In this document: positions 1 through 64,000 of the stretch, in pieces
How positions within the stretch are numbered: the stretch's first letter is position 1
How the letters are laid out: each line of letters opens with the position of its first letter
Assembly (NCBI GenBank): GCA_036925085.1
Contig: JAUPFP010000017.1
Span: forward strand, 1,717,058-1,781,057
DNA from: Brachycybe producta
Lineage: Eukaryota > Arthropoda > Diplopoda > Playtdesmida > Andrognathidae
Length of the DNA stretch: 64,000 nucleotides
Reading direction: 5' to 3'
Made by a program: the position numbers and the translations under genes
The notes under the pieces: generated by a model
What the model was told of the DNA's origin: nothing
Databases searched by the model: none
Seen by the model: only the letters and a program-made list of their open reading frames with translations

Positions 1-226
1 CACTGCCCATGCATCTAGGTCATCATCTTGTAAACAATTGTGAGAACAAAATTACAAAACAATATATAGAAAATTCTGTCACAGATGCAGTATGTAAAAT
101 AACCGAAAAGTAACATTGCATTGCTTTTTCTTCGTTTGCATATTTGCAGTGGCTACTTTTTTTAATAGACAAACTAATGTAATTATATAAATGATCTCTC
201 TCGAATGTAAAAATGCGGTGTGCAAC
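1..226. other. AT-rich DNA, nothing recognised
   Basis: No exon, RNA gene or repeat recognised. It leads straight into the first foldback copy. Confidence 0.5.
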
Positions 227-995
227 TTAAAAGGCTACATCGCAAAATTACTTTTGAAAAATCTCCGCAAAGAGCACTAGCATCGTTTTTCCATTGAGCG
301 CAAAGACAGTCGCGCGGCAATATGTTTATTTTTCATATTTAAAGTTGTCCAATATTAAGTTTTCAAAGTGCTATATGGTGCACCTTAAATATATGCTGAT
401 CGAGTGATAGAATGACAAAAAATTGGTAAGTGCGGTTCTATTTTTAAAAACTATTTCAAAATCGCGAATTTCTAACTCTTATGATAAACTCCATTGAGTA
501 CGCCTACGAGCTCGTAAGTAAAAAACATCCATTAAAATGCTCGTAAAAGTACATAAACATAATTTTAAAAAACCAGAAAAAAATCAGCACGTGCACCAAT
601 ATCTTGGCTTCACTGTGGTTTAATTGTGGGTTTTTAAAATTATTTTTAGGTATTCTTACGAGTATTTTAATGGATGTTTTTTTTTTGCTTACTGAATGAA
701 GTTTAACGTAAGAGTTAGAAATTCGCAATTTTGAAATAGTTTTTAAAAATAGAACCGCACTCACCAATTTTTTGTCATTCTATCACTCGATCAGCATATA
801 TTTATGGTGCACAGTGCACTTTGAAAACTTAATATTGGGCAACTTTAAATATGAAAAATAAACATTGCCGCGAGTGTGTATTTTAAAAATTAACATTTTG
901 TTCTTTAACATTGGATAAATGGGCTCAATAGAAAAACGATGCTAGCGCTCTTTGCGGAGATTTTTTGAAGTAATTTTTGTGTTGTAGCCTCTTAA
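227..995. mobile_element. TTAA foldback element, copy 1
   Basis: Two inverted arms of about 300 bp meet around 600. The left arm opens TTAAAAGGCTACATCGC and the right arm ends GTAGCCTCTTAA; both contain the family landmarks GCTAGCATCG, TTTAAAGTTGTCCAATA and GCTGATCGAGTGATAGA (or their complements). TTAA at both ends with unrelated flanks suits a TTAA target duplication, as in piggyBac, though the termini do not look like typical piggyBac. No protein is encoded. Confidence 0.85.
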
Positions 996-1750
996 CTAAG
1001 GCCGCGTTGACTTACTGAAATTATAATTTTTTTCTACAAATGAAACAAAAAAATATTTTGCTTCATACATTTGTCCATACTTTAAATGATATAATATGAA
1101 GAGGTTCATGTAATTATAAAACAAAACAAAAAATTTGCTTCTCTTGTATAATTTTAAAGGTAGAAATATATGATTGGCATTTTGGATATTTACATTCTAT
1201 AGTGAGGACATTGCCTTCTTTTTTTGATATACAAATACGAAAATACTAAGATCGTCAAAAATACTGTTTGTTTTATTCTGTCAAGTTTATTCTGAGGAAT
1301 TGTTCTTTTGCTGTCAATGACTTCTTCATTGCATGACATGATGACAATTGCGAAAATATTCCTCTGAAGCGTTCTAGGCCAGCATGCAGTTTGACTTGAT
1401 ATTAGAATGTATTTTGAATTTGGTAAATTACTTGACACGCAACCGTGAATGCATGTGGCAGAGGGACAAGAATGCAAAGTTATAGCAAGCAAAAATACAT
1501 TATTCAAACTGTTATGTTATTTAATTTGCTGTTCAGTAGAATATTTATTTCATCTTGTTTCCATATTATCATAACAATGATAACAGGCACCCTAATATAT
1601 TTTACAAGTTACTGCACAGCCTGAAAAAAAAAATATAGTGCTGCCATATGATGGATGTGGACCGTAAAATTTGCTGTATCGTGGTTTTTTTTTGTTTTCT
1701 CATAAATTACTCGCACAATTATTATCAATAAAATTGAATAAATATCAACT
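996..1750. other. AT-rich DNA, nothing recognised
   Basis: Contains a 105-codon minus-strand open stretch (1,190-1,507) of no recognised family. No repeat landmark was seen. Confidence 0.4.
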
Positions 1751-1989
1751 GATTACAAATCTCGTGCACCCCAAGGGTGCACAGTCACACACACACACAC
1801 ACTCCACCTTAGAAAAAGGACAGCTGGGTGGACTGGCCAACGAAGACCGGCACTAGTGGTCTGCAAGACTACTGACCACATGACGAAAGTGCGGGAATTT
1901 GCCAAAGATTCGGTCTTCCGATACCCTGATTCTCATGTTGTTACCGACACTAGATTTGCCAGCGACAGTGACTGACTCCCAGAGTTCAC

Positions 1990-2300
1990 CCTATCAGCCT
2001 CTGTCTCTCTCACTTGCCAGTGACAACTATATCACCTGAACCAAATGTTAAAACTCTTGATAACAGATCTATTAATCTCATCCTGGTGTACATTAAATCC
2101 TGGATGTTAACTCAAGGCTCTTGTTTACGTGTTATCCTGGAGGGGAAGGCGCCTCAGGGCCTAGTCTACCTCCTCATAAAGGTGGTGAAAAGGATCCTTC
2201 TCGTTAAGACTTTTGTACACCAGCTGGTGCAAGTGGCAAAGTACGTCTATCGACAGGCGGGCCGTAATACGGTAATTAATAATTGTATTTGCAACACCAC
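1990..2300. repeat. unclassified interspersed repeat, copy A
   Basis: Shares GGAGGGG..AAGG, GTCTACC, TTAAGACT.TTGTACAC and CTGGTG.AAGTGGC in the same order with 42,440-42,561. That second copy continues at 43,213 (GGACAGGCTG versus CGACAGGCGG here), on the far side of an inserted element. Class unknown. A (CA)n run lies just before it at 1,785-1,801. Confidence 0.5.
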
Positions 2301-2331
2301 CTTGGATTCCACTGTCATAGATTATGAAGTA

Positions 2332-2604
2332 CTAGTGGAGTAACCCGTCGTAAATGACGGGAGCATCGAGTTTAATTTTGTGTGAATGTCCTGTTCTCAT
2401 GAAGTAATTTGCCTTGTTCGCTTGCATTTTTTTATATAAGCAAATTAATATTGTTTGGGTTCTTGGGATCGGGAGAGCGCAACATAAAGTTGATCATGAG
2501 AAAAAACGGGTTCATTTAAATTTAAATAAATTCCGATGCTGCTTAAACGTTTTTGTCCTTGTTTGTACAGTGTTATACACAGACAAAGCTTAATAAATAT
2601 AAAA
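2332..2604 (-). mobile_element. Helitron-like element, short copy without internal MITE
   Basis: Read on the minus strand it ends in a hairpin, then CTAG followed by T. The + strand start is CTAGTGGAGTAACCCG with CCCGTCG/ATGACGGG arms. It also has the family's AAATTTAAATAAATTCCGAT and TTTTTGTCCTTGTTTGTACAG blocks and stops in AT-rich DNA. It lacks the palindromic MITE carried by other copies. Confidence 0.6.
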
Positions 2605-3289
2605 GTCTTCATGACAAAGTTCTACTTTTTGTTTAGTTTACGTTTTAAACAAGTTCCAAAATTACGCACTTTGATTTTCTACTTCTTTCTTCATGTTTTA
2701 AATTTTTTTTCTTGGATGGTAGTTGAAAGCAACAAAAAAAAACCTGTAACGGTGTCTTGAAAAACGTTTGCTTTTTTTTCATGTTGCTTTTGGCAACATT
2801 ATCATTGGGCTGCAGCAGTACTAGGGTAGTGTGAAAAAGCTTCTCTAGAAGGAGGCTTAGGTTTTTTTCTTCTTCTTCTTCTTTTTCCTTTCATTGTTTC
2901 TCAAGTTTTTGTAATAAACGTCGCCAAATATTTATTCTACAATGTTGTTCTCACCCTCCCATTTCTTTTCTTTTTTTCTTCTTCTTCTTCTTTTGTGTAT
3001 TTCTCGGGAGCTGTAATTTAATGCCGCTAATCATCTTAATGTTCACCTTAAAATGCAAACTCTAAAAAAACCACATAATTTTCTAATGGTTTTTATGTGT
3101 TGGGTGTGGAAATGTTGCTCCTATTTAGTGCCCTTTTTTTTCGCATGGTTTTCCAGTTTAAGAAAGTGTTTTTTTGTTTTTTGACAAATGCTTAATTTGC
3201 TGCAAAACAATTCAGCTTGATTACAACTAGCTTTTCTTACAGGAGTTCAGATGGTACTGCTTTATATTGACTTATAAAGTATGCCAAAT
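2605..3289. other. T-rich DNA with CTT runs, nothing recognised
   Basis: Long T and TTC runs (for example 2,867-2,890 and 2,967-2,995). No coding or repeat-family signal seen. Confidence 0.4.
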
Positions 3290-3645
3290 GTTTAACTCAG
3301 AGGCGTGCTGACCATCGGGCAGCTCTGGCAAATGCCAGAAGGGCAGGTATTTAACTGGGCCGTTTTTTTTTTTCAAAAATTATTTTCAGTCCAGTATAAA
3401 ATTAAAAAAGAGTGGGTTATTTGTTTCCATACAACTGTGACACAATAACAACAAACACCCGCCTACACAGTTACTGCGTGTATGTAGAAACAAGTGTTTT
3501 CAATATATTGAATCTGGAGTCAAGAGGAAATAATTGAAACTGAAACAAGTGTACTACTACAAACCCTTCTTATTCAGTAAAAAAATGGTTTATAAAATAA
3601 ATTATTCAAATGAATGACATTTGCTGTTGCAGATTTATTTAAAGA

Positions 3646-4160
3646 CTAGTGGGGTAACCCGTCATAAATGACGGGAGCAAAATTCACAGGCAATTGTGTC
3701 CTGCCTTAGAATTTCTTTTCCTCCGCCCTTTTATGACGTCAGACCAAGTAACAAACCAATTAGAAATTGATGACGTTCATAAAACAGCTGAGCAAAAGAA
3801 ATTCTAATGCAGGGCACAATTGCCTGTGATAATTTCTAGTTTAATTTTGCTACTATTATCCCCTCCCCTTTTTTATATTTGAAAGAGAGCGTTCTCTCTG
3901 GTGTGCGCATGCACGTCGTTTTTTCCTATTTTTACTCCTTTCATTTCAATTTCCGTCACCCCCTCCCACTTTTCTCTCTCTCCCCCTCTACACTTTTCAA
4001 CCTTTACCCCTCTCCAATTTAATATCAATGGGGTTCTTGGATGGGGAGTGTGCAACATATAGTTGGCCTTGAGAAGAAAAAAAAAGCAGTTCATTTATTC
4101 AAATTTATATAAATTCCGATGTTACTCACAGACACACAGACCTGGGATATTATATATAAT
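3646..4160 (-). mobile_element. Helitron-like element, MITE-bearing copy (inside hAT)
   Basis: Starts CTAGTGGGGTAACCCG after an A, with the CCCGTCAT AA ATGACGGG hairpin; on the minus strand this is a hairpin about 12 nt before CTAG|T, the Helitron 3' end pattern. The body carries the family's TCACCCCCTCCC and TATAAATTCCGA blocks. The 5' end is unclear in AT repeats near 4,150. Confidence 0.65.
3686..3827. mobile_element. palindromic 9-bp-TSD MITE nested in the Helitron-like element
   Basis: Inverted ends ACAGGCAATTGTG and CACAATTGCCTGT enclose TATGACGTCA and AATTAGAAATTGATGACG, a core shared with the free-standing MITEs at 5,753, 13,640 and 40,365. Flanks GCAAAATTC and GATAATTTC resemble a 9-bp duplication. 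Confidence 0.7.
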
Positions 4161-4399
4161 GAGGATAGAAAATGTGGGCCGGTATGTCTTTAAAATACCA
4201 AGGCAAAATTATTTTCCCAGCACGTCTCTGGTTTAACTGTATTGCTAATTGATGTCTGATATGATAACTTTATGCAGCCCTGTGTTATCAACTTGTTTTA
4301 TATTTTTTGGGGGGTTTGAAACTTTTTTTAAAAATCGTTTCTAGAAAAACAATCGAGCAAGGTTAATAAGTTGGATAAATAGGTTGATTAAATTTATTA

Positions 4400-4470
4400 C
4401 AGCTCAGTAGAACGTCGATTATCGGAACTAATGTCGGACATGACTAGTTCGTTAATCGAAAGTTCGTATG
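4400..4470. mobile_element. possible pogo/Tigger-like terminus
   Basis: CAGTAGAACGTCGATTATCG followed by GAACTAA resembles the inverted terminus of pogo-group Tc1/mariner elements. A matching second end was not found, so this is at most a fragment. Confidence 0.3.
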
Positions 4471-4475
4471 TACGA

Positions 4476-4600
4476 AGGTTTGGTTTGGTTGGGTTCGGTA
4501 TGGTATGGTTCGGTATGGTTTGGTATGGTTTGATGTGGTTTATTGGTATGGTTTGGTATGATTTATTGGTGTGGTTTATTGGTATCATTTGGTATGGATG
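4476..4600. repeat. TGGTATGGTT minisatellite
   Basis: Irregular tandem units of GGTATGGTT, GGTTTGGT and GGTTTATT. It directly follows the possible pogo-like terminus. Confidence 0.8.
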
Positions 4601-5752
4601 TGTGATAATATTTTATATACAGTATATTATACCTAGAATAGATAGTGTCTCGCAACTGTATCGCGACAGTCGCTAGACAATCCTTTACGTTGTCGCGTGG
4701 CTTTGTATCCCAGTGTGTACTGGGCTTTAACGAATACCACAATCGTACTCTTGTTTTGCTTTATCAAATGCACTCGGCATGAGTGGTAAAGATCCGATTA
4801 GTTTTTCTAATGCGATCTTAGAGATTTTTTAAACATGTTTTCTAAATTTTGTACCTAGGTTGTTGTCTTTGTAAGGTTTATCTGTGTAAGGGAGAATATT
4901 TCTGTTAGACATTCTGAAAAATTTGCAATCTTATCTCAAATATCAGTTCACCTTGAGAGTATAGAGAGCTCTGCATGGAGATAGTTACTTTTTAGGTCGG
5001 TTCCACATGATGCGTGCACTTACAGTATCACTAGGGCAAGGGACTTTCATTAATAATTACTGAACTTGTCATTGTATTTCGGTAGTTTGTGTTTTATGAG
5101 TTAAATATAAGCTTAACGTCATGTTTAGCTTAAAAAGTATGTTTCGTGTAATTACCGAAATTGATCAGCTCTACCGAAAATTCACAATTTAACTGAAAAG
5201 TTAAGTTTGAAATTAAGCTTGACCCTTTTTGTCCAAATTGACATATTAACTTTATTTGGTCAGGATCTGAATAGGTAATTTTCTGTTTTTTTGCTGGGTG
5301 TCTCCAAAGTCTTGTTGTTTCTTATTCTAACCTAAATCTTCTCAAGACTATGCACATCATAATAAATATGGGTTTTATACAGGGTGTTCAAAAACACATT
5401 TTATCATCCAAAAGTTTTTCTCTTCTACATTCATTCTGCTTGTTTTGGTTTTTCCATTTATGCCTGTGATTATGTTATGTGTCTTTTAGGGGTGCCTATT
5501 TTGACACCTAACATAACCACTTAAATTTGATGTTTTTTTTTTGTAACCGTTCTACCGACAGAAATTAAACCTTTTAATAAACGAAAATTTCCGACCTCCT
5601 ACCTATCACAATAGTATTGTGAGCTCTTTGTAATTTGTATACATGTATATGGTTCTTGCATAGAAACGCTCTATTCAAGAAGTGCTGCTGGAACCTTAGA
5701 CCATTACTCTCTCCGGGACTAGAAACTATGAAAATTGATTGTTGATATATAG
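4601..5752. other. no recognised feature
   Basis: AT-rich, no repeat-family landmark or coding signal seen. Confidence 0.4.
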
Positions 5753-5959
5753 ACAGGCAATTAGAAATGGGGACAAACAGAAGTTGTCTCCGCCCTTTTT
5801 ATGACGAACGGCAACTTCTAATTGGTTTGTTGTATGATTCGACGTTGAAAAGGGGCGGAGCATGTGACGTCAGACTACATAACCAACCAATTAGAAGTTG
5901 CCGGTCGTCATAAAAAGGGCGGAGCCAACTTCTGTTTGTCCCGATTTCTAATTGTCTGT
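5753..5959. mobile_element. palindromic 9-bp-TSD MITE, free copy 1
   Basis: ACAGGCAATTAGAAATGGGG at the left is mirrored by CCCGATTTCTAATTGTCTGT at the right, and the inner arms (CTCCGCCCTTTTTATGACG and its complement) pair as well, so nearly all 207 bp can fold. Flanks are AT-rich (GATATATAG and ATATATTTA) and the duplication is not clean in this copy. Confidence 0.8.
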
Positions 5960-6960
5960 ATATATTTAGTGGTGAAAGCAGCATCGGCAGCGTCACTTTA
6001 GTGGGAAAAGGTTGTATTATAATTATGCCTGGCAGGATGAAAGATTAGGGGGGGACGCTTGCACTTACAGGCTTTCACAATGGCGTGTAGAAAGGAAATG
6101 GAGAATAGTTGTTATAAATACCATACAAACAATGCTTGGATGCCATCTTCGTTCGCCAGAAACTTCCCATCATGTTAATGCAAAACAAACATACTAGATG
6201 GCGCTAAATGCTTATAGTTGAGAATAAGGTCACCAGAAGGCGCTGTTGTAGTTTCACCAGGTTATAATGAGAAATCCATCGCCATTTTTAAACACATTAT
6301 TATGAGTTTGCCAGTCCCTGAGAGTAATGGGTTTAAAGCTTGAACTATGTTAGGAATTTTATACAAATGTGACGAAATGCAAGCATCGTGTGGAAACGGC
6401 TTTATGAATGTTATTTTTTTTTTTGTTTGCCTGCATGGCGTGTGTTCATAGCTGATTTTAATTCCCAAAAGTGTACCCTTCAATCTTTCTTTTTTCCCTT
6501 GCTATTTTATGAACACTATCAACTTTTAGCATTGTCTTTTGAGTATGATGTTTATTCTATGGATTTTCTAGTGCATGCATTTGCGTATATATATATAAAG
6601 CTTTTTCGCATCTTTTATTCTAAAGGGATGAAAAAGAGGGAAGAGAGACATAGTAGGAAGGTGAGTTGACAATTGGTTGAGATTTGATTTTATATTTTGC
6701 ATTGCAACTATAGGTCTTGCCTTCTGTTCCTTTTTGTCGGATCTGAAATCTTCCCCGCCCCCCCCAAAAAAAACTATACATAGGGATGCTTGGTGTTTTC
6801 TGGTGTTTTGTTTTTGCAAAGTTCTGAAGAAATCTTGTGACGTGCAATTTCGTCAATTGCTAGTGTCATCATGATTAACTGCCAAAAACTTTTATGCAAA
6901 GAAAAAGTCAAGAATGTATGCAAAGGTTTTTTTTTTTCTTCTTCTTTCTTCTTCTTCTTC
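5960..6960. other. no recognised feature; CTT runs
   Basis: Several short open stretches of low complexity. A (TTC)n run lies at 6,930-6,962. Confidence 0.4.
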
Positions 6961-6964
6961 TTAA

Positions 6965-7270
6965 GCCGCTATTACACTAGCAACTTTTGCAAGTTGCAAA
7001 TTTGCACATGCAATAAAATGTGCAATGTGACATGCAACTTCAATGTTTATAGTGTAATATGACATGGAACTTGATAAAACTTTCCTTTTAACTAGTGACA
7101 AACTCAAGTCTCTTTGAGTTGGAACAGGTTCAACTTTGAGAGACTTTTCAAGTAAACTTTCTCGCAAACAACCAATCAGGCCGTTTGCCGGAAATGACAT
7201 CAGAACTTTGAATGAATTTCTGGCTTCCAAAAAATGCCAAATGAAGTAAATTTACACTACTGATTAGGGC
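6965..7270. mobile_element. left part of a GCCGCTATTACACTAG element
   Basis: Opens GCCGCTATTACACTAGCAAC and follows the same sequence as the complete copy at 52,175-52,815 through ACCAATCAGGCCGTTTGC, then stops. The right end is missing. Confidence 0.65.
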
Positions 7271-7282
7271 AAATATCCCCAC

Positions 7283-7389
7283 ACACCTATTTATAATGAA
7301 GTATTTGAATAAAATAGTTAAATAATTTTAGTAGCAAAATTAAACTAGAATATGGCTCCTCTCAATTATGACGGGTTTACCCCACTAGT
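7283..7389 (+). mobile_element. Helitron-like 3' end fragment, + orientation
   Basis: AAATTAAACTAGAAT, a degraded hairpin, GACGGGTTTACCCCACTAG and then T. The internal MITE is absent, so this copy shows the empty site. Confidence 0.55.
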
Positions 7390-8370
7390 TTTAAAATATG
7401 TAAGAAATCTTATCTTAAAAAGAAATGAACTCTCAAATAATCCATATGTACATTTTTTTTTTGAAGCTCGACTGTATAGTTTTTGACGGGGGGGGGGGAG
7501 AGAAGGTTGGGGGTGGGGGGGGGGGGTGAAGTTTGTAACCATGACAACAGGAAGCTGTTTGGGGATAAATTTGCGAGAAACTTCTTAGCTGCAATGCATC
7601 CGTTGAAATGGTCTCTTTTTTTTTTTCTTCTTTCTTTTTCTTGTCATTACCAAGTGCAATATGGGTTATATTTAAGATGGAAGGAAAGAGAGGCGGAAGT
7701 TTGCTATCTCTCTGGTGTATTCATTGGTGTTGCTCCCAGTGTGAGGTTTGATAAGATTGTGCAATGTGTGTGTCTCTCTCTATCTCTCTCTTGTTGGTGG
7801 AGCTTTGTGGATGGGGTTAATTTGATGAAACCAAAAACCTACAATGATGCTTAATGGTGTTTCAAGTTTAAACATCCCTCAAAATTAATTTCTTATTTGA
7901 GAATTCATTTTATGTGAAAAGATAATTTTGTGCAACAAATGAAGAGAGATAAAAACAGATTTCCTTTTTTTTTAAATTGTTCTAGTCATTTTGATACAGA
8001 TTTTTAAACACATCTGGCAGATTCTATATATAGATGAATAGGAAAAGCGCGTTAGGTCGATGCTAGCGCCAATATCAGTTGAGTGTTAGTTGTAGTAAAT
8101 TTGAGACTGGCCGTTGGCGATAGCTTTGGTCAATTTGAATTTGGCCAATAGGAACGCAGTGTTTTTTTTTTTGCAGTATATAAAACCTCGCTCTTCAGAA
8201 TCAATAGAATTCTAAACAGAATAATACTAAAGCCGCTTTTCGCTTGGAATTTTCGAGAGGAGGTGAGGGGCAACTCTCTTTCTCTCTCTCTCTCATGGCA
8301 AATAGGTGTCGCTGTCCACTAGAGAGACCACTTGAGTGACCATCACCACACAAGCAGCGTAACCTGAGGC
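7390..8370. other. no recognised gene; G-runs and CT repeat
   Basis: G-rich tract at 7,487-7,526, (TC)n at 8,277-8,294. A 123-codon open stretch at 7,483-7,854 starts inside the G tract and has no family resemblance. Confidence 0.4.
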
Positions 8371-9137
8371 CCGTTTCACAAAACTGAACTAAAAGTCTTG
8401 TCAGTAACAATTGTACATTACAAGTAGGCTTGTCTTGCCACCTTTCCTTCTTTGTGCAGGACAGTCCTTCATTCGGAAGAAATGTCCTCCGACCAAGACC
8501 CGTGCTCCACGAAGGCAAACATGTCCTCCACACAATAAATTTTATAAAAACTTAAATACGTTCGTTCAGGACGGTCCTCACCGGAGGACATTTCTTCCGA
8601 ATTGAGCACTGTCCTCCACAGATGGCAAGCCTATTTGCAAGTTCTTGTAATCACAACTTGTTGGTTATGGGTTTTTCACGAACATTTGTACACAAAAGTA
8701 CAAGTCTTGTATCAATAAGATTGTTGATTCTACAATTGTAGATCACAAGTTGTTGGGAACAAGTGCATTTGGACTTGTATGTGACAAGTGTAGTTAACAA
8801 AACGTGTCAATATTTGTGTTTAATTCCATAGTGTCAAAAATGTTTAAAAGTGTTGCATTAACAAATACAGTGTGTGTATTTTAAAAGAAATACGACATGC
8901 CGGTAGTAAGGACATTCTGTTTAATTTCAAAACACTTGTAAAATAATCTATACCTGCGTTTTGAGTTAGGTTACTTAGGTAGAAATTTTTTTGGCTGGTA
9001 ACAAGTGTCAGTAACAAGTTTGTAACTATAATTGTTAGTTACAAGTGATTTTTTTGCAGTTTACAAGTAATTTACTTGTAAACTTGTAAAAATCCACATG
9101 TAATTACAAGTGTAAACTTGTACTTTTTGTAAAATGC
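8371..9137. mobile_element. inverted-repeat element rich in ACAAGT, with a nested element
   Basis: The left end CCGTTTCACAAAACTGAACT and the right end (complement reads AGCATTTTACAAAAAGTACA) are diverged inverted repeats. The body is full of ACTTGTA/TACAAGT motifs. A second inverted-repeat element (8,425-8,643) sits inside. Confidence 0.5.
8425..8643. mobile_element. nested inverted-repeat element (TAGGCTTG ends)
   Basis: TAGGCTTGTCTTGCCA on the left pairs with TGGCAAGCCTA on the right. Inside, AGGACAGTCC..TTCGGAAGAAATGTCCTCC is mirrored by GGAGGACATTTCTTCCGAA. Confidence 0.6.
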
Positions 9138-10218
9138 TAATAAGTAGATATTTTACAAATTAAAAATCGACATGTCGAGATTAAAGGAGAAATTTCGCAT
9201 GTCCTTTACAGGGCTCTGTAAGTATGAGAAGTTTATAGTAAAGCATTCAAAAACTCAGATGATGTCAAGATTTTTTTGAGATCTTGAGATGACTTATATA
9301 CAAGTAAGTTGTAAGTAGCCCAATAGTTTGAGCCATTATCTTTATTACGACCTCAAGTAAACTGCTGTATCACCCCCTATTTTTACCCCCCCCCCCCCCC
9401 CATCCATCACCCCTTTTTAACTCCTCGGGAAGTTTTTTCTTTGACAAAAAACCCTGCAGTTTCTTTTTCTTGTTGTTTGTTACTCGCATTTGTTTTTAGT
9501 CTTAAAACATGGTTTTAAATCATCTCCGGATGTCACATGTTTATTTCCAAATGCTTGTTGTTTTATTTAGCCTGAAAATAGCTAATTCTTCCACAACTGC
9601 TCACCCCCTCCCCCCTATTCTTCAAACACTCCCCAAACTTAGAAGTTTCTTGGGGAAGAATGTCTCAGAAAACCATCTTTTTTTGGACATGCTGTGGCAT
9701 TGCAGATGGCCACCATGAGGTGTTTTAACCTCAATTTTCTTTCATGTCTTGAACTTGAATGGGCATTTTGTGGTTACATATTTTTTTTTACATCCAATGG
9801 GTTCATTTCTTTAGTATTAGTTTCTTTTGTTTTAAATTGTCAATCGGAATTTTGGCATTTGCTAACACAGGATGTGATTGAACACCACATATTATGAGTA
9901 GAACGCAGATTGATGGGGTTTTTTTGGGGGGGGGAGGTACTAAAAACAAATCTGGTCAACATGTGGGTCTCTAATGGGCTTTTTTTTCTGTATAATTGGG
10001 CTACGGAACTTCCGGTGTCTTATATGAAGGGGGACTAAATCCAAATGTGTTTTTTTTGTGTGATCAATAGCTGCTGTGTTCCATCTCACACGATTCCATC
10101 TCAAACGAATTCAGTTTCTCACAACAATGAAGGTTGGAGGTGGAGACTTGCAACAGTGTCTTAGCTACGAATAAAATTTTATTTCGAAGTTTCTTGATTA
10201 ATAATTATTATTGCTTAA
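9138..10218. other. no recognised gene; C-run
   Basis: ATCGACATGTCGAGATTAAA at 9,166-9,185 resembles the unit repeated in intron 3 near 51,600. A poly-C tract lies at 9,387-9,402. No exon recognised. Confidence 0.4.
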
Positions 10219-10765
10219 CTAGTGGGGTAACCCGTCATAAATGACGGGAGCAAAATTCACAGGCAATTGTGCCCAGCATTAGAATTTCTTTTCCTCTGCC
10301 CTTTTATGACGTCAGACCAAGTAACAAACCAATTAGAAATTGATGACGTTCATAATGCTGGGCACAGTTGCCCGTGATAAATTCTAGTTCAATTTTGCTG
10401 CTACTATTATCCCCTCCCCTTTTTTATATTTGAAAGAGAAAATGAGCTTTTCATTTTCTCTGGTGCGCTCATGCGCGTCGTTTGTTCCTTTTTTACTCCT
10501 TTCATTTCAATTTCAGTCACCCCCTCCCACTTTTCCCCCTCCACGTTTCTCTCCCCCCTCCTTCTACACTTTCCAACCTTTTCCCCTCTCCAGTTTAATA
10601 TCATGGGGTTCTTGGATGGGGAGTGTGCAACATATAGTTGACCTTAAGAAAAAAAGGGGTTCATTTATCCTTTTAAATTTATATAAATTCCGACGTGTTT
10701 CAAGGTTTTTGTCCTTGTTTGTACAGCGTTAATCACACGCAGACCTGGCTTAATATATTTATAAT
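10219..10765 (-). mobile_element. Helitron-like element, MITE-bearing copy
   Basis: Starts CTAGTGGGGTAACCCG after an A, with the CCCGTCAT/ATGACGGG hairpin; the nested MITE is at 10,259-10,375 (inner right part shortened). It ends through GTTTGTACAGCGTTAATC and GACCTGGCTTAATATA into AT-rich DNA. Confidence 0.65.
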
Positions 10766-11205
10766 AATTTGTAAGAAAACTAGAAAAAAAAATACATATT
10801 TAGTAAAAGCACTTTTTTGAGACCAGATAAGACTATGCTAGATAATAGCTTTGACCTTTAAATGCTAACCTCTAACTAGGTTCTTATAGCGCCGGCGCCA
10901 AAAACCTAGCAAAGCCACTGTATACTTTAGCAGTGCGTTTACGTAATGAGGTTAGAATATAATAGTTTGGTCTGCGATCCGAAACACCGACACGCTGGGC
11001 CCGGTATGGGGTGGGAGTAAAGCACATTTTTTCTCATTAGTAAGTATAGAATGTTAATTTGGTCTTCGGCGCAAAGCAAGCACACTTGGTATAAGCCTAC
11101 TCAATAATCCCCTAATAGCTAGCCTCTATCTCCAACCCACATCGTCTTCTGAGATAGGTTCCAGTGACAGGGAATCGTGCCAGATGGGTACAGCCCATTA
11201 GCCGG
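10766..11205. other. no recognised feature
   Basis: No coding or family repeat signal seen. Confidence 0.4.
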
Positions 11206-11207
11206 CT

Positions 11208-11254
11208 CTTCTCTCTCCTTAATTCTTTCTTTCTTTCTCTCTCCCTCTTTCTCG

Positions 11255-11290
<36 letters not shown>

Positions 11291-11365
11291 TTCTCTCTTT
11301 ATCGCTTTCATTCTCTCTCACTCTCTTTCTCTCTCTATTTCTCTCTCACACTCACTCTCACTACA
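11208..11365. repeat. CT-rich microsatellite
   Basis: Mixed (TC)n, (TTTC)n and CACTCT runs. It produces long low-complexity open frames on both strands that are not genes. Confidence 0.9.
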
Positions 11366-11973
11366 CCTTCTCATAATAGAATAAAACACGTGTAACAAGC
11401 TCTCGTGACTAGAGTGGGATCTATTTTTTTTTTGTATCAAATGTTCTAAAGAATAATAATAATTACCCAATTTAACAACATTTCAAGGTGGGCTTATTGA
11501 AATACAGCTCGTTTATTTTTTTTTAATAGGGGGTTATTATTATCATCATCATAATATACTTCCCTTAACTCATAAACATTATGACTAATGTTAATTAAGA
11601 AACATATAGGGAGGGGAAGGGGCTATAGGTTTATTATACCTCCTGCAATGTTTCTAGTTAGTTTTCATTGCATGTGCATGTGTGTGTGTGTGTGGGGGGG
11701 GGGGGTAACCGGGGGTTATAAGATTTATTATTATAAAAACATCCTCATTGTATTTATAGACAGTAGATACAATTTAAACAAAAGGAAAAAGCAGGTGAAG
11801 AAGGTGGCTTTTTGCCGTGAACTTAATGAAACACAAATGAAAGCTGTTTATTCTTTAAAAACCGTTTTGGATCAAAATTTTGAAAAAATAAAGGAGTTTA
11901 TAAGGACCCAATGCGTATTGTTGGACTTATATTTGTGTGGTCTCTTCAGTTTTAGCACGTGTTTCTCGTACTG
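11366..11973. other. no recognised gene; (TG)n and G-run
   Basis: (TG)n into poly-G at 11,671-11,705. An open stretch at 11,588-12,037 runs through this tract into the next element and is not supported as coding. Confidence 0.4.
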
Positions 11974-12456
11974 TAGGTCTCGTTTCGATTGGGGTGAAAA
12001 TTTGAACTCAGTGAAAATTTCAACTGGTGAAAAATAGAAGAAACTTGGCTCCCGCCCTGTCACTATCACGGTCGGTGGCCAGTGGCCACCTTTTCAATGG
12101 AAAAAAGTTTACACTAAATTTCGAACAATATCTGGAATCACTTGATTTTCATCTAAAAATATTAATGTACGTATTTTAATTAATTTTACCTTAAAAAAAA
12201 GGTATTATTAGAGTTGTGTTAAGCTGAGGCCTCAGTGCAGAAAAATAAATCATAAAATTGTGATTTTATTGCTTATGCACTTATGCCGATCATATTATCG
12301 CTGTACACCAGTATCATGACAATTTTTGTTATAATAATTATAATTTATTATAGCAGTCACAAAACCAAATTACAAAGTGGCCAGGTTTGTTCAATTTTTC
12401 ACCAGTTGAAATTTTCAAAAAGTTCAAATTTTTGCCCCAGTAGAAACAAGGCCGTA
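11974..12456. mobile_element. inverted-repeat element (AAAATTTCAACTGGTGAAAAA ends)
   Basis: The left end holds GTGAAAATTTGAACTC then AAATTTCAACTGGTGAAAAA; the complement of the right end holds GGCAAAAATTTGAACTT then the same AAATTTCAACTGGTGAAAAA. Outer ends TAGGTCTCGTTTCG and TACGGCCTTGTTTC also pair. Duplication not identified. Confidence 0.65.
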
Positions 12457-12538
12457 GTCTGCCATTTTTTTTCAGTGCTCCATACTGAGGTCAAATGTCA
12501 GAGAATATCAGGCAACTTTAGGGAAAATAAATTGAGTT

Positions 12539-13320
12539 AAGCATCGTTTACACGATGACACTTTTGTGTCTACCGTAAGTGTATACACTTAGGTGTCTGT
12601 GTGTGTGTACAGCACCTAGACTGGTGTCTCTAAACTTAAGTTGCAGTGTGCCACAGTCTAGATGCAATTCTGGTGTAGACAGCTCGAATTTAATGTCGTG
12701 GACTATAGCTAGTTTCCAGTTTTCTAGAATTTTTTTGTGTGTTGACATTGAATAGCCATCACCACCATACAATCATAACCAGCAGCAACAGCAACACAAA
12801 AGACCGAATGAATATTTACAATGACAAGCAAACAAAAAATGGACGTTTCTGAACTTCAGCAAAAGTAATTTTCTTTCATAAACTATTATAATTTTATTAA
12901 CGAAAATTACTTTTACTCAAATTCAAAAATACCCCAAAGAACCTATTTGAAATTAGAATTAATGCAGTGAAAATTTATAATAATAAAAAAAAACACTTTG
13001 TCCACACTTCTTCTCTATTTCATTGTGGAAGTTTTAATTTTATTACTACACAGCTACCATGGCCACTAAAATACAAGGGGAGGGAGGGTCACCTTTTCGT
13101 CCATATTCACTGATTCACACCCTTAATTTAGCTGCTGAACTCTAGTTGAGGCCTAGAGACATGTAGGCAGATGCGACACTTTTTGTTGACACTTGATCTA
13201 GACACGCGTGTACGACACTTAACTGCTCTAGCGTCAAACACTGCAGTATGTGTAGATGGTAAAGACACTGCTCTAGACACAAGTGTCGCCTCTAGGTGTC
13301 GTCGTGTATGCGAGCCTTTA
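12539..13320. mobile_element. inverted-repeat element (GACAC-rich ends)
   Basis: The left end AAGCATCGTTTACACGATGA and the complement of the right end (AAAGGCTCGCATACACGACG) are related, and both continue into GACACNNNNGTGTC motifs. The interior is AT-rich and non-coding. Confidence 0.5.
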
Positions 13321-13513
13321 GAGATATTTCTTATGTTTAGGCGAGAATTTTTTTTTTTATATAAAACATTAAAAATGTTGTAATGCAACTGGTGATAGGG
13401 ACATCAATTTGAAAACTTAAAATGTGATTTAAACTTTTTTCGATTTGATTCAGTCATTAGTTAATTATGATCAAAATTCGCCAAAAAAAAAAGAGCTAGG
13501 TCTATAGAGCTTT

Positions 13514-14306
13514 TGACACACGGACCACTTTCAGTGGTCGAGTTCAACTGCAAAATGAATTCGGCGTGTTGTGGCTCGTGTGCAACGTTTCGGCATCTTT
13601 CCGAAGCAATATATTGTAATCACAGGCCCACCAATGGTGACAGGCAATTAGAAATCGGGACATACAGAAGTTGGCTCCGCCCTTTTTATGACGAATGGCA
13701 ACTTCTAATTGGTTTGTTGTGTGGTTCGACGTTGAAAAGGGCGGAGCATGTGACGTCAGACTACATAACCCACCAATTAGAAGTTGCGTTCGTCATAAAA
13801 AGGGCTGAGCCAACCTCTGTATGTCCCGATTTCTAATTGTCTGTCCAATGGTGGACGTTTTCGTCTTCAAAAGCTGCTGCTCGTGTGCAAAGATCAGGCT
13901 TTTTTTTCTCCATAGCAATACATTCGGGGCCGTAAATAAATAATTTCTTTTGGAGTGTAAACTAAAAATTACGCCCAAATTACGCCATTTTAAGTAGGAT
14001 GTTGCACCACCCGCCATGAAAGAAAAAAATTCTTTAATAAAAATGCGTCCATATTTTTTTTTTTCAAAATAGAAACTTGTTTTTATTTTAATCAAATATG
14101 AAAAAAATGAAATAAAATTGAGTTTTTTTTTTGTTTGTTTCATTAAACTTTTTTTTACGCCCTCGCTGCTAAGTTTTGAGAGGGCAGTAGTTACCCCTCC
14201 TGTCTTCCCGTTATTTACGACTCTTGAATTTATACATTGCAACCACCGCCCAGCCACCTGCGACGGCAATTCTACGTTCGAACTCGACCACCGATCAAAA
14301 GTGTGC
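13514..14306. mobile_element. inverted-repeat element (TGACACACGGACCAC ends) holding a 9-bp-TSD MITE
   Basis: The left TGACACACGGACCACTTT and GGTCGAGTTC are mirrored at the right by GAACTCGACCACCG..AAAAGTGTGCC. The same kind of ends bound 39,354-39,586. The MITE at 13,640-13,844 was inserted with a clean duplication. Confidence 0.6.
13640..13844. mobile_element. palindromic 9-bp-TSD MITE, free copy 2
   Basis: CCAATGGTG at 13,631-13,639 is repeated exactly at 13,845-13,853. Between them ACAGGCAATTAGAAATCGGG is mirrored by CCCGATTTCTAATTGTCTGT. A 9-bp duplication with long inverted repeats suits Mutator-like elements; superfamily not proven. Confidence 0.9.
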
Positions 14307-14534
14307 CAAGGCACAAAAACGTTTAGAAATTAAATTTAGCTTGCTCATATACGCGAGCGTATTGCAATTTTAGCACGCTTAAATATGATGTTTCATATTA
14401 CACATAACTAATTTTGAGAGTTTAATAAAAAGTAAATATATTACATAAATATCATAAATATCCGAATTGAAGTGAAAATTATTTTGAAAGTGATTTGGTT
14501 AGGTTAAATTTTCAATTTTTTTAGGGCTTTTATC

Positions 14535-15356
14535 TAGGGATGGGACATTAGAATCGTCGAATCCCGCACGAATCCTGAAAAAAATATTCGAGATTCGAAA
14601 ACTCGAATTTTCGGGGTTTTTTGTCGTCTCTTTCGAATTTTTCGAGTCTTAAAATCTTTGGTAAAAATTAGTTTTATCTCCATTGACGTCCAATAGAAGC
14701 GTGTTCGCTAACAAAAAAAAAACCCCGGCGATTGTTGCAATTTCGGTTGGTACCTCGGATCACCCATAATCACCTTGTGGCAGTGACCCTGAGTGCAACA
14801 CTTGTTTTATTTTTTAATTATTAATAATTTGATAAGAAAATACAAGTAAATGAAATAATATTAAAATACTAGTGGGGTAACCCGTCATAAATGACGGGAG
14901 CAAAATTCACAGGCATTTGTGCGCATGCGCGTCGTTTTTTTTCTTTTTTTACTCCTTTCATTTCAATTTCAGTCACCCCCTCCCACTTTTCTCTCTCTCT
15001 CCCCTTCTACACTTTCCAACCTTTTCCCCTCACCCCCTCCCACTTTTCTCTCTCTCTCCCCCCCCCCTTCTACACTTTCCAAAGGAAGAGTTCAACACAT
15101 AGTTGACCTTGAGGAAAAAAACGGTTCATTTATTCAAATTTATATAAATTCCGACGTGCTTCAATGGTTTTGTACAGTTACTCCACACACACACACACAC
15201 ACAGACCTGGGATATTGTATATATAATAATAATTATACTCATTTGTTTGTATTTTCTTAATGCATAATTTAGGATTCTTATATTAAGGAGATTCTAGGGA
15301 TTCGAGAAGCTTTTAGGATTCGGATTCGACAAAATTTAAGATTCGTCCTACATCTA
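14535..15356. mobile_element. TAGGGATGGGACATT hAT-like element hosting a Helitron-like copy
   Basis: The left TAGGGATGGGACATTAGAAT and the right complement TAGATGTAGGACGAATC are inverted. The interior is rich in ATTCGAGATTCGAAAACTCG. Flanks CTTTTATC and GTTTTAAC agree at 6 of 8 positions. A Helitron-like element lies at 14,879 to about 15,222. Confidence 0.6.
14879..15222 (-). mobile_element. Helitron-like element, copy with remnant of the MITE
   Basis: CTAGTGGGGTAACCCG start with the hairpin. After GCAAAATTC only ACAGGCATTTGTG of the MITE remains before the body resumes at GCGCATGCGCGTCG, so an internal deletion removed most of it. The CCCCTCCCACTTTTCTC block is duplicated. Ends in TATATATAATAATAATT. 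Confidence 0.6.
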
Positions 15357-15947
15357 GTTTTAACAAACAAACTAAAGGGGGGGGAAATGACTATAGTTTT
15401 AACTTGATTTCCCCATAGTTAAAACTAGTATGCACTAATTTAGGGAATATAGAATTTTTTTCCAGGTCGATATTTGTAATTTCTTTCTCACTGAAATTTT
15501 GATATTTTATGCAGAACTTTTTTTTTGTTGTTTTGTTTTTTTTTGGTGTGAATTGTATATTTGTGTGTTGGATATATGCATAATAAGGTTAATCTTAATT
15601 GGCTAGGTATTGTTTATTTATTTGGAGCTTATTAGCATATGATTGTTGCAATTTTTAATTCATGAACCCCGTGATTGAGGATAGAAAGGCTGATGTCAAC
15701 GAGAGTTTTAAATGGAACAACAAGGGGTTGGGGGGGGGGGGGGAGGGGACCTGCATGCAAATTGTCTGCAGCACATCTTCGTTACGATACTATTATAATG
15801 CTTGAATATATGTGGTTTATTAATTTATTAATTTGGGAGTGAACAAAACGTTGTATTAGTGTTTATTGGTTCCTAACTGATGCCATTTTTAGATGTTTTG
15901 GGCAAACGGAAGTTTTGGTCAAGATTTAAGTGCTGTCCCATTGAAGT
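15357..15947. other. no recognised gene; G-run
   Basis: T-rich; poly-G at 15,730-15,748. Nothing else recognised. Confidence 0.4.
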
Positions 15948-16217
15948 ATTTCACGTGAAATATATCGCACCTCAGCTGAAAGAGTGGCACAACAGGGGGG
16001 GGGAGGTTTGAGTTTAAAGTTAAGAGAAGATTATTCATGGCTGACTTTGCTGAGATTTTCAAGTGCAGAAAACCGTTTTAACTATTCGCAATATCGGTTT
16101 ATTTGGCTCCTCTGCAATAGATTGAGATAGAAAAAAATGCATCAGTCATTTTACCAAAGAAGTATTTTTTTTAGTTGTGCCACTTTTCAAGCCGAGGCGC
16201 GATATGTGAAATATTTA
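15948..16217. mobile_element. inverted-repeat element (ATATCGCACCTC ends), copy 1
   Basis: TATATCGCACCTCAGCTGAA followed by AGAGTGGCACAAC is mirrored by GTTGTGCCACTTTTCAAGCC and GAGGCGCGATATGTG. A second copy lies at 31,372-31,673 with the same AAGTGCAGAAAACC..TTTATTTGG core. Confidence 0.7.
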
Positions 16218-16221
16218 TTTC

Positions 16222-16462
16222 AATGAAATGAAATATTTCGACAAAATAAATTTCACGAAATATTTCGACAAAATGAATTTTACGAAATATTTCGACAAAA
16301 TAAATTTCACGAAATATTTCGACAAAGTAAATTTCACGAAATATTTCGACAAAATAAAATTCATGAAATATTTCGACAAAATAAATTTCATGAAATATTG
16401 CGACCAAAAAAAAATTCACGAAATATTATGGCAAAATAAATTTCATGAAATATTTCGACAAA
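16222..16462. repeat. 27-bp tandem repeat (GAAATATTTCGACAAAATAA)
   Basis: About nine units of GAAATATTTCGAC + AAAATAAATTTCAC. The unit is a multiple of three and stop-free, giving open frames on both strands with a 9-residue period (KYFDKINFT). The unit starts as an echo of the adjoining element's AAATATTTATTTC end. Confidence 0.9.
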
Positions 16463-17129
16463 ATGTCAAAGAGACTGGTTTGTGTTGTCTTCCAGATCGA
16501 TGTTTGTGAGGACTCGGTAAGTAAAAGGTTTTTCGTATTTTTTTTTTTGTTTTAATTGCTTGTTTGCCAAACTTTTGTTTGAATTGGTCCATTTGTACAT
16601 TTGGTTTATTTTTTTGAAAGTGTATGCCCAATAGAAAAAAGCAATATATACATTTGGACTCCCCACAAAGCTTTTCGTTTATTGTCATCAAAAGTTAATC
16701 ATTGCTGGAGTTTGGGGTTTTTTTTTTTCTAAAATGAATGTCGTTTTATTTGTTTCTTTTTTCTTAAACTGACATTCAGACATTGTGAGTTTGGTGGTTG
16801 GTGCATCCTCTACAATGGGCCTATATATTCGGCTTTTACTTTGCTACTTTATTTTTTAAAAAAAAATCACAGTAAGTTTATCTGAATTCTCTGGTGTATC
16901 AAGTATTTCAACTTGCTCATATACATTGTACAGTACATTACCTGTATAACAATGTGATAAAGGTTTTTTTTATGTTATTTTGGTATTCATAATGTAATAT
17001 GCTTTGTATGGATTTTTTGTGTTAGTATTTTAAAGTAGGCCTGGATGACACTCTATATATTTTTTTTATTAAATTTTGTAGTACAAATTGGCCGATCAAC
17101 ACAGTTTTTAAAAGAAGGTGATAATATAC
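16463..17129. other. no recognised feature
   Basis: T-rich; no exon or family repeat seen. Confidence 0.4.
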
Positions 17130-17968
17130 TTAAGAGGCTCCATCGCAAAATAACTTCGAAAAATCGCCGCAAAGAGCGCTAGCATCGTTTTTTTCTATTG
17201 AGGCCATAGACCCAATGTTAAAGGAAAAACGTTAATTTTTAAAATAACACAGTCGTGGCGGCAATATGGTTTATTTTTCATATTTAAAGTTGTCCAATAT
17301 TAAGTTTTCAAAGTGCAAATGTGCACCTTAAATATATTATGCTGATCAAGTGATAGAATTACAAAAAAAATTTAAGTGCGGTTATATTTTTAAAAACTGT
17401 TTCAAAATCGCGAATTTCTAACTCATATGTTAAACTCCATTGAGTACGCTCTCTTAAGCAAAAAAAACAACATCCATTAAAATGCTCGTAAAAATAACCT
17501 AAAAAATAATTTAAAAAAAAAACACAAGCCACAGTGAAGTCAACACATTGGCGCACGTGCTGATTTTTTTTATGGTTTGTTTTTTAAATTAGTTTTACTC
17601 CTTAATTTTACCAACATTCTCATGGATGTTTTTTTTTTCTTCTTATTTGGGCGTACTCAATGGCGATTTTGAAATAGTTTTTAAAAATATAACCGCACTT
17701 AAAATAATAACACACACTTAATATAATTTTTTTGTCATTCTATCACTCGATCAGCATAATATATTTAAGGTGCACATTGCACTTTGAAAACTTAATAATG
17801 TGCAATTTTAAATATATGAAAAAAATAAACAAATTGCCGCCGCGACTGTGTATTTTAAAAATTAACATTTTTTCCTTTAACATTGGGTCTATGGGCTCAA
17901 TAGAAAAACAATGCTAGTGCTCTCTTTGTGGAGATTTTTCGAAGTAATTTTGTGATATAGCCTCTTAA
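17130..17968. mobile_element. TTAA foldback element, copy 2
   Basis: TTAAGAGGCTCCATCGC at the left, GATATAGCCTCTTAA at the right, arms of nearly 400 bp. It carries all family landmarks, including GCTAGCATCG and AGCACGTGCGCCAAT near the middle. Confidence 0.85.
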
Positions 17969-18770
17969 TGAAATAAGTGTGTATTATTTAGACTGCGTTT
18001 ATATTTTATTATATTTTAGTTTAGGCTTTTTTCTTCTTATTCTTATTATTATTATTATTATTCCTGGGTTAAAATCTATCCTTAGAGGTTTTTTTTTTTG
18101 TTGCTTCTTCTTTTTTTGAAAGATGTCTTCACTCTTCAGCATAGTTACTTTAGATTTTGAAGGTATGCATATCATGTTATTCTCTGATGTATTAAAAAAA
18201 CAAAAAAAAAAACAGGCAAACGCACACACACTGAATAAGCTATTGAGTGTAGTGATGATAATTTAATGCTTGTCTTCATGCCTGAAGAGTTTGCATCTAT
18301 TTTTTTTCGAGAGCCTCCTCCCAACAGCCTTAATGTTTTCATCGACTTTTCTAAATACCACATTTTTTTTTCTTCTTTTCATTTGTAGACCTTATTTATT
18401 ACCTAAACGTCTGCTTTTCCAAATTAGGTTGGGAATTCCGTGTATCACAATTACCATAATGTTTTTTTTTTAACTTCAGCTTAGTACTTCTTACCTGGTT
18501 TCATGTATACTGTATATTTCTTGTACAGTTATATTATATGAATTTGGATATGTTACCGACAGCGTTTGCAAATGCAGGCATTGTGTATAATGCCTAGGAA
18601 ATCTATATAGAATGCGTAACGTTTTTAGACAAAGTATGAAATGTCTTTGTTATTTTAACATCCATTATACTTTCCCTAGGTACTGTATATAATACCTAGG
18701 CATTATACAGAACAACAAGTATTATTTAGGCAAAGTATGGAAAGAGTGTCATGAAGCTTATACCTTGTAC
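17969..18770. other. no recognised gene; (TTA)n
   Basis: (TTA)n at 18,040-18,062 and AT-rich DNA with GTATAATGCCTAGG motifs near 18,580-18,710. Confidence 0.4.
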
Positions 18771-19305
18771 ACACATGAGTTAAATGAAATCAACTTAAAT
18801 GTGCTTAGGTGAATTATACGGAATCCAGTTAAGGACATGAATACCAAATAAAAATTGACTATATTATTAATATTTTAAATTGAAATACTAAATCAATATT
18901 TTGTCAATAATTTCTATATTATATTTAAGTGTTAACTCAATATTTTCAGATTATTAACTGCCTAAATTGAATTCGACATAATGTTTGTTCTTTACATGGC
19001 TCTGTGGAACACGTTTATTATTTAAATTGCATTTAAATAATAAACGTGTTCTACAGAGCCCTGTGAAGGGCAAACAAACAATTTGTCAAATTCAATTTAT
19101 TCCAGTTAATTAATCTCAAAATATTGAGTTAATACTTAAATTGAATTTATAAACTATTTGACAAAATATTGATTTAGTATTTCAATTTTAAAATATTAAT
19201 AATAAAGTCAATTTTTATTTGGTGTTCATGTCTTTAACTGGATTCCGTAGAATTCACCTAAACACATTTAATTTGAATTCATTTAACTCATGTGTGTACA
19301 AGGTA
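18771..19305. mobile_element. 535-bp palindromic element (TACCTTGTACAC ends), complete
   Basis: TACCTTGTACACACATGAGT at the left is mirrored by ACTCATGTGTGTACAAGGTA at the right; the arms meet near 19,030 at ATTTAAATTGCATTTAAATA, where AATAAACGTGTTCTACAGAG is mirrored on the other side. Almost the whole element is a single inverted repeat. TA is present at both ends. Confidence 0.85.
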
Positions 19306-19750
19306 CCAGGAGGTTGTTAGGTCGTTGTTAGGACGTTGGTTGCTTGTAGTTGGAGTAATGTCATAAAATGTCAATGGAAAAACACAAAAAGTATTGTGTA
19401 GTACGTTTCAAACGACTTTTACATAATGTAACACACACGTCTCCTACCTATAGCAGTTTTAAAAAAAATGCCTTTTCACTCCTTTGTGTTATTTTTTTCC
19501 AACACAAATTTAAATCACAAATGGTATTTTTATTTTTTCTTGTAATGTATGAGAAGCAATATTCTCTATATATCTAATGCTCTTTAAGAATGAATGAGAT
19601 GGTTTCATATGAAAAACGCATAATTTTAAGTGAATGTGGTCAGTTACATAATATAGGGAGGGAGGTATACAATAAACATGAGGAAACTTGGATAATCACA
19701 TCAGTGATTTTTTTTAGCATAAAGAAGAGTAGGAATAGTTTATGCCTAAT
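19306..19750. other. no recognised feature
   Basis: Two short open stretches (66-69 codons) without family resemblance. Confidence 0.35.
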
Positions 19751-20752
19751 GGCCGTATTCACAATCGCTGAGATTCGTATTTCATCTTAGGAGGCTAAAT
19801 CACAAAATTACTTCGAAAAATCTACGCAAAGAGCGCTCAGATCATTTTTCTATTGAGCCCATAGACCCAATGTTAAAGAATAAGTGTTAATTTTGAAAAT
19901 ACACAGTCGTCGCGGTGGCAATATGTTTGTTTTTCATATTTAAAGTTGTCCAATATTAAGTTTTCAAAGTGCAATGTGCACCTTAAATATATGCTGATCG
20001 AGTGATAGAATGACAAAAAATTGGTAAGTGTGTTTATATTTTTAAAAACTTTCAAAATCGCCAATTTCTAACTGTTTATGTTAAACTCCATTAAGTACGC
20101 GCTCGTTAGAAAAAAAAACATCCATGAAATTGCTTGTAAAAATATGTACAAATAATTTTATAAAACCAGAAAAAAAATCAGCACGTGTGCCAATGTGTTG
20201 GCGTCACTGTGGTTTTTTTTAAAATTATTTTTGTGTTTTTACCAACATTTATTTTAATTGATGTTTTTTTCCTTACGAGCACGTACTCAATGGAGTTTAA
20301 CATAAGAGTTTGAAATTCGCCATTTTGAAATATTTTTGAAAAATATAACCGCACTTACCAATTTTTTGTCATTCTGTCACTCGATCGGCATATATTTAAG
20401 GTGTACATTGCACTTTGAAAACTTCATATTGGACAACTTTAAATATGAAAAATAAACATATTGCCGCCACGACTGTGTATTTTAAAAACTATAGTTTCTT
20501 CTTTAACGTTGGGGTCTATGGGCTCAATAGAAAAACTATGCTAGTGCTCTTCGCGGAGATTTTTCGAAGTAATTTTGCAATGTAGCCTCTTAATGGTAGA
20601 AAGGTAGTCTGAATCGGAGACACCCTAAATATATTAGAACACTTCTATGATTACAAGTAACATAGGTGTTTTCAAAACCACCCATAAGTTAGTGTATTGT
20701 TTTGCTCACTTATGGAGCACATTTCCTTAAAGTGAACACTGTGAATACGGTT
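19751..20752. mobile_element. GGCCGTATTCACA inverted-repeat element, interrupted by a foldback copy
   Basis: GGCCGTATTCACAATCG at the left and CACTGTGAATACGGTT at the right are inverted. The foldback at 19,787-20,593 fills most of it. Another end of the same type (GACTGTGAATACGGCC) is at about 21,562-21,577. Confidence 0.6.
19787..20593. mobile_element. TTAA foldback element, copy 3 (nested)
   Basis: The left end is TTAGGAGGCTAAATCAC, the right end TGTAGCCTCTTAA. Both arms and the centre AGCACGTGTGCCAATGTG are present. Confidence 0.8.
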
Positions 20753-21059
20753 GTTAGATTTCACAAATTTTTGGTGTTTGTGTTTGATTCACTTTAGCGT
20801 ATTATAGAGAGAAAAATCTGAAAATATAAAGTTGTTCTACGTAAATATGAGTATAGAAAAAAAGGAAGTAGATAGTAAATACTGGAAGTCCGATTTATTT
20901 TATCAGAAAGTTTCCAGAATAGAAACATCAGAAAATAGAAAATTTTGAAGGAAACATCTCTCATCGTTCACGTTTTGTGACTTTTTGTGTCATCCTTCCT
21001 AATGGATCCACAGTCTGAGAAAGTCTGTCAAGTGACTGAGTAGCTAAGGGACTTGGGGG

Positions 21060-21480
21060 AGAGTTTTATATTTGAAGGTACGGTTGGGGTTCACTACAGC
21101 TACCAAGGCTCTCAAGAGCTACTAGGGGGAGAACAGCTACTTGGGTCACTACAGCTACCAAAAAAATTATATAGAACTTTTGTTTATCAAAAGGGGTCAC
21201 TACAGCTACCAGAAAATATAGCGACAAAATATAGACCTTTTTTCATCACTTTCTCTTCACTACAGCTACCAAAAAATATAACCTTCCTAACCTAACCGAA
21301 CCTTACCTGATGAAACGTAACCTAACCAAACCTTACTTAACCTAACCGAACCTAACCAAACCTTACCTATTGAAACCTAACCGAACCTTACCTAATGAAA
21401 CCTAATCTTATCTAATGAAAACTAACTTAACCAAACCTTACTGAATCTAACCTGAACTAAATTTAATGACTCAAGTAGTA
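21060..21480. repeat. CACTACAGCTACC repeat with CCTAA-type pentamer array, copy A
   Basis: CACTACAGCTACC occurs four times between 21,092 and 21,273, followed by an array of CCTAA, CCGAA, CCTTA and CCAAA units (about 21,287-21,460) and AATGACTCAAGTAG. The same three parts in the same order lie at 55,253-55,757. Confidence 0.75.
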
Positions 21481-21580
21481 GTTCTGTTAGTTGTGTTTCA
21501 CATGTTATCACTTCTGTTAGTTGTTGTATTCTCCTATCTCATCCCATGTATTTTCTTTCAGGACTGTGAATACGGCCTTT

Positions 21581-22440
21581 ATTTTTGTATGATTGTTTAT
21601 GCATAGTTTTTTTTACTCTTTTTTTTTTTTTTGACTTGCGTGTCAAGTGTCACAACTAGGTCTAAAAATGAGGAGTGTATTGTAGCAGTGACAAAAATCA
21701 AAAACATCATTGATTCCTTCATGTGTGTATGTTTTTTTTGTGTAGCAACGTGCAAAGTAGTAGTAATGTAAGAAACATTTCTACTGACACATTGTTTTTG
21801 TTTTCATTTAATTTTTTTTCTTTTCAAATCCCATTATTTGGCTATGCGTTTTGGATGTGTGTATGTGTGTGTACCGGTAGTATACTAGAGGAGGCTACGT
21901 AACAAAATAAAATACATTAGGAAGAGGCTGTTGAGATTACTATAGATTCGAAATCACGAAACGTACAAATATTAAAGAAGGATTTTCTTGTGTAACTTTT
22001 TCAGCTCTGTTCTCTTTCTCGTTCTCTCTTTCTCGTTCTCTCTTTCTCCTCGTTTACACGTAGATAGATAGATAGAGAGAGAGAGAGAAAGAATGAGACA
22101 GAGTGAGAGAAATGCTATCTAGTTTTTAGCTGAGGTACAAATACAAAAAGATATCTCAAGTTATGACTTTCACTTTCTTCTGAGAAGGAACTTAAACTCT
22201 TGAAGATAAGAAAACGAAAATACCTCTGGTTTTATGGTTTCAAGAAAAAACCAAAAAAAAAACTATTTTGGTTTTGTTTTCTTGAAAACTTTTGTGTTTA
22301 TGACTCATCAGAGTTAAGTTTATCAGTTGAGTCCGAATTTATATGTAGGGTTGGCTATATAAGTTCTTTGCTTATATGCTAATGCTTTTGTCAACACAGT
22401 AAAATATACATTTTTGCAAACGTAAGATATGTATTATCAT
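21581..22440. other. no recognised gene; (TC)n and (GA)n
   Basis: (TC)n at 22,008-22,048 and GATAGATAGA/(GA)n at 22,062-22,100 face each other as an imperfect inverted pair. Nothing else recognised. Confidence 0.4.
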
Positions 22441-22442
22441 AT

Positions 22443-22604
22443 TTTATTATAAATTAGGGATGGGACGTTCGAATCCCGCGAATCTTGAAAATTATTCGAG
22501 ATTCGAAAACTCGAATCTTCGCGCTATTTTTCCGTCTTTTTCAAATTTTTCGAATCCTAGGATCTTTGGAATGACCCATTCCTAATTTATAATAAAACTA
22601 GTGG
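22443..22604. mobile_element. short TAGGGATGGGAC hAT-like element
   Basis: TTTATTATAAATTAGGGATG on the left is mirrored by CATTCCTAATTTATAATAAA on the right. The inside has the ATTCGAGATTCGAAAACTCG motif of the element at 14,535. The inverted ends extend beyond the usual terminus. Confidence 0.6.
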
Positions 22605-22607
22605 GGT

Positions 22608-23113
22608 AACCCGTCATAAATGACGGGAGCAAAATTAACAGGCAATTGTGCCCAGCATTAGAATTTCCTCTCAGACCAAGTAACAAACCCAATTAGAAAT
22701 TGATGACGTTCATAAAAGGGCTGAGCAAAAGAAATTCTAATGCTGGGCACAATTGCCTGTGATGAACTGTAGTTTAATTTTGCTATTATCCCCACCCCTT
22801 TTTATATTTGAAAAAGAAAATGAGTTTTTCATTTTCTCTGTTGTGCGCATGCGCGTCGTTTGTTCTTTTTTTACTCCTTTCATTTCAATTTCAGTCACCC
22901 CCTCCCACTTTTTCTCCCTCCAGGTTTCTTTCTCCCCCCCCTTCTACACTTTCCAACCTTTTCCCCCTCTCCAATTTAATATCAATGGGGTTCTTGGATG
23001 GGGAGTGTGCAACATATAGTTGACCTTGAGAAAAAAAAGCGGTTCATTTATTCATTTAAATTTATATAAATTCCGACGTGCTTCAAGGTTTTTGTCTTTG
23101 TTTGTACAGCGTT
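22608..23113 (-). mobile_element. Helitron-like element, MITE-bearing copy
   Basis: CTAGTGGGGTAACCCG with hairpin; nested MITE at 22,638-22,760; then GTGTGCGCAT-type block, the TCACCCCCTCCC block, GGGTTCTTGGATGGGG... in the family order, and TTTGTACAGCGTTAG. It directly abuts the hAT-like element at 22,443-22,604. Confidence 0.65.
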
Positions 23114-23348
23114 AGTTCAACGTTAGTATAATACTTTTCAAAAGTATTTTCTCCAACGTTGGGTACAATGCGCACTATATTCTATAAAATTGGATATCGC
23201 AAGATATATCAAGTGCATGAGATTTTTAGATGATTTTTAGTTGTCTGTTTTTTTCACATTTTATTGGGGCATATTTAAGCATGTGCTTCGAAATGCTTTC
23301 ATGTATATAAATCCGATATCTACTCATATTGGGCTCTAAAGACGTATA

Positions 23349-23647
23349 TACCTAGTTCACACCTGATAATTTGAATGAATTTAAATAATAAACGTGTTCT
23401 ACAGAGCCCTGTGAAGGACAAACAAACGAATTCGAATTCAATCTATTCCAGTTAATAATCTCAAAATATTGCATTAATACTTAAATATAATAAACTATTG
23501 ACAAAATATTGATTTAGTACAGTATTTCAATTTAAAATAATAATAAAGTCAATTTTTATTTGGTGTTCATCTCCTTAACTGGATTCCGTATAATTCACCT
23601 AAACACGTTTAATTTTGAATTCATTTAACTCATGCGTGTACAAGGTA
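23349..23647. mobile_element. palindromic element (TACCTTGTACAC family), left arm mostly lost
   Basis: Keeps about 30 bp of the left end (TACCTAGTTCACACC), the centre, and the whole right arm to CGTGTACAAGGTA. It matches the complete copy at 18,771-19,305. Confidence 0.75.
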
Positions 23648-24094
23648 TTATTAGTTTGTTGTGTTGAATCTTAATTTGTTTTTTTTTTGTTATCATTATG
23701 GTTATGACTGGCTCAACGAGAGTTTCTTATATTTAAACTTGTTGAAGTTTTTGGCTTAAAAAGTAAGGAGAATCTAGATTTTAATCTCACATCCTATCTC
23801 AGAGATTAAATGTTGCCGTGTTAAGGTGATATAGACAACACACAAAAAAAGGAACGAACAAATGTTTTGGGCGTGGAAGCATTTTTTCTTTAACTTGAGA
23901 TAACAGAAAATATTATACTAAGAAATGCATGCGATATTGTAATGGGATTCTTCTTCTTCTTGATATGCATGCAATTGGTCAGAAAATGCATCAAGTTTTG
24001 GTTTCTTTTTTAAAAAAAAAAATATGAATATGTGTGTATATATGTTACTGTCAATTTGCGGAATCAGTCAATCTGCAGATTGTGTAGTGAATCT
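23648..24094. other. no recognised feature
   Basis: AT-rich. No coding or repeat landmark seen. Confidence 0.35.
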
Positions 24095-24550
24095 CAGTGC
24101 TGCAACTAGAAATTTTGTGCCCGGAGGTGTACTACATTACTGTGAACGCCCTTTACCTCCCTCTGCAGGCTACTCACACAAATTTGAGTAGCTTGTATCA
24201 GTGTGAATAAATGTGAATTTTTAGGCTTTTGCAAGTGTTAGCTTAAAATCAAAAACTACTATACAGTATTCTCTTTAGTAGATATTGCTTTATAGCACAG
24301 CCTGCAACTTTTTGTAAATTTTGCAAATTGCACGACGGGTTTACTAGTGTTGAGTAATTTGCACATTTAGTAGTGTTCACACTACTAAATTAAATAAATG
24401 TGCAATTAGTAAAATAGTCGCAAAAAAGTCGACTTTCAAAACTTGTCTTTTTTTAATTTTAATTTCTAAACGTTTGGCGCGCCCCTGTTTGTTGGCGCCT
24501 GGAGATTAACTTTCGGACTTTCCCCCATCCTCCTCGTTGTTGCGCCACTG
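24095..24550. mobile_element. hAT-like element with perfect 8-bp duplication
   Basis: GTGAATCT at 24,087-24,094 is repeated exactly at 24,551-24,558. The ends CAGTGCTGCAAC and GTTGCGCCACTG are inverted. TTGGCGCCTGGAG and CCCCCATCCTCCTCGTTGTT also occur near 50,670-50,710. No transposase. Confidence 0.85.
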
Positions 24551-24675
24551 GTGAATCTGCCAAATTCGACACCTAAAATGTATTGAATTTTTGCAAAATT
24601 TTTGCAGTTTTGGATGGGTTTTTCAGACTGCCTAGGCAATGTTCAGATGGACTGGTTCCGCAGATTGACAGTAAC

Positions 24676-24740
<65 letters not shown>
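24676..24740. repeat. (TA)n microsatellite
   Basis: About 30 TA units. Confidence 0.95.
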
Positions 24741-24743
<3 letters not shown>

Positions 24744-25319
24744 GTTCTCCGTAGGTGTAATCGTGTTAAAAAATCACTTGTAATGATTTACTACATGTTT
24801 TTTGTTGTTGTTAGAAGTTATCTGATGAAGTACGACTTGTGTAATGAAATATGTCTTTTATAACTCTGGTCAAGAAAAAAGAAAAAAGTCTGGTCATAAA
24901 GAGAGTACAAATCACAAGTGTATAATGGGAGTTGTTGCATTGTGGATAACGTGATAAACTTGTCATGATAAGCATCACGTTTTTTTTTTCAGTGGGGGGA
25001 GGGAAATACCTATACATATGTACCACCTATGCATTCAGTTAGTAGTAATTTGACTTTCTTAACTTTTTATTTCGCATGTTCCTCAAGTGTCAAGTGCAAA
25101 TAAATGTATAATGTAAAAGTGTTTGAGTGTTTTTTTTTTCTTCAGTGCAAGAGGTTTTGAAAATTTTTTTCTATTGTAAAATGTAATATTATGTTATGCA
25201 ATACACTAACTAAAGAGTCACTTTTAGACAGGAAAAATACGAGATAACTCTTTAAAGATTGACAGAATAATTGGTAAAAAAAAAGTATAGGGTTGTAATC
25301 GAGTTTATACAGAAATCAA
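24741..25319. other. no recognised feature
   Basis: AT-rich, no landmark seen. Confidence 0.35.
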
Positions 25320-26099
25320 AAAAATAGACCTTCGGAGAAATCGAAAAACATTTATGAGTTTCTTTGTTTTCGATAAGATCTACTGAGCCCCATAGACCCC
25401 AATGTTAAAGAAAAAACGTTATTTTTTAAAATAGACAAGTCGCGGCAATATGTATTTTTCATATTTAAAGTTGTCCAATTTTGATTGTTCAAAGTGTAAC
25501 GTGTACTTTAAATATGTTTATCTAGTGATAGATCGTCAAAAAATTAGAAAGTGTGCTTCTATTTTTTTTAAAATTTATTTCAAAATCGCAAATTTTTAAC
25601 TCTTATTTTAAAACTTCATTGAGTAAGAAAAACAACCATAAAAATGTCCATAAAATTACCTACAAATAATTTTTAAAAGAATCAGCACGTGCACCAATGT
25701 GTTGGCTTCACTGTGGTTTACTTTTATAGATTTTTTTCTGTTTTTTAACAATTATTTTTTGGTATTTTAATTAATATTTTAATGGTTTTTCTTATTCAAT
25801 AGAGTGTAACATAAAGAGTTAGAAATTCGCAATTTTGAATTTTTTTTAAAAAATATAGAAGTACACTTTCCAGTTTTTTGACATTCTACCACTAGATAAA
25901 CATATATTTAAAGTGCACGTTGCACTTTGAACCATCAAAATTGAACAACTTTAAATAAGAAAAATAACCATATTGCCGCGCCACTGTGTGTATTTTAAAA
26001 ATGAACATTTTATCTTTAACATTGGATCCCATAGATCCAATGTTAAAGATAAAATGTTAATTTTTAAAATACAATTTGAAAAACGTTGTAGCCTCTTAA
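25320..26099. mobile_element. TTAA foldback element, copy 4 (oldest-looking)
   Basis: Landmarks are present but diverged: CAATGTTAAAGAAAAAACGT, AAAGTTGTCCAATTTTGATT, GCACGTGCACCAATGTG. The right end is GTTGTAGCCTCTTAA; the left end is degraded, and a repeated CCAATGTTAAAGATAAAATG near the right end shows a local rearrangement. Confidence 0.75.
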
Positions 26100-27164
26100 A
26101 CTAAATATTACATAAGTATGGTAGTAGCTATTTTAGTAGTTCATGAAGCTAAACATTTAGTTAAGTTTTGATGACAAATAATTGTATTGCAAATGAGGAA
26201 GTAATAATTCAACAATACTTTTGAATGTTTTCAGCTGACATTTTACTTTTGTTTAGCTTTAAATATATAAATATTAAACATATGAATTTAGCAGGTGATT
26301 TTAAAAATAAGAGCTCTATAGTTTGTTTTACACATGATCTTTATTGTTATGTAAATTGAGTTCACTGACAAAAGTCGGTTGGAGAAAAAAAAGGAAGTAC
26401 AGCATGTGACAAGGCGATGAAAAGCTTTTTTTTATGATGGGAAGTAATAATTGCATACAATCTGTTTATAAATATACACGTAATGTTTTATGATATGAAG
26501 TTGTCATTTGACCATATTGGGTGGAGTCTTGGTAGTTTCTTAAAGAAACAATAATAGACAATCAACCAGAAAGTATATGTGGAGGATAGTGAGCTTGAGA
26601 GAAAGAGAGAGAGAGTAGAATTGGAGGTGGGTTGAAATAAGAGGAGGAGGAGAAGAAGGAACATTTATTTTCTTCTCGAGATCGTTGCCATTAATGACAA
26701 ATAAAACGTTCTTCTTCTTCCTTTAATTAAATAAAACGGTTCGTTAGGTGGAACTCGGCCGAGGCAGTGACCCAAGTATAACAATACTTTTTCTCTCTCC
26801 ATTTCTTTTACCATCATCAGATTTCTTCTGTATTATATTGAGCGTCAAGAGTGTTCCTTCTTTTTCTAAAACTTCTTTCTCAACATGGGTTTTCCTAACA
26901 TTTTGAAGCATCCAACCGAAATATATATTTCACTTTGTTGTCATCTTCGTAACTTGCCATTACAATTTCACCCCTCCCCCCACTTCTAATTTCGGAACAA
27001 TTTTTTTGTTCATTCTGAATCTGAACACTATCCCATCCAGGGTTCTTTTTTCATTCATCAAAAAATAACCAATCCACATCAATGTTATCTTTTTGTTAAA
27101 GACCTCCCGCCTCCTCTAAGTTTTAAGTGGTTTTTCTTAACTTCTCCTCCCACCAAATCTTCTC
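26100..27164. other. no recognised gene; GA/CTT tracts
   Basis: (GA)n at 26,598-26,615 and GGAGGAGGAG at 26,641. No exon or family repeat seen. Confidence 0.4.
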
Positions 27165-27189
27165 TCTCTCTCCCTCTCTCTCTCCCTCC

Positions 27190-27238
<49 letters not shown>
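27165..27238. repeat. (TC)n microsatellite
   Basis: Nearly pure CT run of about 74 bp. Confidence 0.95.
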
Positions 27239-27241
<3 letters not shown>

Positions 27242-27544
27242 AACACACTTTAATGATATGTTTAATAACAGGACATAATACCATTCAAATAAACAGGTGT
27301 TTTTTTAATGGAACTATATAATAAAACACATATATACAATATACATATATACATACATGTATATACACTGTATAATCTATAAGAATTTTTGTTGAAGTAT
27401 GTTGCATTTGGTTTTTGAAGCTGCTCTTTGTTGAAGAATTCCTCTTGTTTCAGAGACATTTTTCTGTGTAAGTTTCACAGAGTATTACTACAATGACACC
27501 TGCAATATAAAAAATCATTCTTTTTTTTTAAAAAAAGAAGATTC

Positions 27545-27625
27545 TTAAGTTGGCTGAATAGATATTTATTTTGCTATTGTCTCCACCCCCTGGAAGGCGC
27601 CACTGCAGTAGCTAATGCTCTATAG
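27545..27625 (-). repeat. 3' part of the R8 interspersed repeat
   Basis: AGTTGGCTGAATAGATATTTATTTTG followed by GGCGCCACTGCAGTAGCTA is the reverse complement of the right end of the repeats at 30,460-30,550 and 59,205-59,286 (shown here in parts). Confidence 0.55.
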
Positions 27626-27754
27626 ATGTGTTTTTTTTGTAAAATTTGGACACAAAAACATCAAGCGAGCTTTTTTTTAGAAACTACATTACCCGGTACA
27701 AATTACCCGGCTTTCAAAAGTGGAATTTGGTAAAAGATTATGATAAAGTTTTTT

Positions 27755-27890
27755 CATAATAATAATAATAATTTATTGCATCAAAGGCAAAAAATGTACA
27801 CCTTATATGAGGCAATTTGTCAATATAAAAAAGACGACCACTGTAAAACAGTTAAATACAATACAAGGAAAATGTAAATCGAAAACGCAA
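27755..27890 (-). mobile_element. possible LINE 3' tail
   Basis: On the minus strand it reads TTTGATGCAATAAATTATTA and ends in (TTA)n, the style of 3' end seen in CR1/Jockey-like LINEs. No coding part is attached. Confidence 0.4.
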
Positions 27891-27896
27891 TTTTAT

Positions 27897-28138
27897 GTAT
27901 ATTAAGCTTTATCTGTGTACAACGCTGTACAAACAGGGACAAAAACGTTTAAGCAGCATCGGAATTTATTTAAATTTAAATGGACTGGTTTTTTTTTCTC
28001 ACGGACAACTTTATGGTTGCGCTCTCTTGATCCAAGAACCCACAATATTAAGGTTCTTATAAAATAGTTAAATACTTTCAGTAGGAAAATTAAACTAGAA
28101 TTTTGCTCCCGTCATTTATAACGGGTTACCCGACTAGT
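27897..28138 (+). mobile_element. Helitron-like element, + orientation, empty MITE site
   Basis: Runs from CGCTGTACAAACAGGGACAA and GGAATTTATTTAAATTTAAA to GCTCCCGTCATTTATAACGG and GTTACCCGACTAG then T. AAACTAGAATTTTGCTCCCG is the uninterrupted form of the site that holds the MITE in other copies. Confidence 0.65.
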
Positions 28139-28206
28139 ACATTAATAAAATACATTGGCCTGCAAGTAATTAGATATGTTTAAATTATAAATCTTATTCC
28201 TAACAA

Positions 28207-28680
28207 TAGTCCAGTAACCTAGTACATCGTAAGTTGCATCAAGTGGAGGTAATAGGTTTCGTTTTTTTTCTTGTATGGGATGTGACTGAGATGCAAAATC
28301 CAAGTTTTCGACCTCGGCAGCCCCCCGGATCACTTTTGAATATCCGAAAAACTGCTAAATTTTTGCTCTTTTTTCGGTTTTTTCCCACTTTGACCATGAG
28401 GGAACACGTTTTTGACAAAGACCACTTTATGCATTTTATACTAGATTACATATGCTACAATTTGAGACCAGAATGGGCTCGGTAGACCTAATAGTTTCCG
28501 AGATACAGCTTTTCAAAGTTTGGCAAACTTTCCAAACTTGAAAATTTTAAGCTAATTTTCATGTTTCATCATATATGCAATTGTCTTTATATCTTCAATA
28601 ACCTGTCTGATATGAGTCAGTGAAGTGAACATTTATGATGCAACTTAGGCCCCCCTTTTCATGACAAGGTTACTGGACTA
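28207..28680. mobile_element. TAGTCCAGTAACC inverted-repeat element
   Basis: TAGTCCAGTAACCTAGTACA and CGTAAGTTGCATC at the left are mirrored by GATGCAACTTAGG and AGGTTACTGGACTA at the right. CAA flanks both sides, possibly a 3-bp duplication. Confidence 0.65.
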
Positions 28681-29193
28681 CAAGGGATTCAAGGAACCCT
28701 ATATACCTCCATTGCTTTAATATATCAAATAACCAACTTTTTTTCATTGTTACATGTGTGCGCATGAGTACGCACATGAACACACGTGCACGCTAAAAAA
28801 TTTATAAAAAATAACCCCTGGGTAAAATTTTCTAAGTTTTTGTCAGGAGCATCATATTGACCCACGGAATCAAATAAAAAATACTGCGTGTCTTTATCTC
28901 ATTCCGTTCTTGAGTTGTTATACCCTCAAAATCGGGGTTCCGGACACACACACAAACATACAGACATCTTTTTCTAGAGCAATGGAGGTCAAAAACTGTA
29001 AACGAGTCAGCGGAGACAATATTCATGGCAATATCTCTTTTGGTTTTCTTAGGGTTTTTCTATTGACATTTTGTGAAAACTATTTTTTTTTTCAAACAGT
29101 CATAAAAAGTTTTATTTTTCAAAGATATCACCAACTATTCTAGTTCCTAAAAAAACACTTTGAATTTTTTTGTTTTTCCTGAAATGTTCAAAC

Positions 29194-30395
29194 TAGGGTT
29201 TCCATTACCGGTTTTATCGTTACCGGTTTTACCGGTCTATTTTGTTACATCGGTATTACAGGTAAATTGAGCTTTCCATACCAGTTTTTCGGTAAACTGT
29301 TTTCTGTTAAATATTGGTCAATTCTTTTATCCAAGATAGATTATTTAAGAACCACCGAGTTTGAAATTGAAATTTCACATACGCGTAAAAACCAAGAGTT
29401 TTTTCAAAGACTGAATGAAGTTTAAAAAAGAAAATAGTATCAGTATGCACTTGTAACCTTTTACGAAAGTCGCAGTAAGGTCCTAACGTAAATGTTCGTA
29501 CAGTTAAAATGCTTTCCATGCATTATATATACCGTACATACTTAGGTACTAAATTAACGCATCATCTTCATTTGTTACACTTGTGATTCAGAAGAAACAA
29601 CAAAAAAAACTAAACAAAAAATTGGAATATGCATCGAGACGAAATAAAAACCCACCTATTTTATTTAATGATTATTTTTGTTTATTATACAGTATAATTA
29701 ATAATTAATTATTAGTTATGAATTTATATTTATTTTAATTTAAAAAAATTTCAATTTTTAAAGGTTTTTTTACAGTGCTAATTAAATTTTTATTACCGAA
29801 ATTTACTGGTAAGTAATACCATTTGGTAATGCTATATTACCAAAAAACCCGGTAATGCTGTAAGGCAGTGGTCGCCAACTTGTAGTCCATGAACCACCGG
29901 TGGTCCGAGAGAAATTTTTGGTGGTCCGCAGAAAAATCTGGACAATATTTGCATTTTTTTGTTTTATTAATAATATAAAACAAAAAAAATTTCTTAAAAA
30001 ATTCTTCTATTCTGAATGACAATTTTCGCCTTAATATTGCACTTAATTCACGAAATGTACTAGAGTCTAGTACAGTTCTCGTAAAATACGGCATGCGAGA
30101 GAGCTACATTTCGTTCAGTTTGCCCCACCACACGCTTCTCCCCGTAAGCTCCAATTATTTTCTAATAATTTATTTTCTAATAATTAAACTAACTTTAATA
30201 ATTTTGTTACAATTAAACAACCTTTAAAGATTTTCTATTAATAAAATAAAAGTTATCTGATCATTATTTGACAAACGTATTTATCTTTTTAAAAAAAATT
30301 CATATCAGTGGTCCGCGGGATTTAAAATTGTGGATTTAGTTGTCCGTGAGGTCCGAAACGTTGGCAACTGCTGCTGTAAGGTAATGGAAACCCTA
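29194..30395. mobile_element. TAGGGTTTCCATTACCGG element holding a hAT-like element
   Basis: TAGGGTTTCCATTACCGG at the left is mirrored by GTAATGGAAACCCTA at the right; ACCGGTTTTACCGG and TTACCGAAATTTACTGG repeats fill both subterminal regions. TAGGG ends suggest a hAT-type element; a clear duplication was not found. Confidence 0.65.
29876..30373. mobile_element. hAT-like element with perfect 8-bp duplication, family copy 1
   Basis: CTGTAAGG at 29,868-29,875 is repeated exactly at 30,374-30,381. Ends CAGTGGTCGCCAACTTG and CGTTGGCAACTGCTG are inverted, and GGTGGTCCG/GTGGTCCGCGG motifs lie inside. It is closely related, in opposite orientation, to 31,680-32,126. Confidence 0.88.
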
Positions 30396-30550
30396 GTTCT
30401 CTAGCCTTTGAAAAATCTAATTTTTTTTTTTCAAAACAACGAGCGGGTAAGAGGGAAGAGACCTCCTTATAGAACATAATAGCCACTGCAGTGGCGTCAC
30501 CCAAAGGGACGATAGAAAAACAAAATTAAATACTTATTCAGCCACCCTTA

Positions 30551-31371
30551 AGTGTCATAACCTGAAGTATATTTTTTCTCTTTCCTATTTATGTTCCGCA
30601 GTTCTGACTTTTAACATCATTTTCTTGTCTTTTTGTCTTTACGCCAATGGTTGTCAGTTTCAGTGGGTTCAGTCTGGTCTCTTCAATTTTAAAACATTTT
30701 CATTTTTGATGGACACATTTTCATGAAACTTGAAACTTGGATCACCAAATGGTTCAGCATGGAACTTTTTTTGTTGTTGTTGTCCATTTTGGCATTTGGC
30801 CTTAAAGATAGGTGAACCTTTGGATGACCAGTCTCTGTGGATTATTTAGTGCATCTCTTGTCTGTGTATATAGTATGTGTGTGTCGCAAATATATATCCA
30901 AGGAATTTCGGTTTCTGTACACCTTACAGCTATGGTTTCATTTTTTTATGAAGTGTATTTTCTTCATCTTTTTGTTGTTTTTGTTGTTTGTTGTGAAAAA
31001 GTTTCATTGTGATTTTTTTTGCTTTGTTTTGTCAAAGGTAGATTCAATACATAGCGTCTGTTTTTTGTGTCTCTGTAAATATATCATCTACCTTAAGTTA
31101 CTCTTCAATAATTTGGTAACTTCTTTCAAATGAAAACTTAATTCTTGGCTGTTGAAGAACACGCAAAAGAAAGAGATGTTATGTTCTTGTCAAGTGCTTG
31201 GTTTTTTTGTTGTTAGAACTATAGAAAAATGGAATTGAAAAATGCATTGTTGTTGTCTACATGCTGTAACATCGCCACATTTCATGCATGTTTAATGAGT
31301 TTGAGCTCATCAATTGTAAGTACACGTTTTCTAATGCGGAGAGGGATGTGGGGAGATATCTACTTTCTTCT
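30551..31371. other. no recognised feature
   Basis: T-rich with overlapping short open stretches of low complexity (30,812-31,133). Nothing recognised. Confidence 0.35.
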
Positions 31372-31673
31372 GTGACACATGTCGCGCACCTCGGTGAGAA
31401 GCGTGGCACAACTAAAAAAAAACACTTTTTTGGTGGGAAAATGAGTTTACAGTTAAGAGAAGATTCGTGGGTTTACTTTACTGAGCTTTTTCAAGTGCAG
31501 AAAACCATTTTGACTATTCACAATATCGGTTTATTTGGGTCCCCTACAATAGATTAAGTTAAAAAAAATGCAACTTTAAAGTTTAAACTCATTCCCCTCC
31601 CCCCCCCCCATTCCCAAAAAAAGTGTTTTGTTGAGTTGTGCTACTCTTTCAGCCAAGGTGCGATATATATTTT
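31372..31673. mobile_element. inverted-repeat element (ATATCGCACCTC family), copy 2
   Basis: GTCGCGCACCTCGGTGAGAA and GTGGCACAAC at the left, GTTGTGCTACTCTTTCAGCC and AAGGTGCGATATATA at the right. Core shared with 15,948-16,217. A poly-C run is at 31,598-31,608. Confidence 0.7.
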
Positions 31674-31679
31674 TTAGGT

Positions 31680-32126
31680 CAGCGGTCGCGAACCTATCGG
31701 ACCTCACGGACCACTAAATTCAAAATTTTAAATCCCACGGACCACTAATATGAATCTTTTTTAAAAAGATATACAGTTTGTCAAATAATGATCAGAGAAC
31801 TTCCATTTTATTAATATAAAATCTTTAAAGGTTTTAATTATTACAAAATAATTGAAGCTTAGGAGGAGAAGCGTGTGGTGGGGGAAACTGAACGAAATGT
31901 AGATCTCTCGCATGCCGTATTTTACGAGAACCTGTACTAGACTCTAGTACATTTCGTGAATTTAGTGCAATAGAAAGGCGAAAATTGTCATTCAGAATAG
32001 AAGAATTTATTAAGAATATTTGTTTTTGTTTTATTATTAATAAAACACAAAAAAAATGTAAATATTGTCCAGATTTTTCTGCAGACCACCAAAAAATTTT
32101 CGCGGAACACCGGTTGGCGACCGCTG
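31680..32126. mobile_element. hAT-like element, family copy 2, reverse orientation
   Basis: Ends CAGCGGTCGCGAACC and GGTTGGCGACCGCTG are inverted. The flanking 8-mers TTTTAGGT and CCTTAGGT agree at 6 of 8. The sequence is the reverse complement of the element at 29,876, including GAACGAAATGTAGATCTCTC and TAGACTCTAGTACATTTCG. Confidence 0.8.
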
Positions 32127-32817
32127 CCTTAGGTCACTACTGTCACTGCGACTATTGCAATGCCAAAAAAAAAATGGAACAAGTTCAACAGGTTGCATCT
32201 TTTTAGTTGCAGATACAAAAACTGTCGCACCGTCTGTCTTGTGGCACTTGTGCCATTTGAAACAATGCCTTTTTGTGGTTGCGACAAGTGTAACAAAAAG
32301 TCGCTCACGTGTACGAGGGCTATATGTTAATTGAATTGGCTGGAGTATTGTAAAGATTTTTTGTCAGCTTCTACGAACAGGTTACAAAATGCATACCTAC
32401 CATTTATTTGTCAATTAAAATTGCTTTTGATACCCATGATGCAGTTTAAACAAGTGTTCAAATTCCAACCACTCACTCCTATAGCAATCTTACGTAATCC
32501 TACTTGTTTTTTTTTTCACTCTTTGACTTAATAAAGTTTTAGTAATTGCCTTGTAAATGCCTCGCGGAACAATTTCATAGAGAAAACATTACATTGTCGT
32601 GTGCGTTCTCAAATACACCCTTTGTAGCATTGACAATGAATAGCTTAAGTTTTTCTTTCTTTCGACTTTTGAGTTTGGAAAGTTAAAACATGTGGACATT
32701 TTTACTTCTGCGTGCATATAGCTGGTGGTCAGACGCGGGTTCTTGGTGCCCGTTTCACACAAATTCACTATTTTGTATAAAAAAAATATAGAGTTATCAT
32801 TTTATTAGTTAAAGAAA
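32127..32817. other. no recognised feature
   Basis: Short open stretches only; no family resemblance. Confidence 0.35.
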
Positions 32818-32940
32818 CTAGGGATGGGACATTCGAATCTTCGAATCTCGTGCAATCTTCAAAAATATTCGAGATTCGAAAACTCGAATCTTCGCACTTT
32901 TTTTCGAATCTTTTGCGAATCCTAACCTAAAAAAAAACTG
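32818..32940. mobile_element. TAGGGATGGGACATT hAT-like fragment
   Basis: CTAGGGATGGGACATTCGAA and ATTCGAGATTCGAAAACTCG match the elements at 14,535 and 22,455. It stops at the TTAA of the next foldback, which may have interrupted it. Confidence 0.55.
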
Positions 32941-33321
32941 TTAAGAGGCTACATCACAAAATTACTTCGAAAAATCTCTGCAAAGAGCGCTAGCATCGTT
33001 TTTCTATTGAGCCCATAGACCCAATGTTAAAGAAAAAAAACATTTGTTAATTTTTAAAATACACAATCGCGCGGCAATATGTTTATATTTCATATTTAAA
33101 GTTGTCCAATGTTAAGTTTTCAAACTTTGAAAACTTTGAAAACTTAATATTGGACAACTTTAAATATGAAAAATAAACATATTGCCGCGCGATTGTGTAT
33201 TTTAAAAATAATGTTTTTTCTTTAACATTGGGTCTATCGGCTCAATGGAAGAAAAAAAAAAACGATGCTAGCGCTCTTTGCGGAAATTTTTCGAAGTAAT
33301 TTAGTGATTGTAGCCTCTTAA
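32941..33321. mobile_element. TTAA foldback element, copy 5 (short, near-perfect palindrome)
   Basis: TTAAGAGGCTACATCAC and TTGTAGCCTCTTAA bound 381 bp whose arms are almost exact reverse complements (CAATCGCGCGGCAATATG against CATATTGCCGCGCGATTG). The usual spacer is gone; the arms meet at TTTCAAACTTTGAAAAC near 33,130. Confidence 0.88.
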
Positions 33322-33930
33322 TCGGTTCGCAAATTTTAGGCTCTTTTCTGAGGCCCACTCTGTATATTATATTCCATTTGTAGCTGAGTCGACCGACGAC
33401 AATGGTAAACAATACAAAACATTTGTATTCCTAATGAAAGCCATTTTCATATGAAAATTTCTAAGTGGCATGTTTTGTGATGAAGAGGAAATTAATTTCG
33501 TAAGAAATATCTTAAAAGCTGTTTTGTATGTTTTTTTTTGTGAGGAAGGAAAAGTAGCTATTGCAGTAGTGGTACTTTAATATCTGCAGTGACATTTTAT
33601 GTTGACTTTCTCTCTCTCTTTCTCTTTCTTTCTTATACATTTATGAGAGAATCGATATTTACTAAAAATGAATACTGTCTAATTCTTCATGCATTCTGTT
33701 TGTGAATATTAATTTTCGTGTTTCAAACGTGCATATTTTTATATATGTTTGTATGATGTCCACAAATCCACGATCATACCAAAATAGCCATTGGCCACTC
33801 GTGATTAGAAATGGGATGTGGTCATTTTTTTTGGTTGTTGTTATTGCAGGTTTATTTTTTTGGCAGTTTCTGTCTCATCCGATTAAAAAACTCATGGTGA
33901 TTGGACTGTTTGGTGATTACATTTAACTCA
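33322..33930. other. no recognised feature
   Basis: (TC)n at 33,610-33,632. Nothing else recognised. Confidence 0.35.
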
Positions 33931-34001
33931 TTAAGAGGCTACATCACAAAATTACTTCGAAAAATCTCTGCAAAGAGCGCTAGCATCGTTTTTTTCTATT
34001 G

Positions 34002-34200
34002 TAGGTCACTAGTGACCCGCAATTCTCATCTGAATAGCTATATGAATTGTAGGTCGCTAGTGACCCACAATTTTTGTCTGAATAGCTTTCTAAAGTGTAG
34101 GTCACTGAGTGACCTACGATTAGTCCTAGTGTAGGTCACTGAGTGTGACCTACATTTCTAAAGTGTAGCTCACCTAGTGACCTACGATTAGTCTGTCCCA
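34002..34200. mobile_element. GTAGGTCAC palindrome-cluster element, copy 1
   Basis: At least five GTAGGTCACT(N)AGTGACC-type palindromes, ending CCTACGATTAGTCTGTCCC as in the complete copy at 47,628-47,808. The left terminus is missing. Confidence 0.7.
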
Positions 34201-34791
34201 AAATTTAGTCTTCAATTGAAGTGTCAGATGTATTAGGAAAAGCTTCATGTTATTTAGATTTGGAATTCTTGCTTTTTCTGTTGGTTGTAGGCCTGTATGT
34301 GAGATTTTCTTGTTGTTGTTGTTGTGCAGTGAGTAGCTAATGACCAGCTAAGTCTGGTGAAATGGGCTTTAGTATAGTCTAGTTGAGAATGCTTTTTTAT
34401 GTACTTATTACAGAAATATAAACAAGAACTATATCTTGCAAGGATATTGTTTTTTATATCTACAGTGAATCTCATTTCATGTTTACAGCACATTTCGTGT
34501 TATGATATGAAAAGCATCTTTCTAGGAGACTTCTTTTCATATAACATGAGTAGTTTTTAAAAAATGTTTTTTTTTAATAATGATTCTGTGATTCTGTACT
34601 ACTGGGACTGTAACCATACTGCATATGCATATGCACGTGTTCTGCCATTGAAGCCAACACATTGGCACACGTGTCGATTTTTTTTGTTTTTCTTACTCAA
34701 TTGAATTTAACATTTAAGAATTAAAAATTTGTGATTTTGAAATATGTTTAAAAAAAATAGAAGCCCACTTTCTAATTTTTTGAAGGTCTAT

Positions 34792-35165
34792 GGGTAGGTT
34801 TTTACTCCAAACTTTGCTAAGATTCACAACCTTTGAAACTCCTAAAAATTAGCTTCCCCCAAAGATTAGCTTGTTCATACAAACAATGTGGTCTTGCAAT
34901 GTTTACGTTATTTCCTAACCTTAAGGTTTGGTTTATACTCCCTTGCTAAGCGTCAAGGCAGCCTGCAAAGCTTCAAAAATGACGTCAGAGCTTGAGGTTT
35001 TTGCCTTCACCAGAGCTTGAAGCTAGCTTTGAAATTGTTCAACTTTACAAAGCTTAGCAACTCAAAGCACGAATTATGAAATGGATACACAAACGGGGTG
35101 AACAACCTCACACCTTTTTTTTTCTTCCAGAAGGGGAAGGGTTCTAGTGGTTCTATAGTCCGAGC
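34792..35165. mobile_element. GGGTAGGTTT element, rearranged copy
   Basis: The left arm (GGGTAGGTTTTTACTCC, TTTGCTAAGATTCAC) matches 44,957 onward. At 34,919 it switches to the reverse complement of the right arm (GGTTTATACTCCCTTGCTAA, GCTTAGCAACTCAAAGCAC). The right arm is thus flipped relative to the other copy. Confidence 0.6.
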
Positions 35166-35635
35166 CATATTAAGAAAGGGTAAAAAAGGACTGTCCCCCC
35201 GACTGGATGTTTTTAGCCACATCACCAACAATTTTAAGTTATATGCATGCATAATACAAACAGTAGTCCCTGCATATTACAAAAATGGATCAAAGGAAAG
35301 CCATTGAGAAGGAAAACTCATGATGTAGGAATACAAATTTGGTGAAAAGTCGCCACTGGTGGTGCACAAAATTTATCCCTTCTTAATATGACTTTGACTA
35401 TAGGTTCTTGTGGAGATTTTTCAAAGTAATTTTGCAATGTAGCCTCTTAAGAAGCTCTAAAAGCGCCACGGACGTCATTGGGGTGATATATGGGCCAATA
35501 TAACTATGGGCTGATGTAGTGGTGCTGACATCGTTAAAACAATTATCATTTGTGAAAAATCACGTGAGAAATAATCATATATACCATTAGTATATAAAGT
35601 TAATGTAAACTTGATGCAATTTTCTTGGTTTTATT

Positions 35636-35775
35636 TAATGGATTTCAATTATGTTTTATAACTTTTCAATTTTATTTCACAACTTTTCAATTTTATTTCA
35701 CAACTTTTCAATTTTATTTCACAACTTTTCATAAAATTTATGAAATATTTCAACAAAATAGATTTCATGAAAATT
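35636..35775. repeat. TTTCAATTTTATTTCACAAC short tandem array
   Basis: About four 22-bp units of CAATTTTATTTCACAACTTT followed by GAAATATTTCAACAAAATAG, which resembles the unit of the 27-bp array at 16,222. Confidence 0.75.
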
Positions 35776-36270
35776 GCCCATCACTGCGTAATGCAAAAAT
35801 GGCTTTTTTTATATAAATTTTTTTCTACACCTGGCTCAACCCAGCGCATGGGCTTTTTTTTTACAATCCTCAAAACTGGGAGGATGCCTCAATTGAAAAC
35901 AAGAGTAGTTCGACTTTGATTTGTTTCCAAAAAATGTTTTGCTTGATGTTGACAATGAACATTTCTATCAGAAACATTCATTTAAATTCGTCTTGTTGAA
36001 GTTGGTTGTTGGGTTGGCTGTAGACGTTGAAAACCCCAGCTATAAAATTAATCATGAGCTTGAACATGCTAATTGTAAGCTTGTAAATGCTATGGCGCTG
36101 ATTCCGAGTTCCAATTTCACTTTGTTTTGCATATAAAGAAGAGAGAGATCTGCACTGAGTGAGAATAAAAATGGGTTTTAGATGTTCATTTCTGTTTAAC
36201 ATTCGTCAGGGATTTTACAGCCATATTAACATCACTGTTGACATAATCCTAATTTAATTTAGTCAATTGA
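35776..36270. other. no recognised feature
   Basis: A 71-codon open stretch at 35,921-36,136 has no family resemblance. Confidence 0.35.
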
Positions 36271-36272
36271 AG

Positions 36273-36345
36273 ATAGAGAGAGAGAGAGAGGCAGACAGAC
36301 AGAGAGAGAGAGAGGAAAGAGAGAGAGAGAGGGAAAGAGAGGGAA

Positions 36346-36398
<53 letters not shown>
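36273..36398. repeat. (GA)n microsatellite
   Basis: About 125 bp of GA with GGAAAGA and CAGACAGA variants. Confidence 0.95.
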
Positions 36399-36400
<2 letters not shown>

Positions 36401-37005
36401 CTTAGAGGCAAATGTTTGCAACTATAGGCGAGTATAATTATACATGTACTGTATATTGAATAGTCCATTGGATGGGTGGGTATATCACTATTGAAATGGA
36501 TAGGCAATGTAAAGACCCTATTGTTTAAAAGAAAAATTCCGCAAGCGCGGAGACTTGTGTTTATTTAAAATTCTCTTTTATCTTGTTTTATTATAGTTTA
36601 ATACTCCCGCTTTGTTTGTGTGTGTTGGAATAACAGCTGACCAAATCTGTTTATTTATGATTGAAGCTGATGAGCACTGACTTGGCCATTTTAGGTTCTC
36701 TTTTTTTCTCTCTCTTTCTCTAAAAGCCTAGATAACACATGCGTGAAAACAAGCAAAAACTATAAAGTTTTGCTAGCTGCATTCCTGCTTTCCTGCAGGT
36801 TCAGAGGTTCTTTCAAATTACATTAGAAAACATTTCAAGGACATTTTTTGAGTTTATAGGCGTGTGTGACTTTTTTTAAAAACAACAATTACGAAAATAT
36901 TCAAATTGTTATCAAAACTAGACTGGTAACGGAATATGCTAAACGTTTTTCCATAGCAATATCTGAATAAAAATAAATGATCAGTTTTTATTTTTTTTTC
37001 ATTGA
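36399..37005. other. no recognised feature
   Basis: AT-rich; nothing recognised. Confidence 0.35.
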
Positions 37006-37007
37006 CA

Positions 37008-37216
37008 CAAAATTACTTCGAAAAATCTCCACAAAGAGCGCTAGCATCGTTTTTCTATTGAGCCCATAGACCCAATGTTAAAGAAGAAACGTTAGTTTTT
37101 AAAACACACAGTCACGGCAATATGTTTATTTTTCATATTTAAAGTTGTCCAATATTAAGTTTTCAAAGTGCAATGTGCACCTTAAATATATGCTGATCGA
37201 GTGATAGAATTTCAAA
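37008..37216. mobile_element. TTAA foldback element, left arm only
   Basis: ACAAAATTACTTCGAAAAATC through GCTGATCGAGTGATAGAAT matches one arm of the family and is cut off where the R8 repeat begins. Confidence 0.7.
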
Positions 37217-38731
37217 CAAGGGATTCAAGGAACCCTATAGACCTCCATTGCTTTAATACTGTATAAGCTTTCATATATCAAATAACCAACTTTTTTCATT
37301 GTTACATGTGTGTGCATGAGTACGCACATGAACACACGTGTGCGCGTGAGTATGCACATGAGTATGCACATGTACACGTGCGTGCATGTGTATGCAAATT
37401 TACACACGTGTGCAAATGTGTATGTACATTTACACACATGTGCACAAACGTACGCACGTGTGCACATGCATATGCACATGTACGCACATGTATGCATGTG
37501 TACGCACATGTATGCACTTGCGTGCATGCGTATGCACATGTACGCACTTGTATGCATGTTCACTCACGTGTGCGCACGTGTACGCACATGTACGCACTTG
37601 TGTGCATGTTCACTCACGTGTGCGCACGTGTACGCACATGTACGCACTTGTGTGCATGTTCACTCACGTGTGCGCACGTGTACACACATGTACGCACTTG
37701 TGTGCATGTGTATGCACATGTACACACTTGTGTACATGTGTAGTACACACATGTACACACTTGTGCGCATGTGTACACACATGTACACACTTGTGCGCAT
37801 GTGTACACACATGTACACACTTGTGCGCATGTGTACACACATGTACACACTTGTGTGTATGTGAGCGCACATGTACACACGTGTGTGCATGTGTATATAG
37901 ATAAACACACATGTATGTACTCACATACATGACATAGTTACATGTGATGCGCATGCGTCATTCATTTGTAATAATGTGGTTTAAAATGAAAATACGTCAC
38001 ATTGTATTCTAATATACAAAAATAATAACAGAACATAGAAAATAACACCCCTCCTAAATAATAGAAAAGTCCTCCTTTGGAATGCTACAACTGGAAAGAG
38101 GAAGGATCTCGATTTTTTTTTAAAAAAATTATGTTTTTAAAAAATCGAAATTTTTTTCCAGTTTCATCGTCAGAATGTGTACATCATTTTAGGTCTGATG
38201 ACATTTTATTGTAGGTTGCTCCGTTTTCGAGTTGTTCGACCCACAAATAATTATGACCAAAAACTCAAAATTTGTTTCTAAAAAATTCATAAAAATATAA
38301 CCCCTGGGTAACATTTTCTAATTTTTTGTCAGGAGCATCATATTGACCCACGGAGTTGTTCGACCCACTAAATTGGGGTTCCGGACAAACAGCCACACAG
38401 ACATAAAGACATCCTTTTTTGCCCCTTTTCTTGCATGATCCTATATACCTCCATTGCTCTTTAGAGCAATGGAAAGAAAAAAATTGACACATGCGCCAAT
38501 GTGTTAGTTTCATAAATTATCACTAACTAATCTAGTTTCTAAAACACTTTTGAATTTTTTTTTTGTAATGTTTCTGCTGAATAACGTTTGCTTGAAAAAA
38601 TAAATTTTCTCACAACCAGGTTGTTGGGAGGATGGAAGAGATTTTCTATAGAACATACAGTATGTTATAGTAACTGCAAAAGCGCCATTAGGAGAAACAA
38701 AAACAAAATAAATATCTACTCAGCCACCTTT
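37215..38731 (+). repeat. R8 interspersed repeat, copy expanded by a minisatellite
   Basis: Same opening (AAGGGATTCAAGGAACCCTA) and middle blocks (ACCCCTGGGTAACATTTTCT, CATATTGACCCACGGA) as 28,681-30,550, ending AATATCTACTCAGCCACC. The CACATGAACACACGTG segment, short in the other copy, is here about 600 bp. Confidence 0.6.
37300..37915. repeat. alternating purine-pyrimidine minisatellite, about 30-bp unit
   Basis: Units such as GTGTACACACATGTACACAC + TTGTGCGCAT repeat with near-strict alternation of purine and pyrimidine, broken about once per unit at CTT. The period is a multiple of three without stops, so long open frames rich in Cys, His, Met and Thr appear on both strands; they are not genes. 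Confidence 0.95.
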
Positions 38732-39353
38732 AAAATGAGAAAAAGGCCAATCTCTCTCAATATAATTTCATAAACGAAGAGTAGAAATAAGAGATTTGCG
38801 GTCAGTTTTATATATTTTTTTCCATTCATTGTATGCTTGTGCAATTGTTATGTTATCTGACAGTCACTTCATATTCTTCATAGATTTATTGGAAGTTTAT
38901 TGGAAAAGAAAGTTATCTTTTACACTTTTCAAATTGATCGAGTTCTTGTTCTTGTTGTTGTGCAGTTTTCTTCTTCTAACTCTTGTTGTTGTTTTTGGTC
39001 AGTACATGTTAGCAATACAAAAAAAAAATGTGATCCTATATTCTATGAAATCTTTTTTACTCGTGTAGAATTTTTTTCTACACTTGGGGATATGTTGTCT
39101 TATGTCAAATGTAATCGACACACAAGCAACAAGAAAAGAAGAAAAAAATGACAGCTAGAAAACCCCTTAAATCTCGATGGTATCTTGTCACTTCTTGTTC
39201 TCATCATGTTTTCTATACTAGTTTATATCGAGAAACCTTTTCAAATTGTCTTAATACCCAAGTGATACTTCAAATAATAGTCATATGTCAACGAATAATA
39301 ATGATAAGTGCAACATTTGGCTTGAGGAATTTAGGTCTACTTAGTGTCTTTAT
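38732..39353. other. no recognised feature
   Basis: Low-complexity open stretches at 38,796-39,151. Nothing recognised. Confidence 0.35.
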
Positions 39354-39586
39354 GTGACACGAGCCACTTTTTAGTTGCCGAGTTCGACTGCAAGCTGTTA
39401 TGAAATGAAATACAGGCGTGTGGCCTGTGGGCAAAGTTCCACAGTCTATCCAACGGTCGTCGTCGTTTCCTTCCTCAAAAGTTGCGAGGGCGTCTTTCCA
39501 TAGCAATGCAATGACAACTATAGTTCAGCCACATGCGACACCCTTTACTGTCGAACTCGAACACTCCAAAGTGGTTCGTGTGTCAC
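39354..39586. mobile_element. GTGACACGAGCCAC inverted-repeat element, compact copy
   Basis: GTGACACGAGCCACTTT and GAGTTCGACTG at the left are mirrored by GTCGAACTCGAAC and AAAGTGGTTCGTGTGTCAC at the right. Same terminal type as 13,514-14,306. Confidence 0.7.
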
Positions 39587-39814
39587 AGCACTTAAAACAT
39601 TCTTTGGTTAAACTTTCAATCATTCCCTTTCGAGACTGGGCAGCTGCAAGATTTAACGTTTCAATCAATTGACGAAAAAAATTCGCTAACATGTAGTTGT
39701 TGAATGTGTTTTTGAAACTAGAAGGGTAGCTCAATCACTTCAAGATATTTTCATGACAGTAGCCGGGATTTTTTTAATTGGGGGGGGGGTCCAAAATGCT
39801 TACTTCAGAATAAA

Positions 39815-40253
39815 ACTAGTCGCCCACTATGACGTGCAGTGCCGGGCAACGCGCCGCCTAGAAGAATTTTCTATTGTATGCATCATATGAAATCAAATAG
39901 TGCAACGTCTGCTATAAGGCAGCGTGCTGCGACATGCAAAACTGGCTTGCAGAACTTCCATGCACACAGCACACAGCACCGCGGCTGTGTCTAGGGAGGT
40001 AGACAGAAGAAACCAGGGGGGAAAAGCGCACTCACGTGACATTCAGACACCACTCAAGTGTTTTCGTTTACCAGCATACCTCGTAAACAACAACACGTGT
40101 ACACTTGTATTGTGAAGTGTGAGTGTTTTCAGTTGTCTACAATAAGTGGAGAAGTCGTGGTGGCGCGCGTTTATATGTTTGAAGTCTCGGATGGAATGTT
40201 CCACATGGTGGTTCGGGGCGGCACAGCATTGCATGCCATAGTGGGCGACTAGC
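39815..40253. mobile_element. ACTAGTCGCCCACTATG inverted-repeat element, copy 1
   Basis: ACTAGTCGCCCACTATGACG at the left is mirrored by CATAGTGGGCGACTAGC at the right. The interior (GCAGCGTGCTGCGACATGCA, CTGGCTTGCAGAACTT) is shared, in opposite orientation, with 46,138-46,602. Confidence 0.7.
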
Positions 40254-40364
40254 TTAAAAGGCAATGTTTAGCAGAAAAAAGGTTACTCTTAGGTCAGTAT
40301 AGGAGGCTATGCATAAACCTCAGTTTTAAGCATTGACTCAAAGCGCACTTTAGTAATATTTAGA

Positions 40365-40560
40365 ACAGGCAATTTGAAAACGAGATGAACAGAAGTTGGC
40401 TCCGCCCTTTTTATGATGAACGCATATTCTAATTGCTAGGTTATGCAGTCTGACGTCACATGCTACGCCATGTTCAACGTCGAACTACACAACAAACCAA
40501 TTAGAAGTTGCTGTTCGTCATAAAGCCAACTTCTGTTCATCCCGTCTTCTAATTGCCTGT
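40365..40560. mobile_element. palindromic 9-bp-TSD MITE, free copy 3
   Basis: ATATTTAGA at 40,356-40,364 is repeated exactly at 40,561-40,569. Ends ACAGGCAATTTG and CTAATTGCCTGT. The middle TGACGTCACATGC is inverted relative to the other copies. Confidence 0.9.
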
Positions 40561-40569
40561 ATATTTAGA

Positions 40570-41598
40570 TGCGTAACCGGCGCCATTTAAATGCCCCATA
40601 GAGTCAATGGAAGCTGACAGGCCTGTATCTATAGGAGTCTATGGTCGTGCCATGTGTCCACTTTTTGTTAATTATATTTTTATGTGTGGTACATACAGTA
40701 GATCTATCTCCCCCCCCCCCCCCTCTTCTTTACCATCGGATTCTGAAAACATCATGTGATTAAAAGACCCTTCATTTTTTTTACTGATGCCATTTTCAAA
40801 TCTCCATCTCCAACTTGGGTGGTTTGTCTTGTGCTTTTTTTGGATAACTTGGTTTAATGTAATAACTAATAAGATAAACGTCTTTAAAAGAAATGAGCCA
40901 TAAATAAAGCAAGAAAAAAAAGATGTATAAAAGCGGCCTGAGGGGTGGGGGAGGGCGTTTTCTTAACAGCGATTCTTTTGTTGGCCTGTTTCAGACGATG
41001 TGTGAACTTTGTCATATATGGTTCACCTTGAACCCTTTGCACAGCATTTCAACATAAAAAAAATGCTGTCCAAGGTGTACTTTTCGAATAGCGTTTTTTT
41101 TAATGTTGGAATCCTCTATGCAGAAGGTTCAAAGAGAAAATGGTGTGACACGTACTCGCATCGTGTGGGACTAGTTTTACTGATGAGAGGAACCAAATAA
41201 AAATGTTTGCAGGCCATTGTCCCCTCTCTCTCTACGCGCATTTCTCATTATATCCCCTCCTTTTCCTCCCCCTCAATCATCATCATTATCATTAATGTCT
41301 TGTATGAGAGATCCACATTTTTTTTTTTGACGAGTACATCATCCGAATGAAGCACTGTAATTTATTAAATGAATAATACGCGTGGCTATATTACATACAA
41401 CACAGATTTCTTATTTGTTCTATAGAATATATTCTCCGATCTGTCCATCCAAGCATGTTTAGAAATGATATGATCTACTTGAAAATAATAAAAAAAAAAG
41501 ATTTCATTAGCGGGAGGGGGAGGGAGGGGGAAGGAGGGGGAAGGTGAATCTTCCTGTTTTGTGTTTAATGTTTCTCAACTGTGGGCCACATTGGAGAC
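40570..41598. other. no recognised gene; C- and G-rich tracts
   Basis: Poly-C at 40,711-40,723 and GGGAGGGGGAGGGAGG near 41,513-41,543. A 63-codon open stretch at 41,009-41,200 has no family resemblance. Confidence 0.4.
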
Positions 41599-42191
41599 TT
41601 AAAGAGACCATATAATATTACCTCCAGAAATTTCTTGTCAAAATATTGTTAATAATTATTCAACGATTTACCAAAACGATTTTTAAAATTTAAAATAAGT
41701 CATTAATATAATTAAAAAAAAATTAAAAATCAGTTGACTTCATGCAAATGAACTTTTTCAGATAGATGCGCCACCAAACAACAGACATTGGCAACAAAAA
41801 CCCCCAAAGTCTACTCCTCTACTCGAATTCTGATGTGTTGCAATCACCTCACATTGCTTTCATTTGAATGTACCATGGATTTAATATTTGAATTATTCCA
41901 CATGGAAGGTTGTATTGAGTTGAATAGGAATAGGGAATACCTATATTTCATTAAGGAATTCTGGAAATGTGAGGTGACAACCTTTGCCACAAAAATGGGG
42001 GAGAGGGGAGACTTTCGTTTTTGGAAATTTAAAATGGCGTCGTTTGGTTACTCATGAAAAGTCACTTCATTTTAATTTTTTTTTATTTTTTTATTGACTT
42101 ATTTTAAAATTTAAAAATCGTTTTGACAATCGTTGGGTAAGTCTTGACAATATTTTGAAAATAAATTTCTGGAGGTAAATGGTCTCTTTAA
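41599..42191. mobile_element. second TTAA palindromic element (TTAAAGAGACCAT ends)
   Basis: TTAAAGAGACCATATAATAT and ACCTCCAGAAATTTC at the left are mirrored by GAAATTTCTGGAGGT..ATGGTCTCTTTAA at the right, and the arms continue inwards (TGACTT..AAAATTTAAAA). The outermost TTAA recalls the foldback family, but the sequence is unrelated. An 89-codon open stretch inside is a by-product of the arms. Confidence 0.8.
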
Positions 42192-42439
42192 GAGCAAACA
42201 TTATTTTAATATTTTTAATTAGAATTGCTTCGTTGATAAATAAATTATAACAACGCCCTCATAGGGGACATACTAAACGTCTGTATGATGATAACCATAA
42301 AAATGTTGGAAAATGAAAAAAAAAATCATACGAATACAGAATGGACTCTGTATGTGCCTGAAAATTCTTAAATTGCCGCGCTCCCAGCATGCCTCTGCTG
42401 TGCCACGTATGCTGACATCATAACCCTAGCTGCCAACCT

Positions 42440-43340
42440 AGAGATAATTTGTTTATGTGGTACCCGGGAGGGGTAAGGGCTCCATGCTCTTGTCTACCTT
42501 CCCGGTGAAGACCCTTCTTGTTAAGACTGTTGTACACTAACTGGTGTAAGTGGCCTATCATGCCTAGTTCTCACAACCTTCTTGTAGCTTGAGCTAAAAT
42601 AGCCTTGGCTAAACGACTGTGTTCACATGTGAGCAGCTACATATGGGCTTTGTGACCTGCCTAAAGGGGGGCGCTCACTACAGCATATTTATTTCATTTT
42701 TACAAATTTGGCACTGGCCATTATATGTGGAGATTGTGCTGTGTATAGCCTGCATAATGTATACATAATTGAAGTGAAAATGGCGGATATTGTTCATACT
42801 AACAAAACTGAATTGCATGAGTCTTCATTGAACACACTAAATGCAACATATTTTAATTGTAGGTAGGTTGATGATTTAGAGTTTATGGAAATAAGTAATT
42901 ATTACATAAAGATTAATTGATAATTTTAAATTATTTTAATAAATTAACAAATAGACTGAAACATCTAACAATGGAAATAGAAAATGAATGACGCCATTTT
43001 CTATTCAGATTTATGACCATCAGGTGGCGTACGATCAAGTTAACTTTTTCTTGCATTCACACTAAATAATGTGTAGGCTACATATGGGTAACCAAGGCTA
43101 CCTAACCCTAGCTAACATTTGACATTGACCACCATCTAGTGTGTGTTCTCACAACCCGTATACATAGGCTAAGTCCTTAGCCTGAGCTACATGAAGGTTG
43201 TGAGAACTAGGCATCAGCGGACAGGCTGTAGTTATATGTGCAGCACTGACATTCAATCAGTCTATGTTGAGTCAAGAGTCGTCTTTGGCCCTTTCTAAGA
43301 TGAAGAGATCTGGCACGGGCCCTGTTACTATGTAGGGAGG
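42440..43340. repeat. unclassified interspersed repeat, copy B, split by an insertion
   Basis: Left piece 42,440-42,561 and right piece from 43,213 match the repeat at 1,990-2,300. The element at 42,562-43,212 separates CTGGTGTAAGTGGCCTATCA from TCAGCGGACAGGCTG. Confidence 0.5.
42562..43212. mobile_element. GCCTAGTTCTCACAACC inverted-repeat element, intact copy
   Basis: GCCTAGTTCTCACAACCTTC at the left is mirrored by GAAGGTTGTGAGAACTAGGC at the right. TCA stands on both sides if the element is read TGCC..GGCA, suggesting a 3-bp target. No transposase. A second copy is at 45,314-46,721. Confidence 0.8.
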
Positions 43341-44190
43341 TGTCTTTAGTGCCAAAAACAGATCGAAATATTTGGTTGGTTGGTAGTTTTTGATCAATTT
43401 AATGAAATTTTGACATAAAGGAAGGAGAAATTGTCGGTCTATACAAGTTTCTCAAGTTTGCTTTAAAACAAAAAAAAAAGCTTCGGAATTGAACGCAGCC
43501 CATTATTTGATTTCTATATTTGACATGATTCATGAATTCATGAATTATGCTATACAGGCAGAAGATATCAAATTTTTTCTTGTGGTCTGGGCAAAAAAAT
43601 CATAATGGCCAACATAATTGTTTAGAAATGAACAATGAGATATGGCTTATGATGATTGATGATGTGGACTTCTTGGATTTGTTGGAAACTTATGACATTA
43701 TGAACCATAACTGCCCTCTGAACCAATGTGTTCTAATTTTCTGTAAAAAAAAACAAAACAAAGTATTATCTCTTATGTATGTAACATAGTAACTCTGAAG
43801 TTTGCCACCTGCGACAATTAACTTGTCACATTATTGTTTTCACATTTTGGCTTTCAAAGCCAAAATCTAATCATAAAGGAACACGTTCAAGAAACGTGGC
43901 TCTTGTTTATCAAACAATAGCTAATCAAGTCTGTCTGTACTCAAAACAGTCTTGTCTCATCGGACTCATCGCAATTCACAACCATTTCTAACCTTTGTTG
44001 ACATGGTGTTTTTTTTCATTTTGTTTATTGAATACAGGGTGATTAAGGTGGTTTTAAAGTGTAAACGCCTCTCAAACTCAAGATTATTTTGTCTTTCGTG
44101 TGCAATATGTGTTTTAGAAACTAGAAGGGTAGCTCGAATCAATCATCTTTCCAAATAAGCATTTTACATCAGTTTAAAAATGACCCAACT
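43341..44190. other. no recognised feature
   Basis: Open stretches of 68-80 codons without family resemblance. GTGTAAACGCCTCTCAAACT near 44,058 resembles GTGTAAACGCCGCTTGAACT at 58,094. Confidence 0.35.
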
Positions 44191-44196
44191 TTAAGC

Positions 44197-44290
44197 AATC
44201 GTTTCCACTACACAATTTTAACTGCAGTTAACATAACCAAGGTTTATAGTTAACTGCGGACAACCTGGAAGTGGGGACTTTTGTGTGTGT
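44197..44290. mobile_element. end fragment of the TTAACTGCAGTTAAC element
   Basis: CGTTTCCACTACACAATTTT and AACTGCAGTTAACATAACC match the inverted end of the element at 63,398-63,827. Confidence 0.5.
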
Positions 44291-44379
44291 TTCCATTTTT
44301 AAAACACTTACTTTTGATTAAATGATTTTGTGTCACTTCTTGACAATAAGTGTTAGTCTTGGCAAAAATCTCTCATAAT

Positions 44380-44956
44380 TTTCTTTGAGTGGTCACCCCT
44401 TCCCACATACAACAATGCTTTACATAGATCACATTTCCACTGCATGAGTCAACCCTACAGAGTGGGGATTCCACACACTGCAGGAATACCCAAGATGAGG
44501 TTGAATCAGTGCATTGTAAGCAACAATTTTAACTTTCTCAGGGCAAGTACCCAATGATCAGTGACAAAAATGAAGCATTTGCAATGCTTTCCTAGTGACA
44601 GTATGAACATGCTGTTTTCAAGAGAGATTGCTTGTCAATGTAACCCCCAAGTATTTATAATAATTAACATTCTGAAGTAGTTTTTTTATTCAAAACTTAT
44701 AAGGAAAAGTCAATGGATTTCTACCCCGTGTTACCCTCGTCACACTGCATTTCCCTTGATGGGGCCTTGAAGTTGCCATGAAACAAACTAACTTTCAATT
44801 GTCTTCAAGTCTAACCCTAGTGATTTGCAGTTGATGGTGTTTTGTATCTCCCGGTAAATTAATGTGTCATCAGCAAAAAAAAGCCAACAGTTACTGCTAA
44901 GTTCTAACCATGCTGCTGAGGTCATTAATGAAAACCAGAAACAAAAGAGGACATAT
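44380..44956 (-). mobile_element. LINE reverse transcriptase relic, main piece
   Basis: On the minus strand the pieces read, in order, CPLLFLVFINDLSS, then WLFADDTLIYREIQNTINCKS (written here as FADDTLIYREIQNT), YYKYLGVTLTSNLS, KQHVHTVTRKALQML and AYNALIQPHLGYSCSVWNPH: the palm, the FADD catalytic motif and the thumb of a Jockey/CR1-like LINE ORF2. Stops and frame changes separate the pieces, so it is dead. Upstream (PQG motif) sequence resumes at 46,722 beyond the inserted elements. Confidence 0.85.
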
Positions 44957-45311
44957 GGGTAGGTTTATACTCCAAACTTTGCTAAGATTTTCAAGCTTTG
45001 AAGTTCTGTAAAATTAGCTCCCCAAAGCTTAGCTTTTTCACACATACATGTGGTCTTGCAAAGTTTACCCTATTTTATAACCTTTATACCCAGCAAAACA
45101 GATTCACAAAACAATAAAACTCTTCTCCTTCTGGAAGAAAAAAGGTGTGACTTGTTCACCCCTTTTGTGTATACGTTTCCTGATTGGTGCTTTGAGTTGC
45201 TAAGCTTTGAAAGCTAGCTTCATGCTCTTTCGAAGGCAAAAATCTGAAGCTTCATTCTTGAAGCTTCGCAGGCTGCTTTGTCGCTTAGCAAGGGAGCATA
45301 AACCAACCCTA
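44957..45311. mobile_element. GGGTAGGTTTATACTCC inverted-repeat element
   Basis: GGGTAGGTTTATACTCC and TTTGCTAAG at the left are mirrored by CTTAGCAAGGGAGCATAAAC and CAACCC at the right. It sits inside the LINE relic. The rearranged relative is at 34,792-35,165. Confidence 0.7.
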
Positions 45312-45906
45312 ATGCCTAGTTCTCACAACCTTCTTTTAGCTTGGGCTAAAATAGCCTTGGCTAAACGACTGTGTTCACATGTGAGCAGCTACATATGGGC
45401 TTTGTGACCTGCCTAAAGGTGGCGCTCACTACAGCATATTTATTTCATTTTTACAAATTTGGTACTGGCCATTATGTGTGGACATTGTGCTGTGTATAGC
45501 CTGCATAATGTATACATAATTGGAGGGAAAATGGCTGATATTGTCCATACTAACAAAACTGAATTGCATGAGTCTTCATTGAACACACAAAATGCAACAT
45601 ATTTTAATTGTAAGTAGGTTGATGATTTCGAATTTATGGAAATAAGTAATTATTAAATAAAGATCAATTGATAATTTTAAATTATTTTAATGTATTAACA
45701 AATAGACTGAAACATCTAACAATGGAAATAGGAAATGAATGACGCCATTTTCTATTCAGATTTATGACCACCAGGTGGCGTACGATCAAGTTAACTTTTT
45801 CTTGCATTCACACTAAATAATGTCTAGGCTACATATGGGTAACCAAGTCTACCTAACCAAAGCTGACATTGACCACCATCTAGTGTGTGTTCTCACAACC
45901 CTTTGT

Positions 45907-46662
45907 CAGTGGCATAGCCAAGGGGGGGGGGGTCCATAGGTCCGGACCCACCTCCGAAAATTTTATCTACATGCCAACAAGTGCTGTATTAACATTTGAT
46001 AATTTTTTCTCTAATTATTTTTTTCTTTCTCTTAACCTGTACCTTCAGCACTGATTTTGTCCGGCCACCATAATACATCTATCCTGGTGGCAGGACATAA
46101 AATGAGTTCTGAAGGTACTCAACTAAGCAACTTTTAAGCTAGATTATGGCGTGCAGTGCTGTGCCACTCCGAACCGCCATGTCAAACATTCCATCTGAGA
46201 AACATGCTGGCACAACTCTGCCACTTAATGAAGACAACTTAAACGCTTAACACTTCACAATACAAATGAACACGTGCAATTGTTTACAAGGCATACTGAC
46301 AAACGAAGACACCTGAGTGGTGTCTGAATATCACTTGAGCATGCTTTTTTTCTGGTTCCTTCTGTCTACCCCCCACACAGGCACATCACTGTGTGCTGTT
46401 TTTTTTTGCTATGGCAAAAGGAAAAAAAATACTTCTTGGCTCTTCTCAGACTTCTAGCATGAAAGTTCTGCAAGCCAGTTTTGCATGTCGCAGCATGCCG
46501 CCTTGTAGCAGACGTTGCACCATTTGATTTCATATGATGCGTACAATGGAAAGTTCTTCTTGGTGGCACGGCACAGCACTGTGCGTCAGTGGGCAACTAG
46601 CTTTATTTTGAAGAAAAAATTTCGGACCCCCTCCCATAACAAAAATCCTAGCTACGCCACTG
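45907..46662. mobile_element. hAT-like element with perfect 8-bp duplication (nested)
   Basis: CCCTTTGT at 45,899-45,906 is repeated exactly at 46,663-46,670. Ends CAGTGGCATAGCCAAGG and CTAGCTACGCCACTG are inverted, with a G-run just inside the left end. It holds a further palindromic element at 46,138-46,602. Confidence 0.92.
46138..46602. mobile_element. ACTAGTCGCCCACTATG-family element, copy 2 (innermost)
   Basis: AGCTAGATTATGGCGTGCAG at the left and GTCAGTGGGCAACTAGCTT at the right. The interior is the reverse complement of 39,815-40,253 (AAGTTCTGCAAGCCAG, TGCATGTCGCAGCATGCCG). Confidence 0.7.
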
Positions 46663-46721
46663 CCCTTTGTACATAGGCTAAGTCCTTAGCCTGAGCTACA
46701 TGATGGTTGTGAGAACTAGGC

Positions 46722-46770
46722 ATTACACACTATACCCTGTGGAATCATGTAACAGAAATTGCGACTTATG
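46722..46770 (-). mobile_element. LINE reverse transcriptase relic, upstream piece
   Basis: On the minus strand it reads SRNFCYMIPQGIV, the conserved (S)GxPQGxxL block that in LINEs stands just before GPLLFLxxINDL. The latter begins at 44,956, so the two pieces are one element split by about 1.77 kb of insertions. Confidence 0.65.
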
Positions 46771-47627
46771 ATTATATTTTTGTTTGAAAATCTCGATTGT
46801 TATAATTTTTCACTTTGACATGATATGGGTTTGTCCAAAGTATAGTTTTATTGGATGCTGGTTATGATGATGATAATCATCATATTCGTCTATTCATTTC
46901 TCGATGATCTTTCTATATATACGGGAACGTACATGTACATGTATATAGGCCCTATGGTATATAGGCCTACCTTCTTTCCAATCCTAATATGATAAGATTT
47001 CTGGGTGACTTGTTTTACTTCAGTTTATTTGTGTAATTTCTATTCAGATAACGTGTTAACGCTGCAATAAGATTATAAGCGTGTTATGAATGCGAAATTG
47101 GAAGTCTTGATATATTTCTAATAACGTAAATAAATAATTTTTCTATACAAGAAGCCAATTTATTTAAAAAATAAACCGGGAAAAGTGTTTCATAAAATCA
47201 TGGCACAGATGGTACATGTCTTTCTTATGTTGTTGCCATAACATTGTGTTGGGGGTGGGCGTTATAAGAAATCATTAAAAGCATGTACTGCTAATGGTTG
47301 TCCTTTTTATGGTTAATATGCTAATGAGCTTACATACAACTCTTATCATTGCTGACGCTTTTTATTTTTATTAATATCTTGTGTTACAAAGAATAATGTA
47401 TTTAACGTTTATGAGAAATTTCCACATTTTAATGTATTTTGTTAATCAACAAGTGTGGAAATACTATGACAACCCTGTTTTTTTAAATTTAGGAATTTTA
47501 AGTTAGTCTGTAAGTAGCCATAGAGGCCTGTAGCAGAAGGACAAAAGGTCAATTACATCGTGCGAAACGCATTTTGAAAATCAGAAATTATAAAATATGT
47601 AAAACCTATTAAAAATAACATTAAAAC
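46771..47627. other. no recognised feature
   Basis: AT-rich. The LINE body may extend further here, but no motif was recognised. Confidence 0.35.
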
Positions 47628-47808
47628 GGGACAGACTAATCGTAGGTCACTAGGTAACCTACACTTTCAGATAGCTATTTGGAGAAGAACCTTGGGTCAC
47701 TCAGTGACATACGCACCGAATTAAAAAAAAGTTCTCAAGTGTAGGTCACTCAGTGACTTACATTTCTGAAGTGTAGGTCACTTAGTTACCTACGATTAGT
47801 CTGTTCCC
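47628..47808. mobile_element. GTAGGTCAC palindrome-cluster element, complete copy
   Basis: GGGACAGACTAATCGTAGGT at the left is mirrored by ACCTACGATTAGTCTGTTCCC at the right (20 of 21 bases). Inside are three more GTAGGTCACTNAGTGAC-type palindromes. Truncated relative at 34,002-34,200. Confidence 0.8.
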
Positions 47809-47955
47809 ATAAAACAATGTTTTTCATTTCAGAAGTAAAATTTTTTATTTTCCAAAGTCAATTTTGTCAATTCATGTGGATAACAAGTTCCACGTTTAAA
47901 TGCAGCATTGAAAAAAAAAGAACCTGATAGTTAGAGCTGCAAGCATTAACTATTA

Positions 47956-48435
47956 AGGCCGCCTTATACTTCATTCTTTTTATTCCATTCCGTTCCTTTC
48001 CGTTCTGTCTGTTCAGTCCATTCAGTTCATGTCAAAGGAAAGCTCATATACTATCAATGACTAAACTGAACAGCATGAACAACTGACCAATAAGAAACAC
48101 ATATGGCAAATTTTAGGGAAAAATAGGATAAGGAAACTGGCAACATAATTATTTAATAAAATAAGAGAAACTGGCATCACAGGTCTCCATCCCATAATAG
48201 GAAGTGGACAATAAACAGGATAAGGTGTGGCTTATGACGTTTTATGTTGTTCCGATTGGCTACCATGAACAGATTTCCCTCCAAAGTTCAGCAAAGTTCT
48301 ATCCATTCTGTTCATTCCTTTTATGCCAACGGAATGGACATTTGAACTGCTTTTTTAAGTATATGACGCCCAATGGAAAGAACAAAATGGAAACGGAACA
48401 GACTGAACAGAAAAGAATAAAGTATAAGGCGGCCT
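47956..48435. mobile_element. PIF/Harbinger-like MITE with TTA duplication
   Basis: TTA at 47,953-47,955 and at 48,436-48,438 flank AGGCCGCCTTATACTTCATT and its mirror GTATAAGGCGGCCT. The subterminal TTCCATTCCGTTCC is mirrored by GGAAACGGAACAG. A 3-bp TTA/TAA target with GGCCG-type ends suits PIF/Harbinger. Confidence 0.75.
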
Positions 48436-48734
48436 TTAATGGAAATCCCGATTTTTTTTTTGGCTCGTCCAAATTTGAGATTTTGACAATAGTAGGACGT
48501 TTTATCATCTAATTTCAGGTCTTATTTAGACATGGTTGTTTTTCTCGAAAATCCCTAAATCAGTTGTTTTAGTTTTGGGTGAAAAGACCAATTTTGAGAA
48601 ACGAAATTCTCGAAACTGGTGGTCTTTTCTCCCAAAAGTATTAAATATTTTCCCAAAATTGGCACATTTTGAGTTTTTTTTAATGTTGTTGAAAAAATTT
48701 CTTGCATTTTTGAAAGGATTACAATTGCAATTTA

Positions 48735-48905
48735 CAATTACAATTACAATATATATAAATGCAGAAGGACTCAACAAAATTTAACAATTTGAATTTAGTC
48801 ATTTTATATTTAAAAGTTTTAAGAGATATACATGGACTCAACCATATCGCTTGGCAAACAATTCCACAAAGGAATGATTCTATTAAAAAAATACTAATAT
48901 AAAAA
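48735..48905 (-). mobile_element. LINE ORF2 C-terminal relic
   Basis: On the minus strand it reads NRIIPLWNCLPSDMVESMYIS and, one frame over, KTFKYKMTKF. IPLWNxLP..V..SLxxFKxxL is the standard C-terminus of Jockey/CR1-type ORF2 proteins. A one-base frame change lies between the parts. A (TTACAA)n-like tail near 48,720-48,750 would be its 3' end. It ends about 100 bp before the start-codon exon. Confidence 0.75.
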
Positions 48906-49011
48906 ACAAATCATTTATATGGAGTGACTTTCGTACATGTAGTTTTGACATTTTTGAGTCGGATCAATACGTTGTTATTAATTGATATATGTATTTTTTT
49001 TGTATTTACAG

Positions 49012-49140
49012 TGAAAATGATAGTAAGAAAACCGAGAGAAATCCGAGAGACGTATAGGAGAGACACAAACATTTTGCTATTCTACTATTTTTTCTGCATA
49101 TTATTGGTGTTGTCCGTAACGATAAAGACGTGCAGTGCAG
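49012..49140 (+). CDS. kirre: kirre coding exon 1: start codon and signal peptide
   Basis: ATG is at 49,017. The exon encodes residues 1-41 plus one base (phase 1). A basic N-terminal stretch (MIVRKPREIRETYRR) is followed by a hydrophobic core (ILLFYYFFCILLVLSV) and TCSA, a usual cleavage context. Bases 48,990-49,011 form a T-rich tract ending in ACAG, a good acceptor just 5 bp before the ATG; the donor is CAG|GTAAGT. The acceptor suggests an upstream untranslated exon. If the exon is instead transcription-initial, its true start lies upstream of 49,012. An ATG at 48,924 is in frame, but the stretch from it would read through the acceptor, so it is less likely. Confidence 0.88.
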
Positions 49141-52100
49141 GTAAGTCGTTAAAGTGTTGCCATCTCTTTTGATTTATACAAATCTCGTCACCACAAAATT
49201 GCTTCGAAAAATCTCCACAAAGAGCGCTAGCATCGTTTTTCTATTGATGCTCATAGACCCAATGTTAAGGGGAAAATGTTAATTTTTTAAATACACAGTT
49301 GTCGCGGCAATATGTTTATTTTTCATATTAAATTTGTTCAATATTAAGTTTTCAAAGTGCAGTGTGCACCTTAAATATATGCTGATCGAGTGATAGAATG
49401 ACAAAAAATTGGTAAATACCCTTATATTTTTAAAAATTATTTCAAAATCGCTAATTTCTAGTTCTTAAGTTAAACTCCATTGAGTACACCCAAATAAGAA
49501 AAAAACATCCATTAAAATGCTCGTAAAAATACTTAAAAATAATTTTAAAAAACCGCAATTAAGCCATAGTGAAGCTAACACATTGGCACACGTGCTGATT
49601 TTTTTCTGTTTTTTTTTTTAAAAAACTATTTTTAGGTATTTTTTATGAACATTTTAATGGTTGTGTTTTTCTTACTCAATAGAGTTTAACATAACAGTTA
49701 AAAATTCGCTATTTTGAAATAATTTTTAAAAATAGGACCGCACTTAGCAATTTTTTGTCATTCTATCACTCGATCAGCATATATTTAAGGTGCACATTGC
49801 ACTTTGAAAACTTAATATTGGACAACTTTAAATATGAAAAATAAACATGTTGCCGCCGCGGTGTGTTTTAAAGACTAACGTTTCTTCGTTAACATTGGGT
49901 CTATGGGCTCAATAGAAAAACGATGCTAGCGCTTTTTGTGGAGATTTTTCAAAGTAATTTTGTGATGTGTTTATATCGGCATCTTTTTTTTTAATTAAAT
50001 ATTTTTTTTTCTAGCAGGAGAACAAAAGTTTCTCGTTGAACCGGAAGACGTCACAGTCACTGCTGGACGAGATTCGTCTATTATTTTGCATTGCAAAGTA
50101 CAGAACAAAGTGGGAATGTTGCAGTGGACACGAGACGGGTTTGGACTTGGTCCCGAAAGAGAACTTTTGGGGTTCGAACGTTACACTATGATCGGATCTG
50201 ATCAAGATGGTATTAATTTTTTTAAAAAAAACACACTACAGAATCAAATGTTTTTTTGCATCTAAAAAATGTTTGTTTGTTGTTTTGTTTTTCTTTTTCT
50301 TTCAGGAAACTATTCATTGTATATTTCACCCGTGACTTTAGAGGACGATGCGTCTTATCAATGCCAAGTTATGGCATCTTCCGACACTATTTCCGGAATA
50401 CGTTCTCGAACAGCAAAAGTCACAGTGCAAGGTATAATCGATCAGAAAAAAAAAACTCAAAAAAACCTTACTAGAGATTTTTTTTTTCGCAATAATTTCA
50501 ATGAAAAACTCAACACTTTTTCTTAATTTTCATGATTTCTTTTTTAGGGTTTTGAGGTTTGAAGTTATTTATTTTGTTTTCGTCCTACCGCGGAGGGTAG
50601 GACGAAAACAAAATAACCCACACGAAGTTTTGAGAGAATTTTTAAATTTTAATTTTTAAAATTGTTTGTTGGCGCCCGGAGGTTACGACTTTCCCCCATC
50701 CTCCTCGTTGTTGAGACACTGGCCTGAATAATGCAGCCTAAATAGCTTAGTGGTGCTCTCAAGAGAAAGTTAACAAATGAGAAAAAGAAGACAGAAAACA
50801 GTTATTAAGCAAAAGTAATGTCAATGACGATAACCAGGATGTAGTGGTTGAATTTGATGTATATGTAAGATTCATAATCATTCATTGGGGAACTAACTTC
50901 TAAGGGCTCCCAAGTTCTACTTGGCACAGGGCCCCGAAAAGTGTTAATCCGGGCCTGTTCAAACTGTCATAAAATATTTATTTTTTTAAGATATTGCCAT
51001 GAAAAAACTTTAACCATAATCTACTACCATTCTAGTTTTTAAAACAAGTTTTAATTTTTACGTAATGTTTCTAAAAAAAAAACTGTTCGCTTGAACATTT
51101 TTGCGTCCAATTTTTTTTTTCTCCAAAAACAACTATGGAGCATTAGTCACTGCAATGGCGCGCCTTCCAAGGAGACAAAAACAAAATAAATATTTATTCA
51201 GCCGTTTAAATTCGTAACTTTTCGAGGCTAAAAGTTTCGATATCGATTTTGAATGTCTTGCAAAGCAACAGGTAGAGGGGCTCATATTGAAATGTATTAG
51301 TATGCATGCATGAAAAACGTTTTTTTTTTTTCAAGTTATATGGAGCCCTGCAGAGGACTTTTGCAATTTTCTGTCGACTTTTTATAAAACGCGACATGTC
51401 GACCTTTATTCTCGAAATGTTGACTTTTATTCGGCCACGTTAATTATGCCATGTTTTGTGCACCATACTGTGATAATTAAATTATTGCTGCTAAAAGAGA
51501 GGGCGCTTGCAATATAATTTAATTATTAGAGTATGATGCGCGCAACATGGCATAATTAACGTGGCCGCATAAAAGAGATTTAAAGTCGACATGTCGAGAT
51601 TAAAAGTCGACATGTCGAGATTAAAAGTCGACATGTTGAGATTAAAAGTCGACTTTTTATAAAACGCGACATATCGACTTTTTATGTCGACTTGTAATCT
51701 CTTTTAATTTGGTCCATGTTAATTACGCAATGTTGAGCGCACCATACTCTAATAAATTTTAATTTAAATTTTAATATTTTTTAAATTTTAATAAAGTTTA
51801 ATTATTAGAGTATGGTGCGCGCATCATGGCATAATTAACATAAAGAAATTGAGTGATGTAGCCTCTTAAACGTATTTTGGCCTTGTTTGTACAGCGTTAT
51901 ACACAGACAGACACAGCTTAATATATATAAAATTGTTGAAACTCTCCTATTATTTAAATGCTGCCTAATATGATATAGAATACAAAATGAAGCCAACAAA
52001 TAATGTTGTTGTTGTTTTCTTTGCAGTGCCTCCTGAAGCTCCAGTTATTGTTCAAGGGCCGAGACTAAAAACGACTGCTGGAATGCAATTGAACCTAGAA

Positions 52101-55100
52101 TGTGAATCGAACGGAGGAAAACCAGCTGCCGAGGTATGATGTCACCTCTTGTGCTTTTTCTTTCATGTTTTTTTTAAGCCGCTATTACACTAGCAACTTT
52201 TGATGCAAGAAAACTTTGCAATGTGATATGCAACTTCCTTGTTTATAGTGTGATATGACGTGCGACTTGATAAAACTTTATTTTGAACAAGTATGAGACT
52301 CAGTCTCACCGAGTTGAACAGGTTCAACTTCTGACAGACTTTTCTTGTAACTTTCTGACAAACCACCAATCAGGCCGTTTGCAGGAAATAATCATATGTA
52401 ACATTGAACGAATTCCCCCCTCTCCTCCCCCCCCCCCGATGACAATATGGACACACAAACCAAGAGGGCAGACATCGAAGAAAATCATGTACGATTTTCA
52501 TTAAGATTCACAGAAGATCGTGTGGATGGAAAGTCATTTTTCTTTTGAGCTGCATTTTACTTGGATATCCAGAATAGAATTGAAATTTTAAAATTCAGTA
52601 AAACGCGGATTAAAAGTAAAATGGCTTCTGATACTGTACGAGATTCACCCGAATGTCTTCCCCTTGACATAAACGAAGTTTTGAAAACTTGATTGGGTTT
52701 AACTAGGTTGCATAGTGTGATATAGAAGTTTATTATAAAGTTCTAGTTGCCAGTCACATCACGAGTTGCATTGCAAGTTGAATTGCATCAAAAGTTGCTA
52801 GTCTAATAGGGGGCATTACTGTGACTCCCGGATTTTTTTTTTTCGTTTTTTTTTTAGGAATATCACTGACTTGGAGTTTGAAATTGTGTGTTTCGCTCCG
52901 ACATGATATTTTTATGATTAATTACATGTTCTCTTTAACCTCTCGCTCCACCTTTATTCCGCAGATTTTTTGTTATCATGTACATGTATCTCTCTTTTTT
53001 TTTTCTCTCTAAATCTTCCACCTCTTAATTCATCTCTGGCTTTTGAAGGTGGGGGAGGAGGAGGAGGGGAAAATTTTGTTTTGAATGGTTTTTGTCCAGT
53101 AGCGAAAAAGAAGCGACCTCTACACCCCAACTGTTCCAGATGTTTAGATTCTCATGAAACTAGTTTTTATAATTTGCCACTAAAAAAGTAAAAATTGATA
53201 CCCTCTTTCATACATGAGACACTAATATACACACGCACGCACACACACAGATGTATAAATCTTCAACCACTGCCAACCAGGCTTATGTCCATGTAAAGTC
53301 TTGCAAAGCTGAGCGATTTTGTTTTTTTCTTCTTATTTTCAATGCAAACCCTCCCCCCCCCCCCAACAAAAGTAAACGTTATATGGATACTCGATCATCG
53401 ATTCATCGTCCAATTTGCAATTTGTAACAATAAAACACTTTTCGTCAGCTGCAAGTAATGTGGTAAGGCCTGGATCTCACATACAGGAATTATTCTACGC
53501 CCCGCCCACCCAGGGGGTATAAGGACATGATCTCACATACAGTGTCGTGCACGGGTTCTCTCACATTTTTACATTAAAATTAATTTGAATATTCTCTGCA
53601 AAGAGAGCGCTAGCATCGTTTTTCTATTGAGCCCATAGACCCGTGTGTTAAAGAAAAAAATGTTAATTTTTAAAATACACACAGTCGCGGGAATATGGTT
53701 TATTTTTCATATTTAAAGTTGTCCAATATTAAGTTTTCAAAGTGCAATGTGCACCTTAAATATATGCTGACCGAGTGATAGAAGGACAAAAAATTGGTAA
53801 GTGCGGTTCTATTTTTTAAAACTTATTTCAAAATCGCGAATTTCTAACTCTTGTGTTAAACTCCATTGAGTACGCCCAAATAAGATAAAACATCCATTAA
53901 ATGCTCGTAAAAATAATTTAAAAACAAAAAAATCAGCACGTGTGCCCATATGTTGGCTTCATTGTAGTTTAATTGTATTTTTTTAAAATTATTTTTAGGT
54001 ATTTTGACGAGCATTTTAATGGATGTTGTTTTTTCTTATTTGAGCGTACTCAATGGAGTTTAACACAAGAGTTAGAAATTCGTGATTTTGAAATAAGTTT
54101 TAAAAAATAGAACCGCACTTACCAGTTTTTTGTCATTCTATCACTCGATAAGAGCATATATTTAAGGTGCACATTGCACTTTGAAAACTTAATATTGGAC
54201 AACTTTAAATATGAAAAATAAAACATATTGCCGCGCGACTGTCTATGGGCTCAATAGAAAAACTATGCTAGCGCTCTTTGCGTAAATTTTTTGAAGTAAT
54301 TTTTGTGATTGTAGTTTCTTAAATAAATTTTATTTTCAGTTGGCTTTTTTTGCTGTATGTGGGATCTTGGATTTAAGTGTCAGTAATTTAATACAGATTT
54401 AATCTTGTTGCATTTATTATGTATGTCATTTACTAATTAGCATATTCTATTTTTAAATGGTTAGTAGTTTAATTAGTATGAGCTCCGTAATTGAGATTGT
54501 GTGTTTGAGCTATGAATTGATTTTCGTTTTGTTGTTGTTGTTTTTGTTGGTGTTGTTCAACGGACGTGGCAGTCATTATTTTAATTTTTACAAATGACAT
54601 CCAGACAAGGAATGTTTCAGTCTAAATAAAATCATTTGGGACATTTATAGTTGGCCGAACTAATTGAAGTAGACTATGATGTATAGCTTGAATTTCTACT
54701 TTGTGTTTACAACTTTAAATGAAATTTTAAATTGTTTAAACAATTCTGAAACTTTCCGCTTGAATTTGGGCTAGTGTGTCTATTGTGCTTTTTCGGCTAA
54801 TAAGAATATGGGCGTGATATTTGGGTTAAAAGCTTCTTTTAATTTTTCCCTTCATTCTCTATCCCTCTGTGGAGAGGAAGTGAAAATCGTAAACAAATGT
54901 TCGTGTTGTAAAAGAGGGGGGGGGGGAGAGGGGTTAAATTGTGAGAAGTTGAAAACACTCTTTTAATGAAACAGATGTTTCTTGTGGCGATTATTTTTTT
55001 TTTTGGGGGGGGGGGGGGATACTACCAAAGTCAATATCTACAATTTTAAAACAATATGTGATCTAATATTGCATAATTCAATTTCGATTATACAAAAACA

Positions 55101-56723
55101 AACTGCGGCACAACATGCGTACGAAATTAAAAGTTTCCAGCTAATCTACTTGAAAATACTAGCGAAAAAAAGTTATTTAAAAATCGCAAAAGTCATAAAA
55201 AACGTAAAAAAACCGCCTCCATAAATATATTATAGCGTTATAACCATGTTGGCCGGAGTTCACTACAGCTACCAAAAAAATTATTACCCTTTCTTCCTAA
55301 CCTAACCTAACCGAACCTTACCTAACCTAACCGAACCTCACCTAACCTCACCTCACCGAACCAAAGCGAACCTCACCTAACCTAACCGAACCTCACCTAA
55401 CCTAACCGAACTTCACCTCACCTCACCTAACCGAACCTCACCTAACCTAACCGAACCTTACCTAACCTAACCGAACCTCACCTAACCTAACCGAACCTCA
55501 CCTAACCGAACCTCACCTAACCTAACCTAACTTAACCGAACCTCACCTAACCTAACCAAACCTAACCGAACCTTACGGAATCTAACCAAATCTAACCTAA
55601 ACTAAACTTAATGACTCAAGTAGCTGTATAGACCTTATTGATAAATTAAAAGGCCTATATTTTTTTGATAGCTGTGATGACCCTTGGCAGCTGTAGGGAC
55701 CCTTTTGATGAAAAAAAGGTCTAAATTTTTTTGGTAGTAGTAGTGAGCCAGTCCCACTATGTGTATTGTAACACGCCTGGAACCAGATTCCAGGGCATAC
55801 TCGTAAAATGGAGGCACCTTAACCTACGCTCACTCGACTTGGCCCAAGAAATAAGGTGAATCGAAGCCAGAGAAAATATAAACGAACTTTATTTAATAAA
55901 AGAAAAGCCTTAAAACTATGAATTAACCTCCAGGGGCTCGTAGACTGTTCTTTTCTCGAGTCAGCAATCGATGTTTTCGAGTTGATGACCATTTGAGAAA
56001 GAACAGCTGATACTTGAATTTGCCTCTCAATTTGAATGTGATTGTTCACGCCCTTTCGATGATATATGTCGATCACATGATTGGCAAATTCTCCTATCAG
56101 TCATGGCAGTCCAACTGATGTCATCTCGGCCACATGGATGCCAATGCAGAATATTGCCAACCTATAAGATTGCATAGCTAGTTCGTGCCTGTTTATGGTT
56201 TCAGCACTTGGAAACATTTTTTTAAAAATTTAATTTCAGATTTTTTCAATGAAATAAAATATTTCACATACTAGTGGGGTAACCCGTCATAAATGACGGG
56301 AGCGAAATTCACAGGCAATTGTGCCCAGCATTAGAATTACTTTTCCTCTGCCCTTTTATGACGTCACACCAAGTAACAAACCAATTAGAAATTGACGACG
56401 TTCATAAAAGGGCTGAGCAAAAGAAATTCTAATGCTGGGCACAATTGCCTTTGATAAACTGTAGTTTAATTTTGCTACTATTATCCCCTCCCCTTTTTAT
56501 ATTTGAAAGAGAAAATGAGATTTTCATTTTCTCTGGTGTGCGCATGCGCGTCGTTTGTTCCTTTTTGACTCCTTTCATTTCAATTTCAGTCACCCCTCCC
56601 ACTTTTTCTCCCTCCACGTTTCTCTCCCCCCTTCTACACTTTCCAGCCTTTCCCCCTCTTCAGGTTCATTCATTTAAATTTATATAAATTCCGATGTTAT
56701 ACACACACACACACAGACCTGGC

Positions 56724-56797
<74 letters not shown>

Positions 56798-59700
56798 CCT
56801 GAAATATTTCAGTGGCACTGTGGCACATCTATTCAGCCACCTTAACTTCTAGGTTGTTCTTGTGGTATTTGACATCAAATAAATTTAATTTCAAAGGCAA
56901 GGATCCGTTCACTTGTCACTATATTGAGATGATTTTCATTTTAGCCTCGAGTAGGGCGTAATCGACAATAGGCCCAGTATATAGCAGACAAGTTACACTG
57001 AACTTATTTTTTTTCTTCTTTCATTTCATTTGCAGGTTGATTGGTTAGATGCGAAAGGAGCTGTTATCACCTCTGGTGTAACTAAACGCAATGATCCAAT
57101 GGGAGAATCGAAGAGGTTCAACTCAAAGGCAACATTAGCCTTAACACCGTCTCAGGCTCATGACGGTCAAACGCTGACCTGCAGATCGAAGAGTAATGCG
57201 TTTTCGAAGCCGATGACTGCCAATATATCGCTAGAAGTCAAATGTAAGTTTCTCGCATTTGTATTTTTCTCGTCGCAAGGCAAATCGGTGTTAATATTAC
57301 GCTAACGCAACCTGCTTTTTTAGACGCACCCGAAGTGACACTATCGACGAATAATCCGAAGATTGTTGAGTTTGACTCTGTCACCTTTACGTGTATTTCC
57401 AAAGCAAATCCAGACGATGTCGTATACACGTGGTACAAGTAAGTTTGTAAAATTTTAATTGTCGAATATCGTATTTTTTGTGATTGGTGAAGAATAATAA
57501 CTAATCGAAAGTGTTCGACATTGTTTCGGAAGGGATAAGGTGGTCATTCCTGGAAATCATACAACCACGATGAGTTTAACGAGGCTAACGAGGGAGTTGC
57601 ATGGCAGTGCCATCAGCTGCGAGGTCCGTAACACTGTTGGCAAGAGTAAAGCGAGCACGACACTTAACATCTTGTGTGAGTTATAAGTTTGTTTTTTGCA
57701 GTTTGTTTTATTCTGTTTGATGGCTGCCTGTTCGAACGTCATGTTTTTTTTTTATTTATCTTTTCATTTGAAGTTGGGCCGAAGTTTACTACACCACCTT
57801 CTCCCGTAGCGGCCGACCGCGATACCGACGTCACCCTAACTTGTCATGTAGCTGGAAATCCGAAGCCCGACATTGTGTGGACCTTTGAGAAGTCGAACCG
57901 AGTGGTAGCTTCTGGATCAAAGCTGACGATTACCGGTGTTTCTCCCGAGAAAGCTGGTCGTTATCGTTGCAGAGCTACCGTACCTGGATTTCCGGAGATC
58001 CAAGATTACTATAATGTTATGTTAAAAGGTGAGTTGCAGTTTTATTTTAAGGTTTTTGTTGTTGTTGTAATTCTTTAAGGTTCTTTTTACAGTGTAAACG
58101 CCGCTTGAACTCGGATTATAATCAGGGTTCGAAAGTTAGCTGTTCATAAACCAGCTTAAGGTGGCAGAATAGATATTTATTTTGCTTTTGTTCTCCGGAT
58201 GGCGCCACTGTAGTTGCTATATGTTTTGTGGGTGTGGGACATTTGTCCTAAAGACACTTGCACTAAAACCATTTGCCCTAAAGGGACATTTGCCTATAGA
58301 CACTTGCCCTAAAAATATTTGCCCTAAAACCATTTGCCCTAAAGGGACATTTGCCTATAGACACTTGCCCTAAAACCATTTGCCCTAAAGGGACATTTGC
58401 CTATAGACACTTGCCCTAAAAATATTTGCCATAAACCCATTTGCCATAAAGGGACGTTTGCCCTAAAACCATTTGCCCTAAAGGGACATTTGCCCTGTAG
58501 ACACTAGCCCTAAAAATATTTGCCCTAAAAATATTTGTCCTAAACCCATTTGCCCTAAAGGGATATTTGCCCTAGAGTCACTTGCCCTAAAGGGACATTT
58601 GCCCTACAGACACTTGCCCTAAAAGTATTTGCCATAAAGGGACATTTACCCTAAAACCATTTGCCCTAAAGGGATATTTGCCATAGAGCCACTTGCCCTG
58701 AAGGGACGTTTGCCCTAATCAGTAGTCGAAATATCAGTCATTAATTGGCGTTTTTCGTGTGCCTTACGGGGTGTAGAACCTACTGTATTTAACATATTCC
58801 ACTGAAAGACACTAAACCGTATGAAAAGAGAGAACAAAAAAGTGGTTTAAGGGCAAAGGTCCTTTAGGGCAAATGGTTTTAGAGTAAATTAGAAACTAGA
58901 ATCGTTGGTGATATTCCTAAAAGTTTTTTTAAGATTATATTTTTAAAACTAAACTTTTTATGACAGTTTGAAAAAGGCGAAAATAGTTTTTCATGAAAAT
59001 TTCAATGGAAAAGCCAAAACCCTGGTCATGTTCAAACTGCTATAGAATGTTTATTTTTTTAAGAAATTGTCATAAAATAACTTTTGACATGATCTTCTGC
59101 CATTCAAGTTTGAAAACAATTTTCATTTTTTTTTTTGGCGATGTTTCTAAAAAAAAGCGCTTTCTTGACATTTCTGTGTAAACATTTTCCAAAAACGTCT
59201 ATGTACGCCTTAGGTTAGCATTAGTCACTGCAGTGACACATTTGGAGGGACAAAAACAAAATAAATATCTATTCAACCACCTTAAATTAAAAAAAATAGC
59301 CGGTAAGGCTAAAAGCTAGGGTCACACTGTTCACTAGTTGCACTATTGTTCTTCAGTGTATTGGAAAATTTAAATTAATTTTAAATTAATTTTGAACCTG
59401 CATTTGCACTTTAAAATCACTTTGATAAGTTGATAACATTTAGATTGGTATTCAGTTGGCAACTTCATAGTTAGTGAATCCGAGTCAGTGGGGGGCGGCA
59501 CTTTTTTTTTTGGTTGGGGGGGGGGGGGGGGTCGGTACCAACGAAAAGAAAATTTGTTTTTTTTTTTCTCTCGGGATAGTAGAAGGGTCTCTCTAAAACG
59601 CAGAAACTGCAGAACAGCAGAAAGATAAAATTATGAAATTTTTGTCGCTCGCTCGCTGCGCTCGCGGAATGTATTCTGCAATCCAGCATTATTTTGTAAG

Positions 59701-62365
59701 CCTGGAAAACATAGACAAGTTGAGTAAAAATGAAAATTGATCTTTGATAAGTAATTTTCTATCGGGTAAAATTCTATAAACCATTTCAATCACTGGAAAT
59801 CGATAATATCGATTGGCCTCTCTCAGACCAGAATCTTGGTTGTGCTACTGATGTGTATTGTGGTTGTGTTTTTCGTGAGGGTGAAAGGGACGCAAACTCA
59901 AGGACCACCTAGGGTGGCACAAACTCTAGCTGCGCCACTTATACGAGTTGTTTTCTTTTCTTTTTTACAATAGGCCCACCAGTCGTTCGAAGTCAGCCTC
60001 TGCAATACGGCGTAGTGCAAGACACGTTGATGATCGAATGTAACGTCAGATCGATTCCACCGCCTATTCGTATACAATGGTTCCACAATGAAAAGGTGTC
60101 GATTGAAATCTTTTTTTTTTTAAACTTCAGCCATGTTGATATTTAACTTATGAGGAAAATAATGAATGAAATTTCGGCTAAAATTGGAGTTTCGACGTCT
60201 TTTTTTTTTTTCTTCTAGGAAGTGGATCCCGATCGTAATGCTCGCTATCGGATCGAACAGGACCCTTTGGAAGATGGCGTGCGAAATATTCTCCTCATCC
60301 ACGAAGGTCGAGAATCAGATTTCGGTCAATACAACTGCACCGTCATAAACAATTTCGGTACCGATCACATGGTGATTGTCTTAAGGAAGCAAAGTAAGTT
60401 TAGAATATCGTTAATTTTTTTTCTCAAGAGTTTAAAATAAACAAAGTACAAGTGCCGTGTGACGTGATGGGATATTTGGTGTTTCCAAAAAAAAAAAAAA
60501 AAGATGACAAATTCTGACATTTTTTTGAAAAATAATTACAAGTTGAAATTGTTTCTTGGATGCGATCGTTACACAATACAAACTTTTGATTGGAATTTGT
60601 ATTGGTTTATGCTATAAAAAACGGCGCATAGTACTTTAGCGTGGACTTAAAATTTAATCTTTAAGGCACATTTACTAGTGAGCTGAAGAAGAGAATTGTA
60701 TGAGCTGAAGCAGAAATGTTGTACCATCTTGTGCTTCTCGTCTATCAGCTCTGACACTTATACGTCATTTCATACAATACACGTATTTTCATATTTAAAG
60801 TTGCCCAATATTAAGTTTTCAAAGTGCACCTTAAATATATGTTCTGATCGAGTGATAGAATGACAAAAACTTGGTAAGTGTGGTTATTTTTTTAAAAACT
60901 ATTTCAAAATCGTGATTTTCTAACTCTTTACGTTAAAAACTCCATTGAGTAGCAAAAAAAATCTATTAAAATGCTCATAAAAATACCTTAAAAAATAATT
61001 TAAAAAAAACACAGTTAAGCCACAGTGATGCCAACACACGTGCTGATTTGTTTTCTGGTTTTTAAAATTATTTTTACGTATTTTTACGAGCATTTTAATG
61101 GATGTTTTTTTTTTCTTATTTGGGCGTATTCAATGTAGTTTTACATAAGAGTTAGAAATTCACGATTTGAAATAGTTTTTTAAAAATATAACCACACTTA
61201 ACAATTTTTTTGTAATTCTATCACTCAATCAGCATATATTTAAGGTGCACATTGTGCACATTTTTGAAAAATTAAAATTGGACAACTTTAAATATGAAAA
61301 ATAAATGAATTGCCGCGACTGTGTATTTTAAAAATTAACATTTTTCCTTTAACATGGGGTCTATGGGCTCAATAGGAAAACGATGCTAGCGCTCTTTGCG
61401 GAGATTTTTCCAAGTAATTTTGCGATGTAGCCTTGTAATTCGGAATTATTAACTTAAGCATATGTTTTCAATGTATTTTTTTTTTCTTCATAGAAATTAT
61501 ACCGTTAATGATTGTTTTGGCAAGCGTCATCGGTGGTATTACCGTAGTTGTGGCAATCACTATAGTCATTGTGCTTTGGGTTCGTCGTCATCGCAAACTA
61601 ACAGGTGCGTTATTTATATTTGCGATTGTTTGTTTTTAGTGCGTTTTAAAACTTAGGGGTTTTTTTTTTAGATGAAGAAGATCACGAGCCAGAAAAACAA
61701 TCGAAAACATCCGATCGTTCGTCGAATGATTCCGACTTGAAAGTTGAAATTCGGACGTCGTCCTCGTTGTCAAACAACGACAGTGAGGCATGGGACGAGA
61801 ATAGTGTCGATCAGCGACACGTCAGCACTACACACGACACATTCAGATACTCGGCAGATTATGTCGAACCCGTATTCCCACCCAAAGTTGTAAGTAGACG
61901 CGATCACCAACTATATTTTCCTCATGAAATGGGATTCGCACTCTTCATTTTGTTATTTGTAACATAAATCTCATTTTTTGTTTGTTGTTGTTGTTGTAGG
62001 AAACGCACAATAATAATGGTTATATTCCATATGTTGACTATCAACGTGATTACAATCCACCACCATTGACTGCATCGTCGCGAAACTCTTTTTACGGTGG
62101 TGGTGTCGGTCACGTAGACCCAAGATACCAAGCGGCCTACGCTAATCCGTATCTTCGAAGTCCAACCTCTGCGTTACCGCCTCCGCAAGTGTATGCAACA
62201 TCGGGTAACGTTGGTGCCACCGCCGCCGCCGCCGCTACTTCACCGACGGCAGGTGTTGGTGTCGTGCCAACTGCGACTAGCCCTCGGACAGAAACGTCGC
62301 AAGGGCAGTACATTACGTCCTCACAAATGCCAATCAAACCGGGTACTTTAGCCACTCACGTCTGA
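49017..62365 (+). CDS. kirre: Kirre/Roughest/NEPH-family Ig adhesion receptor (13 coding exons, 754 aa)
   Basis: Thirteen exons join in frame with GT-AG introns into 754 residues. Seen in order: signal peptide (about 18-41); Ig1 (Cys68-Cys126, Trp79); Ig2 (Cys174-Cys233); Ig3 (Cys277-Cys321); Ig4 (Cys363-Cys405); Ig5 (Cys447-Cys505); membrane span (about 525-553); basic stop-transfer WVRRHRK; 200-residue tail. Ig1 holds GFERYTMIGSD, a near-invariant family block. Ig2 opens with PPEAP and has GGKPAAE. The tail has GYIPYVDY, VDPRYQAAYANPYLRS and C-terminal THV, a class I PDZ ligand. Family knowledge: these receptors bind nephrin/Sticks-and-stones partners across cell contacts in myoblast fusion, axon and synapse choice, eye cell sorting and filtration slits. 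Length and domain count match full-length members. Fly kirre and rst are paralogues, so which one, or an unduplicated ancestor, cannot be decided here. Confidence 0.96.
49178..49978. mobile_element. TTAA foldback element in intron 1
   Basis: Both arms and the centre (CATTGGCACACGTGCTGATT) are present. The outer ends are worn: the left reads TCTCGTCACCACAAAATT and the right TTTTGTGATGTG. It makes up about 800 of the intron's 874 bp. Confidence 0.8.
50015..50020 (+). promoter_or_regulatory. kirre: tandem NAGNAG splice acceptor of exon 2
   Basis: Bases TAGCAGGAG around 50,012-50,020 give two acceptors 3 bp apart, both phase-compatible. The choice adds or drops Ala42 at the likely signal-peptide cleavage site. 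Confidence 0.6.
50015..50209 (+). CDS. kirre: kirre coding exon 2: Ig1 first half
   Basis: Encodes residues 42-106, phase 1 at both ends. It carries the first Ig1 cysteine (LHCKV), the core Trp (MLQWTRDGFGLG) and the family block GFERYTMIGSD. The acceptor is TAGCAG, a tandem NAGNAG site: using the second AG (exon start 50,018) removes one alanine and keeps the frame. The donor is GATG|GTATTA. Confidence 0.96.
50306..50431 (+). CDS. kirre: kirre coding exon 3: Ig1 second half
   Basis: Encodes residues 107-148, phase 1 at both ends. NYSLYISPVTLEDDASYQC gives the Ig-fold DxAxYxC signature with the second Ig1 cysteine (Cys126). Acceptor TTTCAG, donor AAG|GTATAA. The intron before it is only 96 bp. 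Confidence 0.96.
50569..50616. repeat. 21-bp perfect hairpin in intron 3
   Basis: The arm 50,569-50,589, ending TTTTCGTCCTACC, is exactly mirrored by 50,596-50,616, beginning GGTAGGACGAAAA, around a 6-base loop GCGGAG. Confidence 0.9.
50650..50722. mobile_element. hAT-like end fragment in intron 3
   Basis: TTGTTGGCGCCCGGAGGTTA and CCCCCATCCTCCTCGTTGTT, ending GACACTGG, match the right end of the element at 24,095-24,550. Confidence 0.6.
50965..51212 (+). repeat. R8 repeat, 3' part, in intron 3
   Basis: TTAAGATATTGCCATGAAAA, GTAATGTTTCTAAAAAAA, TAGTCACTGCAATGGCG and AAATAAATATTTATTCAGCC follow the order seen at 59,026-59,286 and 38,500-38,731. Confidence 0.55.
51355..51845. repeat. GTCGACATGTCGAG mosaic with inverted blocks (intron 3)
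   Basis: AAAGTCGACATGTCGAGATT is repeated three times in tandem (51,570-51,640) and mirrored on both sides. GGCCACGTTAATTATGCCAT at 51,433 and its reverse complement near 51,550, with AGAGTATGGTGCGCGC blocks, form a larger inverted structure. Family unknown. Confidence 0.7.
51851..51935. mobile_element. foldback right-end fragment joined to Helitron-like 5' fragment
   Basis: GTGATGTAGCCTCTTAA is the terminal 17 bp of the foldback family. It is followed at once by GCCTTGTTTGTACAGCGTTA and CAGACACAGCTTAATATAT, the Helitron family's far end in reverse. Confidence 0.55.
52027..52133 (+). CDS. kirre: kirre coding exon 4: Ig2 first half
   Basis: Encodes residues 149-184 and ends in phase 0. VPPEAPVIVQGP is the family's Ig1-Ig2 linker; Cys174 is followed by GGKPAAE, as in fly Roughest. 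Acceptor TTTGCAG, donor GAG|GTATGA. Confidence 0.96.
52175..52815. mobile_element. GCCGCTATTACACTAG element, complete copy in intron 4
   Basis: GCCGCTATTACACTAGCAAC and TTTTGATGCAA at the left are mirrored by TTGCATCAAAAGTTGCTAG and TCTAATAGGGGGC at the right. AAGTTGCATATCACA-type blocks repeat within both arms. It begins about 40 bp after exon 4. Confidence 0.75.
52816..53584. other. intron 4 DNA, no recognised feature
   Basis: G/A-rich tract at 53,049-53,070, (CA)n at 53,231-53,248 and a C-run at 53,351-53,363. Nothing coding. Confidence 0.4.
53585..54322. mobile_element. TTAA foldback element in intron 4
   Basis: Left end truncated at TCTCTGCAAAGAGAGCGC; right end GATTGTAGTTTCTTAA. Both arms have GCTGA(T/C)CGAGTGATAGA and the centre has AGCACGTGTGCCCATATG. 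Confidence 0.8.
54323..55252. other. intron 4 DNA, no recognised gene; G-runs
   Basis: Poly-G near 54,917-54,928 and 55,005-55,018. An 80-codon open stretch (54,982-55,224) starts in the G-run and has no family resemblance. Confidence 0.4.
55253..55757. repeat. CACTACAGCTACC element with 300-bp CCTAA-type pentamer array, copy B
   Basis: GGAGTTCACTACAGCTACC and AAAAAAATTA at the left are mirrored by TTTTTTTGGTAGTAGTAGTG at the right. Between about 55,296 and 55,600 lie roughly 60 pentamers in unbroken 5-bp register (CCTAA, CCGAA, CCTCA, CCTTA) with a frequent 20-bp order CCTAACCTAACCGAACCTCA. AATGACTCAAGTAG follows, as at 21,460-21,480. Confidence 0.85.
55758..56270. other. intron 4 DNA, no recognised feature
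   Basis: Higher complexity than its surroundings. Two minus-strand open stretches (55,635-56,076) show no known family. Confidence 0.35.
56271..56727 (-). mobile_element. Helitron-like element, MITE-bearing copy in intron 4
   Basis: CTAGTGGGGTAACCCG with hairpin; MITE at 56,311-56,462; then the GTGTGCGCATGCGCG and TCACCCCTCCCA blocks and GACCTGGCTTAATATA. It runs into a (TA)n tract. Confidence 0.65.
56727..56790. repeat. (TA)n microsatellite at the Helitron-like 5' end
   Basis: About 30 TA units that begin where the element's TTAATATATA terminus lies, as if grown from it. Confidence 0.95.
57036..57243 (+). CDS. kirre: kirre coding exon 5: Ig2 second half
   Basis: Encodes residues 185-253, phase 0 in and phase 1 out. 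It begins VDWLDAKG with the core Trp187 and holds LTCRSKSNAFS with Cys233. NIS is a possible N-glycosylation site. Acceptor TTTGCAG, donor AAT|GTAAGT. It follows the 4.9-kb intron 4. Confidence 0.95.
57324..57438 (+). CDS. kirre: kirre coding exon 6: Ig3 first half
   Basis: Encodes residues 254-291, phase 1 in and phase 2 out. YAPEVTLS is the usual Ig2-Ig3 linker, VTFTCISKANP holds Cys277 and VYTWYK holds the core Trp290. Acceptor TTTTTTAG, donor ACAA|GTAAGT. Intron 5 is 80 bp. Confidence 0.95.
57533..57675 (+). CDS. kirre: kirre coding exon 7: Ig3 second half
   Basis: Encodes residues 292-339, phase 2 in and phase 1 out. It holds GSAISCEVRNTVGKS with Cys321, close to the family's VKCEVQNSVGKS, and a possible N-glycosylation site (NHT). 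The acceptor CGGAAG has a weak pyrimidine tract, but only this AG keeps the frame. Donor TTGT|GTGAGT. Confidence 0.93.
57774..58028 (+). CDS. kirre: kirre coding exon 8: Ig4
   Basis: Encodes residues 340-424, phase 1 at both ends, so Ig4 is a single symmetric exon. FGPKFTTPP opens it; TCHVAGNPKPDIVW (Cys363, Trp375) and AGRYRCRATVPG (Cys405) are clear Ig signatures. The symmetric phase means skipping would keep the frame. Acceptor TTTGAAG, donor AAG|GTGAGT. Confidence 0.96.
58140..58225 (-). repeat. R8 repeat end in intron 8, reverse
   Basis: AAGGTGGCAGAATAGATATT and GGATGGCGCCACTGTAGTTG match, in reverse, the right end of the repeat at 59,205-59,286. Confidence 0.5.
58230..58890. repeat. 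TTGCCCTAAAGGGACA tandem array with inverted end
   Basis: More than 20 copies of TTGCCCTAAA in variants such as CATTTGCCCTAAAGGGACAT, CACTTGCCCTAAAAATATT and ACCATTTGCCCTAAAGG (58,235-58,715). After about 130 bp of other DNA, GGGCAAAGGTCCTTTAGGGC and AAATGGTTTTAGAG at 58,850-58,883 face the array in reverse. Confidence 0.85.
59026..59286 (+). repeat. R8 repeat, 3' part, in intron 8
   Basis: TTTTTTTAAGAAATTGTCAT through TTAGTCACTGCAGTGACAC to AAATAAATATCTATTCAACC, parallel to 50,965-51,212. Confidence 0.55.
59486..59940. mobile_element. hAT-like element just upstream of exon 9
   Basis: Flanks ATCCGAGT (59,478-59,485) and ATACGAGT (59,941-59,948) agree at 7 of 8 positions. Ends are CAGTGGGGGGCGGCAC and GCTGCGCCACTT, with a long G-run inside the left end. 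It ends 33 bp before exon 9. Confidence 0.75.
59974..60095 (+). CDS. kirre: kirre coding exon 9: Ig5 first half
   Basis: Encodes residues 425-465, phase 1 in and phase 0 out. GPPVVRSQ linker, Cys447 in MIECNV, PPPIRIQWF with Trp460. Acceptor ACAATAG, donor AAG|GTGTCG. A hAT-like element ends 33 bp upstream, just outside the pyrimidine tract. Confidence 0.95.
60219..60393 (+). CDS. kirre: kirre coding exon 10: Ig5 second half
   Basis: Encodes residues 466-523, phase 0 in and phase 1 out. ESDFGQYNCTVINNFG holds Cys505 and a glycosylation sequon (NCT), matching the family's YGKYNCTVVNDYG. Acceptor TTCTAG, donor CAAA|GTAAGT. Confidence 0.96.
60781..61438. mobile_element. TTAA foldback element in intron 10, left end truncated
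   Basis: Starts at TTTCATATTTAAAGTTGCCC inside the left arm, passes the centre CCAACACACGTGCTGATT and ends TGCGATGTAGCCTTGTAA. Confidence 0.8.
61494..61604 (+). CDS. kirre: kirre coding exon 11: membrane span
   Basis: Encodes residues 524-560, phase 1 at both ends. An unbroken hydrophobic helix (about 525-553) runs from IIPLMIVLASVIGG to VIVLWV and is followed by RRHRK, so the C-terminus is cytoplasmic. The symmetric phase would allow a form without the span by skipping this exon, but there is no evidence of it. Acceptor TTCATAG, donor CAG|GTGCGT. Confidence 0.95.
61672..61889 (+). CDS. kirre: kirre coding exon 12: juxtamembrane cytoplasmic tail
   Basis: Encodes residues 561-633, phase 1 in and phase 0 out. 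It is acidic and Ser-rich (DEEDHEPEKQSKTSD, SSSLSNNDSEAWDE), with DLKVEI matching fly Roughest SDLKVDI. FRYSADYVEP offers tyrosines for phosphorylation. Intron 11 is only 67 bp. Donor GTT|GTAAGT. Confidence 0.94.
62000..62365 (+). CDS. kirre: kirre coding exon 13: distal tail, PDZ ligand and stop
   Basis: Encodes residues 634-754 and TGA at 62,363. It holds HNNNGYIPYVDYQRDY, rich in tyrosine and proline and like the conserved tyrosine block of NEPH/Rst tails, then VDPRYQAAYANPYLRS and a short Ala run (from GCC repeats). It ends THV, a class I PDZ ligand; in vertebrate Neph proteins this binds ZO-1-type scaffolds (family knowledge). Acceptor TTGTTGTAG. Confidence 0.95.
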   Translation, partial: ETHNNNGYIPYVDYQRDYNPPPLTASSRNSFYGGGVGHVDPRYQAAYANPYLRSPTSALPPPQVYATSGNVGATAAAAATSPTAGVGVVPTATSPRTETSQGQYITSSQMPIKPGTLATHV

Positions 62366-63130
62366 AGTGTTGGCGATACGAAAGACAAATGTTTGTTGCC
62401 TACTTTTTGAAAGAAAGAAAGAAAGAAAAAAATAGTCTTCTTACTCTTTATGCGCCGCGAAAAGAAATTGTGTGAAGTGTTTCCAAAGTTCGATTTGCTT
62501 CAACCGATGGTGTTCTCGATCTCTTTGTATATGCGCTCTTGTCAAGGAAAAGAACTTATCAACTCTGCGTACTTTGTACAGATTTCGCTTTGTAATTTGT
62601 TGCACGAGATTGATCCAAATAGAAGATGAACCAAAGAAGAGAAATAATAATTTCTCTTTTGTCTCTTAACGGATGGCGGGGAAAAAACGTATTCTAAGCG
62701 TAAATTACAACAACGACGTACTTTTTTTTTTTTCTTCTTTTTCTATATACGGTTTCGAAAACTATGACTCGATTCGCGTGAGTGTGACACAATGAGACGT
62801 AAATTCTACTGCCACGTACTCCAGTTTTTTTTTGCGATAATGGCTAGTCATTTGTTTCATTGTCTTTGCAATATACTTCCAAAGTGAACATACAAAGAAA
62901 GAAAAGGATTTAAGAATGTACTTTTATTTGTTTTTGTTTTGTTTTGTTTTTTATGTTCAGCGAGAGTGAAATGAGACTCACAACAGACAATTTTCGTGTT
63001 TGTTTGCTCTAATATTGAAGCTATCAAGTGTCAAAATGATTATTTGCATACTGTACTTAATCGAGATTTATTTCAAGGTTATCATATAATTAGAAAACTC
63101 CGAGAACATGTGGTACCCGTTGGCCAATTT
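62366..63130 (+). other. kirre: probable 3' UTR of kirre
   Basis: The sequence after the stop is free of the repeat families found elsewhere and is richer in GC than the introns up to about 62,860. No AATAAA was seen between the stop and the (TG)n/(TA)n tract at 63,140. AATATA at 62,870-62,875 and the T/GT-rich stretch at 62,920-62,955 are possible but weak 3'-end signals. The true end is not determined. Confidence 0.5.
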
Positions 63131-63189
63131 GAATATATATACATACATGTATGTGTGTGTGTATGTATGTGTGTGTGTATATATATATA

Positions 63190-63241
<52 letters not shown>
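63131..63241. repeat. (TG)n/(TA)n microsatellite
   Basis: TATGTGTGTGTGTATGTATG followed by about 25 TA units. Confidence 0.95.
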
Positions 63242-63244
<3 letters not shown>

Positions 63245-63315
63245 GCTTAATAGAAAAACGATGCTTGCGCTCTTTGCGGAGCTTTTTCGAAGTAGTTAGT
63301 GATGTAACCCTTTAA
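63241..63315. mobile_element. TTAA foldback right-end fragment
   Basis: GGGCTTAATAGAAAAACGAT and GCGCTCTTTGCGGAG, ending GATGTAACCCTTTAA. The left part is missing and replaced by the TA tract. Confidence 0.7.
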
Positions 63316-63397
63316 TAATTTTTATAAGAAATCATGTGATTTTTTTTTACAGATTTTGATCTGCGCCTCTCAGGCCAGCAGCAACAAGCATAATTTA

Positions 63398-63827
63398 ACC
63401 CCATTACAAAAATTAACTGCACGTAAAAAAAAGTTAACCACGGTTAAATTTCTAGTGGAAATGAATGTGGTTGCATTAACCATGGTTAAATTTTTTAAAA
63501 ATGGAGTTAATTATGCAACTGCAGTGACAAGACGTTGGTTAACCACATTATTGAATGGTTAAATCCGTCACTTCCTATGTTTGAACAAATTTGACCTACA
63601 AACAACATGGCGAATAAGTGTAAGAGTACTCAATTTTTGACTGAATGAATGAGTGAAAACTTTCACAACATGCACAGCTGCAAATCGAACAGGAAGTGAC
63701 AGGTAATCAGTTAACCACGGACAAGTCTAGTTTAATTGAAAACACATAAAGGTGCCCATTTCTTGCTTGACTGCAGTTAACTTTAACCTTGGTTAAGTGC
63801 AGTTAATTTTTTTTGTAGTGGAAACGA
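63398..63827. mobile_element. TTAACTGCA / GGTTAA inverted-repeat element
   Basis: CATTACAAAAATTAACTGCA at the left is mirrored by TGCAGTTAATTTTTTTTGTA and GTGG at the right. The body is full of CCACGGTTAA/TTAACCATGG motifs. A fragment is at 44,197. Confidence 0.65.
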
Positions 63828-64000
63828 GGTATATAACCCAATCTCACCTAGGTTAACTTAACCTATAAGTTGGGTTATATCTCGCTTCGGGTAAATTAAC
63901 CTGGTTAACCTACCCTGCCCATACAATGTATTGGGGGGGGGGGGGGGGGAAACGTTTTAAAAATGGATGTCTATCCATTTAAATTCTAACTTTTGCACAG
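63828..64000. other. palindromic GGTTAAC-rich DNA and G-run at window end
   Basis: GAGGTATATAACCCAA is mirrored by TTGGGTTATATCTC within 60 bp, with CCTAGGTTAACTTAACC between. A poly-G tract is at 63,932-63,950. It may be part of an element cut by the window end. Confidence 0.45.

Follow-up and report, generated by a model that had tools for sequence, protein, structure and literature searches.

MITEs of the MULE (Mutator-like) type are short and palindromic, and their flanking repeats measure 8-11 bp, most often 9. The copy number of a MITE is commonly taken as a measure of its own transposition. Among rolling-circle elements, two described systems carry foreign sequence. In a baculovirus, a transposon is nested inside a copy of the Helitron Hel-2, of which the relevant passages describe one mobile copy (PMC4344730), and oyster Helentron/HINE elements, in the part of the source that treats them, carry satellite repeats (PMC7492417). 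The element described here shares with the baculovirus case, as presented in those passages, a foreign transposon inside a Helitron and moving along with it, and differs from it in having thousands of copies with one common insertion and one amplified deletion derivative. With the oyster elements, as that part portrays them, it shares the dispersal of foreign repeats in a genome by a non-autonomous rolling-circle element; unlike there, the passenger is a transposon that has flanking repeats of its own, and subterminal inverted repeats were not found. A search by titles and passages returned no title reporting a MITE amplified as the passenger of a Helitron subfamily, which does not prove that no such report exists.

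The window analyzed is a stretch of 64,000 nucleotides from Brachycybe producta. In it, one mobile element travels inside a second one, and the pair has been copied on a large scale, thousands of times in the genome. The best explanation, which we hold with considerable confidence, is a single capture of a MITE by a non-autonomous Helitron-like element, followed by amplification of the MITE as a passenger and later by an amplified deletion form.

Copies of the family in the window

A first-pass annotation had listed eight related copies, all of which are present: four with the MITE (3,646, 10,219, 22,608 and 56,271; form B), three without it (2,332, 7,283 and 27,897) and a 'remnant' at 14,879 (Table 1). 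Its observation is confirmed in part. Its interpretation, a single MITE insertion then multiplied as a passenger, is supported by the genome-wide junctions, the solo MITEs and the body tree described below, with strand, the status of the empty copies and the 'remnant' needing correction. The end that it had drawn as the left one is the Helitron 3' end. The quoted empty sequence, GCAAAATTCTAG, has a single occurrence in the window, and in the remaining two empty copies the site has decayed. The proposed duplication at seven of nine positions holds for one copy, which reads GATAAATTCTAG at 10,376, whereas the other three MITE copies read differently; left and right 9-mers agree at 7/9 positions in that copy and at 6/9, 4/9 and 5/9 in the others, and the resemblance exceeds chance, 0.25% of window 9-mers agreeing with GCAAAATTC at seven or more of the nine positions.

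In all four form B copies of the window the MITE begins 10 bp after the terminal hairpin. The copy at 14,879 does retain a mere stub of the MITE, its initial 13-14 bp; local decay of this copy was rejected, since the same stub is amplified as a subfamily (form C) with 2,827 junctions genome-wide and none for the reversed-pattern control. The empty copies of the window belong to a more diverged subfamily, E_A, and nearer empty relatives are found elsewhere in the genome (34 junctions).

Table 1. Copies of the Helitron-like family and relatives of the MITE in the window
Feature	Coordinates	Strand	Details
MITE-free copy, older subfamily E_A	2332..2597	-	decayed insertion site, GCATCGAG; right boundary approximate
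Form B copy, full MITE	3646..4165	-	CTAG of the Helitron 3' end at 3,646; right boundary approximate
3' terminal hairpin	3658..3675	-	stem CCCGTCAT; CTAG follows after 8 nt (Helitron orientation)
MITE passenger of the 3,646 copy	3686..3827		142 bp; left 9-mer GCAAAATTC, right 9-mer GATAATTTC
Third diverged MITE relative, solo	5753..5959	.	without clean 9-bp duplication (GATATATAG / ATATATTTA)
MITE-free E_A copy, ~3' 100 bp only	7283..7391	+	site GCCATATTCTAG; left limit approximate
Form B copy	10219..10765	-	internally deleted MITE of 117 bp at 10,259-10,375; right 9-mer GATAAATTC
Diverged MITE relative, solo	13640..13844	.	ends ACAGGCAATTAG/CTAATTGTCTGT; perfect 9-bp duplication CCAATGGTG
Form C copy	14869..15227	-	MITE stub from 14,909 joined to body word GCGCATGCGCG; right limit approximate
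Form B copy	22598..23110	-	internally deleted MITE of 123 bp at 22,638-22,760; right 9-mer GATGAACTG; right boundary approximate
MITE-free E_A copy	27897..28137	+	exact empty site at 28,095-28,106, minus strand
Second diverged MITE relative, solo	40365..40560	.	perfect 9-bp duplication ATATTTAGA
Form B copy	56271..56735	-	MITE 56,311-56,452, 142 bp; right 9-mer GATAAACTG; then (TA)n

Class of the carrier

Canonical Helitrons are defined, in the sections of the sources that deal with their termini, by a palindrome of 16-20 nt located ~10-12 nt from the 3' end (PMC4067079, PMC5148889), with CTRR at the terminus in Helitron1. The carrier ends in CTAG in the window copies, readable as CTAGTG in 137/175 sampled ends, and its palindrome of 18 nt ends 12 nt from the 3' terminus, counting CTAG. 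Of the 137 readable copies, 135 have a T after CTAG (an A ahead of it when read on the window strand), an observation on the 3' side of the insertion, which canonical Helitrons make between A and T without target duplication. The 3' CTAG, the palindrome just before it, the T after it (as at an A|T-type site), the absence of coding sequence and the high copy number are shared with canonical non-autonomous Helitrons such as Hel-2, as far as the sources describe them (PMC4067079, PMC4344730). In contrast to these, no 5' TC was found, the printed right ends being TA-rich and variable between subfamilies with no TC in common, and a MITE lies beside the 3' hairpin.

The TA-rich 5' end, together with a microsatellite-like pyrimidine stretch in the body and the frequency of head-to-tail copies, would suit a carrier of the Helentron/HINE type (Helitron2 group) better than a canonical Helitron, an assignment that leaves the passenger account unaffected. 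We consider it somewhat unlikely, as the CTAG, the palindrome 8 nt upstream and the A before CTAG fit canonical Helitrons, and the two ends share no inverted repeat that convinces. In the six copies examined for exact matches, the asymmetric or subterminal inverted repeats of 11-15 bp that mark Helentron/HINE elements were absent; between the outermost 110 bases at either end, no exact inverted match exceeds 9 bp (8 bp in these copies, 9 bp in one), a comparison that diverged repeats could escape.

The carrier would be copied by rolling circle, with Rep/helicase supplied in trans. Helitron proteins (PF14214) give 19 matches in this genome and 0 in 14 control genomes; the best of these loci are C17:3545111, C62:46410, C47:598717 and C1:11670386. 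Downstream of one PF14214 locus, the 3' end of an autonomous partner was sought and not found; the stretch there holds inserted form B and form C copies.

The MITE as a transposon in its own right

The MITE is a genuine transposon, because 14 of the 16 solo copies read outside the Helitron bear flanking repeats of 8, 9 or 11 bp (eight at 7-9 of 9 positions, five at 7-8 of 8 and one at 10 of 11), where chance accounts for 0.1-0.4% per register. It is short and near-palindromic across 142 bp, with terminal inverted repeats (ACAGGCAATT), and two of its three diverged relatives in the window have perfect 9-bp repeats. Size, palindrome and repeats of 8-11 bp resemble those of MULE-type MITEs, and transposition was presumably by cut and paste through a transposase. 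Unlike in MULE-type MITEs, it is the carrier and not the MITE that produced the majority of copies. The T two bases before the MITE end, which is found at both Helitron junctions, is missing from only 158 of 3,103 exact MITE ends; as 2,945 of these ends have the Helitron-site flank base, MITE copy number would misjudge the element's own transposition by roughly tenfold. An internal column also separates the two settings, with C in 49 of 54 aligned Helitron-borne MITEs and G in 7 of 9 aligned solos and in none of the 54 (a change from CTTTTG to CTTTTC).

Junctions across the genome

Across 295 Mb, the junction with the left end of the MITE has 6,178 matches and the empty junction 520 (up to 3 mismatches; reversed controls 0 in both), and the exact right junction, its 9-mer left free, has 1,458. 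The insertion point is the same genome-wide. Neither of the two outcomes that the first-pass annotation had named as refuting it, differing insertion points or a MITE that is part of the ancestral element, was borne out. The site is the loop edge of a second small hairpin (GCAAAATT-ctagttt-AATTTTGC), 10 bp inside the 3' terminal hairpin. The commonest left/right pair of 9-mers among the sampled copies is GCAAAATTC/GATAAATTC, which agrees at 7/9 positions, so the duplication is imperfect. A hand count of the first 100 matches listed gave 66 right 9-mers reading GATAAACTG, 25 reading GATAAATTC and 9 others. Nearly all have GAT in place of GCA or GCC, and among right junctions within one mismatch none equals GCAAAATTC, GCCAAATTC or GCGAAATTC.

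The differences among right 9-mers could be read as several independent MITE hits at one hot spot, the small hairpin loop. This is very improbable, as the common GAT is not expected from separate duplications, the C change is common to most Helitron-borne MITEs, and the form B bodies cluster together. A division of GATAAATTC and GATAAACTG right junctions into two clades failed on the MITE tree, with 19 and 18 changes.

Trees and distances

In a body tree without the MITE columns, built from the cleaned set of rows, 32/32 readable form B bodies fall to the same side of a branch with support of 100/99, which argues for one capture followed by passenger amplification. An initial body tree (32 B, 32 E_A and 17 E_B rows), which still included polluted rows, required 4 changes for form B and did not reject a single clade (AU p 0.20); some of its E rows took their right body from a neighboring element. 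Rows were dropped by rule when a second hairpin or a MITE stood ahead of the segment end, or when that end was too far out, which removed six E rows (E_A L038, L045 and L079; E_B L104, L116 and L119). Form C (29 rows) was excluded from both trees. Rows lost for want of a readable right body were 23/55 for B, 13/45 for E_A, 9/26 for E_B and 8/37 for C, and 12 additional sampled ends could be assigned to no class. The MITE tree is weakly resolved, the Helitron-borne MITEs neither forming a supported clade nor being rejected as one (AU p 0.53).

Mean pairwise distances over 69 columns are 0.125 in E_A (n=29), 0.087 in E_B (n=14), 0.096 in B (n=32) and 0.083 in C (n=28); the intervals of E_B, B and C overlap, dating is coarse, and most loci were chosen via exact or near-exact junction matches, which biases the sample to young copies.

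Origin of the three forms

Most probably, a non-autonomous Helitron-like element was struck once by the 142-bp MITE, whose family produces flanking repeats of ~8-11 bp. The element remained mobile, so that the MITE became part of its interior and reached thousands of loci with it. A later deletion, probably between two TGTGC words, would have taken out all but the stub and produced form C, itself amplified.

The reverse order, in which the Helitron had the palindrome from the start and deletion or precise excision gave rise to the empty copies, draws on the excess of MITE-bearing over empty copies and on the unrooted body tree, whose topology by itself is compatible with it. With that tree unrooted, gain of the MITE over its loss rests on the extra 9-mer, in that a loss must take the MITE plus exactly one 9-mer, and on the same MITE standing alone elsewhere with its own flanking repeats. 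The MITE is also missing from both E_A, which has the largest within-group distance, and E_B, whose 34 MITE-free copies have form B sequence directly inside the insertion site; at the third position of the site, 33 of these 34 junctions read C, against A in the commonest MITE-bearing copies. An ancestral palindrome is very improbable on this evidence, the MITE-bearing bodies forming one group, and the MITE was probably gained.

Filled, empty and deleted states, all abundant in one genome, amount to a natural experiment on how much foreign palindrome is tolerated by a rolling-circle element next to its 3' terminator. When the MITE and its flanks are folded as single-stranded DNA, a hairpin of great stability results next to the terminal hairpin, at -64.7 kcal/mol against -19.0 for shuffled sequences (z -15). 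Such a structure, with MITE-left junctions outnumbering empty ones by ~12 to 1, might have actively boosted the carrier instead of riding as a neutral passenger. We find this improbable, given that form C is likewise abundant without that hairpin and that the form B body also differs from the E_A and E_B bodies, so that the MITE is not the sole difference.

The passenger may, we suggest tentatively, have two tiers of mobility, spreading by Helitron replication to thousands of loci and still able to leave its carrier, in which case the Helitron would turn a low-copy MITE into a dispersed, relaunchable family. The hint comes from one solo MITE, L099, which has a 7-of-8 flanking repeat, is identical to the Helitron-borne MITE of L001 except at one base, and would represent one such exit.

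Filled, empty and deleted copies

The search covered a genome of 295 Mb in 442 contigs, in which the window is G000:C17:1717058-1781057. An immunoglobulin-domain reading frame in the window suggests an animal source. Local BLAST and direct reading located eight related Helitron-like copies in the window, at the places and in the MITE-filled or empty states claimed by the first-pass annotation (see table). The insertion had also been described as a 7-of-9 duplication, which is present, although the neat pattern comes from single copies: an exact GATAAATTCTAG occurs once in the window, as does the exact empty string, so that genome data were needed. A small hairpin with an 8-bp stem, GCAAAATT-ctagttt-AATTTTGC, makes up the target site; it is read in a filled copy and in the empty copies, and places the insertion at the edge of a stem-loop.

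Junction words were counted genome-wide with up to 3 mismatches, reversed-pattern controls giving 0 each. The MITE-left junction occurs 6,178 times, the form-C junction (a MITE stub joined to the body) 2,827 times and the empty junction 520 times; the patterns are unequal in length, making their ratios rough. The 175 distinct 3' ends classed comprise 55 of form B (full MITE), 45 and 26 of the MITE-free subfamilies E_A and E_B, 37 of form C, assigned by the stub-body join, and 12 of no clear class. Form C joins the stub ACAGGCAATTGTGC to the body word GCATGCGCG. Both join partners contain TGTGC in form B, and deletion between these words would be the simplest origin of form C. Local decay of the copy at 14,869, noted earlier as a "remnant" at 14,879, was considered and rejected; this copy belongs to form C, and its shortened MITE is thus inherited.

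Features of the window (window positions)
Feature	Positions	Remarks
MITE starts	3,686; 10,259; 22,638; 56,311	same 10 positions past the hairpin each time
Copies without MITE	2,332; 7,283; 27,897	E_A
MITE stub	14,909	13-14 bp, directly continuous with body
Target-site hairpin	3,677-3,850	filled copy
TTAAGAGGCTACATC family	227-995; 17,130-17,967; 19,787-20,594; 32,941-33,321; 33,931-35,450; 49,178-49,979; 61,424; 63,301	approximate limits
ACGCACATGT-type tandem array	37,291-37,918	long, 10-bp steps
Immunoglobulin-domain reading frame	57,680-58,078	

A probable single capture

A tree of 75 bodies supports the claim of a single MITE insertion: one branch (100/99) has all 32 MITE-bearing copies on the same side, a separate group (100/98) comprises the 29 E_A rows, and the 14 E_B rows fall in between. 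This unrooted tree leaves out the MITE columns, one 9-mer and the form C rows; a prior tree including six polluted rows required four changes for form B. The window's own empty copies are not the closest empty relatives, since E_B has, in common with form B, the initial part of the pyrimidine-rich body, but lacks both the MITE and another ~110 bp; junctions of this kind number 34, and 33 of them carry C at the third position of the site. As body trees are unrooted, it is the additional 9-mer, together with the solo MITEs, that points to a gain of the MITE by the carrier.

The exact right junction, with its 9-mer left free, occurs 1,458 times in the genome. By hand count, 66 of the 100 matches listed carry GATAAACTG, 25 GATAAATTC and 9 other words. 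Substituting GCCAAATTC as the right 9-mer gave 441 matches, 0 of them exact; a single mismatch is present in four (one GCTAAATTC, three GACAAATTC) and two mismatches in the remainder, 96 of these being among the matches listed. Judged from these 9-mers, the right copy of the duplication was altered before most of the amplification, or early within it.

The MITE as a transposon

At both Helitron junctions a T stands two bases before the MITE end; of the 3,103 exact 26-base MITE ends, 158 are without it. Among 30 T-less ends read, seven belonged to Helitron-borne MITEs whose flank had mutated (L076, L078, L079, L080, L082, L083, L084) and five lay in a single array (L094-L098). There, part of the MITE forms a short tandem array, with five ends at an exact 70-bp spacing (G000:C3:2943361-2943668). 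All loci examined hold 57 Helitron-borne MITEs and, by script, 17 others; L110 is in fact Helitron-borne, leaving 16 solos. Flanking bases match at 7-9 of 9 in eight solos (L071, two in L074, L086, L087, L090, L092, L072), 7-8 of 8 in five (L075, L089, L093, L099, L100) and 10 of 11 in L073; L085 and L094 lack a flanking repeat. Random window pairs reach such levels in 0.1-0.4% per register. Two of three diverged window relatives have perfect 9-bp repeats (CCAATGGTG and ATATTTAGA). The MITE is a real transposon.

One MITE column reads C in 49 of 54 aligned Helitron-borne copies (2 A, 2 T, 1 gap) and G in seven of nine aligned solos, with one T and one C, the latter in L099. The L099 MITE differs from Helitron-borne MITEs by one base (L001) or three alignment columns (L141), and the tree program treats the three as identical once gappy columns are dropped. 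No Helitron hairpin lies within the 3,028 bases surrounding L099, whose flanking repeat is imperfect (7/8). This one case is a lead that the MITE may still be able to leave the Helitron.

The carrier

The left end of the first-pass annotation, read on the opposite strand, is a Helitron 3' end: an 18-nt palindrome, TTACCCCACTAG, then T (135 of 137 readable copies). The other end is rich in TA and, on comparison of tails, varies by subfamily, typically GACAAAGCTTAATATATA in E_A and GACTTAGGGTTAGTATATA in E_B, GACCTGGCTTAATATA or GACCTGGGATATTATATATATAAT in form B and mostly GACCTGGGATATTATATATATAAT in form C. The carrier resembles canonical Helitrons most closely at its 3' end and is termed Helitron-like, because the tails examined lack the 5' TC of Helitrons and, in six copies, the outermost 110 bases at either end share no exact inverted match longer than 9 bp. 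PF14214 (Helitron_like_N) has 19 genome matches, all above cut-off, and none in 14 control genomes; no link between any of the 19 and this family was found. A form C copy adjoining a MITE-bearing form B copy (L161, G000:C17:3548700-3551700) lies ~3-4 kb downstream of the best match.

In a single-stranded DNA fold of the 3' 205 bases of the copy at 3,646, the MITE makes up one long hairpin immediately next to the terminal one (-64.7 kcal/mol; shuffle mean -19.0, z -15). Empty copies are fewer than MITE-bearing ones, but form C is abundant too, despite having lost the MITE hairpin, and the data therefore do not show that the palindrome benefits its carrier.

Copies frequently abut the TA-rich end of another copy, head to tail (loci L105, L106, L112, L113, L118, L119, L152, L158 and others). 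By tail, this holds for 10/18 E_B, 9/59 GGGATATT, 7/31 B, 1/27 E_A and 0/3 GGGGCTTAA. The E_B excess could reflect a target preference for TA tails or tandem rolling-circle products.

Earlier work and other repeats

In excerpts of the literature, Helitron1, Helitron2 and Helentron ends are described (PMC4067079, PMC5148889), a baculovirus Hel-2 copy holds a nested transposon (PMC4344730) and oyster HINEs carry satellite arrays (PMC7492417); excerpts of PMC3789558 contain no precedent. On these excerpts, a mobile element inside a rolling-circle element is already known in kind. This case contributes its scale and the coexistence of filled, empty and deleted states.

The window also contains numerous copies or fragments of a further repeat family, with TTAAGAGGCTACATC... 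as its inverted ends and a length of about 0.4-1.5 kb. The start of the ACGCACATGT array (37,291-37,345) matches 28,739-28,793 at 95%.
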